From assembly GCF_932294415.1 (NCBI RefSeq), contig NC_065536.1, positions 15,869,974 through 15,933,973 of the forward strand: a stretch of 64,000 nucleotides of DNA, in the 5' to 3' direction. Made by a program: the position numbers and the translations under genes. Source of the stretch: Quercus robur. Taxonomy: Eukaryota > Streptophyta > Magnoliopsida > Fagales > Fagaceae. This document shows, piece by piece, positions 1 through 64,000 of the stretch; position 1 is the stretch's first letter; every line of letters begins with the position of its first letter. The notes beneath the pieces are model-generated. The model did no database searches, had not been told where the DNA came from, and saw nothing but the letters and a program-made list of their open reading frames with translations.

Positions 1-1
1 T

Positions 2-595
2 GTTGGTAACATTAGTACTGAACCACAAATCCTGGAAACAGTTCAGGAGGATGAAAAACAAAACCTTGGTGGGTTAGATAGAAAAATTTCTAATCTTCAG
101 CTAGAAGGGAACCAAACAGGAAACTCTGAATGGGCTTGTCATAGAGGCATGGTTTCTGGATCTAAGCCAATTGAGTTTCAGTTACAAAACCCACGTGTTG
201 ACTCTTCTCTGTCCAATGTCGGACCCCAATACAGATATTCTGTACCACCTTTATCTGCAGCTGCTCCTGTGAGGACCAGAACTGTGAGCCCCACTTCGTC
301 GCTGGGGTTCAGACCACAAAATATGGCTTCACCTTGGGCTGCTCCACCAAGAATGAGAACTGGGGTTGCTTCATGTTCACCCAGGCCACCTGAAAGATTT
401 GACCTTGGAGTACCCCCTGCCTTCATGGCACCAGCTGTTCGAATCAGATCAGTGGTACCAGTCTGTTCAGCCCCACCAGTGAGAAAAATGCCAAATTCGA
501 GTAACGAAGTAGTGTCATCAAACAGAGAAAAGAAAAATTCAGAACCAGAAGGCATGTCAAGTGCAGGTTCAAAGTTTGGGAAGCTTAGGATATGA
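2..595 (+). CDS. C-terminal part of an unrecognised protein (5' end outside the window)
   Basis: The reading frame is open from base 2 to a TGA at 593-595, giving about 197 residues, so this is the last exon or exons of a gene that starts to the left of the window. The first ~50 residues are acidic and polar. The rest is rich in Pro, Ser, Ala, Val and Arg, with recurring proline/arginine patches such as APVRTRTVSP, APPRMRTG and APAVRIRSVVP, and a basic tail ending FGKLRI. This looks intrinsically disordered; no domain, signal peptide or membrane segment is visible. A possible poly(A) signal AATAAA lies ~105 bases after the stop. An open frame on the other strand at 178-555 is best read as its shadow. 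I do not recognise the family and assign no function. Confidence 0.6.
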   Translation, partial: VGNISTEPQILETVQEDEKQNLGGLDRKISNLQLEGNQTGNSEWACHRGMVSGSKPIEFQLQNPRVDSSLSNVGPQYRYSVPPLSAAAPVRTRTVSPTSSLGFRPQNMASPWAAPPRMRTGVASCSPRPPERFDLGVPPAFMAPAVRIRSVVPVCSAPPVRKMPNSSNEVVSSNREKKNSEPEGMSSAGSKFGKLRI

Positions 596-1199
596 ATGGA
601 GTATAGATACTACAAGAATCTTTTTTTTTGTCCTGAATTTTCATTATGCAGAATATGGTGGTTTTGAGAGGCCATTGATGCTTCTTCATAGTAAATCAGA
701 ATAAATGGCTAGTTCTTTGATAATCTGTGTAAATGTGAGTTTTTATATTGCTTGAGCTTTATCAGTATTGACCCATTTAGTCGCATTTTTCTATACGTAT
801 ACTAAATAGCATTGATGAATTTGTTTAAAATGATCCGCATTTTCATTGCCAAAGGATGCTGTTCTCTCTGGTACTACCTACAAGGTTGGTTTTTCAGTGT
901 CAATAATGTATATGAAATCTTGGAACAATCATCTTTGCAAAAGAAATACTGAGCAAGCCCTTTCTTGTTTTTGTTTGTCTAATTTGAACTCAACCGGCCA
1001 TCACCACAGTATCTCAGGATCTTGTAATGCCATGAAGTGTGTACCACTTCCGAATGCAGAACTTGAATTTGTAATTGTTATGGTCTTTCATGGAAAAATT
1101 ATTGCAAAACAAAGGAATCAAAGTTGATCAGATTGGGATTGAGTCTACATTCACTCATGTCATACATGGCCTGAGAGATAAAAAGTATTGGAGTTGCAT
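596..1199 (+). other. 3' flank of the left-edge gene and spacer
   Basis: AATAAA at 700-705 is a plausible poly(A) signal for the gene ending at 595. The remainder is AT-rich. A 93-codon open frame at 846-1127 shows no recognisable domain and probably does not encode a protein. The right part may already belong to the decayed LINE that follows. Confidence 0.4.
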
Positions 1200-2345
1200 G
1201 AGATAGTAAGAAAAGTACCTTTGGATTCCAAATAATTGGGATCTCCAATGTTTTTATCTAGAAGAAAGGCACAAGATTTCAATTTTTTAAATGAAAAGGT
1301 GAAGCAAAGTTTATCGGCTGGAAGAACAATTTACTTTCCTGAGCAGGAGGAAGTACTCTTACCGAATTTGTAGTGCAGGCCACCCCCATATGTGCTATGT
1401 AAACTTCTGATATCTTATTCCAAAATTGCTCAAGAATTGATGTAGTTACTAGGAAGTTCTGGTGGAAGGGTGCTGGAAGTGATAATAATTTTATTGCTTG
1501 GAAAGATTGGGGCAAACTGTGTCAACCAAAGAAAAATGGTGGATTGGACTAATTTTTTTAAAGGATTTTAACAGGGCTCTATTTGCAAAAGTGGGGTACA
1601 TGGTTGCAACTGGCCACTCTAGTCTTTGAGCCAGCATGATAAGGAGTAAATATAAAGTGAGCATTGGTTGAGGATGGTGATAGCTTACAACAAAGCTAGG
1701 GTCATCTGGTATGGGTGCAAGTGTAACTGGAGCTTGAGAACAGACACCCTAAACATGTTTAGCCGTACAGATATTATTAAATTGGTGCTAGACCCTCCTG
1801 ACCAGCTGCACAGGGACAACCCTTCTTTATCAAGTTTCTCCCTTAATGGCACCTTAAAAATGGCCCTTACTCTGGAAGCAATTTGGAACCTTAGGAACCA
1901 GGTCCTCCATAATAGGCAGAAGATGGTGAACCATATTAAGGTTACAAGTGACTAGGAGAATAGGGTGAAGGAATTTGCTGAGGCTAGTGCAGGAAAAAGG
2001 CAAAGGTCCCCACCAGGAACCGCAAAACTGAATGTGGTTACTGGCTACTCATCCATTGCAGTAGTAGCTCGAAAGATGGCCATTCCTACTGTACTTAATA
2101 ATGTGCTAGACCTCAGAGAGACTCTTCTGATAGTTGTTTTCTTGTTGGGTTAAGAGGCTGAACACAGTAGTCCACTCTATGACTAAGTGTGCAGTTTCTC
2201 TTGACTCTGTTTTAGTATGTAATAATTCTTCCCTCCCTCTTTCAATTGGGGATGCTTGGAAGATGGATGTTGGACTTTAGTTATTTTAATGAAAGTTATC
2301 TTTCTTCTCCGGAAAAAAAGAAAAAAGAAAAAGAAGAGAGAGAGA
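1200..2345 (+). pseudogene. Decayed LINE (L1-type) reverse-transcriptase C-terminal region
   Basis: Read in shifting frames, the strand gives the signature of plant LINE polyproteins after the RT core: a piece near GWKNNLLS-AGG with a nearby QATPI(C/Y)AM (the usual 'GWK..LLS.AGR...QAIP.Y.MS' block), then KFWWKGAG, then AWKDWGKLCQPKKNGGLD and FNRALFAKVGY. After a frame change come IIKLVLDPPDQ and ALTLEAIWNLRNQVLHN, typical of the stretch before the RNase H domain, and a last SSIAVVARKM fragment resembling RNase H. Several stops and frameshifts interrupt it. It ends near an A-rich run (2312-2350) that looks like the retroposed tail. The 5' part (endonuclease and RT core) is absent, as expected for a 5'-truncated insertion. 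Family assignment rests on motif recognition only. Confidence 0.7.
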
Positions 2346-2404
2346 GAGAGGCAACAAAATCAACATTTAGAGAGGCATAGGAAAACGTACAGATATTTTA
2401 AGGA

Positions 2405-2720
2405 AAGTGGCGTGTTTGATCATTGGTGATGGCATGAGCAAAAGTGTTTGGAAAGATCTTTGAGTCCCTTGATTGGAAAATTTCGGGCTCAGGTTGACAG
2501 AAAAGATTATTGAATTTCAAGGGAACTAATGGTAGTAAAAACTTAATAAATTGAGACTCCACAGTTGGGATGAGGTAAATTTGAGACTCTTATTTGATGA
2601 AGATTCAATGCAAGCTATTATGAGAATCTCCTTACCATTGACAAGAAAAGCTAAAAAGTTGATGTGGACTACAAATAGCAAAGGGGAGTTATTTTGTTAA
2701 ATCAGTTTGTAACATCAATA
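2405..2720 (+). pseudogene. Second LINE fragment, out of order
   Basis: This stretch reads as IGDGMSKSVWKD and then LFDEDSMQAIMRISLPLTR and LMWTTNSKGELF. It matches the block of plant LINE polyproteins that normally lies between the KKNGGLG block and the RNase H block. Here it lies after the RNase H remnant, so it is either a separate insertion or a rearranged part of the preceding copy. It is broken by stops and codes for nothing intact. Confidence 0.55.
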
Positions 2721-2753
2721 TAGGTCAGGTTGGAAAGTAGGTCTGAGGTTAAG

Positions 2754-2970
2754 GTACTATTTGGATCACGTCCACGTCCACACGTTTTGCGTTTCAGTTT
2801 TTTTTTTTTTTGACTAGCGCCTGATGCACTATTCATGGGACATGAACAGTGCAAATAGGCAAATGAACAATGTTTTTTAGTGTGAACAGTAACCAGAAAT
2901 TATTAATTTTTTATTGTTTTCAGTTTTCAGTTTTTAGCAAAGTAAGCGGTATCCAAACGCATCTTAAATA
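2754..2970. repeat. MITE-like element, copy 1
   Basis: The block is bounded by TTTGGATCACG on the left and the inverted GTATCCAAACGC on the right. Inside are CTGTTCA/GAACAGT pairs and a T-rich to A-rich core with CAGTTTTCAGTTTTTAGCAAA. A clear relative lies at 57062-57240 in the opposite orientation, sharing the same order of motifs (GCGTTTCAG, AGCGC, GAACAG, GTGAACAGTAA, TTTTTTAGC/TTTTTTGC, TATCCAAAC). Termini are imperfect and no target duplication was confirmed. Confidence 0.55.
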
Positions 2971-3053
2971 TAGAACCAAAAGCTTTATGAGTGATTAAAC
3001 ATGTTCCTATGGCTTGTTGCCAAAGATGTCCACACAACATGATCAAGCTTGCA

Positions 3054-3057
3054 CAAA

Positions 3058-3097
<40 letters not shown>

Positions 3098-3103
3098 TAT
3101 TTT
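3054..3103. repeat. Poly(A) followed by (AT)n microsatellite
   Basis: An uninterrupted A run passes directly into about a dozen AT dinucleotides. It lies ~150 bases beyond the 3' end of the PPR gene. Confidence 0.9.
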
Positions 3104-3252
3104 AAAGGTTACACTCTTCATTTGATTTTAGAAATAATTTTAATGCATCAAATGTTAAACTATCCCTCAGTTTGAAGAATCTTCTCGTGTAGTTACGTAT
3201 AAGGTACATTTAAGAACTTGAGGAGACAAACTCATTTGTTAGCATGTCCTAA

Positions 3253-5712
3253 TCACCAGTAATCATTACAAGAGCATTTACCATCAAGAAAGTGATGGAA
3301 ACGATTGGCATCTCTTACAATAATTTCCCTCTTAACAATCTTTGATATATATTTGGTTACAGCATGACAATCACTACAAACACGCAGATTCTTGGTGATC
3401 CTAATCAAGCTCCCAGCTGGCGTGTTTAAAAGACCAAATGCGATAGCTAATCTCTCACTGTGGCCCCAAAGCAACTTAACCTTCATTGGCTCGTCTACAT
3501 CACGGAGAACACAACTGGTATCTGGCACATAACCAGAAGCTTCCACCTCTAGCCTCAAGCTTTCTAAAAACCGATGAATATGAGCCCAATTTGGATGAGA
3601 ATCATCTCCAGCAAAAAATGTGAAGACTTGGTTTCCTACTTCAATTAAACTATAGCCAGGTGTTTTTCTCAAACCCCGTGTCCTCATCAGGCCTCGAATG
3701 TAATTTACAGCATCCCATCTACTTGCTTCAGCATAAATATTTGACAACACAACATAAATTCCAGGATTCATGGAATCTAGATGAAGTAATTTATCTGCAG
3801 TTTGTACACCCATATCAATGTTTTTATGAGTTCTACATCCACTCAGCAAAGCTTCAAGCACAACACTGCCTGGTTCAAAAGGTATTTGTTTGACTATACC
3901 CTCAGCTTCCTCTAGACGGTTTGCCCGGCCAAGAAGATCCACAATACAAGCATAGTGTTTCTCACTAGGTCTAATGTTATGTTCTCTTTCCATTCTATGA
4001 AACAAAGTAATGCCTTCTTCAACAAGCCCTGAGTGATTACAAGCAGTTAGAACAGCAACAAAGGTGGTTTGATTTGGTTTGAGTCCCTCCTTTATCATTT
4101 TTCTATAGACACCAACAGCTTGATGCCCATGACCATGCATCCCATAGCCTGTTATCATTGAGTTCCATAAAATAACATCTCTAGAGATGGACCCAGTGCT
4201 AAAGACCCTCTCTGCAGAATTTATCTTTCCACACTTGGCATACATATCAATCAGGGCTGTCATGTTAACCACATCAAATGCATAGCCATGGCGTATTAAA
4301 TGTGCATGGACACTTCTTCCTTTCTTCAAAGAGCCCATGTGGGCACAAGAATGGATTAAACTAACAAGAGTGACGGAATTGGCTACAACGCCCTCCTCTT
4401 GCATCTGACTAAATAACTTCAGAGCATTTTCTGCATGCCCATTCTGTGCTAACCCTACTAGCATGGCAGTCCAAGTAATCACATTCCTAACCTTCATTCG
4501 GTCAAAAACAAAGGATGCTTGCTTCAAGGCACCACATTTAGAATACAAATCAAGAATTGCTGTAGACAAAATGAGATTTGAATTCAGACCTTTTCTATAT
4601 ATACAACCATGGATGATTTTTCCACCATCTAAATCAGCTGTTTGAGCACAACCCTGAAGGAGGCTAACTACAGTTCCTGAATCGAACCCACCACCACTTA
4701 CTACCAACCTTTGAAAGAGGCCAACAGCTTCTCGCACCAACCCATTTTGAACAAATCCTGAGATCATCGCATTCCATGAAACCAAATTTCTATTAGGCAT
4801 GCTAACAAAAACCAATTGAGCACTTTCAACATCACCCATCTTACTATACATATCAACTAATGAGGTAAGCACCAAAACATCATAACCCATTCCTAATCCA
4901 AATACACACCCGTGAACACATTTTCCAAGTTTCAAATTTCTTGTTTCTATACAAGCTTGAATTATGCTTGCCATAGTTACCTGACTTGGCCTAGTCCCCA
5001 AATGGTACATATCAAAAAACAAACCAAAAGCCTCGTTAAAATGGTGTGCCTGCACGTATCCTCCTATCATCGAATTCCAACAAACTACATCCCTTACAGG
5101 CATTGCATCAAAGACTCTTCGCGCTTCATCAATACTACTAAATTTCACCAAGAAATTAATCATTGAACTCCCCAAAAACCGATCACTTTCAAGCCCTTTC
5201 TCAACTGCTTTCCTTATTACTTCCCTACCCATTTCATAATCTAACAATCCCACGCATGCCTTGAGCGCATAATTACAGGTATAACTATCAATTGCCAAAT
5301 TGCAAGACCCCATCATTTTAAACAACTCAAGGGTCTCACTGTACCACTCATTTCTCAAATACCCACCAACCATGGCATTACATAGAATGGTTTTTGGCTG
5401 GGAAAATTGATCAAACACGTGGCGGGCATCGACCACATGACCCAAATCACAATACGCCTTAACAAGTTTTGTAGCCAAAAATTGGTCTTTGGAGACAGAA
5501 TTGGTGATAATCTGAGCATGGATGGATTTGGCGTGGAAAAGGCCATGTGGGTATTCCTGCAAAAGCCACAAGAATCTGGAAACAATGAAAGTTGATTGAG
5601 TAAATTGGGCATCAATGAAGGAAGTAGTAAAAGTACGTAAGGTGTAGGAGTGAATGAGTCTGAAGGGTGGTTTGGGGTTAAAAATTCTGGTGTGAAAATG
5701 AAGGGAAGGCAT
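3253..5712 (-). CDS. PPR protein of the PLS-E-DYW class (organelle RNA editing factor)
   Basis: A single intronless frame of 819 residues starts at the ATG at 5712-5710. The N-terminus is basic, hydroxylated and free of acidic residues for the first ~30 positions, as in mitochondrial or plastid transit peptides. From about residue 60 to 600 there are tandem ~35-residue pentatricopeptide repeats (recurring N(A/S)MI.GY, SL(V/I)DMY.K.G and A..VF..M). E and E+ motifs follow, then a complete DYW domain. The zinc and catalytic signatures of the DYW cytidine deaminase are present: HSE at residue ~751 and CSDCH at ~779. The protein ends exactly in CNDYW. In land plants such proteins bind one or a few organelle transcripts by the PPR array and convert C to U. 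The target cannot be deduced here. A decayed duplicate lies at 20349-22560. No stops or shifts interrupt this copy, so it is taken as functional. Confidence 0.93.
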   Translation of the reverse strand: MPSLHFHTRIFNPKPPFRLIHSYTLRTFTTSFIDAQFTQSTFIVSRFLWLLQEYPHGLFHAKSIHAQIITNSVSKDQFLATKLVKAYCDLGHVVDARHVFDQFSQPKTILCNAMVGGYLRNEWYSETLELFKMMGSCNLAIDSYTCNYALKACVGLLDYEMGREVIRKAVEKGLESDRFLGSSMINFLVKFSSIDEARRVFDAMPVRDVVCWNSMIGGYVQAHHFNEAFGLFFDMYHLGTRPSQVTMASIIQACIETRNLKLGKCVHGCVFGLGMGYDVLVLTSLVDMYSKMGDVESAQLVFVSMPNRNLVSWNAMISGFVQNGLVREAVGLFQRLVVSGGGFDSGTVVSLLQGCAQTADLDGGKIIHGCIYRKGLNSNLILSTAILDLYSKCGALKQASFVFDRMKVRNVITWTAMLVGLAQNGHAENALKLFSQMQEEGVVANSVTLVSLIHSCAHMGSLKKGRSVHAHLIRHGYAFDVVNMTALIDMYAKCGKINSAERVFSTGSISRDVILWNSMITGYGMHGHGHQAVGVYRKMIKEGLKPNQTTFVAVLTACNHSGLVEEGITLFHRMEREHNIRPSEKHYACIVDLLGRANRLEEAEGIVKQIPFEPGSVVLEALLSGCRTHKNIDMGVQTADKLLHLDSMNPGIYVVLSNIYAEASRWDAVNYIRGLMRTRGLRKTPGYSLIEVGNQVFTFFAGDDSHPNWAHIHRFLESLRLEVEASGYVPDTSCVLRDVDEPMKVKLLWGHSERLAIAFGLLNTPAGSLIRITKNLRVCSDCHAVTKYISKIVKREIIVRDANRFHHFLDGKCSCNDYW

Positions 5713-5914
5713 GAAGGAGAAGAGTATAGAGTGGAGTTTGGTTCAAGTGTTGAAGCCATAAAGCAACTACTCTGTGTTTCTGAGCAAAAAGCGCGAAAAT
5801 ATGCTTTGCATTTTGAAACTTCTGGAAGAGTGACGATTATCAAGTCCAGATCAATTTTTTTGTTTTCTAAAATCTAAACTAAAATGTGTTTGCAGGAGTA
5901 TTCAAAACCCAGAG
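5713..5914. other. Upstream region of the PPR gene
   Basis: About 200 bases between the PPR start and a transposon-like block. A 162-codon minus-strand frame at 5355-5843 overlaps the PPR gene in another frame and is a shadow. No convincing TATA box was seen. Confidence 0.4.
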
Positions 5915-7196
5915 CATTAGCATCAGAAGACCCTGGTGCCATATCTAAGAGCATTTTAGCATAAATGCACCAAATAACCACTGCATAGAAAATGTCAAAA
6001 GGAAGTATTGCAAAAATATTTAGAATTGTACTACATTACAATTCTAAAGGAAGAATAGTACTGTAGCACAATTCTAAAACTTATACTATTTGTTTATTTT
6101 CTTTTTTCGGACTCTCTCTCTCACTTTGTTTCTCTTCTCATTCCTCTCTCCACAACGGTGTCTCTCTCATCACGTCTCTCTCTCATCACATCTCTCTCTC
6201 ACGGTGGGCTTTTCTAGCGTGGGTCGTGGGTCCGGCGTGGAGGTGAGACTGGGAAGTCAGATCGGCGTGGTATGGTGGCGATTTTTGGGTACATTTTCTG
6301 GGTTCATGGGTATGCGGCGGCGTGGTATGGTAGTTTGCGGCGGCGTGTTCATGGGTTTCCGGTGTGGTTTGTAGCAGTGAGATCGGTTTGTGGCTAGGTT
6401 TGTGTAAATTTTGACTTGATTTTTTTTTGTGGGTCAGCTTTTGGATTCGGAATTTGCTATTTGTTTGATTTGATTTTGGGATGGATTTTTTTTGTGGGTT
6501 CATGGTGGTGGAGTTGGGGGTTGCCGTGGTGGTGGTGGTGGTGGAAGGGGGTGGGGTTTTTATTATGGGTCATATGTGGGTTCATGGTGGTGAAGGTGGG
6601 GGGTTGCCGTGGTGAAGGTGGGGGGTTGCCGTGGTGATGGTGGTGGCCATGGGTTTCGGGGCTGAGGTTTCTGGGGTTGTCGTGGGGTGGTGGTGGTGGT
6701 GGAAGGGGGTGGGGTTTTTATTATGGGTCATGTGGGTTCATGGTGGTGAAGGTGGGGGGTTGTTGTGGTGATGGTGGTGGCCATGGGTTTCGAGGCTGAG
6801 GTTTCTGGGGTTGCCGTGGGGTGGTGGCGTGGTGGAAAGGGGTGGGGTTTTTATTATGGGTCATATGTGGGTTCATGGTGGTGAAGGTGGGGGGTTGTCG
6901 TGGTGATGGTGGTGGCCATGGGTTTCGGGGTTGAGGTTTCTAGGGTTGCTGTGAGGTTTCTGGGGTTTATTTGGAAGAGAGCTGAAAATGAAAGAGAGGA
7001 GAGAGATGGGAGAGAAAAGATATAATTTTGATATATATTATTTTATTTTGTAAATATATTATTTTAATGAGTAAAAGAGGAAAATAGAAGTTTGGGATGT
7101 GGAGGTATTGTAAAATAGGATGGTATAATGATAAAGTGAATTTTTAGAATGGTAAAATAGAGTAGCATTAGCATTTTCCAATGCTAATGCTATGCA
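5915..7196. repeat. Non-autonomous DNA-transposon-like block with GCATTAGCAT ends
   Basis: The left end reads GAGCATTAGCATC and the right end carries the inverted CAATGCTAATGCTA, so ~11 bases form terminal inverted repeats of PIF/Harbinger or similar appearance. A second GCATTAGCATTTTCCAATGCTAATGC palindrome-like stretch sits at the right end. The interior holds a CT-rich stretch (6110-6200), a strongly G-rich minisatellite (6490-6960) and an AT-rich tail. No transposase is visible. The open frames at 6090-6637 are low-complexity translations and are not called as genes. Target duplication is uncertain. Confidence 0.45.
6490..6960. repeat. G-rich minisatellite with GTGGTGG tracts
   Basis: Three imperfect copies of a ~130-200-base unit follow each other. 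Each contains a GGTGGTGGT tract, GGGGTGGGGTTTTTATTATGG, GGTTCATGGTGGTGAAGG and GGTTTCTGGGGTTG. The top strand is almost free of C over long stretches and contains many runs of 4-6 G. Confidence 0.8.
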
Positions 7197-7453
7197 TTAG
7201 AGCATTTGTAATTTCAGTATTTTAGTATATGAACAAACTATTTCTATTTTATGTAACAACTTGTTTTTCAAAAAAAAAAAAAAAAATTATGTAACAACTT
7301 TTTAAAAATACCCACATTATATTACTTATTTTAAAATTTATTTCACTAAAATATTAATTTTTTATTTTCAAAATACAAAAGAAATGTAAAATGTAAAGAT
7401 AGAATAAAAAATTAAATGTAAAATGAAAAATGTCACTGTAAATTTACATGATT
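7197..7453. other. AT-rich spacer, the left flank of the retrotransposon insertion
   Basis: AT-rich DNA starting TTAGAGCATTTGTAATTTCAG, possibly the start of another small inverted-repeat element, which the LTR retrotransposon interrupts at 7458/7459. No gene is seen. Confidence 0.4.
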
Positions 7454-7458
7454 ACTGT

Positions 7459-8145
7459 TGTGGGGCCCGGCCCAAAAATGATGGGCTATTCCAAGCTCAG
7501 GCCCGTCCGAGGAGCGTCCTGTCCAATGAAAAGCCTCATATGAAGCGCTATTCAACCCCAATAGCGTCAAGGAAACCTGTCCGAGGAGTAACTCCTCCTT
7601 GGACATCGCGAAGCCCAGACGAGAAACTTGCCCCAGCCATTTCAGCTCGTCTTCCCAACATATAAAACGAATTAAATTCAAAATATCTCACGGAAGGCTA
7701 CCACCACATTAATTGCGCCCCAACCACCCTCTTGGCCGCATTAATGAGGAAAAGACTCCTGAACAGTACCGCCTTGGCCTCTGCAACTCACAAAGGGTCT
7801 GATGAGGGCGTCTGATGGGACAGGTGCTCGAGTGGATGCTTGGATGATTAACAGGTGTAAGGCTGGGATGAAAAGAAGAAAAATATATAATGTAGTGGAG
7901 TCCCTCAAAGAGGGGGACGGGAGATCTGTATCTGGAACAAAAAAAGAAATAAAATCAGACTTGAGAAAGATCCATTCCGGTTTTTTTCTATTTTCCTTTG
8001 TAAACCATACTGCCCATGCATAAGACCGAACAAGTTCACTGAGGCCAAGTTCTTTGACCCATCCTCTACAAATAATTATTGTGGGTTGCGCTTTGGGCCA
8101 GGGCCTAATCAACACTAGTTGGGCCAGGAAAATCGTGCAACCACA
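7459..8145 (+). repeat. 5' LTR
   Basis: Begins TGTGGGGCCC and ends CAACCACA. A TATA-like ATATAAAACG lies at 7659-7668. It matches the LTR at 17314-18000 without indels (constant offset of 9855 bases wherever I checked) and with about eight transitions. Confidence 0.95.
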
Positions 8146-8147
8146 AT

Positions 8148-8165
8148 TGGCGCCGTCTGTGGGGA
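8148..8165 (+). other. Primer-binding site of the retrotransposon
   Basis: TGGCGCCGTCTGTGGGGA lies two bases after the 5' LTR, where reverse transcription would be primed by a tRNA 3' end; TGGCGCC-type sites are usual in this lineage. The non-autonomous element at 43.5-49.3 kb has the same site with one difference (TCTATGGGGA). Confidence 0.85.
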
Positions 8166-8198
8166 GAGCTAGGGCATCAGCTAGTGCAACAGTCGAGC

Positions 8199-9773
8199 AT
8201 GGAAGAACTAGATCCACACCAGGAGGATCCTCACCAAGCTAACTCCCAACGAACACAACCCGCCGAGTCCCAGAGGCAAAATAACCCAACCAACCCGGGC
8301 GGCGGGAGGAATCGTGAGGGGAGTGTGCATACCACCCGGACGAGTCAGAGTCACACAGAGATAGGAAGTCACGTGTCTCAGAGGAGAAATAGTCACCAGG
8401 CCATGCAGCGAGAGATAGATGACCTAAAAAGGAAGCTACGACGTGTACAGCGAAGACGATCTCCCTCTGACTCAGGCGAGTCTTCTAATGCGGAGGACAT
8501 GAGTTACAGACGAAGGTCAAGGACCCCCCCAAGCGAGACCTTTTCTTACGTAAAGGAACCACGCCCAGTACGGAAGTATGAGAGCCCATCCAGCAAAGGC
8601 TCGGGGAGCGACGCCATGAAGAAGGCGTTGGATCAGGTCTCAAGGTCACCCTTCACGAGTAAAATCGAAGGGGCTAAGCTGCCAAGACGCTTCAACCAAC
8701 CGGTGTTCGTCATCTATACCGGCAGAACAGACCCGGTAGAGCACGTGAGTCAGTTCAACCAGAAAATGGCGATCTATTCGCAAAACGAAGCCCTAATGTG
8801 CAAGATCTTCCCGTCCAGCTTGGGATCGATGGCAATGAGGTGGTTCAACAGCCTGAGGACAAACTCCGTAGGCTCTTACAAGCAGCTCACTCAAGCTTTT
8901 TGCTCCCGTTTTATTACAAACACCAGAGTCCCTCGACCGCTCAGTTCGCTACTGTCCTTGTCCATGCATGAAGGAGAAACTCTGAAAGCATACTCGGATA
9001 GGTATTGGGAAGTGTATAACGATTTAGACGACAACCATGATAACGTTGCTATCAGCACGTTCAAAAGCGGCCTCCCTACCTGGCATGGCTTGAGGAAATC
9101 CCTCACCGGAAAGCCAGTTACTGACGTCCAACAGCTAATGGATAGGATCGACAAGTACAAAAGGGTGGAGGAGGATCAGCTGCAAGGGAAGGGGAAGGAG
9201 AAGGTTGTCCCCCCTAAAGCAAATAATTTCAGGACGGAACGTCACAATCCTGGTCAGCCGAGGAGAGATTTTCCGCGACAGGTTGGGCAGAGCAACCCGC
9301 AAGCAGTAAATGCCGTATTCAGAGAGCCGGTACAACAAGTACTGGAGAAAGTAAGGGATGAACCCTATTTCAGATGGCCGGGAAAGATGGCTGGAAACCC
9401 TGCCAATCATAATCAGAACTTGTATTGCCAATATCATCAGGACCACGGGCATACTACTGAGGACTGCAGGAATTTGTGGAATCACCTGGATCAATTGGTC
9501 CGAGAAGGAAAGCTACGTCACCTGCTGCACCCATCGAGCGGCCATCCCGGCCAAGCGACACAAGAACCTCGAAGGGACGTGTCTTTAAGACCCCCCACCG
9601 GGACGATACATGTCATCCTCGCTGCACCAGGAAGAACTGGGCCACCCATCCCCAGGGTATTAGCCGTGGACCGCCTTCCCTCCGAGGGCAGGCAAAGGGA
9701 GCCCAAAAGGATAAAAAAGGGAAGCTCTTTGATACTGGGATTCTCGGATGAGGATAAGAGAGGAACAATTTAA
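8199..9773 (+). CDS. gag: Retrotransposon gag (N-terminal part of gag-pol)
   Basis: I take the ATG at 8199 (MEELDPHQ) as the start; an open GTG codon at 8184 is less likely. The first ~150 residues are charged and low-complexity (an RKLRRVQRRR basic patch). The retrotransposon gag/capsid domain follows (around residues 160-270: LPRRFNQPVF..YTGRTDP, MRWFNSL, FITN). Near the end is a zinc-knuckle-like YCQYHQDHGHTTEDC. It forms the capsid that packages the element RNA. The frame runs straight on into protease, but a TAA at 9771-9773 ends it in this copy. That codon is one transition away from a glutamine codon, and the downstream protein continues in the same frame without other shifts, so I read it as a nonsense mutation rather than a natural gag/pol boundary. 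Confidence 0.85.
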   Translation: MEELDPHQEDPHQANSQRTQPAESQRQNNPTNPGGGRNREGSVHTTRTSQSHTEIGSHVSQRRNSHQAMQREIDDLKRKLRRVQRRRSPSDSGESSNAEDMSYRRRSRTPPSETFSYVKEPRPVRKYESPSSKGSGSDAMKKALDQVSRSPFTSKIEGAKLPRRFNQPVFVIYTGRTDPVEHVSQFNQKMAIYSQNEALMCKIFPSSLGSMAMRWFNSLRTNSVGSYKQLTQAFCSRFITNTRVPRPLSSLLSLSMHEGETLKAYSDRYWEVYNDLDDNHDNVAISTFKSGLPTWHGLRKSLTGKPVTDVQQLMDRIDKYKRVEEDQLQGKGKEKVVPPKANNFRTERHNPGQPRRDFPRQVGQSNPQAVNAVFREPVQQVLEKVRDEPYFRWPGKMAGNPANHNQNLYCQYHQDHGHTTEDCRNLWNHLDQLVREGKLRHLLHPSSGHPGQATQEPRRDVSLRPPTGTIHVILAAPGRTGPPIPRVLAVDRLPSEGRQREPKRIKKGSSLILGFSDEDKRGTI

Positions 9774-12700
9774 CCTCACGATGACGCCTTGGTGGTCACC
9801 TTGCGGATTGGGGGTTTCGATGTGAAAAGGGTATTAGCAGACTCGGGAAGTGCGGTGGAGATAATGTACCCCGACCTATATAAGGGGCTAAATTTGAAGC
9901 CGGAAGATTTGACAGCTTATGACTCCCCCCTCCTCAGCTTCGAGGGGAAGCTCGTTACACCAAAGGGGCAAATCCGACTGCCCGTACAGACTGGGGCGGA
10001 AGTGGTGGAGGTGAATTTCATCGTGGTCGACGCTTATTCACCCTACACCGCGATAGTTGCAAGGCCATGGATCCACAGCCTAGAGGCCGTGACCTCCACA
10101 CTTCACCAGAAAGTGAAATACCCATCCAGAGGACGAGTGGAAGAGATCCGAGGAGATCAGGCCGTGGCCAGGAAGTGTGTGGTGGCCGCCATTTTACATC
10201 GGCCCTTAGTCGAGTCCTCGGCCCCAAAGAGCTTATAGCAACCAGCCTCCTCGGCAAAGCAAGACGAGGGGCTGGCCGAGGAGATAAGGTGTGAAGGTTT
10301 AGATAAGGTTGCTGTCAACAACGACCCGGAGAAGTTCTTTCAGGTTGGCTCTGAATTGCCCTCTCAGGAAAATGAGGAACTGGTCAGATTTCTCAGAGAA
10401 AATGTCGACGTATTCGCTTGGGACGCCTACGATGCCCCTGGAGTTGATCCCAGCCTCATCTGCCACCACCTGAACGTCAACCCCTCTTCCACTCCGAGGA
10501 AGCATCCACCCCGACGCCCTTCAAAGGAACACGCTGGTGCCGTGAGAGACGAAGTGGCCAAGTTGAAAAGAGCAGGGGCTATCAAAGAGGTCTTTTATCC
10601 TGAATGGTTGGCGAACACAGTGGTGGTAAGGAAAAAGACGGGGAAGTGGAGGGTCTGCGTGGACTTCACGGACTTGAACAAGGCGTGCCCCAAGGACCCA
10701 TTCCCCCTACCCAAAATTGATCGATTGGTGGATGCAACCGTGGGACACCCTCGAATGAGCTTCCTGGACGCCTTCCAGGGCTATCATCAGATACCCCTTA
10801 CGCTAGAGGACCAAGAGAAAACGGCTTTCATGACGCCCATCGGAAATTATCATTATAAGGTGATGCCATTTGGGCTAAAGAACGCGGGCTCAACCTACCA
10901 AAGGATGATGACTCGGATGTTCGAGCCGCAACTGGGCAAGATCATTGAGGTGTATATTGACGATATGGTTGTGAAGAGTAAAAGGGTGTCCGAGCACGTG
11001 CAAGACCTTGGAACAATCTTCGCTATCTTAAGGGAGTACCGGTTGCGGCTGAATGCCTCCAAATGTTCATTTGGGGTCGGGTCTGGGAAATTCCTAGGGT
11101 ACATGGTCACCCATAGAGGAATAGAAGTAAGTCCTGACCAAATCAAAGCCATTAACAGTCTACAGACTCCTCGGAACCCGAAGGAAGTGCAGAAGCTCAC
11201 TGGCATGATTGCGGCATTAAGCCGGTTCATATCACGATCGGTGGATCGATGTCGGCCTTTTTACTTCCTGATAAACAAGTGGAAAGAGTTTAAATGGTCG
11301 GAAGATTGCGTTCAGGCTTTCCAGCAGCTTAAGGACTACCTGTCCCGACCACCCATCATGTCCAGTCCGGAGGCAGACGAAGTGCTGTTTGCCTACATCG
11401 CCGTAGCTCCCCACGCCGTAAGCCTGGTATTAATACGGGATGATAATGGGGTGCAGCGACCGGTGTACTATGTGAGCAAGTCACTACATGAAGCCGAGGT
11501 GTGATACCTACCCTTAGAGAAGGCAATTTTGGCGATAGTGCATGCAACCCGGAAGCTTCCTCATTACTTTCAGGCGCACACGGTCATCGTCCTGACTCAG
11601 CTTCCACTTCGAGCCGTGCTTCGAAGTGCGGACTACACAGGAAGGATCGCCATGTGGAGTGCTCTTCTGGGGGCTTTTGATATTAAATATATGCCCCGAC
11701 CCTCCGTCAAAGGACAGGTCCTCGCGGACTTGATATCAGAGTTTGCTGAGCCCTCTATAGAAACGATGACTGAAAAGAAAGACCTGGGCGGAAAACTGGT
11801 TGGCGCGATTTCGGCCGGGGAGACCATGCATTGGAAGGTCTACGTGGATGGCGCGGCCAACCAGAGAGGATCAGGAGTTGGGATAGTTTTAATATCGCCA
11901 GACGGCGCTGTCATTGAAAAGTCATTGAGACTCGGATTCTCGGCTACGAACAATGAAGCCGAATATGAAGCCTTACTTCAAGGAATGGCAATGGTTCAAA
12001 GGTTGGGTGGAAGAATAATAGAAGCCTTCTCGGACTCCAGATTAGTGGTCGGACAAGTGATGGGAGAGCTGGAAGCTCGAGATACTAGGATGCAAGAGTA
12101 TCTGGGACAGGTCAAACGGCTACAGGAGAGCTTTGAATCATTCAGTTTAACGCACATCTCCAGGAGCGTAAACACTCATGCAGACTCGCTGGCCACTCTT
12201 GCCACGTCCTCGGCACGTAATTTGCCACGAGTAATCCTAGTCGAAGATCTAGTCAAGACCAGTCCCATCAGTGGAGACCTCACCCAAGTCCACCAGATAA
12301 GACAAAGCCCTAGTTGGATGGACCCCATAAGGAATTTCCTCCAAGATGAGATCCTACCGGAAGAAAAACTAGAAGCCGAGAAGATACGTAGAAATGCTCC
12401 TCGTTTTTGGCTGTCAGAGGACCGCAAACTCTATCGGCGCTCCTACTCTGGACCGTACCTGCTCTGCGTACATCCAGAAGAGTCCGAGTCTCTTCTTGAA
12501 GAGCTGCATGAAGGAGTATGTGGAAGTCACACCGGAGGAAGATCGCTGGCGCACAGGGCACTCACCCAAGGATACTGGTGGCCGAACATGCAGAGACAAG
12601 CCCAGGAATACGCTAAGAAGTGCGATCAGTGCCAAAGATTCGCCCCAAATATCCACCAACCCGGAGGGGTTCTCAACCCACTCTCCAGTCCATGGCCGTT

Positions 12701-13553
12701 CGCGCAATGGGGTCTTGATATTGTCGGACCTTTCCCCAAGGCTGCGGGGAACAAGCGATACATAATAGTCGGAACCGATTACTTCACTAAATGGGTGGAG
12801 GCTGAGCCTTTGGCCAACATCAGGGACGTGGACGCCCAGAAATTCATTTGGAAGAACATTATCACCCGCTTCGGAACTCCGAGAACACTTGTTTCCGACA
12901 ATGGTCTTCAGTTCGACAGCAAGAATTTTAGGGAGTATTGCCGTGAGTTTGGGATCATTAATCGATATTCCACCCCCGCATACCCCCAAGGAAATGGGCA
13001 AGTCGAGGCCGTAAACAAGGTCATAGTGAACGGATTGAAGAAAAGACTGGATGAGTCAAAGGGGAGATGGGTAGAAGAGCTACCGCACGTCTTATGGACC
13101 TATCGGACAACGCCGCGGCGTTCAACCGGTGAAACCCCCTTCTCAATGACTTATGGGGCCGAGGCTGTGCTTCAGATCGAGAACAATTTCCCCACGTTGA
13201 GGTCTAGCTCGTTTACCCCAAGTGATAACGATGAGTTGCTAGGAAGAAGTCTGGACCTAGCCGAGGAAAGAAGGGAAAAGGCCACGATTCACATGGCCTA
13301 TTATCACCAGAAGTTAAGACAAGGGTATGATGCTAACGTCAAATTGCGGCCTCTGGGTCCAGGTGATCTTGTGATGAGGAAGATTCTCGGCAGCGCAAAG
13401 AACCCCTCTTGGGGCAAGTTGGGGCCCAATTGGGAGGGACCATACCGTGTCACATCCGTGGCCGGAATAGGCGCCTACTACCTAGAAGATTTGGATGAAA
13501 AAGCTGTACCTCGACCATGGAATGTAAATAACCTCAGGAGGTATTATTATTAA
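9774..13553 (+). pseudogene. pol: Retrotransposon pol, interrupted by nonsense codons
   Basis: It is in the same frame as gag. Domains in order: aspartic protease with ADSGS near 9837; reverse transcriptase (from ~10490, catalytic YIDD near 10952-10965); Ty3-type RNase H (~11380-11720); a linker; a second, archaeal-type RNase H (~11830-12220, YVDGAAN, NNEAEYEAL, and HADSLATLA at the end); and integrase with an HHCC zinc finger (H..H...CDQC, ~12500-12640) and DDE core (LDIVGPF, VSDNG, GQVEAVNK). The last codon is at 13553. In-frame stops at 10236-10238 (TAG) and 11502-11504 (TGA), besides the one ending gag, split the frame into four open pieces. Each stop is one C-to-T transition from a Gln or Arg codon. 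No frameshift was seen, consistent with recent inactivation by point mutation. Active-site residues remain. Confidence 0.9.
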
Positions 13554-13619
13554 TAAGAATGGCTTAGCATACGTTTTCTTTTATGACTATTTGCCGCTTG
13601 CCAGTCTACATTACAATTA

Positions 13620-14010
13620 TTTAGAAGTTTTAAACAGAACCCAAGTCCTGCATGGCTCCTCGGACCACAGACTTGGGGGAAATTATTACTTAAGCCGATT
13701 GTTTATAAGTTTTAAACAGAACCCAAGTCCTGCATGGCTCCTCGGACCACAGACTTGGGGGAAATTATTATTTAAGCCAACTATTTATAAGTTTTAAACA
13801 AAACCAAAGTCCTGCATGGATCCTCGGACCACAGACTTTTGGGGAAGTTATTACTCATGACAGCTCATAGTTTTAAATAGAACCTAAGTCCTGCATGGCT
13901 CCTCGGACCACAGACTTTAGGGGAAATTATTACTCATGACAATTCATAGTTTTAAGCAGAACCTAAGTCCTGCCTGGCTCCTCGGACCACAGACTTTTGG
14001 GGAGATTATT
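13620..14010 (+). repeat. ~83-base tandem repeats downstream of pol
   Basis: About five imperfect units, each containing CAAGTCCTGCATGGCTCCTC, then GGACCACAGACTTGGGGGAA and ATTATTACT. Each can fold into a hairpin (CCAAGTC pairing with GACTTGG). The same unit in inverse orientation makes up the long array at 47.2-48.5 kb. Confidence 0.85.
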
Positions 14011-14277
14011 ACTTGTGATAGATTGGGAGATTATTACTTAAAGGAAATCACTTTTAATACATGCGCACAGTCTAGCACCATCGCGACCCTCAAACGCGTA
14101 ACCCAAAAACCCGTTTTCATTTTGACCGTTTGCTTGTATCTACCTCGTTGCAAATATTTAAAAAAGAGCGCTATTGACATACATTCATAGTAAGCAAGAC
14201 GAACATTTTATATTAATATTCCGAGTACATTAAAAAGAGAGGTCCTTACAAAAGAATGAAAAAACAAGACAACTTTC

Positions 14278-14322
<45 letters not shown>

Positions 14323-14323
14323 G
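14011..14323. other. Internal retrotransposon spacer with a 38-base A run
   Basis: There is no coding signal. The A homopolymer at 14282-14319 lies immediately 3' of the opposite-strand gene, which would transcribe it as a poly(U) tract. Confidence 0.7.
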
Positions 14324-16768
14324 CTAAGCCTTAGCGGGAGAATCTTCTTTCTGCTCGGGCTGAGGAGGAGGAGCCTCAATGGTGGAGTCTGTGGCAGGAT
14401 CCTTAGCCACATCAGACACAAGGACGGGATCAGGCACCGCCAGGTCTTGCTCCGAAGCGACTTGGGCTTCATCAGGGTTAGCTCGGATCTCCGGAGGATA
14501 GAAGATGCTCTCGGGCAGTCTTAGGGCCGAATCCGCAGGAACTCCTGCAGCGTCGAGAGCATGAGCCCATGAAATGTCGTAGTACTCTCTGCACACCTCA
14601 GGGATCTCCTCAGACAGCCTGACCTCCGTCTCTTCGGCCCCGAGCTGGCGAGCAGCATTCTTCTCAGCCTCTGTGGCCTCTCGGATCAGCTGGGCCTCCT
14701 CCTTTACCAGCCTCAGCTCATCCTCTACCTTTTGCAGGGCAGTCCTGAGATCCCGCACTACCTGCCTCTCGGTGGTGAGGTCAAGCTGCGTCGTGTACAG
14801 CTCTTTGCGCTGGTCCTCCGCCTGGTTCTCAGCACTCTTTAAACCAGCCTTTGCACTTTTGCGCCGGTTCTCCGACACCTTAAAGTCGTCCGTGAGTTTA
14901 AGGTGCTCGTGCTTGAGAGACCCCAAGGCTTTCTCCATCTCTGCCCGAGCCTGGGTCTCAGCCTCGACCCTACTTCGGCTATCGCGGCAAAACTCCTCAG
15001 CCACGAACACCTGCTGGGTAATCTGCGAACGAAACAACAGTGTTACAAAAACCTAACAAGATAGGAAAATCAATAGAACAGTAAAAGGATTACTTACCAA
15101 CGCGAGATCCCTTTTTAGGGATAGGAAGAGCTCGGGCTGAGTGCATCGCCTATAGGCCTCCATGTCCCGAGGAAGGAGTAAGGGTTGCTCTAAGGCATCC
15201 GCCACGTACCCTGCCCGGCCTCGGTTGTACTCTCGAACTGAAGCATTGTAGGAGATGGCAACCCCATCCAGCTCCAGCTTGGGGTTCCATACACGGGGGG
15301 AGGCGCGAACGTCAGCAAGGTTCTCCTCATCCCGGCTCTCCGAGGAGTTACCCCTTCTGCTCCTCGGCGCCCGCGTAGTCTTTTGCTGCTTGGTCGGCTG
15401 GACAGCCATCTCACCCTCCTCAGGGGTGTCAACCGGTCTCTTCTTCTTCAGGTCCGGGTTAACCTTAAGGCCAGGGTCCGAGACGCCCTGGGGGACCACA
15501 GGGGGAAGGGTTTTGACCTTTGATGGACTTGGTCCCTTCGATGGCTGAACCTTTGATGACTGACCTTTCCCCCGAGAGGACATCAGCTCCTTTAGAGACT
15601 TTCCCTTTCCTGCCATGGGCTCTACCTCTTCGTCTGAAGTATCGTCCGAGCAGATAACGATTGAGGGAACACCAACTGCGGAATGTTGGTCCTGCTCTAC
15701 TTCGGGATTAGAAGACTCCACCAAGGGGTTTTGCTGAATTTCCTCCTCGAAGTAAAACTTATCTATCTCCTCTTCAAGGGAAAGACGAGATGATTCAGCC
15801 TCTTCTTCAACCAAAACAGCAGCACCAGGCTCGTGTACCGGAGGTAACTGCTCCGCTAAGTGGGGATTTCTGACACCTGGCAACACAACTGGTGGCAAAT
15901 CGTGGTCAACTAGGAATCCGTCCCGGGACACGTCAATTCTGGCCAGCCTCGGGCTGCCAGCCCTTATAGCGTGACCGATTGCCTGGAAAGCGCTGCTCAG
16001 AGGTTGATAGCCCAAAACCAGATGGGCCGCACGCAACTGTCCGTCCCCGGTAACGTAAATCTCCGACCTGAGAAGATAGTTCAGCGCTGGCACGTTCACA
16101 AGTCTTATCCGAGGAGCAACGTGATTTTTGTCTGCAAACAAACCAAGAAAAGTGAGGTCAGATCATGAAATTTTCCAATTACAAAGAAAGCAAGAAAAAA
16201 AAAAAAAAATAACCCCTCAACACTAAATCCTTTCCCCAAAAAGGATCAATCCTAAAAGCGCCGCACCTGGGTTTCCTGCCCGAGTTGGACAGTGAATACC
16301 GTCGAACCACTCCCCAGAAGCAATGAGGAAGTCATTCTTCACGGTCTTATTGGAAACTGGAAGACAAGAGATCAACCTAACGTCCTCGTTCCGGGATTTA
16401 AGATAATACCCATCATCCCCGAGGCGGTGACATTCGTACAGATAAGCCACATCGTGCCAAGTGAGGCCTAGATTCATCCGCTTGTTTAAGACATCTACAC
16501 AGCCTAGTATCTTGAACATATTCGGGGCACACTGATACGGCGTCAACCTATGGTTGAACAGGTATTCCCTTGTGATCCTACGCATGGGAAGTGTCATCCC
16601 TCCCTCTATGAAAGCAATCATGGGGATAACGACTTCTCCCTCAACTCTATCTGTCAATATTCCTTCAAGAGGACAGTGCCGCAGCCCAACCCTCGGGGGA
16701 ATGTGGTATTTCGCCCTAAAGGCTTCCATAGCGGCAGAAATTTTTACTAATTTTTCGAATCTACCCAT
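14324..16768 (-). CDS. Spliced opposite-strand gene inside the retrotransposon (three exons, ~744 residues)
   Basis: On the minus strand, three open frames join through two clean introns. Exon 1 is 16768-16267 (donor CCCAG/GTGCGG). Exon 2 is 16131-15098 (acceptor TTTGCAG, donor TTG/GTAAGT). Exon 3 is 15022-14324 (acceptor GTTCGCAG, stop TAG). The 502 + 1034 + 699 bases give exactly 745 codons with phases that match all three frames. The product begins MGRFEKLVKI and has an N-terminal globular part resembling the plant 'putative gypsy type transposon' domain. A charged Ser/Pro-rich middle with basic clusters (KKKRPVDTP, KQQKTTRAPRSRRG) follows, then a long coiled coil (exon 3, ~residues 515-640) and an acidic C-terminus. 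Such additional ORFs, some antisense (e.g. gene23 of maize Grande), are known in the Tat lineage; their role is unknown. The frame has no stops, unlike gag-pol. Confidence 0.8.
15023..15097 (-). other. Intron 2 of the opposite-strand gene
   Basis: A 75-base intron with donor GTAAGT, a T-rich interior and acceptor TTCGTTCGCAG on the minus strand. Removing it keeps the reading frame. Confidence 0.75.
16132..16266 (-). other. Intron 1 of the opposite-strand gene
   Basis: A 135-base intron with donor GTGCGG, a run of T on the minus strand near 16195-16210 and acceptor GTTTGTTTGCAG. It removes the in-frame stop that ends the exon 1 open frame at 16223. Confidence 0.75.
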
Positions 16769-17046
16769 CTGAACTGAACTGGGGAAATGAAAGTAAAGAC
16801 TGAAAAGAAAAGTAGAGTCCGAGGAGGGAATTGAAACGGAGAGAAAAGCGAAATGTACTGGTACTTTCACAAAACGCTCAAGGGGACGCCTGGAAATCTC
16901 TCTTGGACGAAACGCTTCACAAAAACGGCTACGGCGGCGTAACGGACGCGAGTGTTCGTGTATCTCTGGGATTCGATGGAGTTCTCTGGAGTCTTTTGAG
17001 GTTTGTGAAATGCAGATGAAAGAAGGAACCGAACCCCTCTGACGTC

Positions 17047-17053
17047 TTATATA
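17047..17053 (-). promoter_or_regulatory. TATA box for the opposite-strand gene
   Basis: On the minus strand the sequence reads GGCTATATAAGACGTC, ~280 bases upstream of the chosen ATG at 16768. It favours that ATG over the upstream in-frame ATG at 17080, which would lie before the transcription start. The non-autonomous relative has a TATA box at the equivalent place (44416-44423). Confidence 0.6.
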
Positions 17054-17313
17054 GCCGGGAGGAGAGAGAGAAAAGATCATCCCTGCCTAGAAATACGGGA
17101 AGAAACGATGGCCGTTCGATCCACGCCAAGCCGTTGGATGAAGGGAACATAACGCCTCCAGAAGTTAATGGCCACGTCTCGTAAATTGTAGCGCGTCAAA
17201 AGTAACGGTCCGCACGCGCGCCCCACGATCTCCTTATTTCCCTCCACTCACAAACATCAAAACCCCGCCTTTCCCCTCGGAGGGAGGTAAAAACCGGAGT
17301 TTTGAGGGGCTAT

Positions 17314-18000
17314 TGTGGGGCCCGACCCAAAAATGATGGGCTATTCCAAGCTCAGGCCCGTCCGAGGAGCGTCCTGTCCAACGAAAAGCCTCATGTGAAG
17401 CGCTATTCAACCCCAATAGCATCAAGGAAACCTGTCCGAGGAGTAACTCCTCCTCGGACATTGCGAAGCCCAGACGAGAAACTTGCCCCAGCCATTTCAG
17501 CTCGTCTTCCCAACATATAAAACGAATTAAATTCAAAATATCTCACGGAAGGCTACCACCACATTAATTGCGCCCCAACCACCCTCTTGGCCGCATTAAT
17601 GAGGAAAAGACTCCTGAACAGTACCGCCTTGGCCTTTGCAACTCACAAAGGGTCTGATGAGGGCGTCTGATGGGACAGGTGCTCGAGTGGATGCTTGGAT
17701 GATTAACAGGTGTAAGGCTGGGATGAAAAGAAGAAAAATATATAATGTAGTGGAGTCCCTCAAAGAGGGGGATGGGAGATCTGTATCTGGAACAAAAAAA
17801 GAAATAAAATCAGACTTGAGAAAGATCCATTCCGGTTTTTTTCTATTTTCCTTTGTAAACCATACTGCCCATGCATAAGACCGAACAAGTTCACTGAGGC
17901 CAAGTTCTTTGACCCATCCTCTACAAATAATTATTGTGGGTTGCGCTTTGGGCCAGGGCCTAATCAACACTAGTTGGGCCAGGAAAATCGTGCAACCACA
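17314..18000 (+). repeat. 3' LTR
   Basis: Identical in length to the 5' LTR. It is preceded by the purine-rich GAGTTTTGAGGGGCTAT (polypurine tract) and followed by the target duplication ACTGT. Confidence 0.95.
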
Positions 18001-18005
18001 ACTGT

Positions 18006-18648
18006 AAATATAGATGAATTTTATACAATTACACATAAATTAATATGAAAGGTAAGTTTTTTTTTTTTTAAGAAGTATAAAAGAGGTAAGTTAGTTGGGC
18101 AAAATGTGAAGCTTTTTCTATTTTACAAAGATTAATATGAATGCTTCAGTTGCTTATATAATAGAAGAAGTATCACTGCAACCAAACTTAAAATTCACTT
18201 AAGTCATGTTATGTAAAATTGTGTAAAAATAAATGATTGTTATTATAATTGTGTAGATTTATAAAGATATTATTTTTAATTTTTTTAAAGTTGATGCTGG
18301 TTGTTGTGTATAAAAAAATTAATATTTTAATAAATTATGGTGTAAAATATATAATCTAATTATTATTTGTTTTTGAAAAGTAAATATATAAATAGAAAAA
18401 GCAGGGTATTCCCAACTATGCTCGGAAAGCAAGCAAAACCAACGAAAGAAAGCACGTTGTCTATAAGTATTTTCCAAAGAAAGAGTGGATTGGGGATACA
18501 ATAGTAAATAAACCACCCATGGGAGTTTGAAATTTTGCTTCTAAACCGACTTTGGGAAAATCTCTCTATATATAGGCTCTAACGGCTCCTAAAAAAACTG
18601 CATGAAACACCAAACTGACCCCAGTTTCTGTTCTCACAACAATAGCCT
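18006..18648 (+). promoter_or_regulatory. Spacer and promoter of the small membrane-protein gene
   Basis: The AT-rich left part is the right flank of the retrotransposon insertion. From ~18330 on it matches 22740-23010, the same region of the duplicated copy. The TATA box TATATATA at 18567-18574 stands ~90 bases before the ATG, with CTAACGGCTCCTAAA just downstream conserved in the duplicate. Confidence 0.6.
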
Positions 18649-18660
18649 ATGTTTGTGTCC

Positions 18661-19089
18661 ATGGCTGACTACACGAGAAAGTGCAAGAAACCCCCTTCAA
18701 TGTCAGAGTTGCTTACTCTGCGCCCTTTGCCATACGCTCATGCCCTGCTATTCTTGGTCATAATCTCCATGTTTCTTGGTATTTCTAATTGGCGTTTCAA
18801 CCGCATGTACTGCGTCAAGAAATCTACTTTAGGATCACAGATTGGTTGGGTAGTCCGAGCAACCCCGCTCGTGTTGGTGATCGTCTTGCATTTTTCGGCC
18901 TCCTCGGAGATTTCCAAACTCAAGACTCAGATGATGGGAATGGAAGTCGACAACAACAATTCAAGAAACCATTGCTGCTGGTTCCAGAAAGGGTTAAAGA
19001 CTTGGGCTCTTGCCGGGTTCATTGCATTCTTGGTTTTCTTGGCAAAATACCAACATATTGTTCAGAAGAAGACTTGGTTTTTCGAGTGA
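18661..19089 (+). CDS. Small plant transmembrane protein, unknown function
   Basis: A frame of 142 residues beginning MADYTRKCKKPPS. An in-frame ATG four codons upstream (18649) exists, but the duplicated copy at 23018 lacks it while keeping ATGGCTGACTACACG, so 18661 is preferred. The N-terminus is basic and followed by three hydrophobic stretches of membrane length: around residues 25-42 (LLFLVIISMFLG), 62-78 (PLVLVIVLHF) and 117-135 (WALAGFIAFLVFLA). There is a short acidic/Asn-rich loop and a CCW motif before the last one. There is no cleavable signal peptide pattern and no enzymatic motif. I do not recognise a named family. A TATA box and the conserved 5' region support expression. The gene is divergent to the PPR gene and was duplicated together with it. 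Confidence 0.7.
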   Translation: MADYTRKCKKPPSMSELLTLRPLPYAHALLFLVIISMFLGISNWRFNRMYCVKKSTLGSQIGWVVRATPLVLVIVLHFSASSEISKLKTQMMGMEVDNNNSRNHCCWFQKGLKTWALAGFIAFLVFLAKYQHIVQKKTWFFE

Positions 19090-19724
19090 TTTTAATTTTT
19101 GATTTTTGATTTTTTTTTGTCCATGTTGCTATAATTTTTTTTTTTCTACTAATTTGTACATCAATTTTTGGTTAGGATATATCATATAGAAAGCTTTATG
19201 TACCATGATTACACGTTTATGAATTTTCGAATAAAAGTTCCCAGGTTTCATTCTCAAAAGAAAAGAAAAAAAAAAGGTTTTTGAATGAAACCCTTGATTG
19301 CATAGATATTCATGCGCTGTTTAATGTGGTATGGACAGATAAGAATAAAAATTTGTGAAATTAAATAATTCAGTCTATTTTTAATATTAGTGAATTTGGT
19401 AGATTTTTTTTTATTATGCAAATTTAGGCGATATTTTTTTGGATAAAATACTATTTTGATATATAAACTCTAAATAATTTTTTTAATCCTTAAACTTTGT
19501 AATTGTTTTTTTAATAGATTAGAGACAAAAATAGGAATGAATTTTTTTAATAATAGTTTTGGAACAAAAATAAATTTTTGGTAAAATCTATGGATAGAAA
19601 TAAAACATTTTCAATAGTGTAGGGTCGAAAAATGAATTTTTTAAAGTTTAAGGAATAAAAATAAATATTTTGTAAAATTTAGGAACCAAAATAATATTTT
19701 ACTATTTTTTTGAAATGTCCATTA
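19090..19724. other. 3' flank and AT-rich spacer
   Basis: T-rich DNA after the membrane-protein gene with AATAAAAG at ~19230 as a possible poly(A) signal. From ~19440 it holds a degenerate repeat of the 'AAATAT..TTTGTAAAATTTAGG' type. No gene is seen. Confidence 0.5.
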
Positions 19725-20348
19725 CGCTGTTTCGTGCTAACCCTACTAGAATGACATAGCACCTATGAATAGTACCAAAAAGTGCAGTGAGACCCATGAA
19801 TAATAGCAAAAATAAGCTAAATAGTACAATAGACTAACTTTTTAAACTGGAGCCAAACAGACACTCATTTGGTAAAAAATAAAGGATGCCTTGTTCATGG
19901 CACCACATTTAGTATTCAAATCAATAATTGCATCCCATAAAAAAATCAATAGTTGCAATGTACAAATTGAGATTTGAGTTTAGAGCTTTTCTATATATAC
20001 AACCATGGATGATTTTCTCACCATCCAAATAAGTTGTTTGAGCAAAAAACCTGAAGGAGCCTAACCATGGTTCTTGAATCATATTAAAAACCAATTGAGC
20101 AATTTCAACATCACCATTTTTCTACACATATCAATCAATGAGGTAAGAACCAAAACATCATAACCCATTCCTAATCCAAATACACCCCCTTGAACACATT
20201 TTCCAAATTTCAAATTTCTTGTTTCTATGCAAGCTTGAATTATACTTAAACATCAACATCAGCATCAGCATTGACAAACCTACTACCCAAACGATACATT
20301 TCAAAAAACAGACGAAAAGCCTCATTAACATCAGCACCGATAGCCCCT
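19725..20348 (-). pseudogene. Extra partial PPR copy fused to the PPR pseudogene
   Basis: This stretch matches the intact PPR gene around 4440-4690 and 4800-5040 (same strand), with the piece between missing. It is therefore a third copy of the central PPR repeats. It joins the other pseudogene near 20330-20350, where the DYW-domain part (…MKVKLLLKGA) runs directly into the mid-gene sequence (VNEAFRLFFEMYRLGS). Stops and short insertions (a CATCAACATCAGCATCAGC stretch at 20250) show it is not functional. Confidence 0.75.
19755..19868. mobile_element. Small MITE-like insertion in the PPR fragment
   Basis: The PPR-related sequence GTGCTAACCCTACTAGAATGAC breaks off at ~19754 and resumes at ~19869 (ATTTGGTAAAAAATAAAGGATGC). 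The intact gene has the two sides nearly adjacent at 4463-4510. The ~115 inserted bases carry CATGAATAATAG, AGCTAAATAG and GGAGCCAAACAGACACTC, similar in style to the MITE family at 2754 and 57062. Confidence 0.5.
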
Positions 20349-22560
20349 TTTAAAAGCAACTTAACCTTCATTGGCTCAACTACATCATGGAGAACACTAC
20401 TGGTATTTGGTACATAACCAGAAGCCTTAGCCTCCAGCCTTAAGAGTTCCAAAAATCGATGAATATGAACCTAATTTGTACAAGAATCATCTCCAGCAAA
20501 AAATGTGTAGACCTGGTTTCTGAATTCAATTAAACTATATTCAGGTGTTTTCTTAGGTCCCGTGTCCTCATCAGAATTTAATTAATTTACAGAATCCCAT
20601 CTCCTTGCTTCAGCATAAATATTTGATAATACAAAATAAAAATTCCAGGATTTACAGAATCTAGATGAAGTAATTTATTTGCAGTTTGTATACCCATAGC
20701 AATGTTTTTATGAGTTTGACGTCCACTCAGAAAAGCTTCAAGCACAACAGTGCCTGGTTCAAAAGGTATTTATTTGACCATTGCCTCAGCTTCCTTTAGA
20801 CAGCCTGCCCAGCCAAGAAGATCCATAATACAAGCATAGTGTTTCTTGCTAGGCCTAATGTTATGGTCTCTTTACATTCTGTGAAACAAGGTAAAGCCCT
20901 CTTCCACAAGCCCTGAGTGATTACAAGCAGTTAGAACGGCAACAAATGTGGTTTGATTTGGCTTGATGAGTCCCTCCTTTATCATTTTTCTATAGACACC
21001 ATCAGCTTGATGCCCATGACCATGCATTATCCCACAGCCTGTTATCATTGAGTTCCACAAAATAACATCACTAGAGTGGATCCAGTGCCAAAGACCATTT
21101 CTGCAGAATTTGTCGTTTTACACTTGGCATACATATTAATTAGGGCTGTCATGTTAACCGCATCAAATGCATAGCCATGGCGAATTAAATGTGGGCATAA
21201 GAATGGATTAAACATAAAGAGTAACAGAATTGGCTGAAACTCCCTCTTCTTGCATTGAGTAAATAACTTCAGGGCATCTTCGGCATGTTCATTTTGTGCT
21301 AATCCTACCACCATGGCAGTCCAAGTAATCACATTCCTATTTTTCATTTTGTCAAAAACAATTGATGCCTGCTTCGAGGCACCACATTTAGAATACAAAT
21401 TGAAAATTGCAGTAGACAAATTGGATTTAGACCTTTTCTATATATACAACCATAAATGATTTTTCCACTACCCAAATCAGCTGTTTGAGCACAACTTTGA
21501 AGAAGGCTAACTCCAGTTCCGGAATCAAACCCACCACCACTTAATACCAACCTTTGAAAGAGGTCAACAGCTTCTCACACCAACCCATTTTGAACAAATC
21601 CTGAGATCATCACTTTCCATGAAATCAAATTTCTTATGGGCATGCTAACAAAAACTGATTGAGCACTTTCAACATCACCCATCTTACCATTCATATCAAC
21701 CAATGAGGTAAGCACCAAAACATAATAACCCATTCCTAATCCAAATGCACACCCGTGAACAAATTTTCCAAGTTTCAAATTTCTTGTTTCCATATAAGCT
21801 TGAATTATACTTGCCATAGTTACCTGACTTGGTCTAATTCCCAAACGATGCATATCAAAAAACCAAACCAAAAGCCTCATTAAAATGGTGTGCCTACACG
21901 TATCCACCTATCATCAAATTCCAACAAATTAATTCCCTTTCAGCCATTGCATCAAAGACTCTTCGCGCTTCATCAATACTATTAAATTTCACCAAGAAAT
22001 TATTCATTGAACTCCCCAAAAAGTACTGATCGCTTTCAACCCCTTTGTCAACTGCGTTCCTTATTACTTCCCTACCCATTTCATAATCTAACAATCCCAT
22101 GGATGCCTTAGCGCATAATTACATGTATAACTATCAATTGCCAAATTGCATGACCCCATTATTTTAAACAACTCATGGGTCTCACTGTACCACTCATTTC
22201 TCAAATACCCACCAACCATGGCATTACATAGAATGGTTTTTGGCTGGGAAAATTGATCAAACACGTGACGGGCATTGCCCACACGACCTAAATCTCAATA
22301 CGCCTTAACAAGTTTTGTAGCCAAAAATTGGTTTTTGGATACAGAATTGGTGATAATCTGAGCATGGATGGATTTGACGTGGAATAGGCCATCTGGGTAT
22401 ATTCCTGCAAAAGCCACAAGAATCTGGAAACAACGGAAGATGATTGATAGGATTGGGCATCAATGAAGGAAGTAGTAAAAGTACGTAAGGTGTAGGAGTG
22501 AATGAGTCTGAAGAGTGTTTTGGGGCTGAAATTTCTGGTGTGAAAATGAAGAGAAACAAA
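20349..22560 (-). pseudogene. Decayed tandem duplicate of the PPR-DYW gene
   Basis: It runs parallel to 3475-5712 over almost the whole gene, from the transit-peptide region (near 22553) to the start of the DYW domain, at roughly 90% identity by eye. Frameshifts and stops break it into pieces at 22305-22565, 22088-22282, 21894-22100, 21575-21907, 21344-21550, 21045-21419 and 20872-21060. The catalytic half of the DYW domain (HSE to CNDYW) is missing, replaced by an extra copy of mid-gene sequence. It cannot encode an editing enzyme. Confidence 0.9.
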
Positions 22561-22739
22561 CCCAATGACAGGTTATTTAAAATTGTGTATAAAATACTAT
22601 AACAGCTTTAACTTTTAAGCTAGTATTTATCATTTTGAATTTAATTTTTTATTCATTTTTATTTTATAAAATTTTCAAAAAAAAAAAAGGTGAATTGTGG
22701 TTCTTGTTGTGAAAAAAAAATTAAAAGAATTTTTTTTAG

Positions 22740-23100
22740 TAAAATACAGTAAATATGGATAATATAATATGATTTGTTTTAAAAAGTAAGGACATTATTA
22801 CTAAAAAAAAGCTCTAAAGACCAGCATAACCAACAAAAAAAAGCACGTGTCTATTAGTATTATCCAAAGAAAGAGTTGTTGGGGGTGGGGGGTGGGGGTG
22901 GTGGAGAATGTAAGTAAAACCGACTTTGGAAAATCTCTAACGGCTCCTAAACAAAACTACATGAAACACTAAACTGACCAGTTTCTGTTCTCACCGCAAT
23001 AGCCTTTGTTTGTATACATGGCTGACTACACGAGAAAGTGCAAGAAATCTACACCCTTTGCCCCACGTTCATGCCCTGCTATTCTTGGTCATAACTCATA
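22740..23100 (+). pseudogene. Truncated duplicate of the small membrane-protein gene and its promoter
   Basis: This block matches 18330-18760: the AGCACGT(T)GTCTAT..GTATT stretch, the ACCGACTTTGG motif, CTAACGGCTCCTAAA, then ATGGCTGACTACACGAGAAAGTGCAAGAAA. After nine codons there is an internal deletion of ~35 bases, then CCCTTTGCC and CATGCCCTGCTATTCTTGGTCATAA, where homology stops. The TATA box region of the intact copy is deleted. Confidence 0.85.
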
Positions 23101-24987
23101 ATCGTAGGAAAACACAGTTTTGCATCTCATATAAAAACACATAGCCGAAATAAGCGGATCTACTTCATTCATGTGAGATAACATGGAACGTACATATTTT
23201 AGAAACAAAGAATAGGAAGGCGTAACTTGATGCAGTAAAATTAAAAAACAAATGAAGATTGAACTTGGATGGACTTTCAATCTTCACTCTAATTCCACAT
23301 ATACCCAAGATGTGTGGTCTCTCAATCAGTTCTATACGTATTTGTTCAAGAGAATAATTGAGATACTTAGGAAATCTATATGTTTCTCTTTTAATCATAT
23401 GTATATTTCTTTAATTACCTTAACAGTTACTTTATTTAATAACTCCTAATAAATAAATAACTGATTATCTAATTGGGTTAGCCTTTTGGGCTAGCCTAGT
23501 TGGGCTTCAGTGTGTGGCTTGGAGTGGGACCAAAAGAGACAAATAAAACTCTAACTCCAATGGACTTCAGGCTTATCTGTCAACTTTTAACAAGCCCAAA
23601 GTTACCATTAATTATATTTAATATCACTATATAAATATGATTGCCTTCTAGGCATTATTAATAAATTATATCCTAAGATTTTATTAAACATTTAACCCCT
23701 TTATAAAAATATTCGTAGTAATACATAGTCATAATATATAATTATCATTTTGAATATTATTATATCTTGATCCTTGAGTACCTAGTTTAAATCTATTAAG
23801 TTATTCATATATATTTAAGAAATTCAATTTCATAAAATATAAACTTTAGTAACTGTTTATTATAGTGGTTAGGCCTAACATTCTGGATAATTAAACCGAT
23901 TAAACTTATTTCAAGGGAATATTTTATATCTATATAAAGAGATTATATTCCATCTTGAGAATATGTGTTCCTTCAACATTATGTGTGGTTGTCTAACATA
24001 CTGAGATTTTGACCGTTAAATTAGATCTCATTCCTGATATATTAAAGTAATATACCTTTCATGATCGGGTTTACTATTTTCTTAGAATTCAGAATTTATG
24101 TAAATAAAAGTCGTGAGATTTATTGTTCATTTGACAGTCGTTAATAGAATAATAAATCTTATAGTAGTCCAGTTCAATATGTTTTATACACTTAAAACAT
24201 ATTAATATATCAACTAGAAGTTTCCACTTCCATGATCAAGACAAATCATTTTAGTTGACATGTTATAGTCTTCACAGATGAAATGCCTAATTTCATTATT
24301 GACTACGAACTAAGATTTTAAGTTTACAAAGAACTTGTGATTTACATCTTTTGTAACTAAATCATATAAATCACATACTATGCATCTCAATGACTATTTG
24401 ATAATGTCCAAATATTTCTCTTATTCAACCATAAAAAATTTTACCAGTTGAGCTAACTGAAATCCATAGTCAATTGTCACTTGGTTTAGGTAAGGTGATA
24501 CATTTTCCCTTCTTAAAACATACTACGATGACATGTGACAACTTCCTACATCTATTTCCACACGTGGCATATAATTTAAAATTTTGAATTAAGTGCATTT
24601 CTTTACAATGGTATTTCTGTCCATGTTTTAATTTTTATTTATGACCATTAGTTCTTACTTTGTTATTTGCTAATTAATTTCCCCAATCATTCTCATTCTA
24701 GCTATTATTCAATTATTAATGTATCACAATTAATTTCTACTAATATTTAAATTTAAATCAATTTTTTTAATAATTTAATTTAACGTAAAGAAACCCAAAA
24801 ATCTTTTTTTTTTTTTTTGGTTCCATTACTTTAAAATAATGCAAATATAGTAAAACGATGTACAAAAATTTTCAAGCTTCTTATTTTGGCCTCATAATTA
24901 CCTAAAAAAAAAAAAAAAAAACCCCATAAGTAAGACTCTTTCCCCACTTTTTTCATTACACATTAATTCCTTTATTTATTATTTTTT
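23101..24987. other. AT-rich gene-free spacer
   Basis: No frame with coding character. A relic reading ACCAGTTGAGCTAACTG at 24440 resembles the inverted A box of tRNA-derived SINEs. The rest is unassigned, possibly old LTR material. Confidence 0.4.
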
Positions 24988-25346
24988 TGTTAGGAACTTA
25001 TGGGATGGATGGGAATTGAAGGAAAATTGATTTAATTCAAGGTAGTCACTATTCATAGAGAAATATTAAGGAAGTAAAAAAATGCACTAAGCAATCAATT
25101 GACTTATTCTTTATTGAATGGAAATGTAATTACAAGTAGATATTTATAGAATCATAAAACTATTTTATTGACCCATATGACCTTATATTAATGGATCTAT
25201 TATCCCCCATGAGCATTAATAATTCCAACATGTGTAAATGTGATTTACATACTTGGAATTAATTGTAACTAATTAACTAAATGCCTAACTAACTAAATGC
25301 AACATTACAACAATTATTATCTATATACCTATTGGGGTTCCTAACA
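24988..25346 (-). repeat. LTR remnant in minus orientation
   Basis: Starts TGTTAGGAAC and ends GTTCCTAACA (10-base perfect inverted ends). On the minus strand it is preceded by GGACAAGGTGTTTTGAAGGGGAA, which looks like the polypurine end of a retrotransposon interior, and contains CTATAAATA and AATAAAG at promoter/poly(A)-like positions. This fits a 3' LTR whose internal region is lost. No matching target duplication is seen. Confidence 0.55.
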
Positions 25347-26518
25347 TTCCCCTTCAAAACACCTTGTCCACAATCTCAAAGGGTAATGTTAAATTTAGTC
25401 CCTCAATTACTAATTGTGTTAAGAACCACAAGGCTTATCAGTCAAACTATTTTGTATTTTATTTTTAAGAAGGTTACCTATGTTAACTGTGTAGATTCAA
25501 AACTATTTTTGGTTAAAGTAATAACTTGGCCCTTCAACTAAAGGGTAGTGTTCAATGTAGTCACTCAACTATTTATTGTGTCAATTTGGTCATTCCACTA
25601 TCAATGGTGCGAATATATATCTTAATATTGAATACAGTTATATATATATATATATATATATATTAGGTTTTAAAGGCTGAACATATTGTATGGGCAATTT
25701 TTGTTGAGGTAAGGAATATTTGGTATTTATTTATATTTCAATTGTTGGGAGAAGAAAATTTGAATCCTGGATATCTTATTGAAAATACTAAGAGGTGCCA
25801 ACTAATTGAGTTATATAGCTCTTAGCATATATTGGTAATTTCACATGTATAATATATACCCTTAATATTGAAAGGGTAATATATTATATAATTCTAGATA
25901 TCCCATTTTGTTTCAGTCTATTCTCGGAGTCTAAGGTCCCAATGACAAAGAAAGACACATTCTTTACTAAAAATATCAACCCCGTGTGTTAAAGCTCAAC
26001 AAATCACCCCCAAAAGGCCCATTCTTTACTCCACACACTTTACACATTCCCTACTCAACGCCAATTTAGTGCCCCCCTCCAAAATGTCATCGTTAGAACA
26101 CCCACAAGTGTTATGTTGGCTGTCCCCAACCATCGACAATTGCAAAACACTTATATAAGTACAATGTGAATTCAAATTGAGAGGAAACTTCAAATAGATT
26201 AAGAATAGATAGTTGCAATACATTTTACATACATAGCCCTCCAAGCCAAGATGCAAACAATGCACTCGAACCCTCTAAACTTCTATTAGTTACTAACTCT
26301 ATGATTCCTTTCTAGCTTTAGATTCACAATTGAGCTCCCATTGCAATCTCCAAGTCTCCTTGATTGTACCGTGGTGGTCAATACTTCCCAAGAGATAAGT
26401 TTGGCAATGGTGAAAGGGATAGAGAGATAAGTTTGGGCATTTCTCTAGGGTTATGGGTTCTTTTCTCTCCGAATCTTCATATGAAAATTGGGTATCTCAA
26501 ATTCATGGGAAATGAGAG

Positions 26519-26555
<37 letters not shown>

Positions 26556-26585
26556 GAGTGAAGGCACGGGTTAGAAGTTAGAACA
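25347..26585. other. Spacer with dispersed repeats
   Basis: 25490-25620 resembles 36160-36300 (…TAAAGGATAATGTTCAATATGGTC-type sentence), an unnamed dispersed repeat. 25755-25830 carries a tRNA-like pair on the minus strand (AACTCAATTAGTTGGC and GGATTCAAATT). (TA)n runs lie at 25640-25662 and 26520-26554. No gene. Confidence 0.45.
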
Positions 26586-27660
26586 TGTTAAGTTATGGTT
26601 TTTCACATTACATTTATGTTGGCTTATTCCATGACAAAAAGTGTTGTAATTGCATTAATTTATTTCCTTGTACTTTGTGAGATTTTATTGTATTGGGTTT
26701 AATTTTAAGTTGGTGAAGATTGATCAAGAAGTTGATCTTGCGACTTGTCTTGCGAGTGGTGCAACTTGCAAAAGTCACATGAGAAGCACATATTGGAAGT
26801 TAAAGAGTCAAGTGGCAAACTATATTTTGTGAGTCATTTCATGACTCAGGCTAAGTCACGAGTGATTTACGAAACTCTCTGCATGGAGGATTTTATGTGT
26901 GACTTTTATACCCTTCATTCATACTATGTATACTCTCATTGTCCACAAAAGTAAAAGGAGGCTATTCAGAAGAAAACCCTAGAGAGGTTTCTACAACACA
27001 CTCACTTTTTATAGAGAGAGTTACTCATCCTTTAGTGAGAAAACCTTGTAGTCTCTTATCTCTCCCTCTCCCATTGTTATATCTTGAGAAGAGATTTGTA
27101 CCCAATCACAACCCACATCTATTCAGAGGGTAGAGAGTGATTTGGAGCTTGGGAAGTATTGGGGATTTGCCAAGAGAAGCCGATGAGGCTTGGCGGATGC
27201 AATCGAATGGTATTGTGGTATCTGAATAACTAGTGAAGACAAGATTTCGAAAAGTCTGTTAGTAGCTGGAGCTTGGAGGGCTCAAGTACATTGGGTAGAT
27301 TAGGTGTGGAGGGTCTTTTTGATATTCGTGTACTTCAACTTATTTACTAGTGGATCGATTTCGGTGTGGAGGGCCGCAGAGAGGTTTTTTGCCGAGTACT
27401 TCTGTTTCCTTTTCGATAATACATTTCGGTATTATCTTTGTGTTTGCATCTCTCTTCTCTACTTTTTAAGTTTTACATTTATTGCTTATTGTACTTGCTT
27501 GGCTTAGAGTAGTGTTCAGGTTTATTACCCTTGATTTACTCTTGTTCTGCATTTAGATAAGTTAGAGTAAAAGCAATTAAACCGTAATTTAAAATTGGGA
27601 TTCTAAACAAATATTAGTAATTTCACACTAATTGAGCTTTCAAAACAACAGGGAGAAAAA
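26586..27660 (+). repeat. Probable LTR remnant (Ty1/copia-like)
   Basis: Begins TGTTAAGTTATGG and ends near TTCAAAACAACA. The middle (27130-27330: GGAGCTTGGGAAGTATTGGGG, GGTATCTGAATAACTAGTG) reads like the R/U5 part of long copia LTRs rather than a gene. Open frames inside are short. Boundaries and class are uncertain, and no target duplication was found. Confidence 0.35.
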
Positions 27661-28336
27661 TAATTGAATTGTGTTAGATGAGAACAGTTTCTTAAAACTA
27701 GAGCGGGGCGAAGTAATTGTCCAACCATTTTTCAATTCTTGATTTCGTACCGCAAATTACCTCATAGACCCAATTTCAAAGGAGCGAAATTCTTCAGTCA
27801 GCAACTTCAATTTCAGCACTTGCACACTCCACCTCAGTAACTTAATACAACTTAAACACCCACAAAATACAAGTTACAATGAAATTGTAGAATTAATTAT
27901 AAGAAAATTTAACACGAAATTAGCCAACAACTAAGAACCTAACACAATGTTTTTCAGAATATTATATATTGGATGTCACCTAATTAAAGGTTCCCACAAT
28001 TTTTTATTTTTTTGTATGGTCCCCACATTTATATGCATTATTATGGATGCACACTGGAAAAGAAAACAAAAATGGAATTAAATACTCATATTTATCTGTA
28101 ACTTTATCATCATTCTTGAATAAGGGTGAACCGATTACCTGTAATACCTTGGCATAAATTTTTCCCCTTGTTAAATTTCACACTCTCTAAATAAATCCCT
28201 AAAATTAATTGCTTCATAAAAACGTACAAAATGAATCAAAGACATAAGGCCCTATTTCTTATATACAAGAAATCTGCGGAAGAAATAGAAAAAAAAACAA
28301 TAACCAACTAAAACATAGACATTTTGTTTAGTGGAC
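27661..28336. other. AT-rich spacer, nothing recognised
   Basis: No frame, RNA gene or clear repeat was recognised. Confidence 0.5.
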
Positions 28337-28727
28337 AGAGTTTAGCTATAAAATTAGTTGTAGCCTTAGATTACAAACTTACTTAATATTTTTTTATTAG
28401 AGATGAATTTTGACAAATCCACCATTGGATTACATCTTCTTCTTATATCTTCAATATTTGCAAAATTTCAAGAAAATTAAAAATCAATAGCTATGTCATT
28501 AATAAAATTTTTAAATTGCAAGTTTTTGTAATTTAAAATTATGCACAAAATATAAACTTATAAATCATATAGTAAATGATATTCGATTGACACAAAATTT
28601 AACACGTGTATTAAGGGCGTAAAGAACATGTAATTCAACGGTTAAAATTTTAAAATATGTTGTAATATTTATTTTATTAAGTGAGCTTGTAGCCTTAAGT
28701 TATAACTAATTTTGTAGCTAAACTTTG

Positions 28728-28729
<2 letters not shown>
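28337..28729. mobile_element. MITE family A, copy 1
   Basis: Long imperfect terminal inverted repeats: left AGTTTAGCTATAAAATTAG, right CTAATTTTGTAGCTAAACT. The left end continues with TTGTAGCCTTA; on the right GTAGCCTTAAG lies just inside the terminus. A relative with the same interior (GAATTTTGACAAAT, TATGTCAT..AAT, ACACGTGT/ACATGTGT) lies at 58500-58825. No coding capacity. Confidence 0.75.
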
Positions 28730-28785
<56 letters not shown>

Positions 28786-28791
28786 AGGAGC
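28730..28791 (-). mobile_element. Retroposed poly(A) tail with target duplication
   Basis: A run of ~55 T followed by GAGGAGC is bracketed by AACTTTGTC (28721-28729 and 28792-28800). This is what an extremely 5'-truncated SINE/LINE-type insertion on the minus strand would leave: only the tail and seven bases. Confidence 0.7.
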
Positions 28792-28805
28792 AACTTTGTC
28801 CTTGT

Positions 28806-28943
28806 TTAGTGGTCTATTTGGAATAAGGGGGAATAAGGATGAGTAAAGTATAGTAGAATAGAAATGACCGTAAAATTAACCTATTTTTAGTCAACTCTAC
28901 TTTACTCTCTCTCCCTATCTCCTTAATCCAAATAGACCCTAAA
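28806..28943. mobile_element. MITE family B
   Basis: TIRs of ~18 bases with one mismatch: GGTCTATTTGGAATAAGG on the left and CCTTAATCCAAATAGACC on the right, possibly extended by TTAG/CTAA. The interior is AT-rich with CAACTCTACTTTACTCTC. Half-copies with the same motif lie at 30700-30770 and 37425-37485. Confidence 0.75.
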
Positions 28944-31027
28944 TGTAACATCAGCCTTACTAAACAATTTTGTTTTGTAACACTGTTCTTCTTCTTTAAT
29001 TTTAACACGCCCCACATCGGATTCAAGAGGACTTCCTCTTATATGGGAGTGGTTCTTATTGTTGTACTTTAAAAATACCACATTGTTGTATAATTATTTA
29101 GTATTTCAAGAGGATTTCTTCTTATATATATAGTAGTGGTCCTAGTGGATATCATTGTTGAACTTTAAAAATACTACATTGTTGTATAATTAGTAGTATT
29201 TCATTGTTATATAAGATTAAAAAAAATACCATATTGTTGTAATATGAGAATACTTAATAATTTTTCAAAACATCTGCAATAACACTAAGGATATTATATT
29301 CAAAGAAAAAAAAAAATAATAATAAGGATCTTTTTTTTTTTGAGCAAAATAATAAGGATCTTTCGACGAAGGATTGGCCAAGTGGTTAATAATTTATAAT
29401 TGTGGGACCTATTCTTTGGATCCCTTTCACCTATGTACTATTCAAGTAATAGTAGTGGTAGTACAACTACGATCAAGTATTGGCCAATTAGCTCCGCTAG
29501 TTTAGTATTGGCCAATTAGCTCCGCTAGTTTAGAGAAAAATGCCAAGATAACCACAAAATATCCAAATTTTGCAAAATTTTTTTCACGTGAGTTGCGAGT
29601 ACTTAAAAAAAAAAAATTAGCAGTTCATAATTCCATTACTTATCGCTCGCCACATAAATAAATTGTTGTAAAAATTGTATGTTTTATTGTGTCAATGGCA
29701 TTTTTCATATTAGGCTAGTGCTCTTACACTCAAAGAAAATTCCTTTTATAACTGAATCACGTTTTCCTTTATAATGTACAGGTTAAGAGTGGATATATTA
29801 TGAAGTGAGGAAAAAAACAAAAAAAACCGACCTGCAAATTGCACATGATGAAGATTAATGTGCATTTGGGTTGGCATAATTGTAGATTCGCTATTTATTG
29901 AAAGTGGATAAAATTAAGATTATATCTAAGAAAAATAATGTTCTTAAAAAACGGTATATAAGATAAACAAAATGTTAATTTAACGAGTTTTTATTAGTAA
30001 GTGAAAAAATGATGTTAGTGGTGGACCTAAATGAGATTTATTTATTTATTTTTATACAAGATAGAAATTATACTTTATTCTAATCTAAGTATATATATGT
30101 GTGAAGTTTCTTCTTGAAGGTTTAAACTCCGGCCTTTACCCCCCACACCTCACAAGTATTTATACTTATAGAGTAATCATCGCATCAAAGATATGAAGTG
30201 GTTAGAATTAGTATTAATTGACTATATCAACAATTTATAAAAATATTATAAAATAATTTGTAGCGGTGTAATTACTCCAAAAGAAGTTAACCAAACATGA
30301 ATTAATTACCATATGAAGTTAACGACAAAAATAATAGAAAATTATATATTTCAGAGAATATGGTGAGTTGTACCGATAATGATGAAGACTTTTCTATTAT
30401 TGGCCTTAAAACATTTTTATTTTTTATTTATTTAAACTTGGTTTAGTAATGTAGTACAAGGTCTGTACTTCAATCTATGTACTGCAGAAAAATTGGAACT
30501 CTATAAATGAAACTCATTGAAGCTCTCACTTCAGTTATCACTTATCAGTCTTCTTTCTTAATGTTGTCCCACTGTCTATACATCCATAGTTTCTGTAGAT
30601 CCTCTTTATAGTGTTGCACTAGATCATTCAGAAAGCTTCTCTTTTTTTCTTTTTCTTATTTTTTTTTTCACAGATTTTACTCTCCTAGAAAGCCATTGAC
30701 CTGAGCGAAGAGTATATTTTTAGCCAACTCTACTCTACCTTTCCTTCCCTCAAACCAAACGGACTATATATTTCTAATGGGAAGCTTAGGTCAACATAGA
30801 TCAAAAGGCGAAATTGAATTGAGATGGTATCAAGGTTCATTTTATTGGTAAGATTTTACCTTCCAACTACTCTTTTCTAACACTATATTTTGAAATTGAA
30901 ATTTATAGGCAACAACTCCACTAAGGAGAGTAGTGGTGTTTTCTTGTTTTCTGTTCCCCCATTCCTGCATAATTTGATGTTAAAGGTGTCCTCCCTTTAT
31001 TTTTTATTTTATTTTATTTTTTTTTTT
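28944..31027. other. AT-rich spacer with small local duplications
   Basis: 29000-29210 contains two diverged copies of a 'CAAGAGGA..TTCTTCTTATAT…TTTAAAAATAC(C/T)ACATTGTTGTATAATTA' unit. At ~29476-29532 a 29-base unit containing GGCCAATTAGCTCCGCTAG is exactly repeated. 29368 has a tRNA-like GGCCAAGTGGTTAA. No gene. Confidence 0.5.
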
Positions 31028-31515
31028 CAATCAGGTCAAGATACAAATTGATATTGATGAATGTGAGATTTGAATCTAAATCTGTTATTCGACAAGAGAC
31101 TTTACCAGTTGAGCTAATGAACTTCACTGTAAGTAATTTTATCAATTGTTGCAATCTAAATAATAAATTAAACATGTTAATATACTATAAGTTTTGCTTC
31201 TGCCTATTCTTTAAATTATCGTGTTTTTATTGCTCAATATATTTGATGTTCACATCACATGGTTGAAATTCATTTGAATCCTTCTTTCAAAATGCAGGAT
31301 CATTCTTCGAGAGAAACCATTTTCCTTTCTTGATAAATTACATATATTTATTTAAAAAATGTGTCCTAGTTGGAAATCTCAAAATCTTAAATGATTAGGA
31401 AATAATAAATTTAATCATATAACATATTTGAACACTCCAATTATGTGTAGGTCTAGACACTCCCTTAATAAATAGGAAATTTTATAATTTTTTTTTAAAA
31501 AGAGGTAGACTTGTA
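31028..31515. repeat. Direct repeat, copy 1 of 2 (~487 bases)
   Basis: Matches 31617-32102 at well over 90% identity by eye, offset 589 bases. Its left end (31028-31120) is a tRNA-derived SINE head on the minus strand: A-box-like TAGCTCAACTGGT and B-box-like GATTCAAATCTC, with the tail shown as a T-rich run at 31004-31027. Confidence 0.85.
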
Positions 31516-31616
31516 AAGTTAAGAATATTTCTAGCTCAATTGCTAATTTTTTTTTTTTTTTTTTTTAGAGAAACAAACTTAAGCTAAACTTAAATAGTAA
31601 GTTTAATCAATATTCT

Positions 31617-32102
31617 CAATCAGGTCAAGATACAAATTGATATTGATGAATGTGAGATTTGAATCTAAATCAGTTATTCGGCAAGAGACTTTATCAGTTG
31701 AGCTAATGAACTTCATTGTAAGTAATTTTATTAACTGTTGCAATCTAATTGGTAAATTAAACATGCTAATATACTATAAGTTTTGCTTCAGCCTATTCTT
31801 TAAATTATCGTGTTTTTATTGCTCAACATATTTGATGTTCACATCACATGGTTGAAATTCATTTGAATCCTTCTTCCAAAATGCGGGATCATTCTTCTAG
31901 AGAAGCCATTTTCCTTTCTTGATAAATTATAGATATTTATTTAAAAAATGTGTCCTAGTTGGAAATCTCAAAATCTTATATGATTAGGAGATAATAAATT
32001 TAATCATATAACATATTTGAACACTCCAATTATGCGTAGGTCTAGACACTTCCTTAATAAATAGGAAATTTTCTAAATTTTTTTAAAAAGAGGTAGACTT
32101 GA
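31617..32102. repeat. Direct repeat, copy 2 of 2
   Basis: Second copy of the block at 31028, again starting CAATCAGGTCAAG and ending AAAGAGGTAGACTTG. Short open frames of 72 codons in both copies (31048, 31637) are identical in layout but lack coding character. Between the copies is ~100 bases with a T run. Confidence 0.85.
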
Positions 32103-32574
32103 CATTTATACTTTTTTAGAGGGGGCATAGGTGTTTGAAATTTTGATATAATTGTACGTTAATGGTGTTGCTGCTTGAAAAATCCACTTGTGGACGCTAC
32201 TTACACTATGAACACTTCAAGAAGATCACAAAATAAAGGCACATTTCTCTCATTGTTCTCTAGTGAGTTGAGTTAGAAAAATTGATTAAACAAAATTTGT
32301 CCTTTTATTATTAGTAACGCATTAGTTTGTAAGCTTAATATAATAAAATTTGTAATACCTGTAATACTACTCATTCAATTAACTTGAAAAATGGTTTGAT
32401 GTTTTTATGCTTTTCATTTAAATTTCAAACGCACATGAGATTTTCATGCTCAAAAGTCAAAACCTATATGAAAATTAAGGAGTTTAAAATAAAGTTTTAT
32501 GATTGAAATTCACTAATAATTGCACTTCCTCTAAACTTCTATTTTGTTTTCCTTCTTGGGATTTGTGATGGCAG

Positions 32575-35330
32575 ATGAAGGACACAAATTACAGAAGACT
32601 CTGCAGCACAAAGACTGTGTCATCTGTAAATGATAATTTCCCTGGACCAACCATTCCAGATCACAAATGGGATACTGTTTTTGTTAATATACACGATCGT
32701 GGAAAATATGGAATCACAATCCATTGGTAATTTCAAACTTTCTTTCTCTCATATATGTTGGAGGGTTGTGGTGGTAGAGAAAGGTGGTGTTGAGTAAAGA
32801 GCTGATAATGAATTGAAAAACCATACCTAACACCATTGACCCAGGTTAGGCATGGTTAGGCAAGGTATATGTTGGAGGGTTAAACACCATTGACCCAGGT
32901 TAAAAGAGTTTTTATTTTTCTACTTTAACATAAAAAATGCATATTGTCAAGAGTCTTGTAAATCAACTAGTGGACATTTGCTAGTGTTTCCAATAAAAAC
33001 ATCTAGGATTTGAATCTCACTGCTCGCTCCTTATAACTATAGAACTTAAAAAAAAAGAAAAAAAAAAAGAGGAACATACAGCCTGTAAAACCCCTTGGTA
33101 CATGCTATTTGGTATATAAAACCAAATTGCCTGTTTGGCTCAGTTAGCGACAAATGACACTATTAATTGACAACCAATTTCTCTAAATATTATAGTCTCC
33201 TTTGACAAAGGGCACATCATTTTTCCACATGTTAAGGCCACGGCATTAGTTGCTTTAACTAATTATTTCTGTTTAGGTTAAGCCCTTAATTAAAATTTAC
33301 ATAAAAAAACATTTTTCAACAACTAAATTTTGTTAAGAGTCTTGAAACTCAACCAATTAACACCTATGTTTTCAACAGAGACATTCTAGAACCAATTTCT
33401 CTCTCTTAACTATCAAATTATCCGAAAAAGTATTCCTAAATTTCAAAAGTATGGTTTTTATCTTTAAATTATTAAAAATGTTACGCTTATTGTCTCTAAA
33501 TTTTAAAAAAGATATTTTTTCCTATCCCTAAATTATTAATTTTTTTTCCCTAACTTTAGATCTTTTATATCATGCTTTTGACCAATAGTTTCATAATACA
33601 TGTTCTCCTTATACGTGTCTAGTTTTTTGTGTTTTTTTTATTATTAATGTAATGCTGTATGTCAAAGATATTAGATTCTTAATGTTAAAAATAGTGCCAC
33701 CTAGTTAGATTTGTGGGATAAAAGTTAGCCGGAGTAGATGAAATGAAGTGTAACATTTTTAATAATTTAGTGATAAATCACAATACAATGATCCTATAAA
33801 CTATGTCTTACCACATTTTATGTGACCATGATGAGAGCATTAAATGAAATAGACTTCTAATTGTGAAGAGAACTTTGCTAATTATACAGGCATGGAATCC
33901 GACAACCAAGAAATCCATGGTCAGATGGACTAAAGAACATTATGAAGTGTCCTATTCCACTTAATACAAGCTTCACTCAAGAGATAATATTTTTCATAGA
34001 AAAGGAACTCTATGGTGGCATGCACATAGTGATTGGTCTCGTGCCACAAAACATGGCGCCATTATTATTTTACCTACTTTGGGAACCACCTATTTGTTTC
34101 CTAAGCCTTATGCAGAAGAGGCTATTGTTCCTGGTATGCAATTTAAAATTTCAGATACTCCTTTTGTTGTCATATTTTTTTGTGAAATACGAATATATTC
34201 TGTCACATATTTAATTATTTATCTGTTGGTTCTTAGTGTAACAATAAGAAACTTCCACATTGACACCAACGCTATCTATTAAACAACTTTATTTATCTGT
34301 TATTTTTGGTGAAAGTATGAATTAAACATCTTTGGGTTTAATTTACTCACAGCAAAATGTTATAAAGGAGATGTGATGACAATAATTGATGAAGCTCTCA
34401 CAACTGGTGGTGATCCAAAAATCTCAGATGCTATCACTATCAATGGTCAACCAGAAAACCTCTATGAATGTTCTAATATATGGTATATGGAGGACCAAAT
34501 TAGTAATTTAATCTAAATTCAATAATAACACTTTAGAAGATATAACCATACATTAGCCAATAAACTAGTAAACCACAAGATTTTGAAATTTTGTTGCATT
34601 GGCCAAATAAACCACATAATTAAATTTAATTGAAAATATAAAAATACACATAATTTTTTATATTTTAAAAATTTTTTTTTTTTTTTTTTTTTTTTTCTCG
34701 GGTTTATGAAACCAATTTATCTAATGATGGTTGTCATTACTTTATTTTGCAGGAACTACATATCGTCTACCAGTTAACTATGGCAGACCTATCTTCTACG
34801 CATAATCAATTCCATAACGAATGTAGAACAATGTTTTGGAATTGCTAAGCACTACTTCATAGTTGTTGGGATTGATGGTGCATACATCAAACCAATAAAA
34901 ACTAATTATATCATGATAACTCCAGGACAAACAATGGAGGTTTTTGTCACAGCCAATCAATCTCCTAGTCAATATTACATTGCACCAACACTACAGCAAT
35001 TCTCCAATATAAAGGCAATTATACTACCTCATCATCTATTCCCATCCTAAAACTTCCTAGCTACAATGACAAAGACGCTGCTAGCAAATTTACAATACGT
35101 TTAAGGAGCTTAGCAAGCAAAGAACATCGTATCAATATGCCAAAAAAGGTTATCAAGATTCAAGAAGCTTGACTATCAGTGTTACAGAAGTCTTTGACAG
35201 TAAATTATAACGATGTAGTTGAGATAGTATTTCAAGTAACTAAAGTTGGGGTTGCAGATAATCACCCTATGCATCGATCTACATGGTTTTAGCTTCTATG
35301 TAATTGGGATGGGCTGAGCTTCTGAACAGT
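32575..35330 (+). pseudogene. Laccase (multicopper oxidase) pseudogene
   Basis: Exon-like pieces with proper borders follow plant laccase order. 32575-32726 reads LCSTKTVSSVNDNFPGPTIP..ITIHW. 33890-34133 continues HGIRQPRNPWSDG and later [12 protein letters not shown] and [18 protein letters not shown]. ~34353-34475 reads KGDVMTIIDEALTTGGDP and LYEC. 34753 onward gives GTTYRLPV, FGIAKHHF-like and VVGIDGAYIKP. 35200-35330 has VEIVFQ and DNHPMH. Laccases oxidise phenolics/monolignols in the cell wall. Here a one-base deletion near 34003 puts the copper ligand WWHAH out of frame, exon 4 is shifted and stopped, the region between ~35170 and 35200 is deleted, and the C-terminal copper motif (HCHxxxH) is absent. 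No signal-peptide exon was found. It is not functional. Confidence 0.88.
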
Positions 35331-37989
35331 GAAATGTTGCTTATTATTAAATAATACTAAATAATCTTTTTTGCTAATTTTTCTGTGCTTACATTTAAGT
35401 GGTGTTAATTCATTAGTCATCATCACTTAACTAAATAATCTTTCTATTAATTTCTTTCAGTATTTACACTTTGATGGTTTTAATTCTTTAGCCATCATCA
35501 CTTAATTACTACGATAAGTATAAGCTAAAATGTTGATAAATGACTTTTGAGTATAATTGTCAGCATGCTAAAGTCATTAGCTCCAAGACAAGTATGTGAA
35601 TGAGCATGGTCAATAAGGACCAATGTACAATTGATACATAGGTTTAGCAACCATTGTCCCACTCTTTGGTTGTGTTCAAGCCTTCAAGGATATAGGTTAT
35701 ATACTTATATATAAGTGAAAGTCTTGAAACCATATTTAGGTGGTGCATTAATTTTGCAATAAGGTTTTCTTTATAAAGAAATTTATTTAGAGGTTTGTTA
35801 GTGGGTGTATGTTTATATTTGAATAAAAATTCTTCACTAATCATGGTTTACCATAAAGTTTTTTTTTTTTTTTCATATAAAATAACAAAATTTTATTATT
35901 AGAAAAAAAATTATACATACTAAAAGTTTTATAACTCAACTGGTTGATATCTCCTAGTATTTAACTTAGAATATTAAAAATCGGGTAGAAGATTTTTATT
36001 TGGTTCTGTCGTGGGGAGACCAAATCTATCATAAATTAAATAAGAGTGCTTCTGTACTCCCCTTGTTTTAAGAACAGCTAGTCATATCAATTGGATAAGT
36101 TTTCCTTGTATCTTTAAGAAAGTTGCCTATGTCATTTCAGTGGCTCTAAAATTTTTTTTTGTTAAACTACTAATTTTATCCTCCAACTAAAGGATAATGT
36201 TCAATATGGTCCCTTAAATATTAGTTATGTCAATTCAACTATCAATTCGCTAATTTAGTTCCTCAACTTTAAAACTCAAGTCAATTTCGTTCTTGACTTT
36301 TCCATTTGATTAAATTTTTTTTGAAATTACTTAAATGTGGTCTATATAGCACAAGTTAAAAGTTTCTTACGGAAGTGTGGAAATTTCAAAATCATATCAA
36401 TTTTAATAAAATTCAAACGCAGAGGAACTCAATGCTGAAATTGATTTATTTTAAGAGGAGTGGATTATATTTTAAACAATTAATAGTTTTTTTTTTTTTT
36501 TGAGAAAGAAAACGAAGTGATCGAATTGAACTTTACCCAATACGCTGAATACAAAAGAAATTAGTAATTTAACCAACTTTTTTCTAGTAGATTAGTACTT
36601 CTCATAAACAAAATATGGGCCGGCATCATATTAGGAAAAACTCATCAAATATTCTAGCAATCTCCTTAATTATATATATGGTTCGTGAGTTACATCCCTT
36701 AACTTTTGCCTTTTAAATTTATAGCTTGAACTTCCAGATTCTGCTCTCCAAATGATCAACATTTCTGAGGCTCTCTTTCTCTTGGATTGGATGCTATGCC
36801 GATTAATTTAATATTTAATTGAATGGAATGGTTTTTTAGATATAAAATTGTTAATTTTTCAAAAACATTTGCCAATATCTAGCGTTAGAGTCATTAATTT
36901 CGGGAATTGAAATCTGTGCTTTAGAGATCATAATTGAAATATAGTGTTTTTTCAGGTCCAATCTCAACAGGACCATTATATGGCGATGGTGGAGATATGG
37001 AAGCCAACTTTCTAGGATATCAAGTAAATTTCCTTTTTTTTTTTTTTGTTGTTGTTTTTTTTCTTCTTCTTCTTCTAATAGTTCCTTAGTTGTATTTATT
37101 TTTTCGAATGGATTTATGACAGTATTATATATATTCTACTTTTACCTATTTTTCATGTATACCTAAATTGATGAATTTTAAGCTACACATTAAATTCCTC
37201 ATACGTCGGCTACTTCAACATTGCTTGGTAATGAAGGTAGCTTTTTTGTTACTTAGGATATGTTTAGTAGATTATAATAGGCAATGTAACAATCATTCCA
37301 ATGATTTACTTATTTTTTTGAAAGTGTAATGTCATTGATCACAAACTGTAATCTCTACTTTTTGTCCATAATAAAAGTTACTTGGTCTTTACCTCTTTGC
37401 AATTTCATACTAAAGGTCATTTGGTCTTTCCAGCCAACTCTACTTATTTATTCCTCTCCCTCTATCCAAACTGGCCATAAGGTCTTAAGTCATATTGCCT
37501 AAAATACTGAATTAATATTACATGATTACATCCCTCATATAGACCTATATGCAATTAATCAGCACAAGTAGGGTACCAGTCAATGACAATACTTCACGAG
37601 CATTAAACCCAAATTGTTTCAACCTCAACATCTCAGAATTTTTGTGATAGTCGTCTTTCTTTGCACACTCACGGGAAACAGCTGGAAACCTAATTACCCA
37701 AGATCTATGAGATATTAACAACTGAAAATAGTGAACTTAAAAGCTCTATGTACACACAAACACCCAAAATTTTAGGTGATTCACCCATCATAGGCATGGT
37801 ATTAAGACAATTTACTCATAAAAGCACAGGTATATACTAATTTGGTAGTAAAGAAAAAGAAAACAGACCCGTAAATAACCTCTCAGGAACCATTGACCTG
37901 AGACACAAACTATAAGTTCATAAAAATAGATAGTAGTAATAGCTTTAGATTATCCCAAATAGACTTAATAAAGAATCCCAGGAAGATTT
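35331..37989. other. AT-rich spacer with repeat relics
   Basis: Contains a tRNA-like AACTCAACTGGTTGA at 35936, the dispersed repeat at 36160-36300, poly-T runs and a half-copy of MITE family B at 37425-37485. An isolated exon-like piece at 36956-37023 has AG/GT borders but no recognised homology. No gene is called. Confidence 0.45.
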
Positions 37990-38074
37990 GACTTCGAGGC
38001 TCAGGCAATCATTGTACTACCAACTTCCTAGCAAATTCTCTAATGTTGATGCGTGGTTGTCACTTGTGTAAGTC
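37990..38074 (-). other. Fossil C-terminal motif downstream of the first repeat-protein gene
   Basis: On the minus strand, in frame behind the stop at 38075-38077, the sequence reads …INIREFARKLVVQ-stop. It aligns with the paralog ending IDSREAVRKYGGAIIG-stop at 62214, and the final stop falls at the same place. A second TGA lies between. So the ancestral last motif has become untranslated. Confidence 0.65.
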
Positions 38075-39817
38075 TCACCAGTTGTTTAGTGGCCAAGGTG
38101 ATGAGTTCAAGTATCCATACCCCGTTGCCGCTTCTATGCTCTCAATGCTTTCAGCATAGGCACTTTTCTTTGGCCCTTTCGAGACTGGTGCTGTGTATGA
38201 GGAATAAAGTGGAGGGGCAATAGTGGCATCATTACTTAGTGGTGCAACCCATGTTGAACGACTAGGCATAACCCAGCCTCCATAATAGCCACTGTAGTCA
38301 TCATGATTCTCATTCTGAACGATATTTCCATTCACCTTGACCCAGTCGTTGAAATCATCAGCCTTTTGTGGGCGATGATGATCTGGAGTACTCCCAGGAA
38401 TTTGCCATTTATCATCAGCATATGCATATTCTTTCACTGGCTCATATCCATGATCTTTCACAGACACAACCTTTGGTGGGGAGCTGTATCTAGATTCATT
38501 GCTTTTCATTGGCCCAACCATTGGTGGGGAGCTATATCTGGATCCATGGTCTTTCGCTAGCTTGGCCTTTGGTAGGGAGCTATTTTGCAATCCATAGTCT
38601 TTCACTGGCTCGAACTTTGGTGGAGAGCTATTTCTATATCGATTGTCATTCATAGGCCCAACCTTCGGTGGGGAGCTTCTTCTAGATCCATAGTCTTTTC
38701 CTAACTTGGCCTTTGGTGGAGAGCAATATTTGGATCCATTGTCAAGCACAGGTCCCACCTTTGGTAGGGACAAACTATTTCTGGATCCATAGTGGGGAGC
38801 TTGTGGTAGGGAGCTAAATCTGGATTGGTTGTCATTTATAGGCCCGACCTTTGGTGGGGAACTAAATTTGGATCGATTGTCATTCATAGGCCAGCCCATT
38901 GGTGGAGAGCTATGTTTGGATCCATTGAGATACACAGGCTCGACCTTTGGTGGGGAGTTATTTCTGAATCCATAGTCTTTCACTAACTTGGGCTTTGGTG
39001 GAGAGCTACGTCTTAGGCCATTGTCTTTAATAGGCCATGCCGTTGATGGAGAGCTATGTCTGAACCCATTAATAGGCCATGCCTTAGGTGGGGAATTATT
39101 TTTGAACCAATTGTCATTCACGGGATCAGCCCTTGTTGGGGAGCTATGTCTGAATCCATTCTCATTCATAAGCCCGACCTTTGGTGGGGAGCTATTTCTG
39201 GATCCATAGTCTTTCCCTAGCTTGGCTTTTGGTGGGAAGCTATTTCTGGATCCATTGTCTTTCATAATCTCAACCTTTGGTGGGGAGCTACGTCTAGATC
39301 CGTTGTCATTCACTGGTCCAAACTTTGGTGGAGAGCTATTTCTAGATCCATATTCTTTCACTAATTTGGCATTTAGAGGAAAGCTATGGCTAGATCCACT
39401 ATCTATCACAGGCATGGCCTTAGGTGGGGAGCTATATTTCGATCCATAATCTTTTCCTAGCTCAACCTTTGGTGGGGAACTATTTCTTGATCCATAGTCT
39501 TTCACAAGCTGAACCTTTGGTGGGGAGCTATTTTTGTATCTATCATCTTTCATTGGCTTGGCTTTTAGGGGGAAATTAAGCCCATAATCATAGTCTTTCT
39601 CTGGCTCAGCCTTTGGTGGAGAACTGTATCTGTAAAAGCTCTGTGCGTCGTGGCTGGGAGTGCGCAGAATGCTTGGCGCCTTCCTTCCCATAACATCAGT
39701 GATATCAGGCCCGTAACCATCATCGGAGGCATAGCTTGGTTTCCTCCATTCATCAGCACGCGGTGCAACTCCATTGTTGGTGGAGTAGCCATTAAACGCA
39801 AAACCATGCCTGTCCAT
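38075..39817 (-). CDS. Tandem repeat-protein paralog 1 (16-residue SSPPK-type units), unknown family
   Basis: The ATG at 39817 (MDRHGFAFNGYS) is preferred to the GTG one codon upstream, because both paralogs start with ATG at this spot. Product ~580 residues. The N-terminal ~50 residues carry ADEWRKPSYASDD, conserved in all paralogs. Then come ~25 imperfect 16-residue units of the pattern (N/R/H)SSPPK-x-x-(P/L)-V-K/N-D-Y/N-G-S-R. A non-repetitive C-terminal part holds PVKEYAYADDKW, WVMPSRSTWVAP and a degenerate AYAESIESIEAATGYGYL. The protein is basic, rich in Ser/Pro/Lys/Tyr/Gly, has no signal peptide or membrane segment, and is very likely disordered. Compared with the paralogs it ends early (see 37990-38074). 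Low-complexity DNA keeps a 48-base periodicity without frameshifts, which argues for selection on the frame. The plus-strand frames opposite are shadows. Confidence 0.78.
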   Translation of the reverse strand: MDRHGFAFNGYSTNNGVAPRADEWRKPSYASDDGYGPDITDVMGRKAPSILRTPSHDAQSFYRYSSPPKAEPEKDYDYGLNFPLKAKPMKDDRYKNSSPPKVQLVKDYGSRNSSPPKVELGKDYGSKYSSPPKAMPVIDSGSSHSFPLNAKLVKEYGSRNSSPPKFGPVNDNGSRRSSPPKVEIMKDNGSRNSFPPKAKLGKDYGSRNSSPPKVGLMNENGFRHSSPTRADPVNDNWFKNNSPPKAWPINGFRHSSPSTAWPIKDNGLRRSSPPKPKLVKDYGFRNNSPPKVEPVYLNGSKHSSPPMGWPMNDNRSKFSSPPKVGPINDNQSRFSSLPQAPHYGSRNSLSLPKVGPVLDNGSKYCSPPKAKLGKDYGSRRSSPPKVGPMNDNRYRNSSPPKFEPVKDYGLQNSSLPKAKLAKDHGSRYSSPPMVGPMKSNESRYSSPPKVVSVKDHGYEPVKEYAYADDKWQIPGSTPDHHRPQKADDFNDWVKVNGNIVQNENHDDYSGYYGGWVMPSRSTWVAPLSNDATIAPPLYSSYTAPVSKGPKKSAYAESIESIEAATGYGYLNSSPWPLNNW

Positions 39818-41081
39818 CACTTTTCTTTGTGTGAAAACTTCAATTACTCAAAGAATGGGACTTCTTTCTTAGTTTCTAAACGAGTCATGAATCATCCTTA
39901 AAATAGGAAAATAATATTCCATTTCACTCACTTGTCATGATATGGTACGATATTCAACCATATTGCATGCGCAAGCGTGTATTACTTTTTCCCATGCGCT
40001 TTCATATTCCCTTTACATGAGATGAAGAATCATATTCTACGTAACTCTCCTTGAATGAGAACCTTTTTTCCACATGCACTTGCTAGTTTTGCACTCTCTG
40101 TAGAATGTATTATTAAATCGCGTCCAACCAGAGAATCACTTTTAACTCCATGAAAACTGACGTGATTGTTCCTTTCTGTTTTGGGCACAAGGCAGGAACC
40201 AGCATATTAGTCCACTGTAGATGAGGATAAGAGTTGGGACATGGAGTTAATATATACAATAACCCTGAAAATAAAAATAATAGAGAACTTATATAAATTC
40301 AGTTTTACCTTAAATTACTTAGACTGAATGTTACTCTTTAGCAACAATGCCTGATTTAATTGCAACAAGTACTTTGTATCGAAATTACCCAAGAACATGT
40401 AACTCATGTTTTGAAACTCTGTGTTGCCTATTTTCCTGCCATGTCACTACATTTTTTGAGTAACTTGGCTTCAAATTCTTTTCTCCAAGCGATACATCAA
40501 GGATCAGTTCTACATTTTGTGTACTACACCCGGATCCTGCCACTACAAAAGTATTCTTAAGAATCGAATTTTTATAAAGTTCCCTCCCTTCAATGTAAAT
40601 CGTTTACATCCTCGTCATGTAGATATCAACCATATGTAGCAAATGGTTGTAGAATATTCTGAAATTGGCTTACTATTCTCTATTTTAAAGTTTATTACCA
40701 GTAGTCATGGATCAGAGTTAAACAGCATAATTAAATTTCAGAAATTCCAAAATTCTTTATGCCATTCTTCTAGGCTAAGATTTTTGGGAAAGAGCATTGA
40801 TTCGACCGTCTACTAGGATGGATGAACGGTAGAATCCGCTCCATTATTACTTAAAATGAATAGAGTCTATTTATGGTTATGATTTTATGTTTTAGAGCTA
40901 ATAATGTACAAAGTGCACCTCATGTAAAGGCAATGGTTATATTTTTTATTTTGAAATATTTAATCTAAGCATGAAATAGATGATTTTTATATAATGAGGA
41001 GTGCTATTACTATCACATTTAGAAATGGAATGATATAGATTGTTTCAAGAGTCATTTTTCACTATTTTGGCCATGGCCAGA

Positions 41082-41123
<42 letters not shown>

Positions 41124-41637
41124 GTGGATGGTATTCACATGAAGTTAAGATTTTTACAAATTATATTGGTTTATTATATCTTTGTCATAACTAGATTAGT
41201 ATAATTATAAGAAAAATATATTTTTAAACTGATTTTTTTTTTTGATGAAATTTTTTAAAACAGATTTGTTGAATGAGTATCACATTTTGTTTGTTTTCTT
41301 CTAAAACGAGGACGGGTGACATAAAATAGATAGTTACATTTGCACCATTTATGCAAATCATATCCTGAACGGATTTTTATCTTTTTGTGTATCATATATT
41401 ATATTGTGTATGGTATAATAAATGGACACTTTATGCAAAAATATATAAATGCGTAAAGTTGTTACAAACTTAGGATATATTGAATTAATAATTAATTTTA
41501 TCAGTTGCGTCTCCTCATGTACAAAGTACTTAGAGGTTTAGAGGAGAAAAAATTCGAGTTGCGGAATTAGTCGTATACTTTAATTATCTCTAAAAAAAAC
41601 AAATCTAATTAAAATGTCAACTTAAAATCCATATATA
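39818..41637 (-). promoter_or_regulatory. Upstream region of paralog 1, duplicated in the other units
   Basis: A TATA-like TATTTTAA on the minus strand (plus 39898-39905) stands ~80 bases before the ATG, matching TATTTAAGG at the same place in the other two genes. Homology with the unit 2 upstream region continues for over 1.5 kb (e.g. 40460-40600 with 57930-58060, 40650-40840 with 58110-58290, 41115-41340 with 58885-59070). A (TA)n run lies at 41085-41118. No other gene is seen. Confidence 0.7.
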
Positions 41638-43471
41638 TCTAAAAAAAAAATCTGAAAGCTGAAATTTAGTATTTATTGTTGCTACGCTCTTATTAAGTCA
41701 CATCAGTAACCACACCATTATTTCTATTAATAAAAAAATTATTTTATTTTCATTCTTTTTCTATTAGTGTTTTAAAAATTTCTACTTCAGCTTCCATAAC
41801 ACCCATGACTCCCTTTCTCCACTGTTTTAAAAATCCCATATAACTTCTTTAATGTTTGAGACTCTCCATCTCCCCATTTCTTACCTCTTCCTCTCCTCAT
41901 TGAATCCAACCATTTCATACCTGTTAAGTTGCCACTATCCCTATAAAATCAAAGAGATCATGTATAAATAGTTAGATGTTCTCTATCTCTCTTAACTTGA
42001 AGAGGAATAGTTTTGGATTTAACTCTTGCAAAAAGCACAAGACCAGTGGTACGAGAACAATGTTTAAGATTATTAGCTCTCTGCTTCCTCACTCTAAAAC
42101 CCAACTTTATATGTCCAATCACATTACACCACCTAGCTAATAATATCCTACTTTCATTTCAATTTGACACACTCTATCTCTCGCTGAGGCTTAGTTTTTA
42201 TTTGATGGTGATCTATGGTTTTGAGGTTTTTTGCCCACAAAGGTAAACTCTTTTTTCTTAGTCGGTGCTTTTTTGGTGGTTTTGTGAGGTTTTTTCGTAT
42301 GAGTTTTTTGAATTAGGTTTATTTATATGGTATGTGTATGCACATTTCCTTCAAAGTTGTGCTCTTTGTTGTGATTTTGTGGTTGTGTTCTCTTTTTGCA
42401 CCATGTAATATTTGAAATTTTAAGGTTTTGTTTTGTGGGTATTTGAACTTTGACCTCTACATGAGGTATTGTAAATGGGTGCCCTTCAAAAATTTCAAGA
42501 GCTATTTTTTTTTATATTTTGTTTTGTTGGACTGCTTTGGTTTTGGGGGTTTAGGTTCATAATTTCCTCTAATTTTCATAGATTATTCATTAAAGTTTTG
42601 GTCTTTCTTGCAATTGGGTTCTTTGTTATTGATTTATATTGCTCAATTTTGTTCAAATAATTGAATTTTGAATTCCTTAAACTAGGTTTATATGCAAATC
42701 AAGTTTCGTTAGTTATTCAAAAAAAAAAAAAAAAAAAATTCAGCTTTTGCTAGTTGTTAATCTTGGATTACTTTTGAAAAAGAAAAAAAAAAAAAAAGAT
42801 TACTTAGTAACAATGCATTATAGATAGTGTGTAAAATTAGAATATGTTTTGCTTCCTCACTCTAAGTTTCTTTGTATTCATGAGTATGTAATGTGATTGG
42901 AATGAAAGTCCAATGCATATGAAATGTTTTGCCTTAAGCCTAATGTGTTATAGGCTTCCTCTCTGAACTATTATAGGCTTTCACACATTAACAATCTATA
43001 TGTCCAGTGCGTTATAGAAACTTAGGTTTAGAAATTCTTGGTGTATTATTTCCAACAATTTAGGTGTGTTCTTTTTGTAAACACACGGGCTTACTACTCT
43101 TTTGGGAAATTATAGCAGCATTTTTATTTTCATTATCCATATCATATTTGAATAAACCATCTAAATATTTTGTGAATCTAATGCATTATAATAATGATAA
43201 TCAAAGTCTTTTCTAAAACGGTTCATTAAATATAAAAGTTATCAAATATTATAAGAATGACTCTTTGTTTGCCTAGGTAATAGGTAATAATTCAAACGTA
43301 TGATTATATGAGAATATTATCTATTGGTTTAATTAAATTAAATGACAATCAACTGCCTCCACCATTATATCAGAAAAAAAAAAAAAAACAAACGTTTAAG
43401 GTTTTAATTTTTTATTATTAATTATTATCAATAAATCACAATAATCATTCAAATAATAGTTACATTCTTAT

Positions 43472-44078
43472 TGTAGGGACACGTTCCAAAATGAACCATA
43501 ACGGTTGTTGGGTCAGGATGTGAATGGGCCCATACAATATCATTTGTAGAGAGTGGGATTGAAAGGCTAAGTCGTGTTTACCCGGCGGTGGTTTTTGTTA
43601 AGATATTTATGCATGGTTCAGGTGTATTCGCCTCTGAAGCCCTTTTCTTCTTTCAGTGGGACTGGAGGCCCCTCCTTTAGGTTACATATTTTTTCTTTTA
43701 TACTCGCATGCGTTCAATTTCCTTCGTCCACGTGTAGGGTCGACCTTTTCAAGACTGATGCTTGTCCCATCAGTCCCAGACCTAAGTCGTGAGAGTTGTT
43801 GATAAAGTTAATGGATAAGGCTTTGTTAGGCGCAGAGATATGCATGGGGAAGATGGCAAAGGAAGCCCTTCTTAGATATTTTAGATTTCCCTTCAAGCAC
43901 GTCCCTTTACCTTTCTGCCCTTGTTCTTGGGTCAGCCGAGGACTGCACTGTCCTCGGCTGCTTCTCCGGGCCAATTGGGCCATACTATTCTTGAACTCTG
44001 GCCATGACCTTTTTCGGCTTAGGCCTCTGGACCCTTCATCAGCAAGTGGGCCTGGCCCGTCAATTACTGGACCCCACA
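43472..44078 (-). repeat. LTR of the non-autonomous element (3' LTR in element orientation)
   Basis: In element orientation it begins TGTGGGGTCC and ends CCCTACA. A TATA box TATAAAAG (minus strand, plus 43697-43704) probably drives element transcription. Confidence 0.9.
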
Positions 44079-44415
44079 ATAGCCCCTCAAAACCCTGCTG
44101 TCCGGCCTCTTGGTTGGAGAGGGGGGTTTTGGTAATTCCGAGCCTTTATTACGGCTCATTTAATTCGACCCTTCCCTGGCGTTGGCAGTTATCCGAATGC
44201 CCAGGAAACGCTCCTATCTACGAGATATCCTTTTTGATTTAGCCTTTATCCGTTCTGTCCGTTTGGCTACCCGAAGTAGGTCTTTAATGTTTTTCCTTCA
44301 CGAGAACTCTCAAATTCAATGGCTACTAATAACGTGGGGGAACGGAACAGTCGCATTCTTGCTGGCAGATTTCCTTAAAGATCAGAACACGTTTAATGCC
44401 ATCCTCTTCGTCCTT

Positions 44416-44423
44416 TATATAAA
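44416..44423 (+). promoter_or_regulatory. TATA box opposite to the element's LTR promoter
   Basis: TATATAAAGAGGG on the plus strand, i.e. antisense to this minus-oriented element and ~340 bases inside the LTR. The Tat-type element has TATATAAG ~260 bases inside its 3' LTR in the same relative orientation. Confidence 0.5.
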
Positions 44424-44563
44424 GAGGGTGGACATGAGTTGTTTCTTTCATATGTGAATCATTTAATCCCCCAGAAAACTGAAATCCTTAGATTCCTCCC
44501 AGCATTCACATTTACCCTCTGCTTATACATTGACTCGTAATACGTCCGCCACAGTCATAGGTA

Positions 44564-45073
44564 ATGAAGAAACTTTCTCCCTTCCAAAAACACCGTGTTC
44601 TGACCAAGCTCGAGATGGCTCGGTCGGGGCAAGGATGGCGGAGACTCAAGATTTTTCCCGCCTACCTTTTAGCCAAAATCCGAAGCAGGAACTCGTCACG
44701 TCGCACCTTCGACGTGACTGAGCCGAGGACACACAGCATCATCACCACCCGCTCTCTCATGAGCATATCTAATGTGGTGCCGGTGTGCAAGGAGTCAGGA
44801 CTGGGGCAGGGTTTCAATGCCCCTGTTTCTTCCTCTCTTCGTTCACTGGCGCCACCTTTTACTTTTCTTTCTTCTTCTTTCCCCCACCAGATCCATCCTG
44901 GTGCTTTTCCTTCTCCCTCTTTTGCTTCTTTTACTTTCTTTTCATTGCTTCCCTCTTCTTCTCCTCCTTCTCTTACTCATGTCCTCCATCTTCCTCATTC
45001 ATCTCCTCCATCTTCTGCTCATGTCCTCCATCTTCTTCTTCCTCGGCATTCTTCGGTGACAAGAGCTTGCTGA
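44564..45073 (+). CDS. Possible opposite-strand ORF of the non-autonomous element
   Basis: A 169-codon frame starts ~140 bases after the TATA box. The first ~60 residues are basic (KLSPFQKHRVL, KIRSRNSSRR) and the rest is Ser/Pro/Phe/Leu low complexity. A related basic stretch recurs at 46273-46530 (KKEISQPRKRRAL, VKIRSRF), so the segment is duplicated inside the element. I see no similarity to the 744-residue gene of the autonomous element. Whether it is translated is doubtful. Confidence 0.3.
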   Translation: MKKLSPFQKHRVLTKLEMARSGQGWRRLKIFPAYLLAKIRSRNSSRRTFDVTEPRTHSIITTRSLMSISNVVPVCKESGLGQGFNAPVSSSLRSLAPPFTFLSSSFPHQIHPGAFPSPSFASFTFFSLLPSSSPPSLTHVLHLPHSSPPSSAHVLHLLLPRHSSVTRAC

Positions 45074-45659
45074 AGTGCTTCCATGTGTTCCAATTCTTCT
45101 TCCTTCTCCTTTATCTTTTTCTAAAAAGGTTCGTCTCCTGATACGAGTAGCATTGAGGCAGATATTGGAAAAGCTTTGAAGGCGAGTTTAAAAAGGCAGC
45201 TGATTATTTACTTATCTATATCGCGGATGCTAGTGTTACTTTGACAGTTCATTTTTTGTATAGGCTTGTTCAAGCCCTTCTTTGTACGTTGTAACAGTTT
45301 TCCATATTAATAAAAGTTGATATTCATTTATTTCGTATGTTATGTTTTTATGCTTTTACAAGTTTACCAACGCTGCTCGGCATCGTAATATAGCATTTGA
45401 ATCAATAGTCACTAAGGCTAAAATGTTTGTTAATAGAAAAAGGTGTCACCATAACTTTAATAAAATTATTTAACATAGCAAAGCCGACCAGTGAGGAACA
45501 AAACTCACCTTGGAATTAGCCAGGATGAGGACCAAGTGTTCGATATATTGTAGGAAATAACTATCCGAGGACATTTCACTCGCCAAATGAACAATTTTCT
45601 TAGGTTAGTGAAAGCTGGGTCGTTTCGCCGCCTTTTTAACACACTGGCTTTAACCTTTT

Positions 45660-45840
45660 ACAGTATTTGACCGAGAACCTTCCCCATTCGAGTAGTTGAT
45701 TTCCCAAAAAGCTTGAGTCCGAGGACTTCGTAACGCTTGGGTTCCGTCTAAGACTTAGATTTGTTCTCATTACTTGGTTTCCCCATAGGCTTGAGTCCGA
45801 GGACCATGCAAGCCCTAGGTTCTGTCCAAGACTTTTTGAG
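45660..45840 (-). repeat. Two diverged copies of the ~80-base unit
   Basis: GCTTGAGTCCGAGGACTTCG… and GCTTGAGTCCGAGGACCATG… with GGTTC(C/T)GTC(T/C)AAGAC are older relatives of the array at 47.2 kb. Confidence 0.7.
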
Positions 45841-46272
45841 TTCAATTTCTCCCTTTCCTCAGGTATTTCACGAGGTGCCGAGCAGAAAGTTGTCCTCGGC
45901 AACGGTTATTCCTTGGTGTGGGCCATTGCCCTTGGGCCCCCATGCAGAACAGTCCTGGGCCGCGAATTTACTTGGCCCTCAACTTAAAGGGTATTTACGT
46001 AGTTTTTGGTTACGTGGTACTTTTTGGCATCCCGATGTTCGAGTTGCACCTTCCAGAGACTCCTTTAATCTCCTGGTTGCAGGTGGCGTAGGAGATTGAG
46101 CCTAAGCCATCTTGTCTGTAGCGTCCCTTGGGACGCTGCGTGAATTAAATGCCACCACCTTTATCTCTTTAAATAAATGAGAGAGAGTAAATTACTTCAT
46201 CTTCGCACCTATTCTTTAGTTTTCTACCAAATCACAGCTCCTATACTCAGTGCTGTCCTCCCTTAGCACAAT

Positions 46273-46530
46273 ATGTCTGAGGCGAGGGTAGGGAAGAAGG
46301 AAATTTCTCAGCCACGGAAGCGCCGTGCCCTTATGAGACTAAAAATGGTGAGGTATGAGCACAGGAAGCATAAGTTCAAGAGAGTGCTCCATTTCAATCG
46401 AGGGGAAAGGACGTCTCTCCCTCTTTTAGTCAAAATCCGAAGCAGGTTCTGTTCATGCCAGAACTTTGGTGTGTCAGAAGAAAGATTCTCCGCCATCAGC
46501 GCCTCTGCCTTGTGGCGGGCGAATATTTAG
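46273..46530 (+). CDS. Possible short basic ORF, second copy
   Basis: 85 codons from an ATG (MSEARVGKKEISQPRKRR), rich in Lys/Arg, resembling the start of the frame at 44564 (shared VKIRSR/AKIRSR and spacing). It lies ~100 bases after a TTTAAATAAA stretch. It may be a relic of a duplicated opposite-strand exon; evidence for translation is weak. Confidence 0.25.
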   Translation: MSEARVGKKEISQPRKRRALMRLKMVRYEHRKHKFKRVLHFNRGERTSLPLLVKIRSRFCSCQNFGVSEERFSAISASALWRANI

Positions 46531-47208
46531 AGAAAGCCCCTCAACTTCCAACTCCCTGCACCTTTCCTTCAGCGGTGTTAGGCTCAAGTTGGGTCTCTTT
46601 TGCTGTTTGAGTTGTGGGCAAGTGAAAGTATATTGAGGAAGAACAAGGTCTTGGAGCTGTAGCCAACCTCTCCTCTGATCTACTTCCTCGGCTTTTACTT
46701 TTTTCTCTTGTATCTTCCTTTCTTTTTGGTTATGTAGTGAGCTTTGACACAAACTGATTCTAGCTTTTCATTGCACACTGTACTATCTCTTTGCTTTAGT
46801 AAAAAATGGCGATTTCTTTACTTGTTTTGAATGCTGTTCTTTTGATAAAACTACTTGGTGAGTTGGGGTGCTCCATGTGTGTGTTTCTCTTCGGCAGTAT
46901 TTAAAGCAAGAACTCTTGAAACACAATCCAACTAGTTCTAATCTATCAACACTATCAGGCAGAATAATAATAACTCATAGTAAGTTAAATTTAGGAAACT
47001 AACCGAGATAACGGTTGAATGTTCCGTAGTAAGCACGAGAATGTTGTATGAGGACGACAAATTCTAAATAATTCGTCCGAGGGAGTGACTGAGCATTGCA
47101 TGACTTCGGTTATGCTTTTGGAAACACGTTACTCCATTCCATACTGGTCTCTTTAGTGTTGAGGATCCGAGGGCAAACTAAAGAATCCATGTAACACAGT
47201 TTCCCTTT

Positions 47209-48485
47209 TAAGTAGTTGGTTTCCCCGGAGGCTTGGGTCCGAGGACCGTACAAGGCCTTGGTTCTGTCCAAAACTTGTATCATCTTTTTAAGTAGTTGGT
47301 TTCCCCATAGGCTTGGGTCCGAGGACCATACAAGGCCTTGGTTCTGTCCAAAACTTGTATCATCTTTTTAAGTAGTTGGTTTCCCCAGAGGCTTGGGTCC
47401 GAGGACCATACAAGGCCTTGGTTCTGTCCAAAACTTGTATTCTTCTTCTTAAGTAGGTGGTTTCCCCATAGGCTTGGGTCCGAGGACCATACAAGGCCTT
47501 GGTTCTGTCCAAAACTTGTATTCTTCTTCTTAAGTAGTTGGTTTCCCCAGAGGCTTGGGTCCGAGGACCATACAAGGCCTTGGTTCTGTCCAAAACTTGT
47601 ATTCTTCTTTTTAAGTAGTTGGTTTCCCCAGAGGCTTGGGTCCGAGGACCATACAAGGCCTTGGTTCTGTCCAAAACTTGTATCATCTTTTTAAGTAGTT
47701 GGTTTCCCCAGAGGCTTGGGTTCGAGGACCATACAAGGCCTTGGTTCTGTCCAAAACTTGTATTCTTCTTCTTAAGTAGTTGGTTTCCCCAGAGGCTTGG
47801 GTCCGAGGACCATACAAGGCCTTGATTCTGTCCAAAACTTGTATTCTTCTTTTTAAGTAGTTGGTTTCCCCAGAGGCTTGGGTCCGAGGACCATACAAGG
47901 CCTTGGTTCTGTCCAAAACTTGTATCATCTTTTTAAGTAGTTGGTTTCCCCAGAGGCTTGGGTCCGAGGACCATACAAGGCCTTGGTTCTGTCCAAAACT
48001 TGTATCATCTTTTTAAGTAGTTGGTTCCCAGAGGCTTGGGTCCGAGGACCATACAAGGCCTTGGTTCTGTCCAAAACTTGTATTCTTCTTCTTAAGTAGT
48101 TGGTTTCCCCAGAGGCTTGGGTCCGAGGACCATACAAGGCCTTGGTTCTGTCCAAAACTTGTATCATCTTTTTAAGTAGTTGGTTTCCCCAGAGGCTTGG
48201 GTCCGAGGACCATACAAGGCCTTGGTTCTGTCCAAAACTTGTATCATCTTTTTAAGTAGTTGGTTTCCCCAGAGGCTTGGGTCTGAGGACCATACAAGGC
48301 CTTGGTTCTGTCCAAAACTTGTATTCTTCTTCTTAAGTAGTTGGTTTCCCCAGAGGCTTGGGTCCGAGGACCATACAAGGCCTTGGTTCTGTCCAAAACT
48401 TGTATTCTTCTTTTTAAGTAGTTGGTTTCCCCAGAGGCTTGGGTCCGAGGACCGTGCAAGGCCTTGGTTCTGTCCAAAACTTGTG
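47209..48485 (-). repeat. ~80-base tandem array, 16 units
   Basis: Near-identical units of GTTTCCCC(A)GAGGCTTGGG, TCCGAGGACCATACAAGGCC and TTGGTTCTGTCCAAAACTTG, followed by a variable TATCATCTTTTT or TATTCTTCTTCTT tail. The open frames at 47338-48593 on both strands are translations of this repeat, not genes. It is homologous in inverse orientation to 13620-14010, which is expected because the elements lie in opposite orientation. Confidence 0.95.
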
Positions 48486-48719
48486 TTCTCTTTTTCGTTT
48501 ATCCGCTTCTTAAAGGTCAGCTCCTCGAATAAAGCGGAGGAAGCTATCTTGGTGTTTGGAGCCCCTAGACTTGCCATGCCACTGGCATTATGAGGCGTAG
48601 CCCCTGGTGGGAACTTGTGTCGGAACAACGACAAGGTGTCGCCGGTCATAAAGGCGTTCTCGTAGACCCCTGTTCAACATAAACTCAACTCCATCGCCGT
48701 TCGCGTTCACGCGTAAGCC

Positions 48720-48737
48720 TCCCCATAGACGGCGCCA
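48720..48737 (-). other. Primer-binding site of the non-autonomous element
   Basis: The minus strand reads TGGCGCCGTCTATGGGGA two bases inside the 5' LTR. It differs by one base from the site of the autonomous element at 8148. Confidence 0.85.
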
Positions 48738-48739
48738 AT

Positions 48740-49347
48740 TGTAGGGACACGTTCCAAAATGAACCATAACGGTTGTTGGGTCAGGATGTGAATGGGCCCA
48801 TACAATATCATTTGTAGAGAGTGGGATCGAAAGGCTAAGTCGTGTTTACCCGGCGGTGGTTTTTGTTAAGATATTTATGCATGGTTCAGGTGTATTCGCC
48901 TCTGAAGCCCTTTTCTTCTTTCAGTGGGACTGGAGGCCCCTCCTTTAGGTTACATATTTTTTCTTTTATACTCGCATGCGTTCAATTTCCTTTGTCCACG
49001 TGTAGGGTCGACCTTTTCAAGACTGATGCTTGTCCCATCAGTCCCAGACCTAAGTCGTGAGAGTTGTTGATAAAGTTAATGGATAAGGCTCTGTTAGGCG
49101 CAGAGATATGCATGGGGAAGATGGCAAAGGAAGCCCTTCTTAGATATTTTAGATTTCCCTTCAAGCACGTCCCTTTACCTTTCTGCCCTTGTTCTTGGGT
49201 CAGCCGAGGACTGCACTGTCCTCGGCTGCTTCTCCGGGCCAATTGGGCCATACTATTCTTGAACTCTGGCCATGAACTTTTTCGGCTTAGGCCTCTGGAC
49301 CCTTCATCAGCAAGTGGGCCTGGCCCGTCAATTTATTGGACCCCACA
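48740..49347 (-). repeat. LTR of the non-autonomous element (5' LTR in element orientation)
   Basis: A near copy of 43472-44078, followed by the target duplication CTTAT. Confidence 0.9.
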
Positions 49348-49809
49348 CTTATTATATATGAAAATATATAGTCCACAAGTATGAGATTAATATTCAACAA
49401 CATAAAAATTTACACCATGATTTGTCTTCTTTTCATTTTTCTACTTTTATTATTATTAATTTTATTATGTCAATTTGAATTCATTGTTCAATTTTTGTAA
49501 AATCCATGTTTACTCTACACTATATTTAATTATGAATTTTCTAGGATATGCTATATATTTTGATGGCTGATTCAAATGATTTCTTGACAAAATTTTGTTT
49601 GAATAATTTGATAAGTTGTGTTATATTTCTTTGATTTTTTTTTTTAGTAACGGTAATTTATTAATTTAAGCAGTAAAAATTTTCTTTTGACAATTGACAA
49701 AATGATCCTTAAAGAACTATCATTATAAATTTTTTACAATCAAATAAGTTTATCCACAAATGATCGATCATTAATAATATTCCCACACATTGCGTAGGTC
49801 TGTGGCTAG

Positions 49810-50050
49810 TTATCAAATGGGCAATACTAAAAAGTTATGTTTCAGTTGTATTGTTATTGTATGCATCACATATATTGTACAACGTTGACAATCATGCATA
49901 AAAAAATTATATATATATAAAATAAATAAATAAATAACTCAATTAGTAAGTGGTTTATCACAAGATCAATCCAACTTATTCTCATTCAAGCAAACACTTT
50001 AACAATTACAACCGAAATGAGTTGATAATCCTAAATAATCACACATACCA

Positions 50051-50108
<58 letters not shown>

Positions 50109-50348
50109 TGGTGAATTTATTGCAAAATTTTCCTTTAACCCATCAGGCTAATGGGTCAACCCTTCTTTTCAAAGGTAAGAAATTCCTCTACCTATACTCA
50201 CATTTTCCTTTAGTTTCGAACATATAAACAAGTTCAAGTTTAATTTTGTCAAAATTAGAGCCTTGATGTTAGGACATTTTTAAGGGTCCGCCCAACCTTT
50301 TGCCGCAAAACCTGGGAGAAAATGGCTTTTGCTCTTATATTTTAAAAT
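49810..50348. other. Spacer with a (GA)n microsatellite
   Basis: 49810-49885 resembles 61690-61760 of unit 3 (CACTAAAAAGTTATGTTT…ACATAT). (GA)n spans ~50053-50104. No gene. Confidence 0.55.
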
Positions 50349-50534
50349 GGGAAATGCTAACGAGTGCCCTTAGGACATTGGTTAAGAATCTAGTTAAAGA
50401 AAGTTTTTATAGGAAAAGAAAAAAAAAACAATTAATGTTTTGACAGCTTTTTTCATTTCCCATAAAAGTGATGTCAAAACTTTCCTAAAATGAATTCTTA
50501 ACTAATGCCCTAAGGGCACTCGTTAACATGACCC
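50349..50534. mobile_element. Mutator-like MITE with 9-base target duplication
   Basis: 186 bases with ~55-base imperfect TIRs (left GGGAAATGCTAACGAGTGCC, right inverse GGGTCATGTTAACGAGTGCC), continuing with TTAGG(A/G)CATT(G/A)GTTAAGAAT. Flanked by TTTTAAAAT at 50340-50348 and 50535-50543. Nine-base duplications and long TIRs are typical of Mutator-type elements. Confidence 0.88.
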
Positions 50535-50671
50535 TTTTAAAATATCTAGCACAATTTCTCTATTTTGAAACAATTAAACATCGTATCTTTGTTTTAAAAC
50601 TTGATTTTCTAAAAATTGAATTTCTCGTAGAATTCTATTTTATGATTATTGAGTTATAGGTAAGTTTTTAC

Positions 50672-51298
50672 CAATGTTATGAATACCGTTTTGGAAGTTG
50701 TTTCGGTTTGTCCACTGGAACGGAATATTTCAGTACCGGCCTATTTTGACATACCGTTTTGAGTTGTTTCGGGGTTGCAATATATATATATATATATATA
50801 TATATCAACAAAATTTCCAAAAAATAATAAGTAATTAATTACCAAAGTAACCACAAATAAGCAAATAATAAGGTGATTATTCCTTTTAAAAAAAATGTTA
50901 TTTATATACTATTAATTCGGTGCCTTTTTTTGACAATGTGTGTGTGTGTGTGTGTTTTTTTTTTTAACAAGTGGTACTCCTATTTTTAACCATCAGCTCA
51001 TGTTAGATTTTTGCCTAAAGGACACTATTTGCCAGAAAAGAAAAAACGTGTCACTATTTGCTTGGGTGCCCATTTAATATTTCACTTAGCCCCACCTAAA
51101 CCCACCTTTTTTACTTGAAGAAGGCCCCTAGTTTTCAAATTCTCTACCTCTGTATTTTATACTTTTATCTTACAAGGTACCACACTCCCTCTACCACCTA
51201 TTCTCTTTGTGCTGCAAATATGTGAACATTGTGAAAGTCGAAGTTTCATGAGTAATCCACCTCAAGCTCAAAGAATTATCAAAGGTCACCTTCAGTTT

Positions 51299-51361
<63 letters not shown>

Positions 51362-51678
51362 GTATATATATATATGTTCATTGTTGTGAATTTTTTTGGT
51401 TATATTTGATGCTATGGGTTAGAATAGAATCAGTGAAACTCAACACTATTGCATGTAATGATGAAAAATATGGTTAGATTGAAGAGGAAAAAAAAATAGC
51501 CAAATTCATTCTGGCCAAAAATGGCATTTCGGTCGAAATTATCCGAAATTGACCAGAATACCCGAAACTGGCCGAAATTTGATCCGAGGTGGAACATAGT
51601 TATTCTTGTTTCGGTTTGCATACCGGTACGAAAAATTCCGCCCATTTCGGCAGGAACGAAACGGAATTCATAACATTG
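50672..51678. mobile_element. ~1-kb inverted-repeat element containing (TA)n and (CT)n
   Basis: Left end CAATGTTATGAATACCGTTT, right end AACGGAATTCATAACATTG (inverse, one mismatch). Just inside both ends are GTTTCGG/ACCGG motifs in inverse order. The interior has a (TA)n at ~50780, (TG)n at ~50938 and (CT)n at 51307-51357. No transposase frame. A target duplication was not confirmed. Confidence 0.6.
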
Positions 51679-52093
51679 ATTTTTATCACATTGGAGGAGC
51701 ACCAGTAGTTCTTCCCAATTTTAAAAATCTAGGTGGAACTCGATTTTACTGAAATCAAGTTCTAGGAAAAAAACTTACCTAAAAATTGATAATCATAAAA
51801 TCGAGTTATATTGAAACTCGATTTTTAAAAAATCAAGTTAAAAAAAAGGACACAGTGCCTAATAGTTTTAAAACAGAAATAATTTGCTAAATATTTAAAA
51901 AAAATAAAGACAAGCCCATTTCCCCCAAAACCTGTCCATTCTATTACGGCCATATTTGTTGTGGTTGGGAGAGAAGATTAGGACCCATTGGATTATCATT
52001 TTTACAAATAAAAAACTGTTTAAAAATCCCAATAATAGAATATAGTGTAAAAATAATTTTTTTTTTTAAATTATGAAACATTTTCTCTAATAA
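51679..52093. other. AT-rich spacer, nothing recognised
   Basis: Two GAACTCGATTTT-like repeats near 51730-51830; no coding signal. Confidence 0.5.
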
Positions 52094-53708
52094 TCTATAT
52101 ATATATATAAAACCGAAGCCTTTGCTAGCTCCACAATTTTCCATGTCACCTTCTTTTTTTTCTTTTTTTCTTTTTAACGTTTTGTTATATTAGAATTTAT
52201 CAATTTAACTCTCCCAACAATATACAATAATACAACTCTCCCATTAGCCTTCACGTCACTTTTTTTTTAAAAAAAAAAAAAAAATTCTTTTTAACGTTTT
52301 ATTATCTATATATATATATATATATATATAAAACCCTACCCATACCCAGTAAATTTTTTCTTCCTACTCTCTCAACACTATCTCTCAAACGCAAACTCAG
52401 CCCTAACAAAACCCACGATCAAACTCACTCCCATCTCCTTCTTCTTCTTTAACTCTCTTATTCAATGCAGCTCCCTCATTCTTTTCTTAGCCACAACTCC
52501 TCTAGCTAATGTCAATTTTGATTCATGGTTATTTTGTTCTTGAGTTTTTATCATCTGGGCATTGATTATTTTTTGGCCCCCTTTTTGGGCATTTGATTTT
52601 CAAGATTGACTTGAAGAATTTGGATCATTTTCCGTTTCTGATGTTGGACGAATTTGGATCCTTTTCCATTTCTGATGTTGGACAATTTTTCAGGTATGAA
52701 GAATTCTAATCTGATCTTTTTCTAGTTTCAATTTTATTTGATTGATATGGGTTAAAATTCAGATTGAAATTGGTTTAAATGGAATAGAGCCTCAAAGTTA
52801 TTTGATTTTCAAGACTGACTTGAAAAATTTGGATCCTTTTCCGTTTCTGATGTTGGATGATTTTTCAAGTATGAAGAAGTCCAATCTAATCTTTTTCAAG
52901 TTTCAATTTTATTTGATTGATATGGGTTAAAATTCAGATTGAAATTGGTTTAAAAGGAGCAAAGCCTCAAAGTTATGTTTTAATTATATGTCTTCAATTA
53001 GGTTTTCTATCGATTTAGGGATTTCAAATTCTACAGGTTTTGTAAGAATTAATGGTTTTTTTTTCTATGTTTTTGAAAGGCCTAAGAGTCGACCTGATGA
53101 TTGATGTAGATTGTGGTTCAGAGTTTTCAGTGATATGTATGGGCTGTGTGTTGCAGATAGTTATGGGGTTTAATAATAATTTTAGGCACGGTTGATTTGA
53201 TGCTATATAGTTATTGGGTTTTGTTTTAGAAAATCTTCTGTTTTGAAAGACTCTTATTGAGTGGGTACAGGTTGTGACCTCATATTCTTCATTGAGTTTT
53301 CATGGATTCACAGATATCATAAGTTAGATTTTAGGAGTTAACATTTTGAATTTGTATTTTTGGATTTATTCTTCCACAAGGTAAAACCATTTTCCTTTTT
53401 GTTTCAATGAATTTTTATAACCTATATATAAAAAAAGAAGTAAGGAACTATGTAGGGCAGTATTTATACTGATAGTTGCCACTGTTACTCCCAAATTCTA
53501 TGGAACTATGTTTTGAACTCTTGATTGAAGCTTTTAGGTAACGGCTAGGCTCCCTTTGATTTAATTGAAGTCGTGATTATTTATTTGATATTTGGTTTTT
53601 CAAATGGGAGTTTTTTAATTTTTTTTGGTTTATGTTTTCTGCTTAAGTATCATGCTTGGTGTGAGTAGAGTGTTCTTGCTGTCTCCACTATTACTGTCAA
53701 TTCTTTCA

Positions 53709-53748
<40 letters not shown>

Positions 53749-55096
53749 ATATTTATATGTTATTTTTTCACCGGGAAATTGATATTATTATCCTGAGGAC
53801 CTAATTGGGATTTATGTATTCTTTTTCAATCTGATTAGTGGTTCCATGTTTCATAGTCTAATTTGTTTTCGTCATATCCTCTATTGTTTAGGCTGTTTCT
53901 GCACAAGCATTGCAGGGGAACCACTATGGACTGCGGTTCAATGCTCACCCATTCAACACTAAAAATGGTTTGCTTTGTTCTCTCCAATCATATTTATGAT
54001 TCATGTATAAATTCAAATATCTTTTAAAGTTTTATCTAGGAGAATTGTATCAATGATGAGTTCAAAGCTAAGTGTGTAAATTACATGATATGTCATGTGT
54101 GTAGTTAGTGAGAATATTATTTCCTTAGGAATTTTTAGATATTGATGTGAAAGCCATCTTAGTAGTTGTGTCTCTATTTAATGCTGCTTTTATTTGCTTA
54201 TCCCACTTTTAAGACCATTTAAAAAAAAAAAAAAAAATTAGTTTATTACGTACCATGTGTTGGTTTTAAAACTAATGCTTGACGGGTAGTTTTATGTTAT
54301 TAATATGTTACCTAAACTTTTGATGATGGATGTGTCTATTTCAACAAACAGTTTCTAATGGATAACAAAGTATACTTGGATTAGCAACTTATATACATCT
54401 CTTTATATTTTTGTGATCGGTTACATTAAGTAACAACCATATCTTAATATCAATTATATACCATTTTGTTTTGAGTTGTCTTTCTTTGTAGTTGGATTGT
54501 CATCTCTTTTACCTCACTGAATGTTAGATGTTGCAGGTTCTTTCTATTGTCATGATCCAAGGGGAAACGGTGTTTATTATTGTCCCAAATTATTGTCTAC
54601 AATAGCCAGGATTTCAGTGCATAGCATATTTAAAGAGTCCAAATTGAAGTGTTTCAAGTATAGGAGAGAGTCCCTTTTTTTTTTTTTTTTAATTTATATA
54701 TTCTAAACTGTATTCAAATCAAATTCAATAAATTGATTGATATGCTTTTTTATTGCTATTTTTTTCCTAATAAGAAGAAGAAACATAATGGAAAACTTTC
54801 ATTTGTTATATATTTTTGTTCTTTTACCATTTTTACAATAGTTGATATTGTTCAATTTTCCTTTAATCAAACGTGATTCCAGTTTTTGAGTATGTTGAGT
54901 CATATTATGAGTAGAAAGCCAGCCTATTCATTTTAAAGTGAGTTTTTAAGCAAAGAAAATATATATTATTTTTCTCAAATTATTCCGTGCATTGCACGGG
55001 TTAGCGACTATGTACAATCAAAGTGGAAGAGACAAATAGTTGTTAACATCTACTTATACAATAATTTTCCCATGCATTGCATGGGTTAGTGACTAG
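52094..55096 (+). mobile_element. Helitron-like element, with a second one nested inside
   Basis: Outer ends: A/TCTATATATATATATAAAAC at 52094, and hairpin CCCATGCATTGCATGGG, 7-base spacer, CTAG/T at 55069-55097. An inner copy begins A/TCTATATATATA…AAAACCC at 52305 and ends with hairpin CCGTGCATTGCACGG and GTTAGCGACTA (54985-55010). TC start, GC-rich hairpin, CTAG end and A/T insertion are the Helitron pattern. Direct repeats near 52605-52690 and 52795-52880 (GACTTGA.GAATTTGGATC…TGATGTTGGA) show local duplication. No Rep/helicase frame exists. A (TC)n(AC)n run lies at 53710-53748. Confidence 0.75.
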
Positions 55097-55403
55097 TTGT
55101 TATTAGAAACATGGTCCCAAAAGGTTTTCTTTTTAGGGTAAAGAAAATTAATGAAAGCATCATATTTATAAGTTTTCTCTTTATTGTTAGACACAACCAA
55201 ACATGCCTATCTTACAATAGACAATTCATTACAAGTTCACTACCTAGGTTACTTTTGATTAGAGAATCTATACACACACATATATAACGGGTAAAAATAC
55301 TTGTGTGCATAAAAAAATAAAAATAAAAATATTTCATACCATGAAAGTAGCAAGTCTATTGCACATGCATATTTTACAAGAGCTTATTTTAATATTCGAG
55401 GTA
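55097..55403. other. 3' flank of paralog 2
   Basis: From ~55240 it matches 61945-62090, the 3' flank of paralog 3 (GGCTACTTTTGATTAGA, TTGTGTGCAT, AAGTCTATTGC, TTTTACAAGAG). No gene. Confidence 0.6.
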
Positions 55404-55415
55404 ATACAACTTACT

Positions 55416-55597
55416 TTTTTTTTTTTTTGATATTGAGAGCTACCCACCCTTGGTGGGTGGGGGTGCCCTTTAACCCAAGAACGAGGGGCAAGCTTGTGAC
55501 AGACCAACAGCCACCTCTCCCACCTAGTCGGTTCCATCATACGTTCAACAACTTTAATGCCCCAACTTGGTTACAAGCTTACGTTACTAAGCTCGGC
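55416..55597 (-). mobile_element. Short retroposon (SINE-like) with 12-base target duplication
   Basis: 182 bases between ATACAACTTACT at 55404-55415 and 55598-55609. The left end is a T run, so on the minus strand the insert ends in poly(A). Paralogous unit 3 has the uninterrupted site (GCAATACAACTTAATTATAAAC at ~62087). The body contains the near-palindrome CCCACCCTTGGTGGGTGGG. I could not place A and B boxes convincingly, so it is called SINE-like only from tail and duplication. Confidence 0.8.
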
Positions 55598-55721
55598 ATA
55601 CAACTTACTTATAAAGCCACATAAAAGTAACTGGGTAATAATATAAGGGAGAAAGGACTAATAGAATAGACCAATATCTCCAAACAAACCTCCCAGCTAG
55701 AAGCATGGACTTGAGGCTCAA

Positions 55722-56594
55722 CTATTTTATTAGAACACCACCGTACTTCCTAGCAGCTTCTCTACTATCAATGGTTTGTGGCTGAGATATTAAGTTGCCA
55801 TACCGCCTTGCAGCTTCCCTATTATCAATGATTTCTGTATAGGTATCTCTTTTTGGCACTGGTTTTTGGATCGCTGGTACTCTGAACCGAGGAAAATTGC
55901 TATTCTGCTTGTCTGATTGAGCTTGATTATATCCATGGCCTTTCGCTGGCTCTGACTTATATCCGTAATCTCTCAGTGGCTCTGGCTTATATTCATAGTC
56001 TTTGATTGGCTCCACCTTATATGCATACTCTTTCACAGGCTCAGGCTTATATTCATAGTCCTTGACTGGCTCGGCCTTGTATCCATAGTTTTTCATCGGC
56101 TCGACCTTTGCTGGGGAGCTATTTTTGTATCCATGGTCTTTGACTGGCTCAACTGTTGGTGGGGAACTATGTTTGTATCTATGGTCTTTCATCGACTCAA
56201 CCTCGTACCCGTAATCATTCACCAGTTCATCTTTTGTTTGAGCACCATGTTTGTATCCATAGTCTTTAGTTTGCTCAAGCTTTGGTAGGGAGCTATGTCT
56301 CTGTCCATAGTCTTTCGGCGGCATGACTTTTGGTGGGGAGCTATGTCTGTATTCTATGACCAATGGTGCACAGACCTCCTCAACAGCTGTCTCAACTTCT
56401 GCAACATACCTCTGTGCACAGTTGTTGGAAGTTTCCAAAATGATTGGCATCTTCCTTACCTCTGCAACGACAATGACAGGCTGGCTCAAATGATCAGATT
56501 CAGATGCATAGCTTGGTTTGCTCCATTCATCAGAGCGACGTGGAAAACCACTCTTGGTGGCGTTGCCTCCATAAGCATAACCATACTTAGCCAT
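55722..56594 (-). CDS. Tandem repeat-protein paralog 2, unknown family
   Basis: The ATG at 56594 (MAKYGYAYGG) is preferred, being at the conserved start; the open frame extends upstream only through a T/A run. Product ~290 residues. It begins with the conserved N-terminus (SDEWSKPSYASESD) and a non-repetitive stretch (QPVIVVAEVRKMPIILE). Then come about six 16-residue units (HSSPPKVMPPKDYGQR-like), which pass into ~10-residue units YKxEPVKDYE. The C-terminus has two motifs, YTEIIDNREAARRYGN and IDSREAARKYGG. The shift between unit types inside one protein shows that the 16-mer equals the 10-mer with a six-residue (N)SSPPK insert. Basic, Tyr/Lys/Pro/Glu-rich, no signal peptide. TATA-like TATTTAA on the minus strand (plus 56683-56689). 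Function unknown. Confidence 0.8.
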   Translation of the reverse strand: MAKYGYAYGGNATKSGFPRRSDEWSKPSYASESDHLSQPVIVVAEVRKMPIILETSNNCAQRYVAEVETAVEEVCAPLVIEYRHSSPPKVMPPKDYGQRHSSLPKLEQTKDYGYKHGAQTKDELVNDYGYEVESMKDHRYKHSSPPTVEPVKDHGYKNSSPAKVEPMKNYGYKAEPVKDYEYKPEPVKEYAYKVEPIKDYEYKPEPLRDYGYKSEPAKGHGYNQAQSDKQNSNFPRFRVPAIQKPVPKRDTYTEIIDNREAARRYGNLISQPQTIDSREAARKYGGVLIK

Positions 56595-57061
56595 CACTAA
56601 CTTTTGAGTGAGTTTTTTTTTTTTTTTACTCAAAGAACTCTTGGACTTCTTCCTCAGTTTCTATAGTTATCGTAACTTATCCTTAAATACAGAGATAATA
56701 TTCCTATCTGCATGATAATTGATATGGTACAAGATTCAACTATACTGCGTTTGGCAAGAGCGTATTCACTGCTTTTCTCATCCACTTTCATCGGATTCCC
56801 TTCAAGCTGTTCATTAATGACCAAACAGTTGAAGAATCATATTCTAGCCTATCCATGGATTATGATCTCCATTAGATTAATTCTCTAGAATGAGATCTTG
56901 TTTTCTTCAGATAACACTTGGTCCTGTCCTCTCTGCGGATTGCCTCATGAGTCATATCTACCTTAAGAGAATATATAAAAGTGAGAATATCTTTGACTCC
57001 ATGAAAGCTAACGTGACCTTCCTTCATGTTTCAGTACAATGTTGATGAGATTAGAGACTTT

Positions 57062-57240
57062 GGATCGGTTTGGATATAACTTATTTAGCAAAAAACTGAA
57101 AATTTAAAAAAAAAATAATAATAAAATTTACTGTTCACATATGGGATTGTTAATTGGCTGGTTGTACTGTTCATGATCATGAACAGCGCTAAAAGTAAAA
57201 AAACAAAAACAAAACAAAACACTGAACGCGAAACATATAC
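57062..57240. mobile_element. MITE-like element, copy 2
   Basis: Inverse relative of 2754-2970: GGTTTGGATATAACTTATTTAGC at the left, CTGTTCA and GAACAGCGC inside, AACGCGAAACATATACTCG at the right. Confidence 0.55.
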
Positions 57241-57594
57241 TCGAGGTTTACAATCAACACATACAGTAGACATAATACACAAATTAGTTGAGTTTGGACC
57301 CCGCAAACCAGAATTATAGCTGTATCCTATTCAGTTCTGCTAGCACATATTACTCAGAAGAAAAGCCACTCTTTAGAAACACTGCCTGATTGACTGCAAA
57401 AAGCGCTTCCCGGCCACACGTACCGAAATTGCCCAAGAACATATTACTCTATGTTACTAACTTCATGATCTTGTATTCGTTAATCTTATAATTCTGAATA
57501 GAATTTCTAGTCATCTACAAACCCCATTTCCAGCTAGCACATTTTCTATATTATTTTTCTTTTAGTGATATAAAATTTGAATCACAATAATCAC

Positions 57595-57641
<47 letters not shown>

Positions 57642-58499
57642 CCCTAGCTTCATCTTCACATGCTTTTGGTAGTTTCCCATAGCTGGAATTGGTAACCAAG
57701 CTGCCTATTACATCCCGCCATGCATGTCATTGCATATTTTGAGTCACTTGATTTAACAATCTACTCAAATAAAAACACAGCCTGTGAATATACTTTTATT
57801 GAGTAGTTTCATCTTCTTTACATCAGCTTCTAATTTTCTGGAAGAATGATGAATGATAATTAGTCATTTGAAGCCTGCAATAACGTGATTGACGCCCAGT
57901 TATATAACAAAAATGTTGGTATTACTTGGCTTCGTATACTTTTTCTCTAAGCGATCCATCAAGGATCAATTCTACATTGTGTACGTACTACACCTATATT
58001 TTGCCACTACAAAAGCATTCTGAAGAATCAAATTCATTTAAAGTTCCCTCGATCTCTTCATGGTAAAACATAAAGTTTCCAACCACGTAGCACTAACGCG
58101 CGGTTGTAGCACATTCTGAAACTAGCTTATTATTCTCTATTTTCAAGTGTATTTCTAGTGGATCTGAGTTAAACAGCATAATTAAGCTTTATAAATTTCC
58201 AAAATTCTTTGATGTCTTTCTTCTGGGATAAGATTGTTGGGAAAGGACACTGATTCAACCTTGTCTACTAGGATGAGGGGTAGAAACGTCTCCATTTCAC
58301 TTCAAATAAACAAAACCCATTTCATAGTTAAAATTTTATTTTTGGATCTAACAACATGTGAAGTGTATGTTATTTAGGGGCATTGGTTACATTTTTAGAT
58401 TTTTATAATATTTAACTTGAAACATTAATAAATGAGAGATAGGCTATCATTTTCAAATTTAAAAAGGGATTAATATAAATGTTTTAAGAAGTCTTTCTT

Positions 58500-58825
58500 T
58501 ATATTTTAATGAAATTTTGTAACCAACTTGGTTGTAGTTTAAGGTTACAATTTCACTCAATATCTTTTTATTGAAAGTGAATTTTGACAAATTTAATAAA
58601 TTACATTTTCTTCTTATATACTTCACCTAGCAAAATTTCCACAAGATCAAAGATAAATAGATATGTCATCAATCAAATGTTTAAATTTCAAGTTTTTGTA
58701 GTCTAAATTTATACATAAAAATAAGTTTATATATTATACAGTAAATAATATCTTATTGGCACGAAATTTAACATGTGTGTTGAAAACATAAAGAGTAGCT
58801 AATCAAGTTTGTAGCCAAACTTTCT
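58500..58825. mobile_element. MITE family A, copy 2
   Basis: Related to 28337-28729 throughout. It starts AATTTTGTAACCAACTTGG and ends AAGTTTGTAGCCAAACTTTC. Unit 1 has GTCATTTTTCACTATTTTGG at the same place (~41050), where unit 2 has GTCTTTCTT, the element, then TTCACTTTTCTGG, so unit 1 is the empty site. Confidence 0.75.
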
Positions 58826-59100
58826 TCTTCTTCTTTTTCACTTTTCTGGCTATGGATTGATAATTTTTTTTTATTATTATTTTTTTTATTTAGAAGTGGA
58901 TGGTATTTACATGAAGTTATAATTTTTATAAATGTTGTTTATCATTTTCGTCATAACTAGCTAGATTAATATAAGGAGAATATCTTTTTAACAGATTTTT
59001 TTGAATGAAATGTAGATTTTGTTTGTTTTCTTCTAAATTGAGGATGAGGAACATAAAGTAGGCAATCATGCCTATACTAACACTCTGTTTGTTTTGTCAT

Positions 59101-59499
59101 TTGTTTAGTAGCGTTCTTGAAAATGAGATAGAATAGTTTCAATGGTTTTCGTATTACCTCTTAAACTTCTTTATTTAGTGTGATATGAGATAAATTTGTT
59201 TTTCGAAAAATTTTAACATAAAACAATCTCTTAAAAATAAGTTGTATTTTTAATAGGCTTTTCTGTTGAGTAAAATATTTTTCCCTTAAAATATTTTTTT
59301 TCTAATACTACCAAACACAAGAAAATTTAAAATCATCTTCATGAAAAAATTTCCATCAAAACAAACAGAGTATAGGTTATTTGCTGGTATGTGTGATTGA
59401 ACAATAAATTCAATAATTTCATTATGACAATTACATAGGGGTCGAATAAAATTTTGATTCCCCACTTTTATAAAAATCATAATATAGTATACACATTTT
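59101..59499. other. AT-rich spacer, nothing recognised
   Basis: No frame or clear repeat beyond a generic AT-rich stretch. Confidence 0.5.
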
Positions 59500-61196
59500 T
59501 TAAAGCCTTAGCCTTAGGCGGTCATGGGTGGCTTTGTTCCTAAGGCTTCTCCTCCACCTCCTTTAGTGGCTTTTGAGGCTGAGGTTGATGATGATGATAC
59601 TTCCAAGGATGGAGATGCTAGCTCTTTCGGTACAGATGAGATGTCTACTTGACATTCGTACCCTTTGTCACTCCTGACAAAAAATGGAGAGTAGTTTTGT
59701 ATATGAAAGTAGTCATTCTTAGGGAGAGAATTAGTATAAGACCATTTTGTTAGGAGGAGTGTTGATATCTGAGAGATGTAGTGAGGATTATATGTATATC
59801 TTTTCTTTTCTCTACTTTAGATACATTTATTCTTGTACATGGGGTCTTGTGACCATTATTGACATACATTATACTTATTTTCTTTAAATGTTGATGTATG
59901 TTTTTTTCACCTACCCTTACATGTGTTGTTTCTTTTCACTCTTTATGCATATGCTTCTTATTACGTGTATGCAATATATTATTTCTGTTTCACACAAAGA
60001 TACCTTGATAAGTTTTGTTTAAAGTGTTTCAGAAATACAAGTTGTCAAAGTCTACTTGCCATAAACTCTCTTCTTTCAAAATTTTTCAAGAGTTTATGTT
60101 AAGATGGATTTTATTGTGTTCAACAAGTGAATATGAGGTGAGTGATTTATGACTTCTCTCATATATTCATTTGTTTGTTATGGTTTTGTCACAGATTACT
60201 AAAGGGGGAGACTGTTAGGACATATGTGATTCACTTGTTAAGAACATATGTCACTATTTTATGTAATTGACTAATTCTTTAACAAAATGCACTTTACTTG
60301 TATTTGAGTAGATCTATAATGTGTTTAATACTTCAAAAAATTGTGTTTCAAGATCAAGTGTTGAAGCCATACAGGTCTGTCCAAGATTCAAACTGAAAAG
60401 TGCAAGTTTATTAAAGCTTGATAGCTAGTATCTATCGTGCTTGAAGAGCTGTTCCAACCCCGTGGCTCGATAGCTGCTCAACAAATGTCTATCTGTCGAG
60501 GTTTAAGAAAAACAGATTTTCAGTTCTGTTTTGACTCTAATTTGTGATTATATGTTTGGACTTTCTTTTCTCACAACCCTAAACATATAAAATGATTATT
60601 TTAAGGGCCGTCAAAGGTGACACAAGTTGCACAAGTGTTGAGCAAAATTTGTTCAAGCAAATTGTGACCGGAGACAGAATTTACCCTAGTTTATTGTTCT
60701 TGTGTAAAAGTTCCTGTGTTTGTGTACCGTAGAGTTTTGTGACCAAGCATTTTCTTGATCTTCATCGTCTAGATGAACTGAAGAATTTTGTAGCCAACAA
60801 CCTTCTCTAATTGGTGATTGAAGTAGCGTACTGGGATCTACACAATTGATTAGTCATGTACTGGGAGTCATGCATCAAAAGGAGAGTTTGTCACTACAAA
60901 ACCAGTCCAATTGGGTATTAGGATAAGAGTTCAACTGTAAGTTGGCGTAAGGTACTAAGATTCCTTTACTTGTAACCACTTATTTTGATAATAATGGATT
61001 CTCGGGAGTGGTGACCTTAAAATCATCTGGTGGGGTTTTTGCCGTATTGGTTTTCCTCATTCGTAAACAAATCACTATGTCAATTTAATTTCCGTTGCAA
61101 TTAGTTTAATTGGTGATTTGTTTGTGCTACCACGCGCTTTGCATGTTAATTTGATTAATTAATAAACTTGGCTAATTAATCAATTAATTAATCACA
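59500..61196 (+). mobile_element. 3' part of an LTR retrotransposon: coding end, polypurine tract and LTR
   Basis: 59519-59652 reads GGFVPKASPPPPLVAFEAEV followed by a run of Asp and DGDASSF..DEMST-stop, like the acidic end of a plant retrotransposon protein. A non-coding stretch ends in ACTAAAGGGGGAGAC, an evident polypurine tract, followed directly by TGTTAGGACATATG (LTR from 60211). The LTR appears to end AATTAATCACA near 61196. GGTACTAAGATTCC and TCTCGGGAGTGGTGACC are of the type common in long Ty1/copia LTRs. The 5' part is missing and no second LTR lies in the window. Confidence 0.6.
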
Positions 61197-61402
61197 AGGA
61201 GTCAATTCGTTTTTGGCCTATCATATATAAATAATGATTAGTTAGTACTAGTGAAATAAATAAAATATCAAATATCCTTATTATTAGATGGTCTATTATA
61301 GGATTAATAAAAATCATGACCATTCAAGTCAAATAAATCAAACAAATGACCAAAAAAATAAGAAATATATCCTAAATAATCACAAAAATATGCTTGTGAA
61401 TT

Positions 61403-61438
<36 letters not shown>

Positions 61439-62213
61439 CCCTTCTTGTTAATCATATATCTTATTGTGTTTCATATGATAATTGAAAATTTTATAAGAAA
61501 AATATTAACACATTAATTTTATTTATTTATTTTATATAACTAAGTTGTTACAAACTTAGGATATATTTTTAATAAATTATTTTATCAAAACCAAATTAAA
61601 AAATCTAACCTTTCTCAAATTTTTTTTTTTAAATTTAACTAAATATGTCAACTAGAAATGTGTTAATAATATCAACAATCAAATTGGTAACACTAAAAAG
61701 TTATGTTTTAGAAATATAGTTGTTGTACGCGTAACATATCATATGAATGATGTTGATTACTTTTAAAATAAAAATAAAAAATAAACAGTAAACTGATAGG
61801 ATTTTAATATAGAGACAAATCACAAACTCTTTGCAAAAGCCATAAGAGCTTTTAAAGGATAACGAGATAAGTTATACTATATACAATATCCTTTATAGAA
61901 TAATTATTATTTTTCTTTTTTCTTTTTTCTTTCTGAGAAACTCCGTACAAAGGCTACTTTTGATTAGAACACATACATACAAACACATATAACGCTTAAC
62001 AATATTTGTGTGCATGAAAATAATTCATGGATGAAAGCATTAAGTCTATTGCTCATGCATTTTACAAGAGTTTATTTTATTATTAGAGGCAATACAACTT
62101 AATTATAAACTCACATATATAATAGTAATTGCGTAAATATAAGGGAAAATAGACTGATGGAACGGACCAGTATCTCAAAACAAACGTCCCAGCTAGAAGC
62201 ATTGACTTGAGGC
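61197..62213. other. Spacer and 3' flank of paralog 3
   Basis: Contains a poly-T run (61405-61438), a block at 61540-61760 matching 41450-41625 and 49810-49890 of unit 1, and from ~61945 the 3' flank shared with paralog 2. No gene. Confidence 0.55.
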
Positions 62214-63455
62214 TTAACCAATTATTGCACCACCATACTTCCTAACAGCCTCTCTGCTATCAATGGTTTTGGTGTAGTTGTCTTCTGCTGGTGGTAGATA
62301 TTTTAAGTTGTTATACCGCCTTGCAGCCTCCCTACTATCAATGGTTTCTGTGTAGGCATCTTTTTTTGGCACTGTTTTTGACATTGGTGGTACTGAGAAC
62401 CGAGGAGTAGGACCAGAGACAGATAAAGGCTTCAATGCTTCTTTCGAATTCTCCACGGCTGTGCCAAGATCAGGTGTAGATTTGCTAAGAGTGGCATCAT
62501 GATGACTTGGTGGTGGTGTAGACCACGTAGCACGATTTGGCCTAACCCAGCCTCCATTATTGATCATTGTTGGTTCCATAGCATTTCCATTCCTGGGAAG
62601 ATTTTCAGGCGGCTTGACAGAGCGATCGCTACTGGGCTCCTTAGGAATGTTTGTACTCGCATTGAGTGAGTAATTATTGTATTGTCGTCCATCTTGAAAC
62701 CTCCTTCTTCGACCATTTTCAGTGTAATCCTCAACTTTTTGCGGGCGATCATGAATTGGACTCGAAGGCCTATGCCACTTATCATTCGCGTATTTATAAT
62801 CGTTCATTGGCTCGACTTGACCATATTCCTTCATTGGCTCAGCTTTATAGCCGTAGTCTCTTTTTGGCTCAGTCTTATAGCCGTAGTCTTTGATTGGCTC
62901 AGCCTTATTTTCGTAGTCTTTCGTTGGGTCGACCTTGTATCCACTGTCTTTCACAGGCGGCTCAGCCGTGTATCCATAGTCTCTCATAGGCTCGGGCTTG
63001 TATCCGTAGCCTTTGACCGGCTCAGTCTTGTATTTATAGTCTTTCACGGGCTCGCCCTTGTATCCAGAGTCTTTCATTGGCTCAGCCTTTGTTGGGAAGC
63101 TATTTTTGTATCCATAGTCCTTCCATGGCTCAACCTTGTAACCATAGTCTTTCACTGGCTCATCCATTGGTGGGGAGCAATGTTTGTATCCATGGTCGTT
63201 CCCAACTTTTGGTATTATCGCCGAAGGTCCATGGTACTCAATAACTGCCTCAACTTTTGTAACATAGCCTTGTGCACTGTAAAAGGGATTTGCCAAAATG
63301 ATTGTCAATTTCCTTCCCTCTGCATCGGCGATGACAGGCTGGCACAAATATTGATCAGTGTCAGAGGCATAGCTTGTTTTGCTCCATTCATCAGAACTAG
63401 GTGGAACACCACTGTAGGTGGAGTAGCCTCTATAAGCATAACCAGATCTGGCCAT
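62214..63455 (-). CDS. Tandem repeat-protein paralog 3 (10-residue YGYKxEPxKD units), unknown family
   Basis: The ATG at 63455 (MARSGYAYRGYS) is used; the extra codon upstream is GTG. Product 413 residues. It has the conserved N-terminus (SSDEWSKTSYASDTD), then QPVIADAEGRKLTIIL and a Tyr/Val stretch. From ~residue 95 to 225 lie ~13 units of D-Y-G-Y-K-x-E-P-x-K, only two or three of which carry the six-residue (N/H)(S/C)(S/F)P insert. A middle region (KWHRPSSPIHDRPQKVEDY, GGWVRPNRATWSTPPPSHHD) is shared with paralog 1 (VMPSRSTWVAP). The C-terminus has AYTETIDSREAARRYNN and YTKTIDSREAVRKYGGAIIG. This is the most complete member. Likely disordered and cytosolic or nuclear, as no targeting signal is seen. 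Plus-strand frames (e.g. 62682-63461) are shadows. Function unknown. Confidence 0.82.
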   Translation of the reverse strand: MARSGYAYRGYSTYSGVPPSSDEWSKTSYASDTDQYLCQPVIADAEGRKLTIILANPFYSAQGYVTKVEAVIEYHGPSAIIPKVGNDHGYKHCSPPMDEPVKDYGYKVEPWKDYGYKNSFPTKAEPMKDSGYKGEPVKDYKYKTEPVKGYGYKPEPMRDYGYTAEPPVKDSGYKVDPTKDYENKAEPIKDYGYKTEPKRDYGYKAEPMKEYGQVEPMNDYKYANDKWHRPSSPIHDRPQKVEDYTENGRRRRFQDGRQYNNYSLNASTNIPKEPSSDRSVKPPENLPRNGNAMEPTMINNGGWVRPNRATWSTPPPSHHDATLSKSTPDLGTAVENSKEALKPLSVSGPTPRFSVPPMSKTVPKKDAYTETIDSREAARRYNNLKYLPPAEDNYTKTIDSREAVRKYGGAIIG

Positions 63456-64000
63456 CACTAACCTTTGAGTGAAATCTTTGCTTTCTTAAAGAACTAGGAC
63501 TTCTTTCACAGTTTCTATAGTTGTCATAACTTATCCTTAAATAGAGAAATAATGTTCCTACTTACATGATAAATGAACGGTAGAAGATTCGACTATATTG
63601 CATGTGGCAAGAGTCGTATACTATTTTTTCTCATGCACCTTTAGATTCCCTTCAAGTTGTTCCATTAACGACAAAACAGTTGGAAGAATCATATTTTGCC
63701 TGTTCATGGATAGTGATCTCCATTAGCTTCCCTTGAATGAGAACTTTTTTCTTCATATAGTAGTTTGTCCTGCCTTCTATTCAGACTACCTCATAAGTCA
63801 TATCCACCTTAAGAGAATAATAAAAGTGACAGAATCCCTTTTAACTCCATGAAAGCTAATGTGTACCTTCCTTCACGTTTCAACATAAGATAAGATTCAA
63901 GAAATACGATGCTCAATGTGTTGGGAAAAATTCTAAATAACTCTGAATATATTTTAACAAGCACAGCGGAAGCACAATCACAGAAGAATACAAATATTTA
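63456..64000 (-). promoter_or_regulatory. Promoter region of paralog 3
   Basis: The minus strand reads TATTTAAGGATAA (plus 63531-63543), ~80 bases before the ATG, inside a block conserved with 56600-57010. No other gene is visible up to the window end. Confidence 0.55.

Follow-up and report, generated by a model that had tools for sequence, protein, structure and literature searches.

Within the window, that is, the whole 64,000-nucleotide stretch of plant DNA analysed here, three intact and apparently single-exon genes lie on the minus strand: gene A (38075..39817, 580 aa, ATG at 39817, stop codon TGA), gene B (55722..56594, 290 aa, ATG at 56594) with mixed 16- and 10-residue units, and gene C (62214..63455, 413 aa, ATG at 63455) with decapeptide units KDYGYKxEPV. 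The respective ATG is the likely start of each and was preferred over the GTG or TTG of the mechanical ORF list. To the right of the window follow two more intact, apparently single-exon genes, D and E. Together with a degraded copy F the array spans 57 kb of the 785.7-Mb genome, on the minus strand throughout. The three-gene array of the preliminary description is therefore correct with respect to the open frames, their strand and their places, and too small in number, as there are at least five intact genes plus a degraded copy. Copy F carries a 4-nt insertion and stops, lacks its 3' part, and is an example of lost constraint. Sequence comparison reveals related upstream DNA in all copies and related 3' ends in B to E, as well as a tandem duplication at the DNA level of the block B+C into F+D. 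Whole-genome queries return no further convincing locus outside the array; one feeble hit with A, located on contig C1 (E-value 0.003, 27% identity, 2 stops), is put down to chance. The frames of A, B and C do stay open through repetitive DNA, as had been described: among 300 dinucleotide shuffles per CDS, the longest stop-free stretches are at most 188, 139 and 182 aa, respectively, and since every shuffle falls short of the real frame, a chance origin of the three is excluded.

Repeats of 10 and of 16 residues share a single unit, KDYGYK-xEPV (Lys-Asp-Tyr-Gly-Tyr-Lys, x, Glu-Pro and a mostly aliphatic last position), to which the longer form adds a six-residue NSSPPK-like insert; B holds both forms. 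The repeat core of A (38417..39634, minus strand; TRF and unit parse) comprises about 23 units of 16 residues with the consensus KD[YN]GSRNSSPPKVxxV, and all 16 S/T-P-x-K/R sites of this protein lie within it. The earlier count of 25 is not upheld, as TRF gives 23.3 copies and the unit parse 22 segments, 16 of them of exactly 16 residues. The cores of B and C, both on the minus strand, lie at 55929..56354 and 62787..63212. For C, the proposed period of ten stands, with about 12 units (8 of exactly 10 aa) in place of about 13. Repeats that differ in length and unit, as previously stated, are thus seen in their lengths and not in the unit itself, the 16-mer being the 10-mer plus the insert.

The segments reported outside the repeats were all located in the translations. 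A, B and C have in common the N-terminus DEWxKxSYAS and a C-terminal ESIESIEAA / IDSREAARRYGG motif, the latter form occurring in two copies in each of B, C and D. A W-V-x-P-x-R-x-T-W segment is found in A and C, and B is without W-x-P-x-R-x-T-W. The tail of A (38078..38416, minus strand; from the sequence) carries GGWVMPSRSTW and, in diverged form, the C-terminal motif ESIESIEAA; the tail of C contains two IDSREAxRxY motifs. Upstream of the genes, a 13-nt block AATATGATTCTTC, invariant in A to E, is located on the minus strand at 40024..40036 (A), 56831..56843 (B) and 63683..63695 (C). The proximal 400 nt or so of the promoters are 81-83% alike among B, C, D and E (C-D 96%). The promoters are alike, as the preliminary description held, but once C-D is set aside, the remaining five pairs of B-E agree no better over the 400 nt upstream (78-82%) than over the N-terminal coding DNA (79-87%).

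Such an array might be a relaxed or dying family of redundant tandem duplicates, open because they are young and without current function, a reading that we consider unlikely. It is in keeping with the fact that one of the six copies, F, is degraded already. However, A has moved away from the other copies (it shares 47% identity with C, and its promoter is 66-70% alike to theirs) and is still open across 580 codons. The CDS of C and D are 94.4% identical versus 89-91% in the flanks, and most indels preserve the frame: among the six B-E pairs, 12 of 12 gaps in N-terminal coding DNA (not independent events) are multiples of three, compared with 9 of 49 over the 400 upstream nucleotides, and between C and D the counts are 2 of 2 in the CDS and 2 of 22 in the flanks. 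Whole-CDS DNA alignments of all ten pairs give 117 of 141 gaps in multiples of three; the 24 that are out of frame arise because the repeats align ambiguously. Avoidance of stop codons is only marginal when C and D are compared, as neutral change would leave both free of stops with a probability of 0.049.

The substitution rates speak on both sides. Compatible with a dying family, the codon-model omega is 0.98 for the N-terminus (not different from 1) and 0.79 for the combined flanks (p 0.08), so that 1 is not rejected; the tail by itself gives 0.71 (p 0.03). In the underlying alignments, an N-terminal column was kept if all five rows had it, and a tail column if at least 3 rows did. Also compatible is the C-D omega, which is 1.00 for the tail and 0.62 for the repeats (NG86), the latter over whole repeat cores whose units are not one-to-one, which makes NG86 unreliable there; unit-level tests were used instead. 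These took parsed segments of exact length, namely 16 of 22 in A (16 residues) and, with 10 residues, 11 of 18 in E, 8 of 16 in C, 10 of 16 in D and 5 of 13 in B, excluding odd-length, double or non-repeat segments. Against a dying family, unit-level omega is 0.16 in E and 0.21 in C, as low in none of 400 neutral simulations at kappa 1.7 or 3.0, and 0.27 in D (1 and 10 of 400, respectively). It is 0.17 in B (1 and 4 of 400) and 0.58 in A (16 and 48 of 400). Because the unit parse favours the conserved positions 1-4, the test was repeated without them: the constraint in E, C and D stands (0-3 of 400 simulations as low), B no longer shows any (22 of 399 and 50 of 400), and in A it is weak (10 and 32 of 400).

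Judged from these codon comparisons, constraint sits in the repeat and not in the flanks, with 0.16-0.27 for the units of B to E (B not robust) and a weak 0.58 in A. The expected fast-evolving family is accordingly recovered in the flanks only, the repeat units being constrained. Diversifying selection, also proposed earlier, is not borne out. The only comparison clearly above 1 is the C-D N-terminus (omega 3.7, bootstrap 1.24-14.26, 178 of 200 replicates usable), and positive selection is not claimed there, as 1.5 synonymous differences underlie the value and Fisher's test gives p 0.26. A dN/dS near 1 in the non-repeat parts, which the preliminary description had named, jointly with a lack of transcripts, as refuting it, is indeed found at the N-terminus (0.98); the kept frames and the constrained repeats, in turn, speak against dead genes.

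The databases covered are Pfam, NCBIfam, PDB, prokaryote and viral collections, and the plant's own genome. In Pfam (where the query of B included one codon ahead of the ATG), PF25296, Decapeptide repeat region, is exceeded by E with 63.4 bits at a cut-off of 45; D (39.7), C (30.5) and B (24.7) stay below, and A has no match to this family. A genome search with PF25296 likewise brings E alone over the cut-off, with 48.7 bits across its frame; in 14 control genomes the profile rings in 6 and exceeds the cut-off in none. PDB matches to IcmE are obtained with the E protein (E-value 1.2e-29) and the C protein (8.6e-17). Two of two column-scrambled controls that keep only K1, G4 and Y5 pass PF25296, at 78.7 and 49.1 bits as against 71.3 for the real units by themselves, while three of three free column permutations and one full shuffle give no match. 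Since scrambled repeats with K..GY every ten residues also pass, the match of E is a period resonance, and kinship with PF25296 or IcmE is rejected. One scramble also clears the threshold set for a different family, PMG (42.1 versus 29), a sign of how readily such repeats ring. In NCBIfam, A, B and C return nothing beyond weak IcmE/Amuc_1100 matches. Two N-terminal peptide patterns matched 41 stretches in viral_contigs and 5 in genome_contigs; all pattern matches failed tblastn, and no relatives are confirmed in these prokaryote and viral collections. The family is hence unrecognised in Pfam, NCBIfam and PDB, as had been claimed, the sole match over threshold being a period artefact. The string YGYKPEP has no match in the text of papers, and for KDYGYKxEPV as a plant repeat module, no description was found in Pfam or in the literature searched.

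All five proteins fall on the disordered side of the charge-hydropathy plot, with 6-10% Tyr and GRAVY values of -1.06 to -1.16. By composition and tandem short repeats they belong with intrinsically disordered tandem-repeat proteins, which are a kind and not a homology family. The structural or condensate-like role suggested earlier is compatible with this composition. None of the five has a hydrophobic N-terminus or a TM-like stretch by hydropathy.

With moderate confidence, we favour a single-locus, tandemly expanded plant family of intrinsically disordered, non-secreted proteins that would work through the multivalent KDYGYK-xEPV array. The soluble, charge-balanced chain would offer many weak binding sites through its repeated Tyr/Lys/Glu-Pro units and might act as a scaffold, in protection or in condensate formation, with its valency set by the number of units; the C-terminal IDSREAARRYGG motif may serve as a short docking motif. 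In A, most units carry the SSPPK-type insert of six residues, which gives rise to 16 S/T-P-x-K/R sites (1.7 expected), a motif that we take to be of the CDK/MAPK proline-directed kinase type. A is therefore probably a multisite, if putative, target of such kinases, and phosphorylation would tune its chain. As the constraint on the A units is weak without positions 1-4, this reading is based on the motif. That the proteins are multivalent sticker-type chains, with the unit and its copy number under selection while the remainder is free to drift, and that insertion of the SSPPK-type cassette made A kinase-tunable, is a tentative idea that we would not expect to hold.

A stress-protective disordered chain, working like a dehydrin or LEA protein (hydration, membrane or protein shielding) from outside those families, would share the disorder-type, hydrophilic composition and the Lys-rich modular repeats. 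We regard it as rather doubtful, as the K-segment reaches at most 4 of 15 residues of the consensus in each of the five proteins and the Y-segment at most 3 of 6, and Pfam gives neither LEA nor dehydrin (PF00257, none at an E-value of 10). Precursors that release a short signal or cyclic peptide many times over on cleavage would account for a conserved repeat unit beside a drifting remainder, the repeat being the product; the N-terminus is not signal-peptide-like, Pfam matches include neither BURP nor another precursor domain, and the units come in two lengths (10, 16) plus some irregular ones, which makes this improbable. Still less credible is a cell-wall protein of the PRP or extensin type, suggested by repeats rich in Pro, Lys, Tyr and Ser and rejected by hydropathy in all five proteins (best 11-residue Kyte-Doolittle window starting within the first 30 residues -0.45 to -0.62) and by Pfam, which gives neither PRP nor extensin.

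Disordered repeats are often viewed as filler that drifts fast next to a conserved domain; in this family the relation is reversed, and constraint falls on the repeat. Tandem genes that differ in unit number and type and have related promoters would make effects of valency and phospho-sites testable in one family. Should the kinase-tunable sticker chain be true, the locus would present a single disordered scaffold in a natural series of variants that differ in valency and phospho-sites. We also note, as a caution, that an unrelated plant protein, and scrambled repeats as well, can exceed the curated cut-off of a period-ten repeat profile.

Known systems resemble the family in part. The repeat region of bacterial IcmE/DotG (PF25296) has, like E, one G-[YF] in each unit of its ten-residue period; its units in the printed alignment, however, are Ala-, Leu- and Phe-rich, and only the G-Y/F and K-D spacing recurs. 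PLDRP1 (At5g39570) is a plant disordered, non-secreted, Tyr/Lys-rich repeat protein; its repeat and N-terminus appear to be unlike those of A to E. The neurofilament-H tail with its KSP repeats is long, disordered and rich in proline-directed Ser sites. It comes from another kingdom and is likened to A only, in the proposed way of working and without a claim of sequence kinship, and its rod domain is absent from A. Dehydrins (PF00257) are likewise plant, disordered and hydrophilic proteins of modular repeats, and their YG-containing element would be a further likeness to A to E. Two papers (PMC5415607, PMC8961592) give the K-segment as the defining motif of dehydrins; it is missing in A to E, and membership is rejected on this ground and for want of a Pfam match.

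Three minus-strand open frames are borne out in the window, namely gene A at 38075-39817 (580 aa), gene B at 55722-56594 (290 aa) and gene C at 62214-63455 (413 aa), each an apparently single-exon frame. The preliminary description took them for a three-gene array, but the set is larger: two further intact genes, D (window-scale 75317-76615, 432 aa) and E (93663-94901, 412 aa), as well as a degraded copy F (about 65358-65811), lie to the right of the window. Searches of the whole genome (785.7 Mb, 42 contigs; window at C3:15869974-15933973), run with three of the genes (C, E and A), the C-terminal tail and a consensus of the N-terminus as queries, recovered no more than these six loci and one weak match, to A (contig C1, E 0.003, two stops). 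The number is a lower bound, as the search scores the best candidates only. With the tail as query C, D, E and B came up, but not A and not F. The frames of A-E are each far longer than in their own 300 dinucleotide shuffles, and open frames together with frame-breaking gaps upstream suggest that all five are single-exon genes.

Splitting the repeats at the KDYG-like core yields units of 10 (KDYGYKxEPV) and 16 residues (KDYGYK/SR-NSSPPK-VxxV), and a few irregular segments. B carries both forms, C and D mostly 10-mers plus two 16-mers each, E 10-mers behind one leading SSPPK, and A mostly 16-mers. Given these unit structures and their distribution, the 16-mer is evidently a 10-mer with a six-residue insert. 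Comparison of units within each gene gives omega values of 0.16 (E), 0.21 (C), 0.27 (D), 0.17 (B) and 0.58 (A). Among 400 neutral star-tree simulations per gene (kappa 1.7 and 3.0, respectively), values as low as observed occur 0 and 0 times for both E and C, 1 and 10 times for D, 1 and 4 times for B, and 16 and 48 times for A; the counts are indications rather than exact probabilities, because array turnover lies outside the model. When unit positions 1-4, which served to find the units, are left out, the constraint stays for E, C and D (0-3 of 400), is weak for A (10/400 and 32/400) and is not significant for B (22/399 and 50/400). In E, all 11 units keep Y5, E8 and P9, although the codons for these residues vary (TAT/TAC, GAG/GAA, CCA/CCT). 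At sequence level, constraint on the decapeptide is thereby established for E, C and D, pointing to the unit as the part that is kept.

The preliminary description called for dN/dS in the non-repeat parts. In the codon model, the N-terminus (omega 0.98, 61 codons) does not differ from 1, the tail reaches 0.71 (199 codons; p 0.032), and both combined 0.79 (p 0.081), which argues that the flanks drift nearly freely. A rival reading is that of a dying redundant family. Copy F has decayed, with a 4-nt insertion past the N-terminal part, stops and an absent 3' part. In the six B-E pairs, N-terminal coding DNA (79-92% identity) and the 400 nt upstream (78-96%) have diverged about equally, whereas gaps are multiples of three in 12/12 cases versus 9/49, counts in which pairs share gaps and events are hence not independent. 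C and D are 94.4% identical over the coding sequence, where two gaps (of 27 and 30 nt) occur, and 89-91% over the flanking DNA, which has 22 gaps (2/22 multiples of three); 0 stops are seen versus 2.9 expected under neutral substitution (P 0.049).

Self-comparison places C and D within one duplicated block (61232-65035 vs 74293-78139), and B and F, with DNA upstream of B, in a second (56179-56842 vs 65362-66055; 57244-59517 vs 71627-73881). Since the pairs stand in the order B-C-F-D, we read the arrangement as a block of B and C that was duplicated in tandem. All five intact genes took upstream DNA along when they were copied; for downstream DNA this is clear in B-E (84-87% over the alignable parts, B-D 80%, C-D 94%), not in A (44-56%). 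The copied surroundings rule out a retrocopying origin and argue for duplication at the DNA level. A 13-nt promoter block (AATATGATTCTTC) is invariant in A-E; in F it is interrupted by a Copia-type LTR element (window-scale 66055-71464; LTRs 86% alike, 5-bp duplication TCATA, TG...CA ends, Copia-type gag).

The gene and transposon content of the window (PPR-DYW gene, retrotransposon gag and RT, Copia-type gag) reads as that of a plant. The PPR-DYW frame is open over 829 codons (3256-5742); its second copy (19865-22555), with about 88% identity, has short frames only. Between A and B lies an LTR element (43472-49347; 610-bp end repeats 99% identical, 5-bp duplication CTTAT) in which open frames do not exceed 190 aa; it is probably young and non-autonomous. 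It contains a 16-copy 81-bp minisatellite (47206-48495), to which a 79-bp minisatellite (13618-14014) is related in opposite orientation (about 68-70% identical). The latter sits in an apparently Ty3/Gypsy-like retroelement (7455-18004; 695-bp end repeats 98.6% identical) with gag and RT on the plus strand and opposite-strand long open frames (14327-17086) between pol and the 3' LTR.

By charge and hydropathy all five proteins come out as disordered; their net charge per residue is 0.007-0.052 and their tyrosine content 8.8-10.2% in B-E and 5.7% in A. Neither a hydrophobic N-terminus nor a membrane-suited stretch was found in A-E. We lean slightly towards a disordered chain that is not secreted and in which the repeated Tyr/Lys/Glu-Pro unit does the work. 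The number of units would set the valency, and the C-terminal IDSREAARRYGG, of which B, C and D each have two copies, is a putative docking motif. A may be a phospho-tunable version: it holds 16 S/T-P-x-K/R sites, a motif of CDK/MAPK type, versus 1.7 expected by composition (maximum 7 in 1000 shuffles), with 2 in B, 1 in E and 0 in C and D. Binding partners, condensate formation, docking and phosphorylation are all predicted features of this chain. The same proteins might instead be peptide precursors, wall proteins or dehydrin-like protectants, themselves not dehydrins.

That the family is unrecognised, as first proposed, holds insofar as Pfam, NCBIfam and PDB contain no credible match and prokaryote and viral collections no confirmed relative; annotations of other plants may well list it as an uncharacterised protein. 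Only PF25296, which we take to be built on IcmE-like repeats, exceeds a Pfam cut-off (E, 63.4 bits vs 45). Scrambles of the E unit columns that hold K1, G4 and Y5 still match (78.7 and 49.1 bits, 2/2), whereas permuting the columns freely (three times) or shuffling the whole (once) leaves no PF25296 match (0/4); the match is therefore period resonance, and kinship is rejected. As scrambled period-ten repeats pass the curated cut-off of this model, over-threshold matches in repetitive proteins need such a control. With the IcmE/DotG repeat, the PDB chain matched by E, the likeness is that G-[YF] recurs every ten residues, and it is through this spacing that the two align.
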